Translations under genes and position numbers: made by a program
Assembly: GCA_002205965.3 (NCBI GenBank)
Contig: NADL03000675.1
Span: 868,001 to 932,000, forward strand
Length of the DNA stretch: 64,000 nucleotides
DNA from: Kappaphycus alvarezii
Taxonomy: Eukaryota > Rhodophyta > Florideophyceae > Gigartinales > Solieriaceae
Reading direction: 5' to 3'
Notes under the pieces: model-generated
Databases searched by the model: none
Seen by the model: the letters and a program-made list of their open reading frames with translations, nothing else
What the model was told of the DNA's origin: nothing
In this document: piece after piece, positions 1 to 64,000 of the stretch
How the letters are laid out: each line of letters opens with the position of its first letter
Position numbering within the stretch: the stretch's first letter is position 1

Positions 1-993
1 AGTCAAAACACTCTCAAGCAAGGACTCCGCGGCTCGGTACAATGCTGATGTGTTTGTCTGCATTTTCCAATCCAAAAACTCCGGAATACCCGACGGACGA
101 AAGTCTGCGGCGAGATCAAGTGTGGATGGGTTGGAGGGAGCAAGTGCCAACATGACACTGGCAACAGCCTCAGCGGTTGCAGTGGACGGTGGAGGGACCT
201 CGTTTAAACTGCTCGCAGAAGCCCACGGGAAGAACCAATAATCCAAACAAGCGGCAATGAAGAAGCTGTTGGAGTCGACGCGTGCGGCACCGTTGAGAGA
301 TGAGGCGTACGAGCGACAGTCTGATTGTATAGGGCGCGGCTGGAAGGTAATGACGATGAGCGCCTGAACCTTCTACCTGATGACATGAAGCCTCCTACTG
401 GTGCAACGTACTTGCGAGTTGGGGAGGCCAGCATACACACCATGAAATAGTCCAGCGGGGTTAGATACAATACATGATCCTTTTTATCTTGTAAACTGGA
501 ATGGAGAAAGTGCGCTAGTAGGATGGCCCATCCTTGACACTTTTTTCAGCGCAGCCCCTGAGCCAGTCTCCAAGGCCTTGTTAGTGATCGATGGAAGATT
601 TGATCGTAAAAACTCAAATCGCATGTCACTGGCGACGTCCACCTTTTCATTTCTTGCAACTGAATTCCTTTTGCAAAAGGTGTGCAACGGTCCATCAGGC
701 GCAATTAATCTCAGCATAGGTTCCCTATCCTTTGACGGCAACTCACACAACGTTTCCAACCAACCGTGCCCCGCCGCGTATCCAAAGATGCGGAGCATGA
801 GAACCGGTAAGAATTGATACACTGTTCTCACACTTTCCTTTTGAGTAAGAGCGCTTATAATAAGGTTAGCAAGCCGGGTAGTAGTTGCCTCGGTCGGGGC
901 TGGTGGATCCAACACAAGCTCTTGCAAAGTGTATTGATCAACGTCCAATATAGCGGCGAGCTCAGCCCGGAGCCCACGATGAAGCGCGCCCAT
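1..993 (-). CDS. Unrecognised protein, spliced, cut by the left window edge
   Basis: Exon 1 probably runs 993 down to 541 from an ATG in good context. Exon 2 runs from 363 down past position 1 with no stop, so the C-terminus is outside the window. Both exons are in the same frame; between them that frame has stops, a CTAAC-like branch site (about 463) and an acceptor TTCAG at 368-364. The donor at 540 (GTGTCA) is weak and is my inference. The open frame also extends upstream of the ATG to about 1092, where a TAG acceptor-like site lies, so a further 5' exon is possible. The product is helical and leucine-rich (VYQFLPVLMLRIFGYAAG, then LDYWFFPWASASSLNE), as in a scaffold or HEAT-like protein. 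I do not recognise the family. Confidence 0.5.
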
Positions 994-1092
994 TTGTTGC
1001 CTCTGTTCTATCGTTGGGCTGGTGGCGGTTAGTGTCGAAAGGCGTGTGTGCGGAAGACCGGGAGGAGACGGTTTGTTGAGAAATAAGTTGAC

Positions 1093-1438
1093 CTACGGGG
1101 AAGCTTTGGGTAGTGTGGTGATTGCGGATGGCTGATCAGTACGTTTCGGATATATCAAGGGGGTGCTGCGGCAATGGCGGGAAAGTACGGGACGACTGGG
1201 ATTTGGATGTTATGCTACATGTCCATTAAAATAACGCCCAGAAGACGAAAAGTCCAGAAAAAATGAAAATTTCAACCCGATTGGTCAGCTGACTTGCTCG
1301 TCTTTCGATCTTCCACATTTGACAAAAATAAAGCTTCAAAAAACAAAAAATTGCCGCCCAGCATGATCTGATCGGGGACATTGGCAAGGTGCTCTTCACA
1401 TTTTCACAGAAACATCGTCAAACACCATTGATCCTCGA
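1093..1438. other. Intergenic region upstream of the first gene and downstream of RCE1
   Basis: No open frame of note. It should hold the promoter or 5' exon of the leftmost minus-strand gene and the 3' UTR of RCE1. AT-rich stretches lie around 1260-1350. Nothing else is visible. Confidence 0.4.
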
Positions 1439-2212
1439 TCATTCCGTAGCAAAGTCGTACGGCTGGACTATGGTGGTTAGTGGTCCAAAAGCAACGGCAA
1501 AGAGCACAAGGGCGACAGCGTAAAATGCGATGAGTAGCCTGCGATGGCGATGTCTCGCAATGGCGACAAAATCCGGAAGCTCGAGGACGTTGCAAATAAC
1601 ATGCGCCACAAGGGGAGCCCAGAAAGTGCGTGTGTTAATATACAGGGCGGCTGCATAGACGCCAAACAAAAAAGTATAGGCCATTTGAAAGGCCAAACCA
1701 ATGAGACCAAGTTCTCGCACGTGATGAACATGCGCCAGCGCAAACATTGCAGCAGGGAAAAGGAGACTAGGTAGTGTGGATTGGCAAGACCAGATGAGCA
1801 AGGTTTGTCGACGAAAGACAATTTCCTCCAATATTGGCCCGACTAGATAATTGCGGAGGGCGAGATAGCGCACATCCGGACGGAGTAAGGAATATGAAGC
1901 GAGATGACGACGAGGAGTGACAGCGAGATGGCCGGCGTAGAGAAGTAGAGTTAGCACGGTGGTGACGAGAAGGGCAGGGATACGGGTACCGGCGGATTGC
2001 TTGTGGGACAAAAGGGGAACGCGTTGACGTGTGTAGAGTTCTAGAATGAGGGCAAGGAGGGTGAGAGTGGTGAGACGGGAGAGAATGATCGGACGTTGAT
2101 TTCGGTCACCGGTATTAAAAGGAAGATACAAGGATAGGACGTAGAGAAGTGTAAACAGAATGGAGGTGAAGATCGCCTCCGCCGGGGAGACGTGCGGGGC
2201 GAGGCACGTCAT
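1439..2212 (-). CDS. RCE1: CAAX prenyl protease 2 (RCE1-type CPBP intramembrane protease)
   Basis: Removes the last three residues of farnesylated or geranylgeranylated CaaX proteins in the ER membrane. The ATG at 2212 gives 257 residues; the frame is open upstream to a GTG at 2248, but 2212 is the first ATG. Hydrophobic segments cover most of the chain. The three CPBP/ABI motifs are present in order: ILEEIVFRR (the catalytic EExxxR), FALAHVHH, and LVAHVICNVLELPDF. The spacing and the xxAHVHH block match RCE1 rather than bacterial CPBP proteins. The chain is intronless and unbroken and is shorter than human or yeast RCE1 (over 300 residues), mainly at the N-terminus. It is transcribed away from the 46-residue gene at 2985, so the two share a divergent intergenic region that carries the TACTG repeat. 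Confidence 0.9.
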   Translation of the reverse strand: MTCLAPHVSPAEAIFTSILFTLLYVLSLYLPFNTGDRNQRPIILSRLTTLTLLALILELYTRQRVPLLSHKQSAGTRIPALLVTTVLTLLLYAGHLAVTPRRHLASYSLLRPDVRYLALRNYLVGPILEEIVFRRQTLLIWSCQSTLPSLLFPAAMFALAHVHHVRELGLIGLAFQMAYTFLFGVYAAALYINTRTFWAPLVAHVICNVLELPDFVAIARHRHRRLLIAFYAVALVLFAVAFGPLTTIVQPYDFATE

Positions 2213-2480
2213 GCATCGCTTGGTTAGATGGAAGGGAGGGTTGCGCACGAATAGTAGGAGAGTGTTGAGGTGATGAGAGGGATATGACTGCCTAGCATAG
2301 AAGAGCGACTTTGATGATGATGCTAGCGCGCTTGCAACGATGATGGATATTGCGATGACTGCGGTGCGAACGGAGGGCGATAGCGATGATGACGTCCAAT
2401 CTGAAGGGAAAGTAGGTTTATGCGGATCTTACCCAAGCGCGCCAGATGATGTTTCTGTCGATCTTGTCTGCACACTAGCG

Positions 2481-2750
2481 CTGTACTGTACTGTACCGTA
2501 CTGTACAGTATTTAAAGCATACAGTACTACTGTATCGTTCCGTACAATACTGTACAGTAGGTATTGTTCAACTTTATCGCCAAAGCTTAAGTTTTTGAAA
2601 ATCAACAAATTGTACTCGACAACATTACAGCTTGCTTACAGATTGAAATACAAATCCTGATGGACTGTACTGTGCTGTAATTCAATACACATGTAGTTTT
2701 CTGTGTAGATAACGCCTATACTGGACAATTCACTGTACTGTGCTGACTCT
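2481..2750. repeat. TACTG/CAGTA pentamer repeat cluster 1
   Basis: Two sub-clusters (2481-2561 and about 2663-2748) of degenerate TACTGTAC and GTACAGTA units between divergent genes. Because TACTG and CAGTA are complementary, local hairpins are possible. Confidence 0.75.
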
Positions 2751-2794
2751 CACAGTTTGATCCGGCCAACCGAAGCAATTAACGTTTGCTAATC

Positions 2795-2802
2795 TTTATA
2801 AA
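2795..2802 (+). promoter_or_regulatory. TATA-like box for the 46-residue gene
   Basis: TTTATAAA about 190 nt upstream of the ATG at 2985, followed by a C-rich leader. Position and motif fit a core promoter, though the start site is not known. Confidence 0.4.
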
Positions 2803-2984
2803 CTCGCGCCAGCACGACATTTGTCGCCGCTGATTGTTGACTATCGTACTAAACCGGTCACGAACACTTCACAGCACCGTCGATTTCTGCAAGCCACCTA
2901 CCCCAAAACCCAAGTCGCAAACTCTAGCCTCCCACCCACGCTCTCTGCATCCTACTCCACCCAACCCCCAGGTCTACCGCCACC

Positions 2985-3125
2985 ATGATTTACGACGTAA
3001 AGTCCGAGTACTACCAAACCTTTCTAAGCACCAAGCAAGGCACAGGCGGTACCAAATCCAAGGCCGCCGCCGCGCAACCCGCCGCCTCACAACCGGCTCC
3101 CGATGCCATGGACACAGCTGACTAA
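2985..3125 (+). CDS. Small 46-residue protein, unrecognised
   Basis: The ATG sits in a near-perfect Kozak context (gccaccATGA), and a single short exon ends at TAA 3123-3125. The protein begins MIYDVKSEYYQTFLSTKQ, then becomes Lys/Ala/Gln/Pro-rich and ends acidic (DAMDTAD). There is no membrane segment or signal peptide. The N-terminal pattern M-x-YDV-x-S followed by a phenylalanine-containing S/T-K stretch reminds me of short conserved eukaryotic proteins of unknown role, but I cannot name the family. Support comes from the start context, an upstream TATA-like box and a downstream AATAAA. The overlapping longer frame from 2834 has no comparable start context and is probably a shadow. Confidence 0.55.
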   Translation: MIYDVKSEYYQTFLSTKQGTGGTKSKAAAAQPAASQPAPDAMDTAD

Positions 3126-3487
3126 TGTCCCACCACACGTTGCATTCTGCCGTGACCACTTTTCATCCCACTATCTACACCCTCCCTCAAGACACTGTCA
3201 ACCTGTATGGCCGAGCGCTAACAACCCACGATCGCGTTGCCCGCAGCGCGCTTTTTGATGGACAAGACACGATTTGGTTTCTCTTTTCAAGTCATGGATG
3301 TCGGATCTTGAATAAAAAGTATTACGCTGCAATCTCGTATTGATGTGAGTGCCTTCCCGCTAGGATTTATTGCTAAACTTGTCATGACGCGAGCATATAC
3401 TTTATCGTTTTGCTGAAACCCGGCAGCTGTATTGCCCATACCCCACCGCAGACCCCATTTCTGTATTCATTCCGACCATGGCTACGT
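3126..3487. other. Convergent 3' intergenic region with AATAAA
   Basis: AATAAA at 3311-3316 lies 186 nt after the stop of the 46-residue gene and fits a polyadenylation signal. The rest separates two convergent genes and shows no coding frame. Confidence 0.45.
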
Positions 3488-4159
3488 TCATGTGTCAAAC
3501 CATGCGCGAAGTTCAGTGCAGACCTTGGCGGAATCCTCCTCCCCTCTTATCACTCTGCAAAACCTAAACCCCTCTTCCTTTGTCGGGAATACAAACGCAT
3601 TGCTCATCCTACGCACCACAGTCTCGCTCTCCTTGCCTGGTTGCAACGTCTTGTGTCCTGACCTTGCCTGCACTCGTTGGACACATTCTTGTAAAGAGGT
3701 TGCAAATACAAGTACGCCTATATCGGCACCTGCGGCACGCCCATAGTCGACCCAATGTTTCCGCTGCGATTTGTCAAAATTGCACCGGTCCACCAATATA
3801 TCCTTACCATCCAGTAATGATTCCACTGTGCGTCGCTCACAAATTATCCGACTTCCAAGCTCGTCCTGATTTACCACCTCCACATTCAAACCTTGGCTGA
3901 CAAGTGATGCAAATGTCGACTTTCCAGATCCTGTTACTCCGCAAATAAACAGCCGGCATGGTTAGTCGAGTTTGAAAGGTTGTGCAAACGGCGTTGGCCG
4001 ATTTATGTAGTGGCTTGCGCCTGACATACCTGGAATTCCGACCAGAATTAACACGCGGGGGGGGCGCTTTTCTGCAGTACGCGACCTGTTCAAGGCGCAG
4101 AGTCGTGAAATAGCTTCCGTTTTGGCCTCGTGGGGAGCCATTTGTAAAGGGCCGTGCAA
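3488..4159 (-). CDS. P-loop kinase of the polynucleotide-kinase-like (AAA_33) family, two exons
   Basis: Exon 1 runs from the ATG at 4159 (190 residues) or 4141 (184 residues) to 4030, and exon 2 runs 3930-3488. The intron (4029-3931) starts GTATGT, has a CTAAC branch site and ends AACAG. Splicing restores a textbook Walker A, VGIPGSGKSTFA, split exactly across the junction. Downstream come a DELGSR-type strand and VDRCNFDKSQRKHWVD, which is characteristic of the PNKP-like kinase domain also fused to aprataxin-type HIT domains in plants. No HIT or phosphatase domain is present here, so this is a free-standing kinase domain. Phosphorylation of a nucleic-acid 5' end or of a small metabolite are both possible. 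The frame is unbroken. Confidence 0.8.
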
Positions 4160-4377
4160 AGTTGGTGGGGAATGTTGGATTGCGTTGCGTGCCCGCTGTT
4201 CGGAGGTGGCTCGTGCAGTGCTTAAGAACGAGGGGAGGAGAAGCGGGGAGGAAGTATACGAGCCTGTCGCATGTGAGTGTAACGGTCGGTTGCAGTTGGC
4301 AGAGATTTAGAAATGTCCAGCCAGGATACACAAGTACTACGGTGCGAGCGCCTATTCACCTTGCCTTGCTGAAGTCT

Positions 4378-4483
4378 ACCGTACAAGTGTACAATACAGT
4401 GCAGTATACCGTACGCAGTACAGTACTGTACAGTTGTGTTGGGCGGACATACATAACTGTACTGTACTGTACTGTACTGTACT
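4378..4483. repeat. TACTG/CAGTA pentamer repeat cluster 2
   Basis: Degenerate CAGTA units are followed by a nearly perfect (TACTG)n run at about 4457-4483. A further short unit lies at 4715-4730. It sits just upstream of the P-loop kinase gene. Confidence 0.8.
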
Positions 4484-5562
4484 TGGTCGTGTTATACGCA
4501 AGTGTAGACTTTATAAAACCTGCGTTAGGATTAATGCAAAAAGGTTTGCGCTCTTCCCTTAAAGTCTTCATTTTTTCAGACATGGTCGCATTACAGAATC
4601 ATTCGGAGCATTACCTTGAGGATGCGCACCTGTCAGGGCACGAGGGCAATTCAACTTGAACAGGACCTGTTTCCGTTGGGTTGTTGACAAAGTCAGTTCA
4701 CTTGTGCATCTTTGTAGTACTGTACTACATACTCTGCTTGTTAGCGTTCTCCATTTTGAGATTGTAAGATCCAAGGGGATATTAAAACACACCTATTGTG
4801 TTAACTTGTCAGCGAAATCTCTACTTGGCAATAATCCCATATTGAACGTTGGAGTGGTACAATCTCAACTGAGCACGAGTAGGAATTGAAATGGTTCTGC
4901 TTCACTCAAACTGACTCCTTCGCTACTAACATTTGTAGATTTCGAGCGATTTCAAATCCACAGGATCTGTGTTGTCAATTTTTGCCAGGTTGAGCCTTTT
5001 CCCAACGTCTACGAGGACAAAGGCCCCGCAAGCTGCTTCACGAAGCAATAAAGGATAACAGGAGACAAAAGTTGACATTTCAGTTCAAATTCGCGATTAT
5101 TTTGGCCAAATTTAATGACACCAAACGTTCAACCCCTTGTGTATGGGGCTAACCACATCAATTGGATGGGAATTTTGGGAGCAAACCTTCGCCGCTTGTT
5201 TACTTCCTCTCACAATGTCTTAAGTGCACCATTAAAATGCAGTTTTGGCCTCTCAAAGCACAATTTGAACAGGATGTAATTTGGAGACGGTTTTATCAAT
5301 ACATTTTTACTATCAGCCTCCTCTACTTCAGTAAAGAGGGAATTTTTATGTTCGTCCCCATTCGACTCTAGTGAAAATTGCGAAGGCTTTCTTGTGGGAG
5401 GTAATTTTTGCTCAAGAGATCCTATAACTGAATTCAGTAAAAGATCATAATCATCCGCACTCAACTGTAAACTAGAAGATCACTCGCCGAGGGAAATAAT
5501 TCTGCGAAACGTACCGCTGTGCATGCCTAACCTCATCAAGCCCACTTCACTCCCCACATACT
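4484..5562. other. Intergenic, no supported gene
   Basis: Only short frames. A minus-strand frame at 5464-5210 begins after a TTTACAG acceptor-like site and is acidic, so it could be an exon, but I cannot join it to anything. Confidence 0.35.
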
Positions 5563-5901
5563 ATGTCTTCATTACGACGGGCCGGCCCGCAAAATCGCGA
5601 TGGTAGTTTCGGTGGCCATGGAAAAAACTCATTCTTGCATTCTAGCAGTGTCTTTAAAGAGGAAAACGCTTTGCAAAAATCTCAACGTGACTTACCGTAC
5701 AAACATCCTTTTGTGTTGATTGGGACCACCCGCGGCATTCTCTTACAAACGCGGAAGATTCCCCCAGAAACTTCAAGAAACATGGTGTCTTCAAAGCGAA
5801 GAGATCTAGGGATGTATCGGGGCCTCCGATTCGGGGTTGTTTACGCTTTAAACTGCCCCCTCTATGGTCCTGAAAAATGGATTCATCACCTTAGCATGTA
5901 G
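5563..5901 (+). CDS. Hypothetical 112-residue ORF
   Basis: An ATG-started frame follows a C-rich leader resembling those of other genes in the window. The protein is basic, with an N-terminal SSLRRAGPQNRDGSFGG stretch and no recognisable domain, signal peptide or membrane segment. It has no homologue I can recall. It may be real or a chance frame. Confidence 0.2.
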   Translation: MSSLRRAGPQNRDGSFGGHGKNSFLHSSSVFKEENALQKSQRDLPYKHPFVLIGTTRGILLQTRKIPPETSRNMVSSKRRDLGMYRGLRFGVVYALNCPLYGPEKWIHHLSM

Positions 5902-6855
5902 CATCCGATATGAAGGAAACATCTGTACAATGCATTTGCGGTTTGTTGGAACTACGACACTCTAGGTTACCATACACCCCTTGCGGCGGTAAAATTGCAT
6001 AACAAATGAGCTAGAGAGTGAATGTTGCGTTCCTAAACTCATAGAAAGAGCTTTGCATGGTGTACTGTACAAGGTGTTGGCCAGTTTCGTCTTTGCGTGG
6101 AACTTGGAAGCAGTTTTGACCTGAAAACAAATTTTTCGTTAGGTACGTTAAACGAGTAAACAGACATGAGTCTCCATCTGTACACTTTGACATTTATGAG
6201 ATAAACGGCAAATCGCCTGCCCCCTGTAAGACGTGGTGATTTGACTCCCTGCAAGTCCGTTATTCTCATGTCGCCGTTAACTTCAGACGACGGGTAAACG
6301 ACTCAAGCAAGGCGGTTCGTGCTGGTGGTGATCATGGGTACACGCAAATTTCGGGTCACATTTAAAGGAGGGAGCCAGCAGGATACCTCCGTGGGGTTAA
6401 ATTGCGCATGTTCTTATGAACACATTACTTGTGACGATGGGCGATTGACCTTCCTGATGTATGACAACGGAAAAGTAGGTGCTGACAAGGATGCAAAACA
6501 CTAAACTACAAATGAAACTATTGTTGCACAAAAACCGCATCTGTCGAAGAGTAACCACCTAAGGTGTGAGGGGAATGGGAATCTCCTGACTTTCTCCTGA
6601 CCCTCATTTGAACAATGTACTGCACATTACAGTCATGAAAGTCAATCGGAGACTTTCCCAGAAAAGTCACCTTTGGCAAGTTTCGACTTTCTCTTTCCCA
6701 TTATGGCAGGACGTTCAGTGCAGTACTTGGCTAAACATATATGTCGCTCCAGTTGAACCACCCGAGTAACTAGCCTCTACGATATTCAAAAAGGGGAGAG
6801 ATTTCACGGTACGGAATCAAGATTGAATGCTTCGGCCTCATGGCCTGGCTCAAGT
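5902..6855. other. Intergenic, nothing recognised
   Basis: Short frames only. There is one TACTGTAC unit near 6063. It lies downstream of the VOC gene. Confidence 0.4.
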
Positions 6856-7444
6856 TCAGGCCGAAGCGTCCTCGATAAACTCAATGGCGTTCATGTCCAG
6901 GTCCCGTGTAAAAATGGCCCGTCTCCCACTTCTGCTACGGGTGAATTCTCGCCCATGCTTTTCCAGTGATGCAACCAATGGTTGCAGGTCTTTCACAGTA
7001 ACCGCAACATGACGATCTCTACAATGGGAAAACATGTCGATAAATTTGAAGAGGACAAGACTCGATGAGCAGTGGTTAGAAACACAACAGGAAGTTAACA
7101 AGGGGTAGCCCTGATCGCATACAAGCTCTCGAGAACTAATACGCTGATAATGAAGCAATTCAATCATGCGATACTCCCCAAACGGGTTTTCGCTGAGAGG
7201 ACATAACGTACCGCCCACCATGCTCCGGTCGACCAGTCTCAGGATCCGGCGATGGGAGCTCCATAAGGTGAATTTGCGATGAACCTGCTTTCAGAAAAGA
7301 CCCTTTGAAAGGTAACTTGGGGTTACGCAGACTGTCCTCGTCCTCCATACCGTAAACTTCCATGTAAAACTTCTTTGATGCGGCAGAATCCTTAACGAGG
7401 ACGCCGGCGTGTTGAATGCGTCCATACTGCACTCCAGAGCTCAT
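6856..7444 (-). CDS. Glyoxalase/bleomycin-resistance-fold (VOC) protein, two exons
   Basis: Exon 1 runs 7444-7212 and exon 2 runs 7018-6856, giving 131 residues. The intron begins GTACGT (7211) and ends TTGTAG (7019). One VOC module is visible: HAGVLVKDSAASKKFYMEVYG (beta-alpha-beta start), SSQIHLMELP, RDRHVAVTV and NAIEFIED. These supply the usual H/E/H/E metal-ligand set (His of QHAG, Glu of LMEL, His of DRHV, Glu of IEFIE). The ATG at 7444 was chosen because upstream in-frame sequence contains a good branch site (TGACTAAC near 7557) and a CCCACAG acceptor, which suggests a further intron in the 5' UTR or an upstream exon. The length suits a single-module dioxygenase or lactoylglutathione-lyase relative; the substrate is not readable. 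Confidence 0.8.
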
Positions 7445-7924
7445 GATCGGGTGAGCTGCGGGTGGGCGTCTGCATGTCTGTGCTTTCGGGAGTGCATGTG
7501 TCAATGGGTGAATGGAGACCTGTGGGCATGGGGAAACAAATGAGGTCGGGTTAGTCATTCTTTCCGATTCGATAGTTTGTCTTGGGAGCAGCCAACTTGG
7601 CAGTGATCTGCAGAGCACCAAGACAACAACGATGACAAGGTTTGTACGAAGGAAACGGTCCAAAGATGAGATTGCAAGAGAAACACCCTGCTGGTGGTAA
7701 GGTGAAATACAATCGCCTATACTTCGACCCACCTCATGGCCTATACGTATCTGGTTTTCGTTAGGTTGAAATGTAGTTGAGCCAGCTGGAGGGGATCCCG
7801 AGCTGAATGGTTATTAAGGAGCCAGCCATGAATCTTCAACCTTAGCCAGTTACTGGCCAGCATTGCGAGTTGCCGATTCCTCGACTGCTTGCATTGGACA
7901 CTGCTGTTCGAAAAAGACACAGTT

Positions 7925-8062
7925 TTACTGTACAGTACTGTACTTTAACAACACTGTACCGTACAGTAGAGTACTGTACTTTAACAACACTGTACCGTAC
8001 AGTAGAGTACTGTATGTACACAACAATTCCTACTGTACAGCACGTACAGTACTGTACTCTAT
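7925..8062. repeat. TACTG/CAGTA cluster 3 with a 36-bp tandem duplication
   Basis: A 36-bp unit containing TTAACAACACTGTACCGTAC occurs twice in tandem (ttaacaac starts at 7945 and 7981), flanked by further TACTGTAC/GTACAGTA units up to 8062. Confidence 0.8.
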
Positions 8063-8159
8063 TTGAAAGAATTTCGCTTGTTGATGCAAATTCCCCCATG
8101 GATGGCTTATTGCAATTAAGACGCCAATGGCGCTTTAGCAACAGACTGGGAAAGTGCAA

Positions 8160-8480
8160 CTTGCGGGGCCAAAAAAATTTATTTCAACAGATGTCCGCCT
8201 AGCAGTTTTGCCACTGCATCGTGGCGTTCCTTCCAACCAAGGCCTTTGTTATAAAGGTCAGCGGCGTGATCGCCGAGGTGATCCATGGGAGTCTTGCACT
8301 CCGCGCAAAGGAGCGGGGCGGTGTCATTAAAGACAGGAACCCCCAGGTGGCGACGCTGCGTCACCGAAAACACGTCGCCCTAGATGTAGGAGACCGCAGA
8401 CGGATGCGCGATCAGGAAAGCAGCAGCAGGCGTTTCCAAAAATCCGTGACAGCGGATTCGTCGGCGAATGTCGAGTTCTG
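8160..8480 (-). pseudogene. Decayed C-terminal tail of a non-LTR-type reverse transcriptase
   Basis: The minus-strand frame carries RRHLGVPVF, then CAECKTPMDHLGDHA, then KERHDAVAKLL. This CxxC...GDHA...RHD arrangement is typical of the cysteine/histidine region after the RT domain of LINE-like elements. The upstream sequence is broken into several frames and no RT core is visible. I read it as a small remnant. Confidence 0.45.
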
Positions 8481-11400
8481 AGTGCTACGCGAGGTTCGCA
8501 AATCGTAAGCAATCATCATGTTACCTGAAGAATTTAGCGGCCGATTTGCACCAGGCCCGATAGAGGACACTGTTTGTACCTGATACTACAGTATATCGGG
8601 CTTTTAAGCGAGGGTAGCGGCTCTCAATGATTTCAGAGGTTCGACAATTACTAAATTTATGAAATATTCAGTGAAATACTTATCGTAAACCACTAAAACT
8701 CGCTGCAGAATGGCCAATTTCGCTACGATCAAGAATCAAAATTTCCAGATGTAAGAGTGCCTACGAACTCGCAAGTACAGTATTGTACACCAAAACCCGT
8801 CGTTCTGTAAGTTTGTAGCGAGTTTCCTGCCGCCGCGCCGCCTGAAACTAGGCACGCAAAGCGGCTCCTATATGCAGGAATAGATGATTGAATGACACTA
8901 CCAAGTGGTCAAGGGAGAGCAGTTACAGAGAAATGCAGCTAAAGTAATATTTTCAGAAAAATGTTTACCAAACGTCTGCGAAAACCTAGGGAACCTGCGG
9001 GCTATTTCAATTACTCTGAAGATATGTGCATTAAATTTTGGTTTCTCTCATAAAAATGAAAGGTAAAATCTGATCAAATGCGTAATTGAATCGGCAGAAT
9101 GAATTAATTACAGTAGAGGAGATAAAGGCGCAGAAAATTCTGCATTGATAACGTCTTGATTTTGAAACCAAGGACGACCTTCGCATCTATTTTGGGTGCG
9201 TTAAGAGTTAATTTAATTCATGAATAATAAGAATTTTCACATGTAAATTTCAGGGAAGAATGAAAGAAATTATCTCAATATGATTGAGAATTTACCGCGC
9301 ACGTAAGATTATTCTTCAGGGCATTTATTTATGAATTAATGTTTCAGAATGAAGGAAAAATTGAAAGAGACAAAACACTTAGAATAACAATGTGGAATCT
9401 TCAAAGGGGGATATAGGTATAAAACTGAAGTAATTGAGGAAATCTACTCTAAATTCATTCATAGAACAAAGCAGTTTGCATACCAACATTTCACAAAGGA
9501 TCTTGAACACGATCTACTCTTCGATAGATTACTAAAGCAGCTACACTTCTCTTAAATTACCATTTATTTGCTCAAATTTGACTGACATTTAATTTGTAAA
9601 GGGAAATTATCCCTCTGGAAGCTAAAGGGGAGAGAGATTACTGAAAGAATTCTAAAATACATGTCAACGAAATGAAGGTGAATGAATTGAAAAGATGATA
9701 AACTATACACAGAGCCAACGCTATCATGTTAGCATAAATGGTATGTAGAAATAAAAGAACAATGCCTAATTACACAAAATTAACTTCAATTACGGAATTG
9801 TTCAGAATTCTACATTAGAGGAGGGGAAAATGTTGAGCTCAAACCCCTGAAATATTTTAATAGCTAAGGAGAGAAAGAAGGATTAAAGTATTTTCGGTTC
9901 GAGTTATCTATTCCAGATTTCCACAAAAGCCATTTTAAAAATAATGCTGATCAGTCTCAGATTTTTTTGCTATTTTTCGTATGTGAGATCAGATAAAGTG
10001 CGCCCCATTGGATTAAAGTAACTTGAATTAAAAAAAACATTCAGATTTTATATAACGCGTCTTTTTTTAGAAGGGAGTGAATTTTCAGTTCCAAATTCAA
10101 AAATATTGAATATTTTTGCACATTAATGCATGAGGTGCGTTTTTCAATACATGTTATGGGCAGTCGAGTAGAAAAATTCTGACGGGGAAATATCAATCTT
10201 GACAGAGCATATAACATCAGATGACTCAATAATTTTTTCATTAAAATAAATCATTTAATAAATGCTTATCAGTCTCCAGAAAAATTTTATTTCAAAAGAT
10301 GGTAAAAGAATTTTTTAGATCGCGAATTATCAAAAACAAGCAAAATTGAATTGAATGCTGAATAAGAGGAATATGTCAGAAGAAAGTGGCTTTCAAGGAT
10401 GAGGATAAGGTTTGGGTTGGTCCATTCAGGATGAAAAGTTACTGAGATCGTAAAGTATTGTCGCACTAATTAAAACGAAATGATATAGGATTCAATAATA
10501 AAGCCATTTCGAATGGTGAGTGACTCTTCGAATACTTTTGTTTCACCTATGGGATCAATCCTGGTGATTAAACAAGAAAATACAAAATTTTAACAGATGT
10601 ATGCCTGTGATTTCCCAGAGCTCTTAAAGATGAGAAAAATATACAGTACCGCAAATATGAATATCTTCTACTGTAACAGTGAGTTTAAATTTAAATATGA
10701 AAAATAAATATAGATCGAATTGTCCCCTTGAATGTTTTTAATCAGAGCCTCTCTTACCTTTGAAGTTTTTGAAAAAGTATATGCAGAAGGCTTTCGCAGA
10801 TCATTCATAATTCTAATCGTTCAGAAAAATTATAATAACCGTATTGGCTTAAGAATTTTTTAGTTTTCACAGCTATTCTAAGTTTGTAATAGTCCTTGAT
10901 CTAATTTTTATTTGATTACGAGGTAAATTTAGATGTACCTTGATTATGTTTAGAGTACCCTTAACATTGAAAATTCATGTCGTTCTGCAGCTCTAACAAG
11001 CAATCTGTTGGTGACCAAATTGTAGCGAGTACATCGACATGCTAATATTTCCAAAATATTCCTAATTTACATTAACTGAACTATTCACTTGTTCGCAAAT
11101 GAATTCTACTCTAAATGTGCATGCTCTGATGTTTCATTATCGCAATTTCTATTTACCAAATTTATGACTTCAACGGGAGATCTGTTGGGAATTTCAGAAA
11201 ATGCTTAAATGACCAGTAAAATGGGGCTCTTTTATATTTCCTGAAGCTTAAAGTGACTATAAGTATAAGTAAGGTTTGCGTTTTATTTTTTTCGAAATTG
11301 AAAGACATTGACTTTGAAAATTAAATAATTATAGAGGAAGGTGAGTGCGAAAGCTAATTCAAGTTATAGTGATATGTGATTATCTTTTGCAGAAGATACG

Positions 11401-12179
11401 AAGGATGTGCCCCTAAAATGGAGACTTAACTTTTTCCAACAACATTGGGAGCCGCGCTGTAGATAATTGAGGAAAATAGTATTTTAAGAAGATAAGGGAG
11501 CCTCAAGACGATTGAATATTTGGAAATTCCATTTCATTCATTCATCCATCTACATAGTAGATTCATTCCCGTTCCAAAATATACTCTTAAACTAGTTTCC
11601 AATATGTTTAATGGCTTCAATATATTTTCCTCTCTGACATTAGTGCCTAAATCTGCCAGAAAACTGAATATTAATCTCGAGCGGAATTTAGGGAAAATAG
11701 ATTTCTTTTTTGCAGCATATTTCAGAAGATAATAATGGAATAGTCGTAACATGCTTCTGATAAGTTTCCAATGAAGTAAATTTAGTGAAAAGAGAAATAG
11801 AGCCTTCTCTTCGTGATTTGGGCCAAATTCTCTTGGTCTGCTCAGTAGATCATAATTTTTGCGTTCTGAAAAGGCTTATCTCTGTCCCTGCCCATATTAG
11901 TGATAAACCCTGGTAGGAGGGGTCCTTGACCGGTCTTTTCTCGCCATACTGGTCCCTTTTCCACCAGTTTCTCCGGTTTTCGGTCGTTTTTCAGACGGCC
12001 AATTGATTCCTCCCCCTTTCAATTGCATTTTTTCAGCAGCAGGAGCAAAAGTAATTTTCTACTGGCCACAGAAAGAGTCAAAAGTTTATTAAATTTTTAG
12101 GTTTTGTGCACATGCACATATATGTCATACCGGTATCTTTGCTTGATGAGTTTGCGTGGTTCTTATCGCAATGGGACGA

Positions 12180-12999
12180 TGTCAAGGTCATGTGAATAAC
12201 ACAGCAGATACGTCAAGCTGCAGAGACCGAGTTTGCAGCCCTGACGGTGGACACAACAAAGGGTCTGCTTCCAGAAAACTCTCCTCTTCTACTCAAGTCG
12301 ACTGCAAAGGTAGATGAAGTGTACAAGTTTCTGTGGCGATGGGTGACGGCCGGGAACAAGCACGACGTCGGCTTGGATCATATACTGGTATGCCCAACCA
12401 AAAGTCTCGTAGACCGACACAATGAAAAGGTGCTCTGCATGTTTCCGGATCTTCTTCTCAAGTTACGATCAAGCACCACAATCCGACCCGTTCGACCGAG
12501 GTCTGCACAAGGACAACAGCAGCAAGAAAAACTTGCAGCTGGGGACGATTCCACTATCGAATCGATCAACCCTGAGCTCACATAAAACTACACTCCAACT
12601 GGAGTGCCTCCACACTTATTCAAGGTCAAAATTGGAGTCCCGTTGATGGTCATACGAAATGTTCTTCATCCTGAGTTGGTCAACGGTGCGATGTTCGTGC
12701 TCAAGAGTCTCGAAAGGCGCCTGCTCCATTTCGCCACGGTACCTCGAGACGAAACGTCCCTGAAGACACACTTGATCCATCGTCTTGACTTCCAGTTCGA
12801 CTTCAGGGATTTCAAAATCACAAGGCGGCAATTATCAGTGTGCATTGCATTTAGCGCAACAGTGCACAAATACCAAGTTCAGACACCATCACGACTGTTG
12901 GTATGCGTAAGTTCCGTTTTTCTCGCCGGGACAGCTGTAAATGGCTTTCTCAAGAACAAGGAACAGCCAACACGTGCTCCACCTGCACAAGGACAGTGA
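12180..12999 (+). pseudogene. Decayed Pif1/Helitron-type DNA helicase, C-terminal part
   Basis: One frame from 12247 to 12999 is interrupted by an in-frame TAA at 12583-12585. Before it: DHILVCPTKSLVDRHNEKVL, matching the 'xxAPTNxxVxxxNexvl' motif. After it: YTPTGVPPHLFKVKIGVPLMVIRN, matching the conserved 'P.GLPPH.L.LKVG.P.MLLRN' motif, then ITRRQLSVCIAFSATVHKYQ, a degraded version of the QFPVRLAFAMTINKSQGQT motif. The Walker motifs and any Rep nuclease are not found upstream. Helitron ORFs end this way, but a free-standing Pif1 is possible. The stop and the eroded last motif say it is dead. Confidence 0.65.
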
Positions 13000-15900
13000 C
13001 AATCCGACGGATGCGGAAGAAATACATCCGATGCAAGTAGGTGTGTACATTCCCATCTTGCAGTAAGCAGTGGTCTTTGCAACGCTTGCAATGACTTAGA
13101 TATGAATAAATTGGATCTGACTTTGAATGCATGCATTTTTCATATACTGTGTTGGCGCTAAAGTCCGAGGTGAGCCGATCCAAAGAGGCCCAAAACCCTC
13201 CTTCTTTGCGCCTTTGTCTCTGGATATATATTGTGACATTAACTGACTTAAATTGTGATTAAATTTGGATTGAAATAGTTTAATAGTGAAAGTTATCTAC
13301 AAAAGGAAACAGGAGGATTATTCACCAACAAAATTAAAGGATGATAAACAAAGATCTTAATTTTTCGTGAAAAAAGGGACGAAACAGTAACTGCGATTTA
13401 ATGAATCAGAAAGCATCTCTTGTGTGCCCAATCCCCTATGTGAATTCATTCTTGAAGTAAAAAAGAGAAACTCGAAAAATTCCTGCCCAAAATGTAGTCA
13501 AAATTTCAATTTTTTTTCTTCTGGATCTTGCTTCTGTCCAATTGTTTCAAACATCGTTCAAAAATGGATTTATTGCATGAATCTCTAACTAATATCATTA
13601 AAAATTATGCAAATTCGAAGATTTACAGATTAATTTGAAAATTTTCCTGCCAATTACACTTTTGGTCTTACAAAACCGTATTTTTGGCGAAAACATGTAT
13701 TTACTCTACAGTATTGCAGGCATAGAGAGATATAAATATTCTTTTTCACCGGAAGAAGTACAAAGATCATGCAATTTAATATTATGAATGTTATATAAAA
13801 TTTTAAGCCTTATGCATGGGGTTTCTAGAGTATAAAGTAGACTGCCGATTACGGTCCCTACTGGAAGCTTTCGTTTGAAAGACAGAATTTCTCTTCTATA
13901 CAGCTCAGTTTTCTTGTTTCACTCTCAAGAAAGCCTTAAAATATGAATTCTATTTCTCTTGATGTTTCCCGTCTGTCGTGCATCGCAGCCAGCCTCAAGC
14001 GTTATGCACTCCACCAATAATTTAATCGGCACATTTTATTCTACTATTAATGATCCTCATTTAAACAATAATGTTCCACAAAGCAAGTAAGAAGGAAATA
14101 AAGAGCTTATTGTTAAATGTCGATGGATCAATTACTCGAAATTGAGTGCTTTTGTCTGATCCCCTTAACGAATTACGAACAACTTTAGAATTAAAATCCT
14201 TGTGACGTAATCAATAAGGTGATTATGTCGACTTCTTTAGCCAAAGATATTGCATATGTAGACAAGGAAGGATATCTTTTACTTTTTATCAAAGTTTTAC
14301 TCCCTATTGAAGACTGCGGTTTTTTTTCGAGCTTTTCTAAACTTAGCGATCAGTTTGCACGATTTTTCTTCTCCAAAAGACGCAAGAACACCCCGATTTG
14401 ACCTCAGATTTTTCTTTGGGCGGCGTTAAACTGGAAAATTCTAGACTAGACTTCCTTTTCGAAATTCTGTTCTCCACTGGAGATGAACATGTCTTATGCC
14501 AAAAGTGAAATACCAAAGGCTCATTTTTTCTCTTTTGAACTCAATTTCAAGACCAAAACAAACTCCGTACCAAAAATAACGCCTTGAATATACAGATATA
14601 CTCCTGATCCATAAGTTTAACGATTGATCTTCTCCGATGTTCGGGGCTCGATCATCGAGAGGCTCCCAATTTTTAACTACAAAGTTTGAATAGCGCTCAT
14701 CAAATAATCTCTAAAGTTTGGCGGATGACATTTGTTATGCACAAGAGAAAAAGCAACATCAATAAGGCTTGAAAATGTGTCACAATATCGTCAAATTTGG
14801 TCTGGGGAACCCGCACTGACTAGGATCATGAAGAAAATAGAAAGTACAGTGAGGCTCCCATGTAAAGTTGCAATTATCTTATTCTTTTTCTTGAAACAGT
14901 TCTTTGTAGCGGTCCTATTTATGCATCCGATTAAATAATTTCGCAATCAATTTGAGGTGAAAAATGAAAAAAAGCGCCCATGCGGTGGAATCTTTCGGAC
15001 TCAAGACGGGCGTGCAATTTCAAGTGAATGCGTCTTTTGGAGTTCAGTATTTTCTAAACTGGAAATGAAGTCGGAGATTATGAATGCTTATGTGTGAAAA
15101 TTTCCTTTAGCTCAACTTTCTCGAATTTGAATTTAACAATACGTAATGAAAAGTTCAAATCTATTTATTCAGGCAAGAATATCCCCAGAACTTAATTTAC
15201 CCCCCATTTTTAAAGACAAAAGAAGGATTTTTAGTAACAGGACAGAAGGCAAGGTTTAATTTGCTAATAAGAAAAGTTCATCTGTACATGGGATTTCAAT
15301 CTGTTTTTTTGTTTCTAAATGTATGTCTTGGTATTTAAATATTGCAGTAATTTCACTTTACTACTGTGAGCAATGCATCGAACTATGTCAATTATTCACA
15401 AGAATATTTAAAATAAATTACATCTCAATTTAGTGATCGGCTAAGGTCCCTCATTGGTTTGAGAGACCTTTTCTCGTAAAAAAGCTACGGAGAGAAACTT
15501 TTTAAATCTTAGTAAAATAAAAACTCTTGCATGACATAGAATGGCGGAGGAAAAAATAATTTGTAAAAAATTTGATTCAACAGGGGTAGTTTTAAAATTG
15601 TTCATATTATCCATTAGGAAATAGCAAATAATTTTATTTGTCTCAAAGTGATTTGAACTAATAAAGCTTGATGGAAACATTACACTGATATGAAGGGATG
15701 CATGAAGTCCTGTTCAAGTTTAGGGCTTATAGATAAGGGAAAATGGCACAGAAGGCGATGTTTATCATAACAAAATACCTCAATGGAAAGAATTAATCAA
15801 CGAAACAGACGAGATAATGAGCTACCTATCCGTTAAATTCTGGGAACGATCTCGTTTGAAAAACTCATGCCATCACTGGATTTCCATCTAACCCTCTCGG

Positions 15901-16239
15901 TCTTCCCATTTTTCTTAAGACTTCCTTTAAATAACTAAGGAAGGTTTGAATCTGCAAAAACTACTTTTTTTACTTAAGTGACTTGTCTATATTACAGTTA
16001 TAACTTCATATCAATCTTGACGCCTTTTATTGAAATATCTTGTCCTTATGCTCTTTAACTCCTAAAAATAACTCCAATATAACAAAAGTGACCTATAAAA
16101 GCTTCATAGGGACTTTACTGGTAGAAATGATGTGGAGCAGGCAACTGAACTTAGACATTAACTTTTTAAAAGCCTATGTAGTTAGCTGCGAATTAATCAC
16201 CTGCTTTGAGTGGTTTTGAAAATTCTAAGAACTATTTTA

Positions 16240-16308
16240 CTCACGTAATAACAAATTTGGCGTCATTCCATATATTCTCACGTAATGATAAATTTGGCGT
16301 CATTCCAT
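16240..16308. repeat. 37-bp tandem duplication
   Basis: CTCACGTAAT followed by AAATTTGGCGTCATTCCAT occurs at 16240 and again at 16277 with two or three mismatches. Confidence 0.7.
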
Positions 16309-19300
16309 TAATATTAAAAATTTTTGTTAGCGTTTCAGTTCTTACATATATATTCAAAAATAAATTAGCTCGACTCGCATACATTTCAAAAGAATTAATA
16401 CCCTATTCAAAGTCCGAACACTTCTTCTACACATACAGCCATTTCATTTCCCTTTCAGTGTCCCAACAATGAACCTTCGCAACATTCCAAAAAATCCTTT
16501 CTTCAGCCGTACTTCCCTCATTACTTAATCTGCTGCGTATAAACTTCTCTATAGATAAGGGTTTGAGAAAATTTTCAGAACAACATAACCTCAATCCACA
16601 TTTAAACTGTCAATGATCGTAACAAGAAGTCATTCGAAGCCAATTTGGACCATATAGGGACGGGAAAGCACCATTACGCTCAAAACTGGCAATGTAAAGG
16701 AAGAAATGAGCCCCAAGGACTTGACTTACGAAAAGATCGCCTAAAATACAATTAAGTGACACTGTTGAATATGGAGAGACTTGTGACTGGTACAGGCAGT
16801 GGCAGATGGAAACTAAGACGATTTTGTGGGAGATTATTTACATTCGATTGGATTTAAACGCAAAAGGATTTGAAGCAGTCTGGATTATTTCTGCACAAAT
16901 TCATGAAAATATGACAGAGGAATCTTGCAAGTTGATTGGCTACTCTGAAGTATATGGCCGTTCCCCTCTATGTCTGTCTACAAGTGGGTATTCAATAAAC
17001 ATGTTTCTGACTCTTCATCTAACTTTGATGGAAAATATCACGAATGATAGATTTAACGCGTTTAATAGAATTATGAGACAACGGAAGAGATATTGAAGGT
17101 CCGTGGTATTTTTTTACCTGCTACAGGGATTTTAGTTTCAAATCGTCTTAAATTTTGGAAGGAATCTTGATCGGAGTATACAAAAGCCCGCAAACTTAAT
17201 AGGAACATTTTCTGCAGGATATTTGAGTCTGTTCTTTATATTTTCTATTTCAGAAAAACTTCATAGTAAAAATGAAGACCACGTAATGATGCGAGATTGT
17301 CTTAGATAAGAATTTTTGAAAGTATTCAATAACCGCCATAACCAAAATATCACGTCGTCCCCTCATATTCGTTTTGAAGGAAGTTTGACCTGACTTCGCG
17401 GGCCATGGGATTTATTTGATAAAAGAGCCTTTATACGGCTAAAGGCATGAATATGGCTCTGAGATGGTGTGAATGGCTTGTGGGCAGCTACAAACAGTGT
17501 GAAGAATGTAAATGGTAATGGAAAACAGTAACTTCCAGCTTGACTTCAAGAAAGAATTCTCTGGAACTACTGGACTTCAATTTCATCTTTTTTCGCCATG
17601 GATGAATAAAAAACATGCTTTATGTAGCAATATATTCTTTGCATCCGTTTCGATAACAATAAAAGGATGAAGTACGGATTGAACCTTATCACTGTGGCCA
17701 ACAATTACGTTGGAGAATAACCCATGAATGGTCTTGCACATAAAAATTTCGTTGAGCATAAAGATCGCATCTAGATGATGGCTAAATCTGAGAGACATAC
17801 ATATGTCAGAAGGCTGTTATATGGATGTACACAGGGAGGAAATATATAGTCAACAATCGTTATAGAAAAAATCAAGGAAACTTAAGTTAAAGAGAAAGGT
17901 GACAATTGTCGATATAAAATATAAAAAACTTGAAATATAGATACAAGTCACAGATTTGCGGGTGTCACTATGATATTTGTTCCCAAATTTTCCAACACCC
18001 TATACATAGACAAGGCTATGTTGAAACTGAGAAAAATTGGAACTGATGGGTTTCTTCTACTTGGCTACACTCTTCTATCTAATGTAGTTATGGACATGTG
18101 GTTACTGTACAAGCAGTAATTTGAAAAGAGGCTTTGCGGATAGCTCAGTCCAACTATTACGTATTCCCTGTTGAATTACACCTTGGGAACAAGTCTAAAT
18201 CCGTATTCAGGAGATCATATTAATAAGTTGAGGACGAAACGGGACGTACTGAAATATCATCTGCTGCTGCAGCTAGAACTCACCTTTACGTGACTTATTT
18301 AAATATAAAATTGTAATATTGTGAGCTTAAGAACGAAGCTTATAGTACCAGGGCTCTCTTGGGTATTTGACCGCACAAAATCAAAATATGGTCGGTTTAC
18401 TTACTGTAACAATGGACCCAAATGCATTTACATATACTAACCAAGAAATGGGCCTTTCTTTAACTAAAGATGGCGCGCGAGAGGAATCATACAGATCTAA
18501 ATTGGGGAAGGAAGTTGAAATGGAAAAAGTGACTTTCGTTGCCGACCTCCCAAAAAACTGAGAACGCTACAATTATCCCTTCCATTATTTGAATCTCTAT
18601 GCTTGCTTGAAAAAGGCGTATTTATTTGTCCTTTTATGAGATATCACTGTAATCTTCCTCATATTAAATTATAATCCCACTTGTATACTGAAACAGCAGC
18701 TTTTCCACAATAGACCGAGTCATCGGCGTAATTTGTGGCCCTTGTTGGAATTAAACATCGAACTCAAGATCTTCGAGTTAAGAAAGTTAGGTATTTGTAA
18801 CAAAGATCATCTTTCTGGGGATGGAATGCAGATTGAAACAATCAATATTTCATGGTAGGTTGTATCACCGAGAATGCCTGGAATGGAAAACGCACCCCAC
18901 AAATATATTATAACACGAAATATTCATAGTATTGTTTACTTTAAAGATTTGATTTCCAAAAAGTTTTCTCACACAATTAATCTTTTCTTGCTTAAATACT
19001 AATTTAAAGTTTTATTTTAAAATCTACACTATATTCTTGACTAGGGTAAAATATATTCCATTAATAAACCTTGATGCCTCTCAAATAAACGTTATTCTCG
19101 TCTTTAATCCCCTAAAAATCGCTGTGACTTTCTTGTGGATTCAAAGGGCCAAATACTAACGATTTATATTTTAGCAGCCGATCCGAAGAGGTAAATATCT
19201 CCCAGGAAAATGGATATACACAACTAAGAGACCAATGAATACCTGTCATTGAACAAGTTTACTCAACTGAAATGCATTATTTACACTAATTGAAATTAAT

Positions 19301-22300
19301 TTATATCCCTATGAGGTCTCAGATTTACGTAATTAAAGTAAATGTTTTCACGATCCAACCGTTTTTCTCTACTTGAATTAATTTATCAAATAATTTAACC
19401 TGATAATGACTAAAAGGGCCAAAGATTCGCTCAAATTTCACAGAGTATATATTTTACTTGTGAAAGTCAGACTTTACCTCATTTAAAGGTAGACGAAGGC
19501 TCACAAAGGAGGGAAAAAAAATACGTCAGTAATCAGTTCAATTCAGAAGGGTGAGTGCAAAAATGGTATCAATTTATAATGTTCCTTTTTGACAATGAAA
19601 ATCTTCAGAATTATATCATAAAAGTATTTGTTTGTTTAGTATTAGAAATTTTGAACAAAAGAGAAAATGAGAAAAGTAGGGCTTTTCATGTAAAGAAAGG
19701 AAAATACACACTTACAGGAGGTTCCGAAAGTTTTAGAGCAAAAAGGAAAAAGCAAGAAAATTTTCTGTTATGAGATTAAATCAATACTGTTATACATGTC
19801 ATTGACAATTTTCTGATTTTAAACTACACAAGAGGTTCTTGGTTTCAGAAAATTATCGTATGAAATATCTCATATCTCTTCTGTCTCATCTTTAACGGGT
19901 CTTATGTTAGAATAGATTTCAAAACTTTTATGTTTCTTGTACATCGGACAATTTTCTAAGGTCTAATCTGTATAACTAACCAGTATGACGTATATTACTC
20001 TTACATTCCCTTTTTTATTTGTATCAAAATCTTATTTCAATATATTTATTCTTGAATTTGTAATGGTACACGAAAAGTTTTAGTTTTATCGCTCACCAAC
20101 AATATTATTTTTATCTTCACGATCCTTTTGGTCTCCAATAAAGTCTAACTTTTGCTCTGAAAGTAGAAATAGTCTAAGCACTGCATAAACTCAAAAATTG
20201 TAAGTTTTCACTTCAAAATTTTTCCAGGTATCTTTTTTGGAAGAAATAAGGCAGGTAATGAGTTTGTGCAAACCTGTGTCAATTGGGCAGAATTAATCCT
20301 TTTATTTTTATAGGTTTTTCGCATAATACTGTTTATTTGAAAATAGTGGTAATCACGAAAAAGTTGAGTATGTATAGAAAATTAGTTTTGTAATCAATTT
20401 AAAGAACTAAATTATAGTCATCTTATTCAAAGAAAGAAGTTTAATGCATTCAGTATCCAATATGTAAATAACCAAAAACATTTTGAAAAATATTTCTTTC
20501 AAGACAAAACTGTAAAACCATTTCAACCGTAAAAATCCCATTGCATTGCACTGGATTTTTATGAAAAACTGTTTGCACCAACAGGCTTTAATACAGGTAC
20601 ACAGCCCTTTACATTTATTTAAGACGGATATGAAGCGTTTCCTCAGTAATAAGAGCCTAAAGATTGACGCTATCAAGTCAGCAACTCACTTTAATTGCCT
20701 TTCATCCAGGTAAAAAGCCCTTGCGACCATTAATAGTACATTCTCATTCTTCGGTACTTTTCTATTTGTGTAGTTGTGGAGTTTGTGATTCTATGCTTAT
20801 GATATTTTTGAAACAGGTTTTTATTTAAAAATGTTTTAGTTAAAAGGGCACAGTTGGCTTTTTCAGATTCTTACCAAAATTACCATTCTGTCGATTCCAA
20901 GGTTTTGTGCCCTGGCTTCTTTTTTCTAAAATCATAGTGATTTTAATCTGATATAGCGCCTCTTTTCTAAAAAGGAAAGAAGTTTGCTTTTTTTTGTTTT
21001 TAAAAGCTTTGATGCTCTTTTCGAAAATGAAGGATATTTTAGGGATCCATGTGTACCGACACTCACAGAAGTATTAATAATAGATATGGAGATGAGAAAT
21101 AATATAAAGATTGTTGCAGGAGGTGCATATTCAGTTGCAAACATTCAGTTAAGGAGTAACTCCAATGCTAAACGGAGCAAAAAATGAGGTCAACTCCATA
21201 TTTACCACTTATGCGATTATTTGAAACGAAGAGGGGAGAAACAAAGGCGAAATAAATGTGACCAATATCATTTATATGATTCAGACAGACATCCAAAATA
21301 CGAAACAAAAATATTAACCTCTTGGCGTAATTTAACTCGTAAAATGTGTCCTTTATGAAGTCGATCAATTTTTTCCATCCACTGCCGTTACTTATCTATT
21401 AATTGAAAAATTTAACACCTTTTTAATATTAATTGCAATTTTCCCCTTACATATGCTGTTATATACCACTTGCATTGCAAGTAAAAAGAACGGCTAATAA
21501 CCTACCTACCAATGGCCGCCAAGCATTTCTTCCTAGCCTTTATTGCTCCCTGCACGAAAACGTTTTGTAATAGAAGGATATTTCAAAGAAGATGAAAGCA
21601 TTCTACGCATTTAAGACATCTCTATTCAAATTTCGCTTCTAAGAATGGGATCTAGAACGCCCTCAAGGTGGACAGGAATTGTTCATGTAGCATATAGTTC
21701 ATTTGCATATAATTTAAACACTTTTGAATCTCAAAACTCTTTCAGTATGATAAATATGCTGCATATTATGTTCAAGCGCAATTTTTCGCCTATTAAAGGT
21801 CCTTTGCGATCAAATTTCGGGAATTTTATTATAAAATTGGACAAAAAATAATACTGAGTTTTATATTAGTTAAAAAGATTTTGTTCTTAATCAAATTCCT
21901 GTATAAATATGAAAATAAAAGTAAAAGTCTAATAAATATTTATCCATAATTCCAAAGAGAGATTTCAACCCATTTTCGATCCCAGCTATTTAATCGTAAC
22001 TCCATAATATATCGAAAAATTAATCCATTTACTTCGTTTTTATCCTAATTTAAGCTTTCCACTATAGCGATGGAGTTAGAATATGAGCAATTTTTGATAT
22101 ATAACTCAGGAACATTATTATCTCTTTAAATATTCAGAAAATAGTGTAAGGTCCGAAAATACGAGTTTAAAGTTCGACATATACGATTTGTCCATTTAAA
22201 GTACATAATATCGTACTTTTACTCCTCTCGTGACATTATTTCTTTCGAGCTCCACGTCGTCGTAAATTAATCCTCCCTAAGTCCATCCTACGTAAAGATG

Positions 22301-22799
22301 AAACCAAGCACATCAAACTCAATCGCAAATGGATTATTATCTACAAATAACGAATCATCCTAAAAAATTTATATTCTTTTTTCATGAAATTGTACGAAAA
22401 ATATATATTTCGTGGAATTTTGAAGAGTTCAACACTGTGTAGCCAAACTGGGGCAAATTCATTGAAATTATGTGAAAATAAATGATAAGGGTTATTATTA
22501 AACTAGATAACAGAGCGTGACGATCTTTGAACCACCAGATTAGTGCATCCACCTACGCATTGTACGTTAAGGCCAACAAAGTTGTAGTTTACTTAAGCCC
22601 CCCCAATATAGATGCCATAGTCCCTGCTTGTTGGCACAAAAAAAAGGTGCTGCAAGAGTAAGCTGTACATTTTGTGAAATCACCCAGTATCTCAATCATC
22701 TTCCTTTACCCCTTCCCTACACATGTTCTAAGCACAGCGCAACACAGTTAATTTTAACAACAGAATTAACACCGAGTATAAAATCGAGAAGTGGACAGA

Positions 22800-25400
22800 A
22801 AAGACCTTCCTAGTCTGGTTAACGCAAGTGCAATTGGTCCTGGAGGCAAAAAGCCTCTGGAAGAATATCGATAGAAGCCAAGAAGAAGCTTCCAGCAAAG
22901 CTGCAAAAGCAAAGAAGTACCGCGAAAACCTCAAGTGTTTGGCAGAAGTCATATTGAATATCGGTACGAAACATGTCGCCGCAGTCATCAGAAAGGACAG
23001 ACCCAAGTCTGTCTGGGACTCTTGAAGGAGATGCACAAAATTAAATTCAAATCAAGTCAGCTTACACTTCGAAAACGCCTGTTTGCAATCTAAATAGAGG
23101 ACAATCAAACCATAAGAGCATTTGCAGAGTCAATCCTTGAAATTGAAAATGAGCTTCACATGAGTGGGTACCAGATTTAAGACAGTGAAAAGAAACGCGC
23201 CCTGTTACGCGGCTTACAGGAAGAGCACGATGTTCTCAGAAAGATATTGCAAGGAGAAGACGAAATATCATTCGTGGGGATGATCGCATGGCTATAGGCA
23301 TACCAAGGCGAAGTTGTTAGGGAAAAGGAAAAGTAGAAACCAGTCTGTTGAAGGAGGTGGAGGAAGTGCACTTTTCACCAAAGATTCCAATCCAAGAAGA
23401 ATAAAGACCAGTCACTTTTGCTCCCGTAAGGGACATTTTGTAAAAGATTGCTACTATAACCCCAGGTCTACCAAGTATGATACTCAGCAGAAACCTCCCG
23501 GAAAGGTTCACGAGAAGGTCAATTGATGGGACTGCGATCACATTGACGCACATGAATCCGAGAGAGCAAGCAAATAGGCGCACATTGCTTTTATGTCGTC
23601 CGGAAAGGACGCAAGCTCAGACTGAATGCGACACAAATGGCTCTTTGACAGCTGTACTGGTCGCCATATGACAAAGCAGCGTCACATTTTATCGAATTTT
23701 GTCACCTGTAATACAGATGGTGTCCAGACTGCTTCACAAGATTCCTAAATAAGAATAGTAAGCTACGGGTCAGTGCGACTGGAGCAGAACTTCAATGGAA
23801 AGAAGATGACCCTTGGACTGAAAAGAGTAGCATACATGCCACCTCTACGGAAAGCCTCATGCCTCTTCCCCTCGCACAGTCAGCAGGTATTTCTTTTGAG
23901 TTTCTGAGGAGCTCTAATTCGATGACGGCAACGGCAGCTCGCTATAGTCCAATAGTACTTTGTTTGATACAAAGGTTCTGATAAACTACTTTACTACTCG
24001 TTTTTCGAGCCTCACCAGTACGGTGGCACGTTCCCCATTTTCTGTTAACACTTTACAGTGCCACTAACTGTAATTGCCCCTATTGGGCCTGACTGTAAAC
24101 CACTAACTGACCCTGATATTATTACTTGCTCAAAAGCTAATAGAGAGACAAGCGTCCTAGCTAGTGAGCTCAGCTAACTAGCTAACTTCTAACTTAGTAT
24201 TCATTGTTTGGCCTGAGAGCCACCACTCTAGTAAAGGTACCGGAGGTACCGTCTTCTTCACCGTTGTTCGGTTTTGGCTCTTGTTGTTGCTCCTGCAACT
24301 TCACGCCCCTTTTAGTTAAGGCTCACGTGCTTGCAGCTACAGTATCTTCTATCCTCTTCGGCCCCCGACCGCCAGCTGGGCTTTGTAGCCTGTTTGTTTC
24401 ATCATTTTTGCAACATTTTGGTGTGTATTGTCCCTATAGGGAGGACTTGTATCCCTTTTGCCCCTGCTGGGAGGAGTAGTATTCCATTGTCCTGTTGCGC
24501 TGAGGACGTGTAACGGTTGCTCTTGCTCGTTGTGGTATCTTACGCAGAAGGCGTATCAACTCTCTTTTTCACTTCCTTCCCTTTGCTTGTAAAAGCCCCT
24601 ACCGATTGAGCTCTCATAACTCCCTAGCTACTACCCTGAAGAGGGATTGAAGAGATAGCGGCGTCGATCACCGAATAGTCATTGGTCTACACAATAGGAA
24701 CGTGGCCTTTCTAGGTATTCTTCGGTGCATTGCACTACACACGCGAGATGGTTATGATTGGATCACCCAATAAACACTGTAACACTGAGTTAACTGGAAT
24801 GACGGCTACGCAAGCTGGCAACCTCATGTACTCATTCTTCAATACGAGACATTCCAATTACATGCAACTGATGGATAAGCGAACACGTCACACTGCGGTA
24901 GACACATTGAGTAGGACGGTCATGTTAGAGGCTGCCAATGGACTTAATCAACTGGGAAGGAAGTCCAAAATATCTGACATTTGTCATGAATGCTGTGCCG
25001 GTAAGGCTGCATCCACTCCACATATCTGCAAAGAAAAGAAATGTAGCGACCTGCTGATGCTTACTCATACTGATGAAATCGGGCCTATAACTCCCACGGC
25101 ATTGCCCTTGTGAGGAATACAATGTGTCTTTTGTTGATGACGCCTCTGGTGCTGCGTGGTGCTTGCAGGTGAGCAAGCGGTTTGAAACTCTGGCTGCCAT
25201 TTTCGCTCTGGTCTAGAAACTTGAAAACAACTGCCGCTGCTGGGTGGAATCAGTAAGATCTGGTTGAGCTCAATAATGCGTGCGCAAAGCAGTTGAGGAA
25301 AATTTTGAGGGAAAGGGAATAAAGCATCAAACTACTCCCCTATACTAACCGGAGTCGAACGGAAGGGCTGCATTATTCAAGCAAACCATCACAGAATCGG
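22800..25400 (+). pseudogene. Decayed Ty1/copia retrotransposon (gag, protease, integrase pieces)
   Basis: Fragments occur in the right order: a gag-like helix region ending IRKDRPKSVWDS near 23024; an eroded zinc knuckle HFCSRKGHFVKDC near 23430 (first Cys lost); a protease block WLFDSCTGRHMTKQRH near 23640, in which the catalytic D-S/T-G has become D-S-C; and an integrase zinc region with ICHECCAGKAASTPHI near 25000, followed by VDDASGAAW and a stretch resembling the 'GIKHQTTP' core before the last catalytic residue. Stops and frame changes are frequent. Reverse transcriptase and RNase H are not seen, so the 3' half is deleted or unrecognisable. Confidence 0.6.
23955..24725. mobile_element. 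Apparent nested insertion inside the decayed copia element
   Basis: About 770 bp separate the protease block from the pre-integrase block, where a copia polyprotein has no such spacer in this position. The insert differs in composition, with runs of CTAGCTAAC-type sequence and CCCCT/TTGCCCCTG patches, and lacks a long frame. It could be a solo LTR or a non-autonomous element. Boundaries are approximate and I could not define terminal repeats or a target-site duplication. Confidence 0.35.
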
Positions 25401-26781
25401 CACGTTCGATACTGAAATACCTATATACTTAAACAAATCTTGAAATTCACAAATTTTTGTGGGTAGAGGCGTTGAAAACTGTGATGCATGTGTAAAATCG
25501 AGCAGCAGCTCAGTCATCTTCCTCCACTTCTTCCCTGAACATATCAAGTAACTTTGTGCTTTTACGTCTGATGTCCAAATTAATCTATTTCTCTCCCCCA
25601 ATATAGGCCATGAAGATATGTCCTAACAAAAAACCGAGATTGTTCTGAAAACATGAGCTTAAAGTTTTTCAACAAACGGTCGCGAGCAAAAAAATGGAAC
25701 AATTGTTTCTGCAGATGATAAATATCTCGTATTTACCTCAAGTGTTTTAAGGCAAAAATCGAAAACGAATAGAAGTATGAATTAGTTCCCCGAAAACTGA
25801 AATTCTTGGGAAAGAATAGATGTAGGGCTAAAATTTTTTAAATATGTTCTTGCTTCTATATGAGGCTCCTCGGGCAACTGAAAGAAAACTTGACCAGTAA
25901 ATCATCGAAAGTAGACAAAGAATAGTGAATTTGAATGCGTGAAAATGCCATGATTGAGCTGCTACTACTAGATTTAAGCTAAGGAGATCTCGAAATTTGC
26001 TGGTATAATTTGGATATTTTGTACTGTGTTTTAAGTTCTGAATTTTTTCGCTTCACCTGATTGCAAGTACGTTACCTGTAGTTCTAAAATAATATAAACA
26101 TTAAAATAATCCATGAAACTGAAAGGCCGACTATTTCAAGTTTTTAATTTCAATATTTGTTGTTTAAAGTGAAAACGGTTCTAGTTAAGTCCGAGAATAA
26201 AGTTTAAAAGTAATTTTATTCAGGCAAGAAAGGAATCGTTTTTATTCATATTGGTCACCGCTTGCTCATTACGAAATAATTCTGCCTTTACCCAATTTTT
26301 CCAAAAAACTGTTGTTAAAACTCTCGAAAATTGGAACTTTTTAGAGAGGGGAGAGGCCATCCATGTTAATATTCCAATTGATTTTTTTTAAGCAAAAATA
26401 AATATTGGCTCGTCAATTTCGTAAAATCTAAGAAAATCGCTGATGCGCAAGGTAAGATCCCCTTGTACTTGATTTAGTTTTCTATTAAAAATTATTTGAA
26501 TGCTGAAATTAGTTAAACATGTAGAAGTTTTCATAACTATGCCGAAGCAAGAGGATCTTTTCGGATCCTTATTGGCCAATAAAAAGCCCAAGTAACTCAA
26601 AAATTATCTCAGCAACGTTCAAAATACTGCTCGGACAGCAAAAATTTCTATATTTATAAAGAAATTGGGAAACGAAAATTCCTTCTTAATTGAGTAAAAT
26701 TTGAAATTTAATTTCAAATTTTACAATAATTTATTGTTTACATTCAACTCTCATATACATAGTAAACTTTTTAAGCTTGGA

Positions 26782-27234
26782 AGCTGCCATTGAAATATTT
26801 GAAATAATTTAATAAGATCGAGTTCTCTAATTTGTGTCCTACGGTAGTAGTCCTCAATACGAGGTTAAGAAAACAATTCCATAAAAATTTTAAAGCCCGA
26901 AAATTATAGTAGCGCTGACGCGAATGTATAATAATGCCACTTTGTACAGTCTGCATCTTATTTCAGTGTAGCATATTTTTCACTTATCCATTTGATCAAA
27001 TTTATCTTTACAGCTGCCATTGAAATATTTGAAATAATTTAAGAACATCGAGTTCTCTAATTTGTGTCCTAGTAGTCCTCAATACGAAGGTAAGAAGAAA
27101 GTTCCATAAAAATTGTAAAGCCCGATAACTATAGTAACGCTCACGCGAATGTATAATATACTACTTTGTACAGTCTGTATCTTATTTCAGTGTAGCATAT
27201 TTTTCACTTATCCATTTGATCAAATTTATCTTTA
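26782..27234. repeat. 230-bp tandem duplication
   Basis: The block starting AGCTGCCATTGAAATATTTG at 26782 repeats at 27012. The two copies share the order of all internal words and the end ATCAAATTTATCTTTA, and differ by scattered substitutions and small indels. Confidence 0.85.
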
Positions 27235-30200
27235 ACATGAAAATTTTGAACATTCCTATTATCCGTAATATTTGAGATTAGCATTTAAAATTTAAAAAGT
27301 TTCCCTTGCACTCTGCGGTCGTCAGGATTCATAAGAAGGTTTATTACGGGAGCTGTGTTGAGAATATCGGCTTTCTAATTAACGATTGGTCAGGGAGTCC
27401 CCGTGATATATTCCAAAGCTGAATGGAAACATTCGCGTCAAAATAGATATCCTCACGTCCGAAAAGTGGAACTCAGATTATAAAACTTCTGACCCTTTTA
27501 AATGAATTTTAAATTTTGAATTATCTCGATCTATTACAGCAACGCCTTCCAAGTGTTTTAATAGAATTTGAACTTGACAAGTGCAACCCGTGGGCGGTGT
27601 GGGTTCTCCATGTTCTCTCACGTTCCTAAATAAAATATTACCAATATTCTCTCCCTGTTCTAAATATATTGAACAGTACTTTACACCACTGGAGTTTTAA
27701 GTACTATATTCGTAAAGTCGAATTTTTCAACAATTTCCCATTATCCACCATACTTTGGGGTCCCAAATTCACCAACATAAAAATGAAGCATGTATATTGA
27801 CATAGGTAAATGATAAATCTTAGTTTTCAGAGATGTAGTCCATCAACAAAATACCTCCAACACAGTGACCTTTCAGTAAAATTAAATATCTTTTCAGTTG
27901 AGACTTGAATGTATAGAATAAAGGCACATAAAGGGGCTTTCTAGCACTCAATGCATCTACATACAAATTTACAGCACTCATTATTTTATCAAAAAACTAT
28001 ATCAGAACTTTCAACTAGAGTTAAAGGCGGTAATATCAAAAATCGAAGAAATTCCATTCCTATTTTCCATTACGCAGATTTCTGTACTAACTACTTCATA
28101 CAGTCTAAATAAACTGTGTTCTACTCCATTAAAAAACTACGGAGTGATTAAATTCCATTGTGCACCTTTGTTGCTTGCAACTGAAGGTATTGTTACGCGC
28201 TTTAGGTTCCAGTTTTTAGCCTACTGACGTTGCCAATGCAACCTTTCTACTGCGTTCAGTCTCCCTTTGAATTCCGACACCTTGAAGATACCTCTAGCTA
28301 GGCACCGTTTAATACTTATTTTAGGCATTGAACAAAATCAAAGACATTAATGCGTGACATTTTGGATCTCACGTTAGCTCTGGGAGTTTCCACAATTTTT
28401 CTCGTTCGGCTTCTACAAGTTTTTTCAAGTTCCGGAACTTCATTCAAACTCCGAGTGAGACACAAAGAATAATTCAACCACCTGTTAAATTGCGTATTAT
28501 TTTTGTCCTGATTTGGCACGAAGGAAGAAGTACACGAATGATGTGTTCAAAATGGTCTACTGTGGCATGTCTCGATTCGTCGTCGCCGGATATTATTCCG
28601 CATCTCACATATTCATATCTATAACACATATTTTTTCCCGTTTATCAACACAGGAAGACTTTAACAGGCAGATGTATAAGATGTGTATAATTTTGAGTGA
28701 AATAATAAAGTTTAAATATTTAGGCATTTCAAACAGTATGAAAGAGCTTAATCTGATTTACTTTCAAAGCTTTATCCCGGAAATAATTCAAACTGAACTT
28801 TTTGTTCTACAATTTTCCATAATAGCCTCCCAAATATTGCGAAAATACGCGTATTTTCCTTTCGTCCATCTGGAAACGGAAGTCGTTGCCTGTTTCAGCA
28901 CCTATGCAAGCTGCGATGATTATGTTTAGTCTAGTTGCAGAGGTCGCCCTTTCTGCTCCATTTGTAGGGGGAAAAGTCTCCTGTGCGCCATTTTTATACT
29001 TTTCGCATCATTATGTTGCCCAATTAGAGGTGGTACCTACGTCCCATTAAAAGAACGGAGCACTGAAATCGTCGTAACACAAGTTTAAACTACCCTACGA
29101 GGACAGATGTACTCTCCAATCTGTCAAAGTCATGGACAAAACTACTGTCAACTAACCTTTGAGAAAGTTAATGAACTCTTGCGGTCTACTATCATTGACT
29201 TACTACTGTAGCAATAAATACCATTCTCTCGAATACACTATATGGTCAATCTCCGTAGCAGCGCCGGACATCAAGCCGCTAATATGGCCCACTTTCAATT
29301 TACTCCCTATATCGGGCGTACTTTTTCTGATTTTAACGTTGGTTGAGGAAGCTGATGTATCCTAACCAATAACTTACTCTTGGGGGTAGGTTCTGAATTG
29401 AATCCCTCGGGTAGACAATTTATCAGGTAAATTTTGGCCCTTTTGGAAACCGAACCCCACCCTTGCCGGCACCGCGCTATTTTTTCTCCCACTAATATCT
29501 GTTCTTTGGTTCTCCCGATTTTTCTCATTCTCTTTGCTCAGTTTGGGTGCTTCTTCTGTACCTTTATCTCATGTTTGTTTTTCTTTATTGCTTGACTCCC
29601 GACCAACTCTTGGGGTGCTTTCCGTGTTCTCACTACCTGGTCCGTCTTGATATACATAGAATTTCCCACGCCTATGCTGATTTACTTTGAGAAAAGACGT
29701 GTCTCATTGCAGGTCAGTATTGGCAAGCACTCAGAACCCATGAGAGTTTTCGTTCTGTTGCTATTCTTTGTTTTAGATGACTGGGACTTGTATCTATTTC
29801 TCACCAGGAAAGGACCACGGTGTGAAACTGTGGAATTCCTGTCTGTCCGCAGTGGTTCAGAAGGCGTAGAAGAATCCTTTACAGTTTAAGCAATTGCATT
29901 TGATGCATGCAGTTTCTTTTAACCGTCTTTATGTTGGGTAAGGCGATGAAAACGTAAGGCTGTTTCTGCAATGTGTACTGCTCTACCAATCGGCTCTATG
30001 CTTGTATGTAGTTGGTTGTAACAGATCGTTCTTGTAGATTCGCTAGATGGTGAATGTCAAAATTTGTATTTTTCGTAACAGCAATGGATTAACTTTAACC
30101 GCAATGAACTGCAACACAAGTGGCATCGAGGAGTTTGGTCTTCCAGCGCTCGCTGTCGGAATTGTTTTTGTACCATGGGTAACATGTCACGTGGAAGTGC

Positions 30201-30390
30201 TGGTGAAGGAGTGGGGAATGTTGGAATCGCTCCAGCTGATTTTGCTTCTATGGAAACATGCCGTTTACTTTTTTAATTCTTGCCGGGTAAGGAATTACAA
30301 GTTTTTTTTTTATTTCACCTTTGCTCTGTGACCACAGCTGGTGTTTCAATATACAAATTGCAATTAACCGTGTTGCAGTTAAGAGATGAA

Positions 30391-30785
30391 TTACTGTACT
30401 GTCCAGTACAGTATTCAAAGCTCGAGAGACCGATAAGCAATTTACTGCACTGTACCGTACCAGTGTACAGTACATACTGTAGTGTTCAGTTGCCCCCCCA
30501 AAGTACAGTACAGTACAGTACAGTACAGTACAGTTCGGTAGGGCACAGTACAGTACAGTGCTGTACTGTCAAAATAATCGCAAAAAGGCATCGTCCACCG
30601 CACCGGATGGTGCTTCATCACGTGGTGCCGTCCCTTGACATTTTTAACAATTTAATAATATTGACGTCGGGTAGGTTTTTTCAAAAAAATTCCATATTTT
30701 GCAATGAAATGACCAGGTCGAAATGTTGGATATAACGCATGTACTGTACTGTACAGTTCGGTACTGAAAGTACAGTAGTGCAGTT
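30391..30785. repeat. TACTG/CAGTA pentamer cluster 4
   Basis: Degenerate units at 30391-30480, an almost perfect (CAGTA)n run at about 30502-30533, more units to 30570, and a second patch at 30737-30785. It marks the right edge of the AT-rich island. Confidence 0.8.
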
Positions 30786-31489
30786 TCCTGAAAGCTTTGG
30801 GAGAGCAAAGTACAGTAATAATGGGTTCAGGATAAAACCTGAAATTAACTGGAATCTATCTCCCTCGAAGATTACCCAAAATTATTTCCGTTTTACTTGT
30901 TCTCATGATAATGGCCCTGTACGGCATGTAGAGCAAAATTAATCGTTGGTTAATGCATTTAAGGGACTCATGGTTGCTCCTTTTCTTAAAAATTCTATAA
31001 AAAAGTATTGATTTTTTATTGTTGAGAATTACACTTGTAATATGTTACGTAACTTGGAATATTGTCATATACTCTGTTTTTTTTATTTTAAAAAAGTAAT
31101 TCCTTGAAAATGTGCATTTGACCGGCAAGCTGGTTCATGGGGACAAAACCAGGAAGGTTTATGTTAAGGGATGGCAATCGACTTTATTGTTTTGCCAGAC
31201 ACTGTAATTGATGTGATTGGTAGAATAACACACCTGGCAATTTTCCATTTGGGCGGGTTCGGTCGACATGTAAACAAGTTGCCGCCGTCGTCCTTTAGAC
31301 TAAAATACGGGAAACGTTTACGAGTCACCCGCCAAATCTATCCGCACAAACACCCATTTTTGCCCAAACAGTAATTTTTTTTTTATTGTTTTCGGCACGG
31401 TTCACTGTTCCCTCGTCGAGGGCCAAAGCGGGACCGCACTGCATACTATTGTGCACATAGACAGTCATTGACTTCGACTGCAACCGCAT

Positions 31490-32045
31490 CCGACCAACCC
31501 TTCACGCGTCAGGCCATCGCCCCTTTCTCCTCCACTTGTTTGTCCATTTCGTGTTTCCCACCCTTCCCGCCCCCCTTCCCCTCTTTCCCTCTCATCTTCA
31601 CTCGTCACTCTCGCACGCACCGCCAGTATCGCTTCGTGTTTTGAGTTCGCTCGCACACATTGAGCGTCCCACCTCAAAATCCACTCATATCCACCCTCCA
31701 CCCGTTGAAACTGGTTTCCCTTCTCATCCCTTTGCCCCGCTACGGTGCGCTTCGTGTTTGGTCCGGATCCCTCCTCCCCTTTGCACAACACTGCTCGCAG
31801 CAAAGCTTCATTTTTGTACCCTTTCCTTCTTCACCCACCGACAACACCTTCCCTTCCCGTCTTTTGGTACCGGATAATCCACCGCAATCGTTTGCTTCAG
31901 TGCTTTCTGTTCCTACGTGGTAACCCCTAAACTCGCGCAATTGCGCAACCTTGCTTGATCACATCTTTGCTATCACGTCCACTGTTTTTCTTGTGTTCAC
32001 TTGACCTTTGTCCGCAAATCACCTCGTCTCCATTGTATCACCACC
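31490..32045 (+). promoter_or_regulatory. Pyrimidine-rich leader/promoter of the importin gene
   Basis: Strongly C+T-rich on the coding strand, with clusters such as CCCTTCCCCTCTTTCCCTCT, ending in the Kozak context CCACCATGG at 32046. No TATA box is obvious. Frames on both strands here are composition artefacts. Confidence 0.45.
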
Positions 32046-35000
32046 ATGGCCCACCAGAATGGGTCCACCCCACCTCCTCTGTCCCCCGCTGCTCAGCAAA
32101 TGCACGACATTCTCGCTCGCTTACAGAGTCCAGACAACACTCTCCGTAATGCTGCCGAGAACGAATATAACCAAGCCGTCAAACAGAAGGGTCTCTGCTT
32201 AGATGCCCTCTCCACCCTTGCTGCTTGTGTTGGCGTCGATGAAGTTGTTCGCGCAACAGCTGCCGTCCTTCTTCGTCGAGGTGCCAAGATTTATGGGATG
32301 GAGCTGATGAGGTGACGCACAACAACGTGAAAACCCGACTTGTGCTTGGTATCAGAGCTGATGGTCGTAAGGATTTGCGGAAGAAGTTGTGTGATACCAT
32401 CGCAGTAATCGGCGCTCCTCTCATTGACACCGAACCGTCGAGGTGGCCAGAACTGTTGCCTACGCTCTTTGAATTGGGTCGCAGTTCCGTTTCCTACGAG
32501 CGTGAAAGTTCTTTATACATCTTTTCTCAGCTTGCTGACTTCTTGGATCAAAAGGTATTTGCACCACATCTGAGCACCTTGAAGGCCGCTTTCCACGCTG
32601 GTCTGTCAGATGCTGATTCTGGGGTACAGATGGCTGCCCTTCGGGCAACCTGCCGCTTACTCAATCTCTTGGAAAGTTATCTCTGTAACGAATTTGTGGA
32701 CTTGATTCCCTTAATGTTGCACCCTGTGCAACAAGCGGTTACGGCCGGAAATGAGGATGATGCACGACAGGCTATTGAGTTGCTTATTGATGTTGTGGAA
32801 AGTGAGCCAAAGTTTTGGCGCAAGGACCTTCCCGCGGTTTGCACACTTATGCTAAATGTAGCATCAAACACAGAATTGAGCGACGACACAAACACACGTC
32901 AGATGGCCTTGGAATTTTTGGTCTCAGTAGCAGAAAAACTCCCAAGTCAGTGCCGGAAAATGGGCACGTTTGTACGAAGTGTCTTCCCTGTGGGGTTGCA
33001 AATGATGCTGGATCGTGAGGATGATAGTGAGTGGTATGAGCAAGAGGATGAAGAGGACACTTCTGAATATACGTTATTCGACTGCGGTCAAGAGAGCTTG
33101 GACCGCATCGCGATCGCCCTGGGTGGCAAGGCTGTCTTGCCGGTGGCAGAGGCAATCATTCCATCCTTTCTAGGTAATGAGAATTCATGGGTGCATCGCC
33201 ATGCCGCACTCTTGGCCATTTCTCAAATCGGCGAAGGCTGTCAAAAGCAGATTGAGGCTAAGTTGGGGGATGTTATCGAGCTTGCGTTGAACCGCTTTGG
33301 AGATCCGCACCCAAGGGTACGGTGGGCCGCCATTAACTGCATCGGACAAATGTGTACTGACTTCGGCCCCAGAATCCAAAAGGAGTTTCATTCACGCATC
33401 GTTTCACACTTGATAGCTGTGATGGATGATGCCGGGAATCCTCGTGTGCAGAGTCATGCCGCTGCTGCCGTAATTAATTTTTGTGATGAGGCCACCCAGG
33501 TGTTATTGGGCCATATCTTGACGCCTTACTTGGGAAGTTACAAGGCTTGCTACACTCTCCGCACCGTATAACACAAGAGCAAGCGGTTACTGCGATTGCA
33601 GCTGTCGCAGACTCTGCAGAGACCCAGTTCGTGAAATATTACGACTGGTTCATGCCCCGGCTAAAGCAAGTTTTGCGCGCCGCAGCAGGTCGCAAAGAAT
33701 TGAGAAGGTTACGTGGTAAGGTAATGGAATGTATATCCCTTGTAGGCTTGAGCGTTGGCCCTCAGAAGTTCGGGCCGGATGCTGCGGAGGTTATGAACAT
33801 GCTGGTCCAAACTGCTGCAGCTCAGAGTGAGGATCCAGACGATCCTCAGGGTTTCTACTTGATGCAAGCGTATGCGAGAATTTGCCGGTGCTTGAAGGAA
33901 GGATTTATCCAGTACTTGCCTCATGTCATGCCGGGCCTGCTAGAGGCTGCGCGTCAAAAACCAGATGTTCAAGTAAGAGAGTTGAAAGAGGATGAGGAGC
34001 CGGAGGACTCTGTGGACGGATACGAGACAGTGACCATTGGTGACAAAAAACTGAGCATTCGCACCTCAATGCTTGAGGACAAGGCCGTCGCATGTACCAT
34101 GCTTGCCTGCTTCATTGCGGAACTCCGAGGTGGCTTTTATGATTACGTCCAACCCGTCACTCAATTGATGGTCCCTCTTCTCAAGTTTTTCTACCATGAT
34201 GAATGTCGCACAGCTGCAGCTAACTGCCTCCCGGACTTAGTAAGAGGTGTCATGGAATCAAACAAAGATCCTACTGGTTCTCAAGTACTCAGCCTCGTGC
34301 AGTACATGATGCCGCAGCTCTTGGATGCGATCAAAGGGGAGCCGGACGTTGAGGTACTGGTACACATGGTCGATGCCCTTGCCCAGGTGGCTGGCATGAT
34401 TGGGCCTCCAGCCATCCCGCAGGAATTAATGACATCTGCTGCGACAGCGATATCCATGATTCTGCTTGAGAGTGAGGCAAGGAATATTGAACGTGACCAG
34501 CAAGCGGAGCAAGAGGATTGGGATGAGGAAGCCCAAGAAGAAGCTGAAGTTGAGGAGGTCAAAGAAGAGGAACTCCTCTCCCGGATTGCCACCGCAACAG
34601 GTGCACTCTTGAGGATGCATTCAAGTGCGGGTTTCGTTCACGCGTTTAAGACCCCGAGTAAGCTCAGCGAAGGATCTGAGGCAGTCTCTACAATGCAGAT
34701 ATTCTGGCTACGTATGCAAGCCAGTAGGCCGGCGTATGAAAGACAGGCTGCACTGTGTGTTTTTGACGACTTGATCCTATATGGTGGGCAGGAGGGTATT
34801 AACGTAATTTCCGTCGCGTTTCCGGCAATGAAAGCATATTCTATTGATACCGATCCGGAGGTTCGACAGGCTGCATTATTCGGAGTGGGTGTTGTGCCCA
34901 AGTTGGTGGAGATACCTTTGCTGCCAATGGCGGAGTCAGTGTCCTTAGCGACTTGGAGAGAGTGATTCGAGATCCAAACGCACGATCTGAACAAGCAGAA

Positions 35001-35402
35001 TCCGCAACAGACAACGCAATATCAGCATTGCTGAAGATTATGGAATTCCAGCCGAACTTGATGGGCGACGAAGGTCTTTCCTACGGAAACCTTATTCTGG
35101 ATTATCTGCCGGCCAAGGCAGATAAGTCTGAGGCCATTGTAATCCACGCGGCTTTGGTGCGATTTGTTCAAAACGCCGACCCTAGGATAATGGGCGAAAA
35201 TTTGTCTAATCTGCCGAAGATTTTATCCGTCTTCATATCAGTTATAGGGACGCAGTTGATTGACGAACAGTACGCGAGAATGGCTGCGGAGGTCATTCGG
35301 GGTATGCAAACCAAGTATCCACCAGAGCTTTTGCGTGGAGCCATGGCGCTTTTATCAGAAGAGCAGAGGCAAAAACTCCAAGCAGTTGTGATGGCCGGGT
35401 AG
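32046..35402 (+). CDS. Importin-5/Kap121-type karyopherin beta, frame broken three times
   Basis: Ran-dependent nuclear import receptor built of HEAT repeats. The coding span corresponds to about 1119 residues, close to human IPO5 (about 1100). Diagnostic blocks include NSWVHRHAALLAISQIGEGC (residues about 380-400), the acidic insert before it (SEWYEQEDEEDTSEY), KELRRLRGKVMECISLVGL, and the C-terminal LLSEEQRQKLQAVV. Conserved sequence continues in frames 0, 2, 1 and 0 in turn. The joins fall near 32295, 33535 and 34925, each equal to one missing base beside a short run (AG, GGG, AA). Nothing else suggests decay, so I read this as a functional gene with sequence errors. The start has a perfect Kozak context. 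Confidence 0.9.
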
Positions 35403-35530
35403 AAACTCTGGCTCGACGGATAGAACACCGGATACTTTTCGGGGAAGGTGACGGTACTAAGCTAGGACCTTTTGGCTAGGAGTAAAATATTACAATAGAA
35501 CCGAAGGTTATGAATGTGCATAGTCGTGAA

Positions 35531-36333
35531 TCAAGAATGACCTGGTGATGCGTTCTGTTTGTGATTCTCTGCGTGAATTGTCTGCAATACCCAAGCCCAT
35601 GGTTTTGATGGTGCGGACACTAGTTCGTAATGATCACAATCAAACAATCTGTATTCCCATTTTCCGCTACCGTCTGAGACCAATTTCATTCGCTCAAAAA
35701 GCCGGTGAACTACAGAGTGTGGGACATCAACGTCACGCAAACCCGCCACAAGCGTGACATTCAAATGCTGTAGTCTGTCGATCATGTCCATTGGGCAAGC
35801 GCATTTGTACTTTTCGGGATATCGTTGGGATTGCCACCCATGTACCTCTGGACCGCGTCGCCGTCATCGCTTAGTCTGAGACTCACTGCCTCGCGTAAAT
35901 CTGCAACAGGTGCCAGTGCAAATGTGCGGGTTGGAACCATTCCGCCAGATGCCTGCTCTTGCGCAGCGAGCCAGAGTGCAAGGGTGCCTCCCGCGGAATG
36001 ACCCAAAACGACAACGCAGTCTGTTTTTATATCGGGGCGTTGGGTAACAAGACGATAGGCGGCGAGGACATCTTGGTTTGTGCCGGGATAGCCCCAGCCG
36101 GGAGCATCTGAGCGTCGGTATTCTACCTCGGCAACCATGTAGTTGAGAGACAGGAGATCTGGGGCCAGAGTCTCAATGGCTGCTGTGGGCGGATCAATGC
36201 CATACTTGGACTTCCAGAAGCCACCGTGAAGGATGACAACGAGGGGGTGTGGGGGCGGCGTGCTCGGCGTATACAGAAAGATGAACTGTGAAGTGTCGGG
36301 GCCGTATGGAATTCGTAGAGGGACGGCACTCAT
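35531..36333 (-). CDS. Alpha/beta hydrolase, kynurenine-formamidase/esterase type, one frame break
   Basis: The ATG at 36333 (MSAVPLRIPYGPDTSQF) gives about 267 residues. It carries the oxyanion-hole motif HGGFWKSKYG, the nucleophile elbow GHSAGG, the acid in GLRDVDVPHSVV and the catalytic His in DHYELV, so the triad is complete. HGGxW near the N-terminus is the signature of arylformamidase-like and BD-FAE-type esterases. The second part lies in the -1 frame; the join near 35805-35815 is a run of four A that would need five. In-frame sequence upstream of 36333 is untypical and probably leader. It is convergent with importin (gap 128 bp) and divergent from the SET gene. Confidence 0.8.
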
Positions 36334-36546
36334 TTCGGGAGAAGGATGGTGACACGTACTGGAGTGGAGATTGTGTTGTGTAGAAAATGACTTTAAGGTA
36401 ATTTCATTTTTGACATATTTGTGCAGGCGGATTTCGGACCATGAATCGAATTCAATCTCCGCACCATTCAATGCGCACTTGGTGTCGTTTTCCCATCTGC
36501 AACTGTAGCAGAGTGCGTTGCGAGTCTCTCAATTCCAGTCTGCAAC
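36334..36546. promoter_or_regulatory. Short divergent promoter between hydrolase and SET gene
   Basis: The two ATGs are 213 bp apart and point outward, so this segment must contain both promoters or a shared one. No TATA box or known operator is visible. Confidence 0.4.
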
Positions 36547-38151
36547 ATGTCGCAACTTTCAGTACCGCAGCTTCAGCGGTTTGCGTTTGTCCCATGCGGA
36601 CTTGGCGTCTCGGCCAACCGGCCCTGGTTGTCCAGTAATAACTCGGACTATTGCAGGGCACGCTCACAATCACGCCTCTGTCGGATCCATTCTACACCGA
36701 CAAGGTCGCGGGCCAAAGGCCCAATTTTGCAGCCCGAATGCTCATCAGCGACGCCATCATCGAAGCCGGGGTCCCTTTTCACGTGGCTCAGCGAGAATGG
36801 GGCCAAAGTAGCGAAACAAGTCAACGCCAGCCCTCGAGATGCTCGACGCAAGCTTGGTGTTTGCCTGAACGGCGCATTGTCAAAGGGGACACAAGTTGCG
36901 GTTCTGCCCGAATGTGTATACCTGACATCGCGTTGTGCAAAGGCTGCATTGCAAGGCGAGGTACCGGGGATTGCAGAGATGGGTGGGGCGGGGGAGGTAT
37001 CAGATGCGAGTTGGCTTGCATTGCAAGTAGTGTACGAGCGGTGCAAGGGGGAGGAGAGTAGATACGCGATGTTGATAGATTCGCTGCCGGGGATGGGGTG
37101 TTTGGACTCGTTGGGATTGTGGAGGGAGGTGGAGTTGGAATGGTTGACGGGGTGTGGTGTGAAGGGACGTGCGGAGGAGGTGCGGGAGGGGGTTGCGGAG
37201 GAGTGGGGGGTTTTGTTGGACGGGGGTTGGTTGGCAAGTTGATGGGCGGGGTGGGGGAGGAAGGGTTGGAGATGTATCGGTGGGGGGTGGGGGTGGTGGA
37301 TGAACGGGGGGTTAATGTGGGTGGGGAGATTGTGGTGGGGCCTGTGGTGGGACAGTGTGTGGTTGGGGGGTGGAGAAGAGGAATGCAAGGGTGGAGGTGG
37401 TGACGACGGGGTTGTTGAGGAATAAGAGGATGGTGAGGGTTGTGCTTGAGAGGGATGTTGAGGAGGGGGGGGAGATTTGTTTGGGGGTTGCGGGGGTGGG
37501 GAATGCGGATTTGTTGTTGGAGAGGGGGTTTGTGGTGGAGGAGGAGGGGGCGGATATGGTGGAGATGTCTTTTGCGTTGACTAGGATGGATAGGTTTTAT
37601 GAGGATAAGATAGATGTGGTTGAGCAGTTTGCGGAGGGTGGGGAGAGGGAGGGGGATGTGATGAGGTTTGAGTTGCGTGATGAAGGCGAGGGGGTGTGGA
37701 CGGCGCCGGAGGGGATGGAGGCGTTTGTGCGGCTGGTTTGTTTAGGAGGGACGGATGCGTTTCTATTGGAGGCGGTGTTTCGGAATGAGGTGTGGGGTCA
37801 TATGCAACTGGCGGTGAGTGCGGAGAATGAAAAAGCGATGTGCGACTTGGTGGTTGGGGCATGTGAGGACGCGTTGGAGGGATATGATGAGGTTGCGGCG
37901 GGGGAGGCCGAGGATGAGGCCGGGAGGGCAAGGGCGGCTATGGCGGAACGGATTGTTGGGGCTGAGAAGAGGATTTTGCAGAGGGTGGCAAAGGCGTATA
38001 GAGACCGGCCAACTCGTTGGATGCGTTGGAGTACTATGCGGAGAGGAGATTGAATGCGCTTGACTTGCTGAGACCTGTGGATGAGTGCGAGATTGTCGAC
38101 TCGGACAGTGGAGTGCGCGTGGGCCGCGCGTTTGATGAGAATTACTATTAG
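36547..38151 (+). CDS. SET-domain lysine methyltransferase-like protein (Rubisco LSMT/SETD family), frame broken three times
   Basis: About 535 residues. The N-terminus is rich in Ser/Arg/Pro without acidic residues for some 80 residues and could be a plastid transit peptide. Then SLFTWLSENGAKVAKQV and NGALSKGTQVAVLPE match the start of LSMT-type SET domains ('F..WL..NG'). GEICLGVAGVGNADLLLERG corresponds to the 'GEE..ISYG..SN.eLL..YGF' element. A helical LSMT-type C-terminal domain ends EYYAERRLNALDLLRPV. Reading moves through frames 1, 0, 2 and 1, each step equivalent to one lost base (near 37235, 37360 and 38015). The region where LSMT has D-x-x-N-H reads PVVGQCVVG, so the usual Asn-His is not evident. 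G+C and G-runs are unusually high on the coding strand. Confidence 0.65.
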
Positions 38152-39710
38152 CATGATGGTGGTGGTGAGTACGAGATGTGTGTAGGGGTCGGAGTAGAGA
38201 CAGATGTCGGGAAATGTACAGTACTGTACGGACGGAGCAGTGCTGTACAAGAATGCAGTGCAAGTACTTGGAACGCTATAGTGAACGGTTTGAGAAAAAG
38301 TAAACGCCGGGTGCGAAAGGACACGTGGTTTAAAGGGATTGGGTAGAAGTAAGATATCTGTATTACTTGGTGAACTGCAGACAAAGAGATTATAGCGCTC
38401 CGATTGGTGGAGTGGAATAAGATCTGGACTATAGTTGGGCGGCGGTTTTGAAATGGCTCGCGATGACGTTGGCACATTTTGATGGGGGGCAGAGACTTTT
38501 TCATTTTTATTTATTTTTCAGGATTGTTCTCAGACAAGCATTGAAGGTAATTTTAGGCCGGGCTTTTCTCAATGTACAGTACAGTACAGTACAGTATAGT
38601 ATACTATCGAGGGTATTGTTGAAATGAGAATTTCTTCCAGCCTACGGACAGCAATAATGAATGTGGCATGACACATCCAAAACTCTGCCACTCTTTCCGT
38701 ACACACCAAAAGCTAAACATCCACTTGACCCCCACCTATTGGAATCTCCCACCCTGCTTCAAACAGCCAGTGGCTACTCACCAAGCACCCAAACTCCAAA
38801 CCGTCCTAATGTCGCACAACGGTTGGCACACCGTCCACTGGATCTTTTCTTTCTTTTCCAAACGCTGATTCGCCCACCCCGCTGCATTTCTCCTCGCGCC
38901 AACCCCCTCATTCCGTACACCTTACCCCCGCTAGCAATGATTCAACAGCACATGGGAGCGCACTCGTTTGTTGCGTGATATGTACGGTAACATGTGTTGT
39001 ATGGGGTACTGCGGCGTTTACATCGCGCGGGGTGTATTGCTGAGTGCCTTGTTTTTTTTGGAGCAGCAGCGTTTTCCGGCTTGAGGCTCACCGTTTAGCC
39101 ACTTGCTTGTTGGATGGGAATACTGGGTGGTGCACTCAGTAGTGGTGCTGTACGTATTGTCGCACTTGCGAGCATTGAAATTCACTTCGAATGGTGGGGG
39201 CGGGGTGGTGTGTGTGAATGGTCTCGGCGCATGGAGATGTGTGATGTAAGCAGTAGGCTTCGAGGGGTAGCTGCTAGCTAGCATTGGAAATCTATTGGAG
39301 ATACCGTACTGTATATAGGCCACGATGGATTCCTTTGCAATAAATGGACATGGCTATTTTTTATATATATTTTTTAATTTTATTTCCTGGTCTCGTTAGG
39401 CGCTAATCCTCTTCGACGGTAGGATGCCCTCTCATTTTCTCATACTCGACAACCGCGTTGCATCACAAGACAAATCTGACTTGTCTCTTTACTCCCCATT
39501 ACCGTAGGCCCTGCACACTCGCTTCTCGCCGCTCGCTTCTTATTTTTAACCTCCGCCCTCCTCACAACACTCACCCCTTCCTCGAATCACCTATCGTCTC
39601 CATCCGCATACGCCCCGCGTCACAATCCCCGCCAATCTCACCCGGCAGACTCCCACCCTATCCACACCCCTCCAACAACGCCCACCCCACTACATCCCTC
39701 TATTCCCGTC
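38152..39710. other. Intergenic with two TACTG clusters and a C-rich leader
   Basis: TACTG/CAGTA units occur at 38216-38250 and 38572-38607. From about 39440 to 39710 the plus strand becomes extremely C-rich, as in the leaders of other genes here. ORFs in both segments look like composition artefacts. Confidence 0.5.
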
Positions 39711-41178
39711 ATGACCCATCCCCTGCATCTCTCCACACCCGACCGCTACTTTGACCGTCCCTCCACCTCAATCACCAATACTCTCCGTACCTCAAACTCC
39801 TCCCTCCGTTCCTGCCCGCCCTCAAACACCCAGGCCATCCACCCCATCCGACTCTTCTTCTCCGCCCGCGATCTACCAGAGCCTGATTCCCGTTCCCACG
39901 CCGCCCTCGCCGTCATCTACTACGCCCAAGAGTCCCCCACAACCTCCCTCCCTCGTTCCAGCTCTGTTTCCGACACTCACGACAACTCCCCTCCACGTCG
40001 CACCTCCACAAAGTCCCTCACCCTCGACAACCTCAAATCCTCCCCTCCACTGCCACCCAATCACCGTACCGTACCCCAGTCAAACGTGCCTCCTCCCTTC
40101 CTTTGCCCCATATTCGAAAGGCACAGTCTACAGTCCAACGAGCGCCCCATTACGCTGTCAAGCATTTCGCACCCTCCAACCCAGAGCACTTTTCTGCTAG
40201 TGATGGTACCCTCATGCACCGCACCGCCTGGTTTGAGTTGGGCACCACCGATCTGGCCAGGAAGCATGGCCGTGACGTCGAGTTTGCACACAGTTTTGCA
40301 TTCAACTACATACCCTCCGTCACACAGCTTTTGCGTGTCGCATTTTACGATGCTACCAGCAAGAAGGTAGAGCGTCATAGACTTATTGGTATCGCTCAAT
40401 GTCGCGTCTCATCCGTTTTTGCCGCAAAGGGAAAGCCATTGTCGTTTCCGTTGCGCTTCTTGCCCCTGTCGGAAAAGGATGCCAAGAGGAGTTCCAAAAT
40501 TCCAGAGGGTACCCTCGTCGTTGCTGCCGAGCAGCTCGTCACCACCCCGGAAAAGTTTCGCCTTGATGTCGAGTGCAACCGCATCTTGCGTGCAAAGTCT
40601 TTGGCCATATCGTCCGTCAAGCGCGTGTTTTACACCATTCATGCCATCTATGATGAAAACCCTCGCTCGGACAAGTGGACCCTCATCTTCCGATCTGGTA
40701 CCGTGGAAATGATTCATCGCAAGCGCGACGGTGGTAGCTTGGAGTACAACTACTTTTCCAGTCGGCGACTTATTGCCGCCCGGGCGTTATCATCGAGGAT
40801 AAGGACGCCAAAGCACGAGAGAGGGCAGACCGCGTTGCGCGCGGTGAATCTGTCACTAGAACATCTAGCACTGGTCTTTTGGGACACGTCAAGAGTGCCA
40901 TGGGTATCAGGCAGAAGGAACGATTCTTCTCATTGCCGGGCGCCGATATCTCCCTCGTAGATCCGTCTACGAGACTCAAGCTCTCCTTGTATGAGGATAA
41001 TGGCGTATCGGCAGGGTTTGAATTGATTGCAGATACCGCATTTTGTTTCAAGGACTTGCAATCTTGGAAACTTGGCCAAGCTTCCCCGATTAGGGTTCAC
41101 GCCAACACTGTCGGCAAGGCGGCCCTCAAGTACGTAGAGTGCGGCCACGATCCCCGCTACTTTTGTCTCTCACTTTGA
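39711..41178 (+). CDS. C2-domain protein with copine-like N-terminal region, frame broken twice
   Basis: After a Pro/Ser/Thr-rich start, HPIRLFFSARDLPEPDSRSH resembles the first strand of a copine C2A domain (L-x-S-x-A-R-D-L). FELGTTDLARKHGRDVEF, LLRVAFYDATSKKVERHRLI and GIAQCRVSSVF continue a C2 sandwich. A second C2-like unit lies around WTLIFRSGTVEMIHRKRDGG and LKLSLYEDNGVSAGFELIAD. No von Willebrand A domain follows, so it is not a full copine. Conserved sequence runs through frames 0, 2 and 1; the joins near 40045 (run of C) and 40780 (CCCGGG) each need one more base. Calcium-binding aspartates are incomplete. Membrane or phospholipid binding is inferred from the fold only. Confidence 0.55.
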
Positions 41179-42194
41179 TGCAAAGCATGCGATAACGACC
41201 TCATGGAATGTCGAGGCAAAGTTTCCATGGACTCTAAAGGGGCCATATGTCCAGAATCTGTAGAACCTTTTTTCAGTGGTAGTGAAACCATCATCAATTT
41301 GGTGATAGAAGCGTGATAGCAAACTTAGCGATCACACTTGAATGACTCGGAAAACTTTTCGGGGAACGACCGGGTCAAGTGGAACGTTGTAGGTGACCAT
41401 CGCAGCCAGGGCAGCATGTGTTTGTCACGGAGGTATCAGGGATGACTTGCTCCTGCATGTTTTGAAAAGCAGACAAAAGGAGGGTTCCATGGGATTTAGA
41501 ATAGACAGGTGCTTTGGGCAGTGGTTTTTTTGCCCAGGTAGGAATCCGACTGCTTGTGGCAGTACTAGACTGAGGCTCCTTGTGAACCCATGGACAAGTG
41601 TGAACCTGGGTCTTGGAGTAACCTAAAATCCGTTCACTGGGAAGCCGATTCTGTGAAACAGATTGTAGTACTTTGATGCTGAAACATTCTCAGCACCAAG
41701 TTCTGTTGACTACTTGCCAGAATTGAACTCCTGTCGAGAAAAGGGAGTCTGAAATGGGCAGATCGACTTCTGTTGCGACCTTTGAGCAAATATCAAGGTG
41801 ACTTACAGATGACAAGATCAGGGATGACAGTTGCGAAGCTCCGCAGCATGCCATGTTTCAATTGAGGAATGGTGATGCTGGTCCTTGCGTCATATCGTGT
41901 CCGACATACCACGGAATCTAATTTCAACGTAGTCGCCAGCTGCATAATGTGTCAGTCTTGCAATCATCGAAAATTGCAACTTCTCACGAGACACAGACAG
42001 TTCAAATTCTTGAAGCAATCTACAATGTGCGTGCGTAAACCTGGGCAGAGCTCTCTCGCAGAAATCTGTTCCTTCTGTGGATCGCCGCGAGACCCACTCT
42101 TCGTTCAGCGGGCCGCTGCTTCACTGCCTGCGAGAAATCAGAATACAGCAGTTGCCAGGTTTTTTGTCATTAGGGAGTAAGAGCAATCACCGCG
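41179..42194. other. Intergenic, nothing recognised
   Basis: Only short unconvincing frames. It should contain the C2 gene 3' UTR and the promoter of the first p24 gene. Confidence 0.4.
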
Positions 42195-42859
42195 ATGAAA
42201 GTGTTTGTGCTGCTCGTGCTTATCGTGGTTGTCACAAAGACACTATCGATGCAGATGGAGCTCGGCTTTGGAGAACGCAAGTGCTTCAACGAGGAGGTAC
42301 CTTTTGATCGCCCTCTTCTTGTTGATTTCCATTGCGCTGCTGGATCGAAACCAATGGAATTAGATCTGTTTGTCACCAACCTGAATGGCCAAGTTTTACT
42401 ACACAAATCTGGTCTATCACATCATCGCACAACAATTGAAGCACCGGCAGCTACCAACAAGAGTCTGAATGAATTACCCACGAACTAGCGTTTACGACAT
42501 ATCGGTTCTGTGCGATGCATCAGACTGTGCCTGGTCAAGTTGCTGCCGAGGCTCAAAGGAAGATTGAGTTTGAGATTCGAGCTGCCAGCGTGGAGAGCGA
42601 TACCTCGGGTGCTCTAAAAGCTAATCACGCAAGTGACACACACGCAGCTATACGTGAGTTAGAGGGTGAGGTCATCGAATTGCTAAGGAAAATGGACACT
42701 CTGAACGAAGGGGAGAACATGTTGACAAGGATGAATGAAACAATGTCAAGATTCGTTGTTACGCTTGGCTCATTGGCAAGTCTGGTGGTGTTGGCTGTTG
42801 GAACCTTGCAGCTCGAAATTACTCAGGTTATTCTGAGGAAAAGGAGGTTGATTCGCTAA
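42195..42859 (+). CDS. p24 family (emp24/GOLD) cargo receptor, one frame break
   Basis: Type I membrane protein of COPI/COPII vesicles that helps select cargo in the early secretory pathway. A signal peptide (MKVFVLLVLIVVVTKTLS) is followed by a GOLD domain beginning LGFGERKCFNEEV, with TTYRFCAMHQTVPGQV at its end. A coiled coil of about 45 residues (HAAIRELEGEVIELLRKMDT) leads to one membrane helix (FVVTLGSLASLVVLAVG) and a short basic cytosolic tail (ILRKRRLIR). The frame moves by -1 at CCC near 42477. Length, once the lost base is allowed for, is about 221 residues, normal for the family. The tail has dibasic residues but no FF pair. It is convergent with a second p24 gene. Confidence 0.8.
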
Positions 42860-43217
42860 CCGCGGGGAACTAAGCTGTGTCTAGTCGAAAGATCCGAAGG
42901 TAGTAGGGCTGAAGATAGAAATTCAATGGATAAAGTACGGTATGAAAGACTGTCAAGCAACTTATCGAGGGGTCGCGAAAAGGTAGTCGGTTGGCCTTGG
43001 TCCGCCATCATCCTTGTACACATCGCCAGTACCAAAAGCTTGTTGCCTTTCGCACATAGTCGAGTGTAATCTCTGAGGGACTGACCCTTCCGGCCTTTTG
43101 TCAAAGAAAACTCGAGAAGCGCGATATCGTGTGTAGTAGGCCCCTGGGTTCAGTTGTAAGTAGACTGCCATTCTGTGCAATATAATCAAGACTGTGCAGC
43201 GCAGGTGCGAAGGGCTT

Positions 43218-44174
43218 TCAAGTAACTGCTCGCTGTCGCCCGTCAGCCCCTTTGACCAAAGTTGCCATGCTTGCTGTGCGAGAAATACCCACATGACTTG
43301 GTAATGAATCCCTCTTCTCGCCCTTCTCCAAGGAAGACCCAACTAAACTGCCAATACCGCGCGGCAAAACCAGGCTTCCTGTCCTGTGCATCCTTCTCCT
43401 TTTCCTTCGCGTGCCCTCCGAAGACAGATATGCGCCAAGAACCCTAAGTTCACCCTGGGTTTGATGCAGCTGGAAAAACCCGGCCGCAGATATGGCTGCA
43501 CAACTTAGTATACCCATTATCCAAATCTGATTGGCGACGCGCGCTGTAATTTCAAACAAGGCTGTCTCGCGGTCCCGAATGGCATCAATTTCTTCTCGGA
43601 CGCCGTTTAGAGTGCGCTCAATGGAACGAATGACGGCCTTCATATCGTTAACATCTTTCTGACGGGCCACACCTCTAAGTGCCTTTGCGGTCTCCGTCGC
43701 GTCCTCTAAGGCATCAGGATCACTGCTGGAATCAAAAGTGATGTACACTTTTCGTGAATCGGATGAACTGCCAGGCTTGAAGGCCTCTCGGTTGAAAACA
43801 CACAGCTTGTATTCGGATGGAGGTGACAAGTGGCCGAGACCTCGATGCGGACCCTCCGGAGTAGTAACTGTGAATTTTTCGTGGTCGGCATTTGACTTGG
43901 AGAGGAGTATTTGATTCGTGGAAGCGACAATAACCCAAAAACCAATGGTCATATCTCCCTCTCCATTAGTTACACGGACTTCTCCAGTCAACTGATCCTT
44001 AGCAGGTGCAGTTGCAGTAAAGCATTGAGTAGCCCCACGTTTCAAGTAGAAGATTAGGTGATCGCGTTCTGCAACTGAACTCGTGCAAAAAAAAAATAAT
44101 ACGAACACGGGGAGGGACCGCAAGCGAATTTCGATGGTCCTGCGGGATACGGTATCGGAGATTTTGTGGCTCAT
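43218..44174 (-). CDS. p24 family (emp24/GOLD) cargo receptor with a long C-terminal tail
   Basis: A single unbroken exon of 318 residues. The signal peptide is LRSLPVFVLFFFCTSSVA (about 18-35). The GOLD domain begins FYLKRGATQCFTATAPAKDQ and ends near SEYKLCVFNREAF. The coiled coil includes VNDMKAVIRSIERTLNGV, the membrane helix is about IWIMGILSCAAISAAGFF, and then a basic tail RRKRRRMHRTGS continues for some 85 residues. Family members usually end within about 15 residues of the membrane, so the tail is odd. It may be genuine, or a lost base may have removed the normal stop. It sits tail-to-tail with the other p24 gene, 358 bp apart. Confidence 0.8.
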   Translation of the reverse strand: MSHKISDTVSRRTIEIRLRSLPVFVLFFFCTSSVAERDHLIFYLKRGATQCFTATAPAKDQLTGEVRVTNGEGDMTIGFWVIVASTNQILLSKSNADHEKFTVTTPEGPHRGLGHLSPPSEYKLCVFNREAFKPGSSSDSRKVYITFDSSSDPDALEDATETAKALRGVARQKDVNDMKAVIRSIERTLNGVREEIDAIRDRETALFEITARVANQIWIMGILSCAAISAAGFFQLHQTQGELRVLGAYLSSEGTRRKRRRMHRTGSLVLPRGIGSLVGSSLEKGEKRDSLPSHVGISRTASMATLVKGADGRQRAVT

Positions 44175-44538
44175 GGTGCACGAATCGGGTGGGATACCAT
44201 CGGTTTTTTTTTGTCTCGACGGAGAAGGCTGAAATTGACAAGCTGTCGAAGACGGCTTTTATGGTTGAAACAATAGACAAGCTTCTAATCAATGATGCAC
44301 TGCAGATACATCATGTACGAGATGATTCCAACCTTGCAAGGACCAGGAAAAAAAATCGACAGTATTTAACATCAAAATAGAAAAAAAAGCATTCATCTTC
44401 AATTCGAACGAAAGCAGACAGTGCATACAAGGATGGGGTCCTTATAACTACCGCATGCCAGTCCGGTTATGCTAGGCCATGTTCCAGCTAATTCAATCAT
44501 CCGTCGGTTGAGACCCCCACAAAGAGCATTTGGAAGAG

Positions 44539-44546
44539 TATAAAAG
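44539..44546 (+). promoter_or_regulatory. TATA box of the ABC ATPase gene
   Basis: TATAAAAG lies 60 nt upstream of the ATG at 44606, the spacing expected for a TATA box with a 25-35 nt leader. Confidence 0.6.
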
Positions 44547-44605
44547 GTCAAGGCTGTGGAGAAGCAAACGGCAATCTTCACTCAACTCACAACAATTTTC
44601 TCAAA

Positions 44606-45667
44606 ATGGAGTGGTGGCTCGAAAGAAGTGAAACTACATTGGATGAGGATGACGACGAAGATGCACTTACTATCCAGCCGAAAGACAACTTGCTCAATCC
44701 AGAGCATCTTTATACCCCAGAGGTCTACACAAAGGCACCAGGCGGTTTGAGGCTATCAGGGCTAAGCGAATCGTCAAAACTTATCCCGTCGACGAGGGCG
44801 CTAACGGAAGGTGAAGGCGCTAAACAGTATATCTCTTTGGAAGGATGGTCCAATTGACGCGATACTCGGGGAGAATTTGTGATGGTCATGGGACCCAAAG
44901 GATCAGGGTAAGTACCAAACAATCTAGCGGATGTTCTAATTTGTTTCTTTCAAGAAAAAGTGCAAATTTGCTCTAACGCTAACATGCCTTTCTATCCAAT
45001 GCAAATCCTTTTACCTCGACAGCAAATCAACATTCCTCAGAACCATTGGAGTATTGGACTTTGCCGACAGTGGGGACCTAACCGTGTTTGGTCGCAACGT
45101 GACCTCAAGCTTAACCAACTATCCCGAAAATTTGCTTTTCATGAGAATCAACTACATCGGGTATGTTCTGGAAAAACCTATGCTCATGTTCAACCTCAGC
45201 GCTCTGGAGAACGTCGAGTTCCCGATGATGCTCTGGGGCCAGCACACACCGGATTATAGGCGAGAGCGTGCACAAGAGGTGTTGCAGGCGTTTGGCATCG
45301 ATGCATCGTCGCCAACAGCAGTATCGCAGCTGAGCAGAGTGAGCAGCAACGTGTTGCTATTGCTCAGGCCCTCGCAAACAAGCCACGTCTTCTTCTCCTC
45401 GACGAACCGACGAAACACCTATCCCATGAGGAGACGATCGATTTGATGAACTACATCCAGGATTACAGCCGGCAGGGGCAGTACGTCACTACGGTGATGG
45501 TGACAGATAACCCCCTTCTGTGCTGTTACTCAAATCGAACGCTCATGATGGAGAACGGGGCGATTGTCGGCACGAGATCCAATTACGTTCGTCGACGGCT
45601 CGACAAGGCAAAGTATGTGCAACACATGCTGGAGTGCGGAGAGCAAATGGAATGCGGAGAAAGCTAA
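44606..45667 (+). CDS. LolD/MacB-type ABC ATPase subunit, spliced, disrupted
   Basis: Exon 1 is 44606-44907, the intron 44908-45022 (GTAAGT...CTAAC...CGACAG), and exon 2 runs 45023-45667. Splicing creates the Walker A GPKGSGKSTFLRTIG across the junction. Then come SALENVEFPMMLWG (the signature of the LolD/MacB subfamily 'LTALENVELPL'), EQQRVAIAQALANKPRLLLL with Walker B, and DEPTKHLSHEE. The Q-loop reads IGYVLEKP, where Gln is expected, and the switch region reads MVTDNP, where His is expected. A TGA at 44855-44857 lies in frame in exon 1, and exon 2 needs a -1 step near 45330 just before the signature motif. It could be an active divergent ATPase with sequence errors or a young pseudogene. 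Confidence 0.6.
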
Positions 45668-46092
45668 CGCCGAGCGACCAGGCCCTCGCCAGTGGCATAA
45701 GCACGCAGACTGTGAATGATATCATTGTCATACTCCGGTGGTGGGGCCTCTTGGGTCATGACCCATCGCAAGACATCGGGAGTGGCAGCCTCGAGAAGAT
45801 GCTCGACTGCAGCGACTTGGTGTTGATTCATGGTAGGAACATGCTTTGCAGCCCAGCCTCCAAATAAAATATCTAACTCGAGCCAACCGCGATTCCTGCT
45901 ACGATAGATGATACGTCGTTGACGGGTAGGGGTTTGGCGGCATGACGGGGCCTGCCTGGGGGCGTTTTTGTGAATGTCGAGCCATTGCTTGGCGGGAGCC
46001 TGTGTAGACAAGGCGCGGACATTTGGGATTTTTGGGGACATGTGGTAGTGCAAGCAAAGCATGGAGCGACGTAGAGATGATGCTCGAATCAT
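45664..46092 (-). CDS. SDHAF2: Succinate dehydrogenase assembly factor 2, mitochondrial (SDH5)
   Basis: Promotes covalent flavinylation of the SDHA subunit of respiratory complex II in the mitochondrial matrix. The ATG at 46092 gives 142 residues and starts with a basic, acid-free presequence (MIRASSLRRSMLCLHYHMSP). The conserved core RRIIYRSRNRGWLELDILFG matches the family's R-x-[L/I]-Y-x-S-x-x-R-G-x-x-E-x-D motif, and LRWVMTQEAPPPEYD matches its C-terminal W-x-x-x...P-x-P element. It is intact and intronless. The upstream frame lacks an ATG. The 3' end overlaps the stop of the convergent ABC gene by 4 bp. Confidence 0.9.
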   Translation of the reverse strand: MIRASSLRRSMLCLHYHMSPKIPNVRALSTQAPAKQWLDIHKNAPRQAPSCRQTPTRQRRIIYRSRNRGWLELDILFGGWAAKHVPTMNQHQVAAVEHLLEAATPDVLRWVMTQEAPPPEYDNDIIHSLRAYATGEGLVARR

Positions 46093-48189
46093 TGTAATAA
46101 AGTGTTGTGATGACAAACGTTTGTGCGAAGGGGTCGTGGACGGCAGCGAGATGCTGGGGATTACCGTTCTGAGCAGGTTGCCAGATTGTGAAAGAGAGGA
46201 CGGATCGCGCCTAAGTTGCGTCACGGCAGTGCGCAATTTACTCAGAGTACAGCGGGCGATTCAGACAAATTGCTCAGCGAGGCGGCTGACTACACCTTTT
46301 GGCTGCAATGGGTTGTACAGTAATGTACCTCATTAACTGTACCATGAGAGAAGTTTAATGCATTCAGTATACCATACTGTAGCATACTTTACTGTACTGC
46401 TCTGTACAAGACCCCGCGTCTTACCTCCTTTCACTGCTTTCATGAACCATCGCACCTTCAAAACGCGTAAAGTAGGGGGTATATTTACTACGAGACTATA
46501 GAGGACTCAAAATCGAGGGAGTGCTAGCTACTAGAGAGTGGGCGTTGCAAAAAGCAACAGTCCTATTGTATAACATGGATCCATTACAAATGCATAGGGC
46601 TCCCCATAATCCAAACCCATTCGGCCCCTTTCGAAACTACATTACGCATTGATGACGACGGCAATCCAACGAGAGCGACATCGGAGTACAAACTCCATGA
46701 GCTGATTCACAAGTCATCCTGTGACGCATCGCACCCCACGACACTCCCCAACGCAACCCGCCTTGGCATTTCCACCCTTCCTCATTCGTCTTTCCTTGCC
46801 ACATCCCCACTTCCGTCCAGCTCATTCTACTCCACCCGCGCAGCCTACCATTACCCTCCTTCGGTCCGCCGTTCCACTCTGCTGCCATCTACCACCACAC
46901 AAAAAGCAACAAGCTACAGCTCATAGCGGTTGTGCGCACGCTCAAGAATCCCTGGTTTGAAAAAAAAACAACCCGCTCGTAATCTCCACAGCTGATGTCA
47001 GTTACGATGGAGATACTCCTGCGGAGACTATGTCATGGCGTGTAAGCTTCGATTTGGCATCATCGCCCAACTCAACCACGTGTGTAACCATCATTTCGCA
47101 AATGGACCGGATGTCGTTCGAGACCACCAGGCCACTGCTGAGCGGAGCACCGTCGAGGACCGGAGAAAAGAATTACAAATTTGGTTGATTACTTTCTAAA
47201 CTCACCAACTTCACCTACTGGTACTTTATTGCCCACTCGACACCGGCGGAGCAGACTGCAATTTTCAATTAAAAGCCGGGTGCGAGTTTGTGGCTGCAAA
47301 TGTGTTATCAGGGTGACATTGTTGCGAAATAAACAGCCACGGAGCCGGGCGTCGTTACGAACAAATCGGCTGCCTATGATTGTAGAAGTTGATGCCCATT
47401 GAAAATTGGGCTTACATCGCAGTTGGAGATTGCTGGAGAAGAATCGGTGGGACTGCTACTTTGCTTGTTTTGCAATTACGGAATTTGTGGACATCAGCTG
47501 CAAACCACATCAAGGCGATTCGTATTTCGGAAACGAGTGTCGCCTTCCGGCAGCTTGAAACCTAACATTCTTAAGCAGATCGCGTTTCGATGAAGCTGGC
47601 AGTTTGACTGGTGGCAAACAACCATTTGATTCAATTCGAGCAGCGATCGGCATTTATGAATTAGAAATGCTACAGCATTATAAAGCAATTGGTCACTGTA
47701 CAGTACTGTTCACTGAACACTGAACAGTACTGTATGTCTGTCTAAACACTGTTCAGTGTGCGCTGTATCGTAGTGTACTGTCTGAACGCTACCATACAGC
47801 GCAATACAGTAACCAGTCCCTCGATGAGACTCGAGAAAATTCACAGCTCATACAGCCGCAGAGAAAATCAACAGATCCATACAGCCCCAGTGACAGTGCT
47901 CAGCTCCAAACTGTAAAACCCCGGTTACTCCGTCACTAGATGTACGCATCGAAACGCTATACTCTGGTCAAGCCTTCCCTGCTAGTAAAGCATGCATCCC
48001 GCTTCATCCACAACTTTTCAACAGCCGAACAATACAGAGAAACACAAAACAACCCGAGCCGCGTCACCTCAACATCATCATCGCCTCTTGCACACAACAG
48101 CACGTGCCGCCCTCTACCCCACCCAACTTCCTCCGCACACCACTTACCCATCCCATCCCAAACTTCCCCTCCCCAAATAAATTCCCGTC
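46093..48189. other. Intergenic with TACTG clusters, no recognised gene
   Basis: TACTG-type units lie at 46312-46410 and 47693-47816. A C-rich leader-like segment lies at 46700-46900, and the sequence after it (about 46930-47600) has scattered frames in all three phases that could be a broken, unrecognised gene. I cannot support a model. Confidence 0.35.
47701..47732. repeat. Perfect 12-bp inverted repeat (hairpin) in a TACTG cluster
   Basis: CAGTACTGTTCA and its reverse complement TGAACAGTACTG are separated by 8 bp. An RNA or single strand would fold into a stable stem. Confidence 0.7.
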
Positions 48190-49231
48190 ATGCCCCCAAC
48201 AGCTCCTGCATGGCTCCTGACCGCCCCCCCACGCGCTGCATTCCAAACCCGACTCTACACCACACACCGCACCATCCCTCCGCAACCAGCGTTCACCCAC
48301 ATCGCGTAGCGCTCCAAGTCCAGTACAACGGCACCTCATTCCACGGCTGGGAATCCAAACCCCACCTTCCCACCATCCAAGCCACTATCCGCGATGCTCT
48401 GCATGCTATAACCCGCGCCACGTCCCCATCACCGCCGCCAGTCGCACCGATGCCGGCGCCCATGCAATCGGCCAAACTCTGCATTTTGATATTGTAACGC
48501 CCTGTTTTGCAAAAGCTGAGTAAGTCCTTCCTCTCGCTTGCATGTACCATCTTTCATCGTCACCGACACCCGCCCCATGTTCTCTGACTGTTGCACCTAT
48601 ATGAAACAACTATAGCGCATGGACGAGAGCGTTGAACCGCAGGTTGCCTGCTACTGTTCGAGTGACTCGTGCCGCGTACCCAAACTCGGCGTTTGATGCC
48701 CGACATAGTGCGGTGTGGAGGCATTACCGCTATACTGTGTGCACCGCTTCTGTGCCGAGTGTGTTCCTCTCCCCGTTTACCTGGCACTATTATCAACACC
48801 CGCTCGATACGTCCGCCATGTATGCCGCAGCTCAGTATCTGCTTTCCGCTGCTCCACGCGACATGTCTGCCTTTCGAAAGGCAACGCCCCCGCGTCTCAT
48901 ACTAACATTCGCGTTGTAGACATAGCCATCACAAAATCTGAAAATCTAGTGCATCTGGATGTCACTGCCGATTGGTTTGTGTACGGCATGATGCGCCTGT
49001 TGGCTGCAACTCTGGTGCAAGTGGGCACGGGTCGTATGTCTGTACGCAGTTCGCAGAAATCGTCGAGCATAACAGAGAGATCAGGTGTTGTTCTCGGCTC
49101 CGGCTTCTGGGCTCTGTTTGATGCAAGTTGGTTATCCGTCTCATGTAGATCCATTTCGAGACCCGCATACCAGTATGGATGGTGCAAATGAGTTGCAGCT
49201 TTGGTTACAGAGACCGTCGCTTTCGTCTTGA
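48190..49231 (+). CDS. TruA-type tRNA pseudouridine synthase, spliced, frame broken five times
   Basis: Isomerises uridines in the tRNA anticodon arm. Exon 1 ends 48519, the intron is 48520-48615 (GTAAGT...CTATAG), and exon 2 ends at TGA 49229-49231. The N-terminus MPPTAPAWLLTAPPRAAF has no acidic residues and looks like organelle targeting. Family motifs in order: VALQVQYNGTSFHGW, the catalytic SRTDAGAHA (Asp), FDARHSAVWRHYRYTV, RDMSAFRK, ADWFVYGMMRLL and the C-terminal APASGLCLMQVGYP. Successive blocks fall in frames 1, 0, 2, 1, 0 and 2, all -1 steps and several at C or A runs. The motif set is complete, so the gene is probably functional. Confidence 0.8.
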
Positions 49232-50307
49232 GGCTTTGGTATTCGTCAGCAACTACTTGCGAGTGGTGTGTCAGCGGTGCCGACGGAAACCACAATTTCC
49301 ATATCCAGTGCCTGTATTTGGAATGGATGCAGCACCACGCGCTGCTCTGTCGATCGAGTTGATTGTCAAGGAAGCGAAAGGTCGATTGTGTTTGCTGGTG
49401 AGATTGATGGCGTGACTCTTAGGATGAGGGATGAGATATTCCCAACTGCGATGCCAATGGGAACTCTTTGAAGGGCCTGCACCCTGATGGGTTGATTGAT
49501 GCATACCATTCGAGAGATTCGATCGCAAAATTCGCAGGCGCCTCTCGCCACAGTCAGGTAGAGAATGTGGAGGAGGAGGGAGAAACTTGACTCTGAGCTG
49601 CCATGCGGGGTGCATATGAGCAAATGGAATGATACACGATAACATGTGTCCCGGAGTAATGACTCTTGTAAAAACATTTAGAGCCTCCTGAACGGATCCC
49701 CTTCCTCTCGGGAGGAAGTTGGTGGATTTGTAGACCACGCATGTGGCCAAAATGGCTGGCTTGTGTCGCCATTCCTCACACTGCTGAACTTGCACTTTCC
49801 CTATATCTTTGCATTTATTCATGTCGCGGGTCTTTTCACATAAAAACCTACCTAGAGGGTCAAGATGACCGAGGCATGGCCACTTCACTGTTGCACAAGG
49901 CGCCTCTCCGCATGCAGACGTCTGTAAACGCTCAAAGATAGACGTGGGGTTTTCTTACTACTCATGACGCATGAAGACATTCCTTCGATGACTCCGATGG
50001 TATGCACAATGGAAGTCGTCGCGATATGCCCCTTAACCTCTCCGATTAAGTTTCTGTCCTCTCATGAAATTCAGCGAAACTGTCAAATGTGAATATGTGG
50101 AAGGTCGTAACAGCATTGTTCGGGGCCAGATTGTTATTCCGATTTCCAAAAGCGCGATAATCGGATTACTTGCAGGTGCTCAGTTCAAACAACTCAATGT
50201 GCGATGTGAGAGACCGGTAAGGGCGAGCCCTCTGTTCTTGAATGCATTCTTTTCTGTGCTTCCATACTGCAATGTGCAGACTGAGTGCTTTACTTGTTAG
50301 ATTGGCA
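49232..50307. other. Intergenic between convergent TruA and copine genes
   Basis: Several overlapping frames on both strands, including a long minus-strand one from a GTG near 49888. None carries a recognisable domain. Confidence 0.35.
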
Positions 50308-52491
50308 TTACGGAGGGGGGGCTTGCGGCGGAAAGCCTGATTGCGAAAAGGACGCCTGCGGCTGCAACATGCCCGGTTGGCGTATGGTCCAGCCTGATCC
50401 GGGTTATAGCTTTGTCCCCCAAACGCTGGTACTGTCGATGTAGGCGGCACCTGCTGTTGATACGTTCCGTACTGCGACAGTCCCGAGTACTGAGAACCTA
50501 TGGTCGTTTGCCTTGTAGGCGCCGGCGGAACTGCAGCAGAGGGTGCTGCTCCTTGAGTATTATAACTGTACTGGAGATTCGATACTCCAGTTTGGATTCC
50601 TGGTTGCTGCATCGAGTGTTGCATATGCATTATCGGTTGGGCGGGCGGGGTCAGGGCCCGTTCGTCGCAGTTCTTTGAACAGAATTTGGAATGTATGGAC
50701 CGGCAGGCTGTTGTTCATGACTGCTCACAGCACGCGATGCTTCAATGTTCGGAACAATATCACTCGGCTTGATGCTCTTGCTTCTCATGTATGACACCAA
50801 CTGTCCGGGTATTTCGTCAAGAACTTCTCGTGCGAGCTGAGTGGTATTATATCTGTGCCTGTGAAACTGGACAAATGGACGATATCTCTCCCACATGGTG
50901 TTCCGTCAGTAGAGCACAACGGAGTTTCATCTCCATCAAGTCTCTCCAGCTGCACAAACCTCGAGTTCCCAACTCCGACAATAACAATTGACAAGGGCAA
51001 GTCTGCAGCAGCGCATATGAGATTTGCAACGTCCGGGAAGTCGACAAAGTCCCCATCAGTTACCAACAGCAATACCGTGTAAACAGTTCTCTCATCTCTC
51101 TCGTCTTCCTCCTTTGTCATGCGAATGACATGTTCGAGAACCGGTGCATACATACATGGGCGATACGGGCAACGTTGTTCAAGGCATTGTAATACATATC
51201 TATGACGCCCTCGATGCCGTTGCACACAGGTTGCATGATGTTTCCAGTAAGCGCAAAGCAATGAGCGGTTTCGATATAGCTCGGGGGCAATGCCGCTCCA
51301 AAGCCAAAGGCCGGGAATGTCTTTGAAGTATCGTAAGCGGCGAGTACGTTTCCAACTTCACGCAACGCTATGACATACTCATTGGGTGCTTGACGATTGT
51401 TGTATTGCAAGGATGAGGGATCTGCCGGATTCCCATTCGTAGCGGACATGTCGACAGCAACCACCAAATTCATGATGGTTCCGCTGCGAATGTAATCCAA
51501 GAATGAATACGGGATGGAGATGTCGCATTTCTTGACAGTTAAGACGCCCGCGTCAACTACTTGATGATTCGTTTTACGCTTGCGCAAATTGAACCGGACG
51601 CCTGATGACCCGGCCGACGACATAGCAGTCTTCAATCCCTTGAGCGTGAAAGTAGCAACCCACCGCGGTAGTGATGTCCTCTGCGGTCATAATCGAAAAA
51701 TTCGACCTTCAACTCACGGTCCATATCGCTATTGACAAGTGTGGCCAAGGATTTGGTCGTGGGCTTGAAATTTGTTTGCTGGTGGCCTCCGGTATAATTT
51801 TGGTGTACCTCTGAATATATGACGGGACCAAAGTCATCATCGTTGCGATTTTTGCGACTAAGGACGTAAAAGGGCTTGCGACCTCGACGCAAACCTGAAA
51901 CGGCGAACTGAAAGGTGACGCTGTCACCTAGATCTCCCTTGTCCTCCTCGCCTCGAATGGTGAGAGTACCGAGATTCTTGTTGCGAAGCTTGTCATTCGT
52001 AACTTGAAGGACAAGACGCTGATTGTCAGCGAGGACAATCTGAGCGACGGTGCAACGAACCTGGCCGATATAATCTTGCCTGGAGAGGTCGTCATCCTTG
52101 GAATCGCGATCGTAAATACTAAAACGAAGAACGAAATTAGAGCCGAAGCGATACTCCATGGGAAACGTGGTACTCCATTGGGGAGATAGGTTATTGTAGA
52201 CGGTTTCAGTTTGTCCCATCTTGACCCATTCCTCACGACGGGAGGCGGTATCGACTTTCCTGTAGAGGACGACGAAGGGATCGGAGCGACCGTTGCGATC
52301 CATGTTGGGGAGTTTTGAAGCCTCTAGTTGAGGGAGATTCGCATAGGTTTTGTGTTTTCATCTTCGGCGATGGCTGAGCGGGAGCCGAGAGACGCGCCGA
52401 CTCCCGAGGACAAGGATTCATTTCGAGGTAGGGAAGAAGATTGCGGGAAGGGAGGGTGGGCGCTCCCGGATGATGAACTGGGCGAATCCAT
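50308..52491 (-). CDS. Copine (C2A-C2B-vWA), frame broken five times
   Basis: Calcium-dependent phospholipid-binding protein that brings partners to membranes through its A domain. It starts at ATG 52491 with a Ser-rich tail (MDSPSSSSGSAHPPFPQS). C2A: KLPNMDRNGRSDPFVVLYRK with the paired calcium-binding Asp, and IYDRDSKDDDLSRQDYIG. C2B follows, with VEFFDYDRRG. The copine A domain starts SIPYSFLDYIRSGTIMNLVV and has DMSATNGNP (MIDAS-like D-x-S-x-S/T), FPAFGFGAALPP and VLLLVTDGDFVDF. The C-terminus (ending at TAA 50310-50308) is Gln/Pro/Tyr-rich. All five frame changes are equivalent to a single lost base; the first is near 52315 and the last near 50390. The complete architecture argues for a live gene. 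Confidence 0.85.
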
Positions 52492-52967
52492 GAGTCAACG
52501 GGGAGTAAACGGGACGACAGGAGAAGATGAGAGAGGAGACACTAGATAGGGAAGATGGATAGGGGCGGGTAGGGTTTGCTCGGCAGAAAACGGTTTGGAG
52601 GTAGAGAATGAAATTTGTCAAGAGGGGGTGGTTGCACGAGAAAAGCGAAAGGGCCAGGACTGTGAATTAGGTAAAAGGACGGAGAGGGCGGTCGGGCGGG
52701 AGTGGGCAGGGGATAGGGCCAACGCTGACTCGTGGAACTAGAGTGGAGGAGTACTGAAGTTGGGATGGGAGAGGAGCAACGGGATGGGACGTCTGGATGT
52801 GCACAGCAGAACCCAGTCCAAGGGCGGTAACGATGAAGCGAAACCGTACTGTTAAGTGGCCGATGAACATTTGGATTTTTTGTTTTATTTCTCCTACGGG
52901 CCATATCCATTTAGAGCGGAATGAGTATGACCCAGTTGTTATTGAATACATTTACAGTTTTTTCGTC

Positions 52968-53232
52968 CAGTGCAGTACTGTACAGTGTACTACAGTGTAC
53001 TGTACACTGTTGCAAGTACAGTACTGTATTCATGACACTTTAAACAGTCAGAATGCAGCATATGTCCATATAGCCACATAGGGCCAAGCAGCTCGGCTCA
53101 GGACTCTTGACAACACGACAACTATTCGGCACACAGTACAGTACTGTACAGTACCGTATAATGTACGAGCTACATACACCGTATTGTACGGATACTGTAC
53201 ACTGTAATGTACAGTACACAATCTACCCCTAT
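52968..53232. repeat. TACTG/CAGTA cluster with GTACACTG variants
   Basis: Two patches, 52968-53030 and 53133-53225, rich in GTACAGTACTGTAC-type palindromes, between the copine and TMEM230-like genes. Confidence 0.8.
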
Positions 53233-53622
53233 GGGAACTGTATCCGGCTCTTTTTGGTCTAGTACGGTAACAGGCGGATTTGCTTCACTGTATCCAACAA
53301 TTCAACGCCTCCAGCATGAAAATGTTCATTCTATGCTGAATTTTACATTAATGTAACTGTATCACCCTCCACCCCAGGAATGCAGGTTGTAGCGAGGTGC
53401 CGGAATCATTTGTTGCAAGTTGCAACCTTATCTAGTCCTCATCTTCCACTCACGTATGACTTTGCGAGCAATCCGCCGGCGTCCATTCCAAATGAAACAC
53501 CGCAGAAATGTAGTATTGCTTACCAACGATAATCATCCCAATGTGCAACTGTGCATTGCCAAAAATAAACAACAGATCAATCCAGATTCACCACAAGGCG
53601 TAGAAACAGAAAAGTCGTCAGT

Positions 53623-54192
53623 TCATTCCTTTCCACCATGTTCCGAATCGTGCAACGCGCGGCAAATCCACACAGTCAACCTACACTGAGTTACATCAAA
53701 CCCTGTCACCCCTCTCATCCATTGCACCAGGTTAAACACAAGATATCCACCCGGCAAAAAGCACAAGCTACCAATTACAACAAACGCCCAAAACAACCCC
53801 AAATCCTCATCCCGAAAGTGTAAAAACGCAAGCAACAAAAACGTAATCCCTGTTCCAAAGAGCAACAACGCTACCACACAAGTGCGCCATGGAAACGACG
53901 CCCTCGCCTCCCCGACGGACTGCGACGAAACAGCGATGACTCGCTAAATCGCGACTGAGACGTGTCGTATAATTCGGGCGCGATTTCATCCTGTCACACG
54001 CCAAACCGCACGGTGTACACAAATAGGCCATTGTTTCACAGCGGTTAGAGGATTTCCATGCTCCGCACTCGCGGTTGTGTTATCCATGTGAGAATCATGC
54101 CGCCCGCTTACATCCCGGTATGGATCTCGTCGACTTGCAGTGCGTGTTTCGGAGAAAGATGCCGACCCCCTGCTCATATTTCGTCGTTCCAT
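53623..54192 (-). CDS. Two-helix membrane protein of the TMEM230/TMEM134 (DUF872) type, two exons, one frame break
   Basis: Exon 1 (54192-54112) encodes 27 residues (MERRNMSRGSASFSETR...). The intron 54111-53991 begins GTAAGC, carries a CTAAC branch site near 54047 and ends GACAG; exon 2 starts DEIAPELYDTSQSRFSESS. Two membrane helices follow, VVALLLFGTGITFLLLAF and AFVVIGSLCFLPGGYLVF, with the family's 'G.l.FLPG.Y' motif and a short tail after MRGVTGFD. A -1 step at a GGGG run near 53908 joins the N-terminal and membrane parts. TMEM230 acts in vesicle trafficking; that role here is by similarity only. Confidence 0.65.
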
Positions 54193-54595
54193 TCAGTGCA
54201 AGCTGCGCCGCTTGTTTCCACTGTCCTCTGTGAAGCACAACTTTCTGGCAATGTTGGGTATGAGGGGTGATTTGAAGTTTGCTCGTGTTGTGCTATTGTG
54301 TATTTGTTGGCGATGGTAGAGAGTGTGGCAAATGCGTTTTCGACCTTTTTTCCACGTGTAAATCTGGTGGCATGCTGGATTTTAGGGGCACTGACGTGGG
54401 AAAATTCCTTTCATTGCTGTTCACTTTCACCCTGTTGGGTACAAGTGCAGTAGTGTAAAGGAGACTTGCTGACAGAGGATGTCAAGATCTGCCTGGAGCA
54501 TGTCCTCGATGTCACTGTGCGGTTGGCAGCAATGTTATTTCTAGTATTTCATGCCATCACTTTGGGAGCAATCCCATGTGATACATGTACAATAC

Positions 54596-54813
54596 TGTAA
54601 ACAGCGTTGATCCTAACTTCCTACAAATACTGTAATTGGTATGCGTCGCACAGTACTTTTTTAAGAAAACAACATTCAACCCTCCAAGAAGCATATGTAA
54701 ACAGCTTTGATCTAAGTTCTTTACATCTACTGTAATTTCTATGCGATTATCACACACTGTAATTGCTATGCGATTATCGCATACCAATTTATACAGGATC
54801 AACGCTGTTTACA
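54596..54813. mobile_element. MITE-like element with 19-bp perfect terminal inverted repeats
   Basis: TGTAAACAGCGTTGATCCT at 54596 is exactly inverted at 54795-54813. An internal, imperfect direct copy of the left end (GTAAACAGCTTTGATCTAAG) begins near 54697, and words such as ACTGTAATT..TATGCG recur three times. Total 218 bp with no coding. I see no clear target-site duplication. It ends 65 bp before the likely start codon of TFIIH p44. Confidence 0.6.
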
Positions 54814-54878
54814 TTCACGGCCGTGAAGATCCAAACGACGCGTTCTCATCCTCCATCGAAGCAGATACGCTCAACCGC

Positions 54879-56186
54879 ATGAATTCCGCCGCAGCCGCCG
54901 CCGCAGCTGCTGCTGCCGCCGCCGCCGCCCGTCGTCGAATCGACCTCGAGGAAGATAAGGATGACGATGAACGTAGCCGTAAGAAGCTTGCTTATGCATG
55001 GGAATCGAGCAAGGTTCGTTCCTGGGAACAGATTGAGGAGGACCCTGAAACAGGTCGACTCAAGTCCTACGTACGCCAAGAACAGATCGCCCGCAAACGC
55101 ACCCGCGACGATGGACTTAGTGGTGTTCGTCGCGGCATCATTCGTTACTGCGTCATCGTCATTGATATGTCCCAAGCCGTCTCTGCCACCGACCTAAAGC
55201 CATCGCGTGCTGACGTTGCTTGCAATGCCACCATTGCTTTTATCAAAGAGTTTTTTGATCAGAATCCTATATCTCAGTTGAGTGTTGTCGTTACCAGGGA
55301 CGCGGAAGCTGTCAAGTTGTCCAGCTTTTCCGCAAATGAAAAGCATCATGTCGAAGCTGTGCAAAAGGCCTTGCGTTTGGGTGCTCATGGCTCCCCTTCC
55401 TTGCAAAATGCACTTACCGTCGCCAGAAGGAACCTCGAGGCTGTTCCGCCGTACGCAATTAAGGAGGCCATTGTTTGCTACGGCTCATTGACTACTTGCG
55501 ATCCGGGCGATATCCATTCCACTATCGAATCTTTGGTATCTGACAAAGTCCGCTGTTGTGCCATTGGAATGGCCGCGGAACTCCATATTCTCCAAAGTCT
55601 CTGCAAAAAGACAAAAGGCACCTACTCGGTTGCTATGAATGAAGAGCATTATCGCGACCTACTGGCTGCCCACGTCATTCCTCCACCAACAACAGCACGG
55701 CAGACAAGCGCGTCGCTGATTCGAATGGGCTATCCAAATCTCACCCAGATCAAACAACCGGCCTTGTTTTGTAACAACCCCAATCTGCGTGGTCGTATTG
55801 GGTACTCTTGCCCCCGCTGCACCGCTTGGTTGAGTGAAATGCCTGCCGAGTGTCCCCTGTGCGGCCTGACCCTCGTGTCCAGTCCCCACTTGGCCCGCTC
55901 GTATCACCATTTGTTTCCCGTCGCAAAGTTTCTAACGCTCGGCACCGGCAACCTCACCACCGACCAGTTTGCGGGAAGCGAAGATGCCGCCAGTAAACTG
56001 GAAAGAGCAACATATCACACCGACGCACTCTTTCTCAGATGCACGGGCTGCTCACGCTTGCTGGAATTCGAGGGCGCCCTGCGATTATTGTGCCCGCGGT
56101 GTGCCAACGTGTTTTGTATAGACTGTGACACTTTTATTCATGATTCCTTACACAACTGCCCAGGGTGTTTACCTCAAGCCGCATGA
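54879..56186 (+). CDS. SSL1: TFIIH core subunit p44 (GTF2H2/SSL1)
   Basis: Structural subunit of the TFIIH core that stimulates the XPD helicase in nucleotide-excision repair and transcription initiation. The ATG at 54879 gives 435 residues, between human (395) and yeast (461). An alanine tract (about 14 residues) is followed by YAWESSKVRSWEQIEEDPE, the family's N-terminal signature. The vWA-like domain starts GIIRYCVIVIDMSQAV and includes NPISQLSVVVTRDAEA and GSLTTCDPGDI. C-terminal zinc sites: CPRCTAWL...CPLC and CTGC...CPRC...CIDCD...CPGC (C4 and RING-like). It is unbroken and intronless. The frame is open upstream to ATG 54741, but those codons come from the MITE-like insertion. Confidence 0.92.
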   Translation: MNSAAAAAAAAAAAAAARRRIDLEEDKDDDERSRKKLAYAWESSKVRSWEQIEEDPETGRLKSYVRQEQIARKRTRDDGLSGVRRGIIRYCVIVIDMSQAVSATDLKPSRADVACNATIAFIKEFFDQNPISQLSVVVTRDAEAVKLSSFSANEKHHVEAVQKALRLGAHGSPSLQNALTVARRNLEAVPPYAIKEAIVCYGSLTTCDPGDIHSTIESLVSDKVRCCAIGMAAELHILQSLCKKTKGTYSVAMNEEHYRDLLAAHVIPPPTTARQTSASLIRMGYPNLTQIKQPALFCNNPNLRGRIGYSCPRCTAWLSEMPAECPLCGLTLVSSPHLARSYHHLFPVAKFLTLGTGNLTTDQFAGSEDAASKLERATYHTDALFLRCTGCSRLLEFEGALRLLCPRCANVFCIDCDTFIHDSLHNCPGCLPQAA

Positions 56187-56453
56187 TACTGCCATCCTAC
56201 CAGGCAGGTTGACAGGGATTTGGCAGGATCGCAAAGGCAGTCACACAAGCGCGATTGTGTCGCGCCTTTGTCGAGACCGGATCTATACTGGCTCCGTTGC
56301 ACTATATGACATCCTATTCTCGGGGCACGTCATTTGATTCTTGCTTGACACGGCCGAGAGCGAGTAATGTATGCGTTTACTACTAATTGTTTTGACTGGG
56401 CCATGACCGTCTTGTTAGAAGGTGAAGAAATACCCCTGACCAGTTGAGATGGA

Positions 56454-57965
56454 TTACGCTGATATCGAATCAGTCAGCTTCTCGCTCTCCGGCTCTTGCG
56501 ACTTGCGAATCTTGGTTTGTTCATGTATCACAGCAAGTCCACTAATGCTCGACAAGCGCCGGTTAAACTTGGGTTCATCTTTCGCGAGCCATGGGGAGGA
56601 CAGGGCCTGAGCCGCAGTCAACCTCCTTTTCGGATCGACTTGCAGGAGTTGCTTCAAGAAAGACTTTCCTTCATCAGAGACATCGCTCCATCCTTCCCCG
56701 GTCATATTCGGGCCCCGCGCAAGGCTCCTCATATACTCAATATCCGTTTTGCCCCAAAACGGGAAACGCCCGCACAGCATAATCTTAGTTTTCAAATGCA
56801 AGGTGCACGTAATGGTGCACGAAGGAGGAAAAGAAAACAAAGTCAGAGCTAATAAACAACAAACCTCTTAAAGATTTGACGTTCGCTGTCATTTGGACTT
56901 ACGTAAAGGACAACACCAGAGGCCCAGATGTCGACTGCTGGGCCGTATCCACCCTTACCCACTATTTCCGGTGCGATGTAGTACGAAGTTCCTACATGAG
57001 ATAAAAGCATCGCGTCCTCTTGCTTCTCACCATCTTTCAAAAAATTGGATAGACCGAAGTCGGTCAACTTGACCTCTAGTGGCCATTTCTTCCCGACGCA
57101 AAGAACGTTCTCGGGCTTGATGTCTCGGTGGACAATATTCCTTGAGTGCAGATAGAGCACACCTTCCAATATTTGGCGCATAATGTGCTTCGCTTTCTGC
57201 TCACATCAGTAGCACGCACAAAGTTAGAGGGTTAGTTAATGATTCATTCACAAGAATGTCAATAGGCCAGGGAAAGTACTGTTAGATCGAGGAATCCATT
57301 GACGCGTTGCACATTGGTTATAATCATTCTGTACCTGTCCTCAAGGAGCTGTCTATACTTACACCCTCTGTGAAATACTGGGAGGCGATTATCAAGTCGA
57401 ATAGTTCACCGCCTTCCATAAACTCGCTCACAATTGCCAGTTTCTTCGGACTATCAAAGACATCTATGGTGCGAACGATGTTCTTATGATTCACCGTAGT
57501 CATGATGGTCCTCTCGCGCTCCATGAACTTTTTCTGCTTCTGATTTCTCGGATTCTTAGTAATTATCTTGATTGCGTAGTGCTCGTTGGTAATTCTATCT
57601 TTCCCGAGAAACACTTCCCCGTACGAACCCTTTCCGAGCTGCTTTCCGAGAACGTAGAAATCCTCAAGCAGCGTCGTGGACGATTTGAGTGCCCGCACCC
57701 AGCCCTGCAAATCCGCCTGATTCTCCGTGAAAAATGCAACACTTTTCCCTCCTGCAGAGATAAGAAACTCCAGAGGTCTATCTCCAAGAGTCAGACGAAC
57801 GTCGTTAATGTCAATTTCCCAGGTCGGAGGCGTGTTCTCCTTGACGTGGTGGGAAAGCTTTGAACCGTCGAGGACAAGGTAACGCCTGTTGCGGCCTTTC
57901 AAGCGTTTCCCCTCCTTCGATAGCCATCCCGCACGATGCACCCGCGGGAAGTTGTAGTCAGACAT
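56454..57965 (-). CDS. PH-domain Ser/Thr protein kinase, CAMK group, three exons
   Basis: Exons 57965-57363, 57196-56903 and 56783-56454 give 408 residues. The introns begin GTAAGT and splice in phase 0. A PH domain comes first (HRAGWLSKEGKRLKGRNRRY, ending FTENQADLQGWVRAL, residues about 10-95), then the kinase domain: LGKGSYGEVFLGKD (Gly loop), YAIKII (Lys), IVHRDIKPENVL (HRD), KLTDFGLSNF (DFG), YIAPEIVGKGGYG (APE), FLKQLLQVDPKRRLTAAQAL (end). There is no EF-hand, and the C-terminus is short and carries no clear calmodulin site. The PH part implies recruitment to phosphoinositide membranes. PH-CAMK fusions are known from algae, oomycetes and other protists. The frame is intact. Confidence 0.88.
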
Positions 57966-58900
57966 TCCTTTGATAGAGGATGTGGTATACTCTCCAAGTT
58001 TTCGAGATACTAATCTCGGAGAAGGGAAGCAATACTCAAGGAGTTGAGGAGACGTGGTTGAGTTGTGTTAACCGATAGAGTGTTCAAAGGAGTGAATAGA
58101 ATTCGTTTCTCTAGCTTGTTCTCATGTCCCCCACCAGCGCTACAGGTAATTTAAAGTAGTTGCGTGAGCACAGGTATGAATACGAGTAAATTACTACTTC
58201 TGCATGCTGGTGGGTGATTTGAGACAGAGCAACCAGAATTCTGCTCTGTAGAGTGGATTCCTTTCCTGGATGTTCGGGCAGACATGAAATCACCAAAAAG
58301 TCATTGAAACGTATCGGGATTTGCAGATACAAAAAATCTATTCGTAATCATGGGTAAAGGCAGCACAGGTGATTGAGAATGAGCAGGACAATAGTAGATA
58401 CTTGAGAAACGGGAACTAATTCATGTCGAGTCCAGCGCGATCTCATTTTAGGAACATATTTATTCTAGTTCCATTCGCAGGGGATGAAAGTTTGCTGCAA
58501 CTCCGTTTCGTATGGAGAAGGACAGGTTTGGACGGTTCTATTGAACGGCAACTACAGCAAGATGGACTTCAACTTTCAAAATGGAAATACTTTACATCTG
58601 TTCACAAATCCAGCTGCCCAAAACTGACAAGAGAGTAGTCTTGAATGCGAGCAAGATGGTGATGGGTAAATGTGTCAGCTATTGACGCAGATGCATATTC
58701 CGATTCAAATCAAGCTACTTTTGAGCACTGCAAGCTTACGACTCCAGGGTCGAAACAGGGGGGTAAATAGAGATCGGCTCGTCACCAAATTCACACACGC
58801 AGCCGGCTCTCTACTTTGCTCCAAGCTTAGGTCCTTTACTCAGCAATGCCGGAAAATTCCAGATGCGTGTAACTTATCGTTCGGACACCCATAGAAAGTT
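57966..58900. other. Intergenic, promoter side of the PH kinase
   Basis: Short frames only, with nothing recognised. It contains the promoter and 5' UTR of the PH kinase on the minus strand. Confidence 0.4.
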
Positions 58901-60475
58901 TGCATGGTACGAAAAAGCTTCGCGCTTTGTTGTGGTAACCCACATCTCGCCACCGGCCCACATCATTACCCCATGCGACGGCCGGTGGGTTGTAATCTAC
59001 ATCCAGAAGACCTATATCTCTACCATTCTCCATGTTCTCTCCGGAGCTCTCCTCCACCTCCCGGCCCTCCAGCTACACAATGCTCCAGTTCCTACACCCT
59101 CGGGCACGCCTCACCTCCTGTGCCTCCCATGGGATCCACCGTTGCCTGCTTAACCAGAACGCACGCCTCCAAATCTGACCTTCCTTTCAAGGTCCGTCAT
59201 CCTCCGCAACACCATGGCCCGAGTCCTCTGCGCCCACGCGGATCTCGTAGCCACTCATCCCCTAACTCCCCGGCTCCCCGGCTCATCCTGCTGCCCCTGC
59301 AATTGACCCAATTCCTGCTTCTGCTCATGCCACAGTCCATCCCAACCCTAAATCGCGTAGTACCCTTCCGCCAAAACCCACATCTCCAGGTGCCCCCTCG
59401 CCCAACCGTACTTCTCAATGCACCCACCCCCAACCGCACATCTCCTGGCACCCCCTCCCGCCAAACACCACCCCTGGTGCGACCCTTACTCCGAAATCTT
59501 CGCTGCTAAATCCCATTCCTCCCACCGATGCTCATGGTACTGCCGCCCGTCAACCTCGCGCACCGCGTCCTCCCTAGAAGGTTGCAAGTCGCCGATTCAA
59601 GCGAGGCGAACCCCACCCTGACCTACTCTATCGTCCCATCCACACCCCTCCCCATCCTGCCTACGCATACCCTCAACCCTCATCTCTCGGACCTGAACGC
59701 CTCCCCAGCTCAGGACCCTCCTGTCGCCTCCGCTGTGCACAAGACCTTTGGTAACGCTTTCCACCCATCTTCCGTCCCTGCTCCGGACCCGGCTAATGCC
59801 CCGGCACAGATGCAGCTATGGAAGGCATCCAAAATGCCCCCTCCAAAACCCCTCTGCCTGCTCCCACTCCCGCCTGGGCCCATGAAGCCACCCCAACCTC
59901 CCATCTTCGCCTGGGCCACGCTGCCAACTACTCAACATGACTAGCACGCTAACGGGTCATGTCATGCCTCTGCCCCATCAGACGACCTTCCTCACCCCCT
60001 TGACGCTCTCCGTAGTCCGTATTGAGAGGTAAACATCTTTCTGGATTTTTCTGGGCCCTGCATGAAGTCTTTCGTACTACTCTTCATGAAGCCCGACCGA
60101 AACCCGGCCCTTGTCTGTGAGCCTCACGCCATTCATCGCGTCTTTCTAATTCTCCATATGTTCCCCCGCCATACTCTCCGTCTCGACCCCACTGCCGGGA
60201 CCAAGCTGCACAACGTATGGCGATAGCTGACCGCATCCGCCGTGCCCACACTGGGAACCAACGTAATGGTCTGAAGAAATCACTGCCCATTCCAATCGCG
60301 CTGAGTGGCTTGAGACAAATCGGCCCCCCGAACCTCCCGTCGCGACTGATGCCTTAAGCTCGCGCCAAGCTGAAGCGCTTTGTGCTAACGCCCGCTATAG
60401 AAAAGCCATGCGCTCATTACACAACCATCCCGCAACGGACATCAATGGCCCACGCTATGAACGGACGTAATCTAT
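58900..60475 (+). other. Proline-rich, frame-broken coding-like region
   Basis: C-rich on the plus strand. A Pro/Ala/Thr-rich frame around 59260-59560 contains words like PKPTSPGAPSPNRTS. Later blocks (MAIADRIRRAHTGNQRNGLK at 60217, then HSNRAEWLETNRPPEP to a stop at about 60470) are charged and coding-like, and lie one frame back from each other. The order suggests one protein with a Pro-rich N-half and a helical C-half, broken by lost bases. It could be a host gene or the ORF1/gag of another element. I cannot name it. Confidence 0.3.
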
Positions 60476-60691
60476 TTGAACCAATTTACTGCGACGACGT
60501 CCTCTTACATTTTTGTATTCTGTAATCACTTACATGGCAACCCTTAGTGTATCTGAGTTCTGTCTATAAGTAGCCAGACCTTAACATGTAAACTGACTCT
60601 GATATCGGCATCGATCGCCGACTGTGCACTTCTGACTGTACACCTACCTGACTATCGGACTATCGCATCTATCCGACACCCACAATACTTA
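60476..60691 (+). mobile_element. Probable 5' LTR (part) of the copia element
   Basis: The segment upstream of the primer-binding site contains TATAAG at 60565-60570, an initiator-like region and no coding. The LTR should end at or just before 60691. Its left boundary cannot be set because the 3' LTR lies outside the window. Confidence 0.5.
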
Positions 60692-60705
60692 GTTATGGGC
60701 CCAGC
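60692..60705 (+). other. Primer-binding site complementary to the anticodon arm of initiator tRNA-Met
   Basis: GTTATGGGCCCAGC is complementary to the anticodon stem-loop of eukaryotic tRNAi-Met (GCTGGGCCCATAAC). Drosophila copia uses the same half-tRNA priming site. Here the site includes the ATG that opens the gag-pol frame at 60695. Confidence 0.75.
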
Positions 60706-63457
60706 GCCCCAGCACAAAGACCTTCCCTCACGGCCCAAGTTCTCCTGGGACGCGAAATCTCCGCCATGGACCGATGGCAGAGGAGATCAAGAGGAGTACC
60801 GTGACGCTGTAGCCTTGTGGCAACCCTTCCACAATGCGCTTCCTGACAATAATAGCAACAAGTTTCCAACTGCACTCCAAGCCATCTGCCTCAAATCACA
60901 GTTGTATGGACGGGCGAAAGATCTGTGCTCGGGTATCACTGATGCACAACTGGTTGGTGAAGACGCTGTTTCTTTAATCGTTGGACAGATTTACAAGAGA
61001 GATGCCCTCTCTGTCGTGAGCGACGCTTACAAGTCAATCAACCTATTGCTAAACACTAGAAGAGTATCATCGGAAAGCATGAAAAACTTTGAGTCCCGCT
61101 TCAGTGCTCAAGTTGCAAAGCTCAACTCTATCTCCGACACGACAAAGCTGCCGGAGTGTATCACAGCACTAATGTTGCTGTCTAACTCGGCAATTGGCGA
61201 TGCCCAGCGAGTGTCTGTCATGGCTGTCGCGGCCCCTTCGGCCTCTGATCTCAACGCACAGTCCAGTAATGACCAGTATCTTGCTGCTATCACATATGCA
61301 TCTGTCTCTTCTGTCATCAAGCAGTGTGACAAAGCTGTTCACTCTAATGCTAGTCAAACATCCGGTACACTGGCTGCTGGGTCTGGAAGCATGAACAGAA
61401 GCCATAATAGGCATGGAGATTACAGTCGCAATCGCACAAAAATATCGCCTACGATGAAGTACCCCTGTGATACATGTGGTAAGTATGGGCATTGGAAGCG
61501 AAAGCATAGGGCTGATGGATCCTTACCGCCAGGCGTCAAGTCATTCGATACGCCGCAAGTCCCAACGGAACAATCATCCCGTCAACCCAAATCTGAAAAT
61601 CAAAATGTTGGTGATATCTCATCTACCGAAAGCAAAAAGAAGGCAATATCTTTTAACATGGCGACACTTGACGAATTTCCTGAGACTTCTGTCTCTACAG
61701 GACCTCTAGTTGATAGTGGAGCTCCGTACTGCGCAATCGGAATTGTCGAGCTCAATATGCTCGCGGATCACTTTGGGCTGCACCCGAACCCTAAACTCGG
61801 TACGCTTCCAAAAATGCTTCGAGGGTATAACTCATGGCAATATGGGACTGGAGATCATGCCGGCCCTTCTCGCAAGATTCTTGGATCAATCTCTTTGACC
61901 GCCACCTCTGACACTGGTGTCCCTGTGCGTATTGTACACGTGGTACTTGAAGGGTCATCACAGTGGGTGATAGGGCGCAACGTAACAAGCAGGGTTAAAA
62001 TAGAGGACATTGGTCGTAATGACATTGTCTTTGTATCAAACGGTGTCGAACACTGCATCTCTACTATCAGCCGTAACTTCTTGAGCTTTATTCAACTTGA
62101 CAGATTTATTCCTTCTACCATGGAGACAAACATCAAACAAGGGTCCACTCTATCTTGTATATCTGCTATATCGCTTACTGAATCCTCCTGGTCTGATGTG
62201 AAACGAATGATTGACAAAATTCACAAGCACGTATGCGGCCACGCGTCCTTTTCTGATTTCAAACTGCTACTTGAGAGAAACTCTCTTTGGAATGACGCGG
62301 TCTCTCACTACCTATCCGAATTGGTCAATGCATGCCCTGCTTGTCGGTCCACGGCTACGCCGCAGCCGTCACGCAAAGTCCCAATCAGTTCCCTGTCGAA
62401 AGCACTGAATGAAGTTCTATGTATTGACCATCTCTTTCTGGAAGGGCTCTGTCTATTTCACTGCATGGACCTACACTCACGCTACTCTGCATGCCATGTT
62501 GTCCGTACAACATCTCTTTCAGAAGCAGTTATTGGTTTTGAGGCCTGTTGGAATTCTCAGTTCTGGCTTCCGGACTCCCTTCTATGCGAAAAAGCCTTCG
62601 CCGTCGGTGATTTTAAAGAGTATGCAGACTCAGTTAGCATCCCCATTAAGAATGCACCACCGCAGCGACATCACAAGAACCCGATCGAGTCTAAGCATAA
62701 CATCATTAGATCCGTCTTCCTTCGCCTGAAAGCCGCTTCTGATGCTAATGTTGACCCTGTACTTGCTGCTTATCGTGCTGTCACTATTTCAAATGACTTG
62801 TACGGCAACGAAATTATGTCTGCCTTTGAAATGGCTGAAGGTTTCACTAAACCCGTCAATGTCTGCCCTGCCGACACAGTAATCCTTGCCGATGTCCGCG
62901 AGGCACAGGAACAGCTCCAAGCACTCCGCAAACTGGCCCTCATTCTTCGCTCGAAGGCTGTAACCGAAGTTCCTCTCTCGGTCGGTGACTCTGTGGAGAT
63001 ATACCAAAAAAAGGACACGGAAAAGCGTGGCAGGTGGTCAACGCCTAAACCAATCCCCTCCATCGATATCTCCGCTCGCTCAGTCACAGTCCCCGGCGCC
63101 AGTGGCCGCTCTATTACTGCTGCTTTTGAAGACGCTAGACCGTCCCTTCCTCAGCACAGCTTCGCGCAGATTGTTCAGCATGGCCTTGACTCCATTGATG
63201 AGTCGATTCAAGACATAGCCAGACTTGAATTGCAGCCTGAATCTACTATTAGTACTCAGGTTTCCACCCCGACAACCCAGATACCGATGTGTCCTCGGAA
63301 AGTCCCTCTGAAAACCCCAATACTGTTCCTGACAGTGACTTCTCGGCAGACCGCAACAATTCTCCTTCCGTTGGTGACCGTGTTGATGTGCCCTGGGATG
63401 AAGACAGTGTTGTGTACCCTAGCACTGTCCACTCCGAATATGATGACGGTCGCATGA
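60695..63457 (+). CDS. Ty1/copia gag-protease-integrase polyprotein
   Basis: A 920-residue frame. Gag region about 1-230; zinc knuckle CDTCGKYGHWKRKH near 260-275 (last ligand His, not Cys). Aspartic protease LVDSGAPYC with D340-S-G. Integrase HHCC zinc site from IHKHVCGHASF (about 508) to CPACRS (about 546), then the core with IDHLFLEG and HCMDLHSRYSACHVV, and the last acidic residue in HHKNPIESKH. Where the family has G-D-x-A-F, this copy reads CEKAF, so Glu replaces the second catalytic Asp. The order PR-IN-RT makes it Ty1/copia. The sequence style recalls the GalEa/PyRE-like clade reported from red algae (from memory). The frame is lost after about residue 855 by a -1 step. Confidence 0.88.
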   Translation: MGPAPQHKDLPSRPKFSWDAKSPPWTDGRGDQEEYRDAVALWQPFHNALPDNNSNKFPTALQAICLKSQLYGRAKDLCSGITDAQLVGEDAVSLIVGQIYKRDALSVVSDAYKSINLLLNTRRVSSESMKNFESRFSAQVAKLNSISDTTKLPECITALMLLSNSAIGDAQRVSVMAVAAPSASDLNAQSSNDQYLAAITYASVSSVIKQCDKAVHSNASQTSGTLAAGSGSMNRSHNRHGDYSRNRTKISPTMKYPCDTCGKYGHWKRKHRADGSLPPGVKSFDTPQVPTEQSSRQPKSENQNVGDISSTESKKKAISFNMATLDEFPETSVSTGPLVDSGAPYCAIGIVELNMLADHFGLHPNPKLGTLPKMLRGYNSWQYGTGDHAGPSRKILGSISLTATSDTGVPVRIVHVVLEGSSQWVIGRNVTSRVKIEDIGRNDIVFVSNGVEHCISTISRNFLSFIQLDRFIPSTMETNIKQGSTLSCISAISLTESSWSDVKRMIDKIHKHVCGHASFSDFKLLLERNSLWNDAVSHYLSELVNACPACRSTATPQPSRKVPISSLSKALNEVLCIDHLFLEGLCLFHCMDLHSRYSACHVVRTTSLSEAVIGFEACWNSQFWLPDSLLCEKAFAVGDFKEYADSVSIPIKNAPPQRHHKNPIESKHNIIRSVFLRLKAASDANVDPVLAAYRAVTISNDLYGNEIMSAFEMAEGFTKPVNVCPADTVILADVREAQEQLQALRKLALILRSKAVTEVPLSVGDSVEIYQKKDTEKRGRWSTPKPIPSIDISARSVTVPGASGRSITAAFEDARPSLPQHSFAQIVQHGLDSIDESIQDIARLELQPESTISTQVSTPTTQIPMCPRKVPLKTPILFLTVTSRQTATILLPLVTVLMCPGMKTVLCTLALSTPNMMTVA

Positions 63458-64000
63458 CTATTCATTATGATAACGGTGATATTGAAACCGTTGATATGAC
63501 AACAGTACAGTGGAATCACTCTACTCCGCTCTCTGGCAGCAGCGGAAAGGTAACTAATGATCTTCATGTAATCAGTTCTGAACATAAAGTCCTGTCTCCG
63601 ATGCTAGAACACTTTGGCAAAAAGCCCTTTCTAAAATACCGTGCACAAGGATTCGACCAATATCCCCTTGTCAACGCGTATACTGTAGAAGAAGAAACGT
63701 TACTCAAGACTTCACGGCCCGTATATCATCGCTATGTTCCCAAAGGTGCGAATGTGATAAGTAGTCACACAATTTATAAGGTGAAGAGGAACGATGATGG
63801 CACTCTGAAATTGAAAGCACACATTGACCCTCATGGCAACGAAGATGATCTCAAAGACATCCTGAACAAAGATTGTACCACCTGTCCCCAGACTGGTCTA
63901 CGTGTTCTCGAATCTATTGCGTCGCTACTTGGATGGCAGCTCTACAAAGCTGATGTAACTGCAGCCTTCCTTCAAACTGGTGCAGCTGATCGCGATGTTA
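63253..64000 (+). CDS. Copia pol continuation: linker and start of reverse transcriptase, cut by the right edge
   Basis: Open in the -1 frame from after a TAG at 63250 to the window end. An acidic linker (DSDFSADRNNSPSVGDRVDV) is followed by the copia RT start: SSHTIYKVKRNDDGTLKLKA, then HIDPHGNED, CPQTGLRVLESIASLLGW and KADVTAAFLQTG, which contains the first catalytic Asp. No canonical -1 slippery heptamer is visible in the overlap, so a lost base is more likely than programmed frameshifting. Confidence 0.8.

Follow-up and report, generated by a model that had tools for sequence, protein, structure and literature searches.

The locus considered here raises the question of why nine neighbouring genes can be followed only by changing reading frame, each time in the same direction. 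The window, by which we mean the whole stretch of 64,000 nucleotides analysed, comprises positions 868001-932000 of the contig referred to as C671, in an assembly of 336,021,096 bases and 884 contigs. A preliminary description of this DNA counted about 22 frame breaks, all of them -1, and preferred base loss in sequencing or assembly to a pervasive -1 mode of translation. The current analysis assigns a probability of about 0.97 to the breaks being an artefact, in which single bases have been lost in sequencing or assembly and the genes themselves are intact. The genes are listed below with their frame breaks, referred to as joins.

32046..35402, plus strand: importin-5 (IPO5/KPNB3-like); three joins, at 32247-32315, 33487-33571 and 34848-34943, -1 each
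35590..36350, minus strand: alpha/beta hydrolase (Pfam Abhydrolase_3 and frames); one join, at 35782-35838
36547..38152, plus strand: SET/Rubisco-LSMT-like protein; three joins, at 37188-37242, 37313-37382 and 37999-38053
39711..41180, plus strand: the C2-domain protein of the preliminary description; two joins, at 40012-40107 and 40737-40832, from frames only
42195..42859, plus strand: p24/EMP24 protein (Pfam and aligner); one join, at 42470-42488
43218..44174, minus strand: second p24/EMP24 protein, unbroken in the window; Pfam match in one frame, open reading frame of 318 residues
44606..45666, plus strand: LolD/MacB-like ABC ATPase (match to PDB 5xu1, and aligner); one join, at 45302-45397; intron at 44908-45022
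45667..46092, minus strand: Sdh5, its Pfam domain unbroken in the window (Pfam Sdh5 and frames)
48300..49170, plus strand: TruA pseudouridine synthase; four joins, at 48376-48471, 48834-48919 and two within 49002-49117
50200..52360, minus strand: copine/BONZAI protein; five joins, at 52324-52360, 51632-51689, 51117-51208, 50825-50908 and 50651-50703
53650..53990, minus strand: TMEM230/134-like protein (Pfam TMEM_230_134 and frames); one join, at 53873-53946
54879..56186, plus strand: TFIIH p44/SSL1, unbroken in the window and used as control; match to PDB 5o85
56455..57965, minus strand: protein kinase with PH domain, unbroken in the window and used as control; two GTAAGT introns

The joins have been established by reading in three frames, by Pfam matches that fall in different frames and by searches against solved structures with X placed at the joins. 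The structures support the importin, copine, TruA, SET and ABC genes, and weakly the p24 gene. Importin-5 has Pfam matches in two frames and matches the IPO5 structure with an E-value of 1.1e-175; the aligner described below recovers two of its three joins, the third lying beyond the end of the target. The SET gene has a Pfam Rubis-subs-bind match and a match to LSMT confined to the C-terminal part, and its joins are supported by the frames and, for one of them, by the aligner. A Pfam search of the putative C2-domain gene at 39711..41180 gave no match. The plus-strand p24 protein matches EMP24_GP25L at 3-71 in one frame and at 67-174 in another. TruA matches the E. coli enzyme, and the aligner finds all four joins together with an intron at 48520-48615. 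The copine gene is characterised by Pfam C2 and Copine matches spread over three frames and by a match to BONZAI 1, with three of its joins called by the aligner and the frames supporting the reading. The TMEM_230_134 match has an E-value of 1.4e-5, slightly short of the cut-off.

Frame arithmetic over the nine genes gives a -1 change, each equal to one missing base, at 21 of the 21 joins (p about 1e-6, two-sided, with the two signs taken as equally likely), 9 of these joins being by-eye readings outside the aligner calls. Of the earlier count of about 22, 21 are confirmed; the remaining one is a fifth candidate join at the N-terminus of TruA near 48300, where two frames are open. Further genes lie outside the region of 32-54 kb, namely a Rce1-like gene, an AAA_33 gene and a glyoxalase gene. 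No break has been seen in these three or in the p44 and kinase genes, the Rce1 and AAA_33 domains each being matched by Pfam in one frame and the glyoxalase being half covered by Pfam and followed by eye over an intron for the rest. Places at which the window lacks one base relative to a second copy of the locus, described below, run on to 60 kb, and no border is therefore claimed for the region of breaks.

The sign of the breaks has been examined with a local protein-to-DNA aligner in which a lost and a gained base carry equal penalties and introns are permitted. At a base penalty of 14, six broken genes covering 2,190 aligned codons yield 12 changes of -1 and none of +1, -2 or +2 (p about 5e-4, two-sided, signs again taken as equally likely). 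The two control genes yield no frame event in 604 codons with the same aligner. The counts are unchanged at a penalty of 18, and at 24 TruA is described by two -1 changes and one -2 change. Lowering the penalty to 10 brings in two single gains, and lowering it to 8 brings in seven single gains and one +2, with losses more numerous in both settings; these gains sit in the alignments of IPO5, BON1 and TMED9. When single bases were removed or inserted artificially, the losses were called as -1 in 24 of 26 trials and the gains as +1 in 23 of 26, and in none of the 26 + 26 trials was a planted change called as the opposite single shift. The absence of gained bases in the window, as claimed earlier, is borne out both by the aligner on six genes and by the arithmetic of the 21 joins.

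Spliceosomal introns mistaken for breaks have been considered and rejected, the aligner with introns permitted still giving 12 losses, which correspond to 12 of the 21 joins; for the remaining 9 the intron alternative was judged by eye. GT..AG introns were indeed used by the aligner in three genes, TruA, ABC and the kinase; those of TruA and ABC (GTAAGT..AG, at 44908-45022 in the latter) are separate from the 21 joins. A codon-usage HMM with states for loss and gain was also tried, and its output contained 18 stops, 16 losses and 5 gains. Codon bias being weak, it marked regions without any known gene as coding, and homology was used instead. Relatives have been sought with patterns in collections of viral contigs and of genome contigs; the matches numbered 2, 2 and 35 stretches, and no relative is encoded in any of them.

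Within the assembly the importin DNA matches one further place, on contig C754, at 98% identity. The two contigs align across 30.5-60.5 kb of the window, and C754 carries these genes a second time. The join intervals average 72 bases, and C754 carries at least one extra base in 15 of the 21; about 5 would be expected by chance, as computed from 119 one-base differences in about 30 kb and the mean interval. These 15 are the intervals of importin joins 1-3, the hydrolase, SET joins 1-2, C2 joins 1-2, p24, ABC, TruA joins 3-4, copine joins 4-5 and TMEM230. Six of them differ by a single extra base and are otherwise free of indels (importin-1, SET-1, C2-2, TruA-4, copine-4 and TMEM230). The other nine hold additional indels or more than one extra base in C754, and because of this C754 is not by itself cleanly readable there. 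Across the three importin intervals C754 has 1, 1 and 3 extra bases and 0, 2 and 1 missing ones. The hydrolase interval has one base extra and another missing, and the ABC interval one extra and two missing. SET joins 1 and 2 have one extra base each, the C2 joins two and one, and the p24 interval two. TruA joins 3 and 4, whose intervals overlap, share two extra bases, and one extra base is present at each of the last two copine joins and at the TMEM230-like join. The remaining six joins, SET-3, TruA-1, TruA-2, copine-1, copine-2 and copine-3, show no extra base and are shared by the two copies.

C754 has frame events of its own. The same aligner reports 28 of -1, 4 of -2, 14 of +1 and 1 of +2 in 2,591 codons, or 32 losses and 15 gains, where -2 and +1 are equal in their effect on the frame and the four -2 events are counted as losses, since the aligner selected them despite a higher penalty. 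The shared joins account for part of these losses. In this run the alignment of the p24 target spanned no more than 31 codons, and two introns of 46-48 bases, called in LSMT and p44, are probably spurious. Most breaks differ between the copies, and p44 and the kinase, unbroken in the window, have nine and two events respectively in C754. Counted over the listed genes, places that are one base short number 45 in the window and 99 in C754, 8 of the latter being in the second p24 gene on the minus strand. Since gains are called in C754, the occurrence of one sign only is restricted to the contig of the window; the one-sidedness is a local property and not a genome-wide one. Other pairs of contigs also differ by single bases, for example L013 and L014, with 12 places against 1.

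The preliminary description placed many of the breaks on short runs of one base. This part of it is weakly supported: a run of at least 3 lies within 6 bases of 14 of the 21 joins, whose positions for this count were chosen by eye, versus 47% of random places. Between the two copies, the window is one base short at 119 places, 38 of them in runs of at least 3, and C754 at 200 places, 54 of them in such runs, both versus 17.8% of bases. The loss is only partly linked to runs, and most one-base differences lie outside runs of at least 3. As an explanation of the six shared joins, runs are indistinguishable from chance, a C or G run of at least 3 being present in 5 of the 6 shared intervals, 15 of the 15 others and 75% of random intervals. 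Runs of at least 6 are somewhat rarer than an order-2 Markov expectation in most, though not all, of the stretches tested, an observation too weak to use.

Most of these genes look functional, because codons differing between the copies are mainly synonymous and no stop has been gained. In 4,358 ungapped codons from 12 of the 13 genes (TMEM230 being left out and the join intervals excluded), 101 synonymous and 42 non-synonymous differences have been counted, and none of these codons has gained a stop in C754; 114 further codons are affected by gaps between the copies. The SET gene departs from this pattern: non-synonymous differences (20) outnumber synonymous ones (14), and it alone looks relaxed; ABC has 3 of each. 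A single stop is common to both copies. It is the in-frame TGA near 44855 in the ABC gene, the only in-frame stop noticed in the preliminary description, and the same TGA is present in C754.

Polyubiquitin, encoded elsewhere in the assembly, provides a yardstick. The gene on contig C43 shows 13 changes of -1, 1 of -2 and none of +1 in 671 codons, the -2, equal to +1 in frame effect, being counted as a loss since the aligner picked it at a higher penalty. Its protein is identical at 664 of 670 aligned residues and has no stop. The 6 unmatched residues are confined to a stretch of seven positions in one unit, apparently an out-of-frame patch, which has been left out of the event count. A second polyubiquitin gene, on C458, is identical at 531 of 531 aligned residues and has one -1 change. 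Base loss in sequencing or assembly, the reading preferred from the outset, is supported by both the C754 copy and this control.

Other explanations have to account for the same observations. If the region were one of dying genes under a deletion-biased spectrum of mutation, nine neighbouring frame-broken genes, a stop in ABC common to both copies and the excess of non-synonymous changes in SET would all be natural. This is nevertheless very unlikely, given the overall preponderance of synonymous differences with no stop gained in C754, the fact that most breaks are not the same in both copies, and the C43 polyubiquitin gene, which has 14 events yet a nearly perfect protein. A pervasive -1 recoding, in which ribosomes or slippery transcription shift the frame in real mRNAs, would explain the single sign at all 21 joins and the six joins identical in both copies, and for Euplotes the available part of PMC4759687 reports recoding across the transcriptome, with the opposite sign. 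The likeness to Euplotes, so far as that text goes, lies in many genes of one genome being shifted with one sign; the Euplotes sign is +1, which in the window is seen at none of the 12 aligner events and none of the 21 joins, and C754 has the extra bases and events of both signs. Canonical -1 programmed frameshifting shares the sign, but a slippery heptamer of the form X XXY YYZ is present in register at none of the 21 joins over the whole stretch in which both frames are open. Two window genes pass through 604 aligned codons without any shift, and copine would need five in succession. The exotic alternative of the preliminary description thus finds no support, with extra bases in C754 at 15 of the 21 joins, as well as events of both signs there, and we regard it as extremely unlikely.

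Insertion editing of RNA as in myxomycete mitochondria, by which bases absent from the DNA are added to the transcript, would also yield mostly one-sided breaks with a missing base. In Physarum mitochondria, according to the accessible portion of PMC3285571, insertion of a single C is the commonest type of edit, and the mRNA is edited roughly once every 25 nucleotides. The editing described in that portion is mitochondrial, whereas the genes considered here look nuclear, with GT..AG introns in TruA, ABC and the kinase; the extra bases stand in the DNA of C754, whose frame events are of both signs. The chance of this explanation is close to negligible. Extra bases in the second copy at most of the joins fit neither Euplotes-type shifting nor insertion editing. 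There is a slim chance that the TGA in ABC and the six joins common to both copies are real features, which the organism reads through by a non-canonical -1 slippage, with ordinary error at the other 15. The simplest account of the six shared joins is a base loss recurring in both copies, so that these too would be losses of the same kind.

Under the reading as sequence error, the organism is a eukaryote with few introns in these genes, and its draft assembly received uneven correction that left single bases missing from the consensus. The assembly was probably built from long reads. The available sections of PMC7671305 describe nanopore reads in which the errors left after Canu consensus correction are mostly deletions, and those of PMC12007338 a nanopore assembly whose deletion errors are linked to homopolymers two to eight bases long. 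The breaks resemble residual long-read errors, as far as these sections describe them, in consisting mostly of single-base losses, in their excess at short homopolymers, in breaking the frame of conserved genes and in a rate that depends on the place. They differ in that most one-base differences here lie outside runs of at least 3.

These observations show how a draft assembly can mimic recoding, since one-sided frame breaks can be the residue of uneven consensus correction. Here the two copies of the locus within the assembly, or the polyubiquitin genes, nearly settled the case without new data. Fragmentation is likely in gene predictions based on this assembly.

The in-frame TGA of the LolD/MacB-like ABC ATPase gene, at 44855 of the forward strand, is the same in the window and in C754, the contig that carries a second copy of these genes, and loss of a single base does not account for it. 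The Rubisco LSMT-like SET gene (36547-38152) has more non-synonymous (20) than synonymous (14) codon differences between the two contigs; its neighbouring genes are without such an excess. Over the gene-poor, AT-rich stretch 10001-31500 (GC 31-44%), alignment of the two contigs gives a lower identity of about 82-90%, and collinearity is not kept throughout.

Four other contig pairs of the assembly were compared (C476/C692, C733/C715, C619/C460 and C510/C816); their best blocks are about 95-98% alike and other blocks lower. These pairs give the impression that the assembly has retained the two haplotypes side by side, or else two subgenomes.

The right end of the window has a further frame, identified by our own reading of the translation:

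60557-64000, forward strand, Copia-like polyprotein reading frame

A Pfam search of this frame gave no family in support. It has one apparent -1 frame change, at about 63.3 kb.

Two polyubiquitin arrays are encoded in the assembly, on contigs C43 (locus L006) and C458 (L001). By the protein-to-DNA aligner, the C458 array comprises 531 codons with one lost base and the C43 array 671 codons with 14 frame events (13 losses of one base and one of two), about 7 per kb. Such a pair within one assembly serves as an internal measure of consensus quality, place by place.
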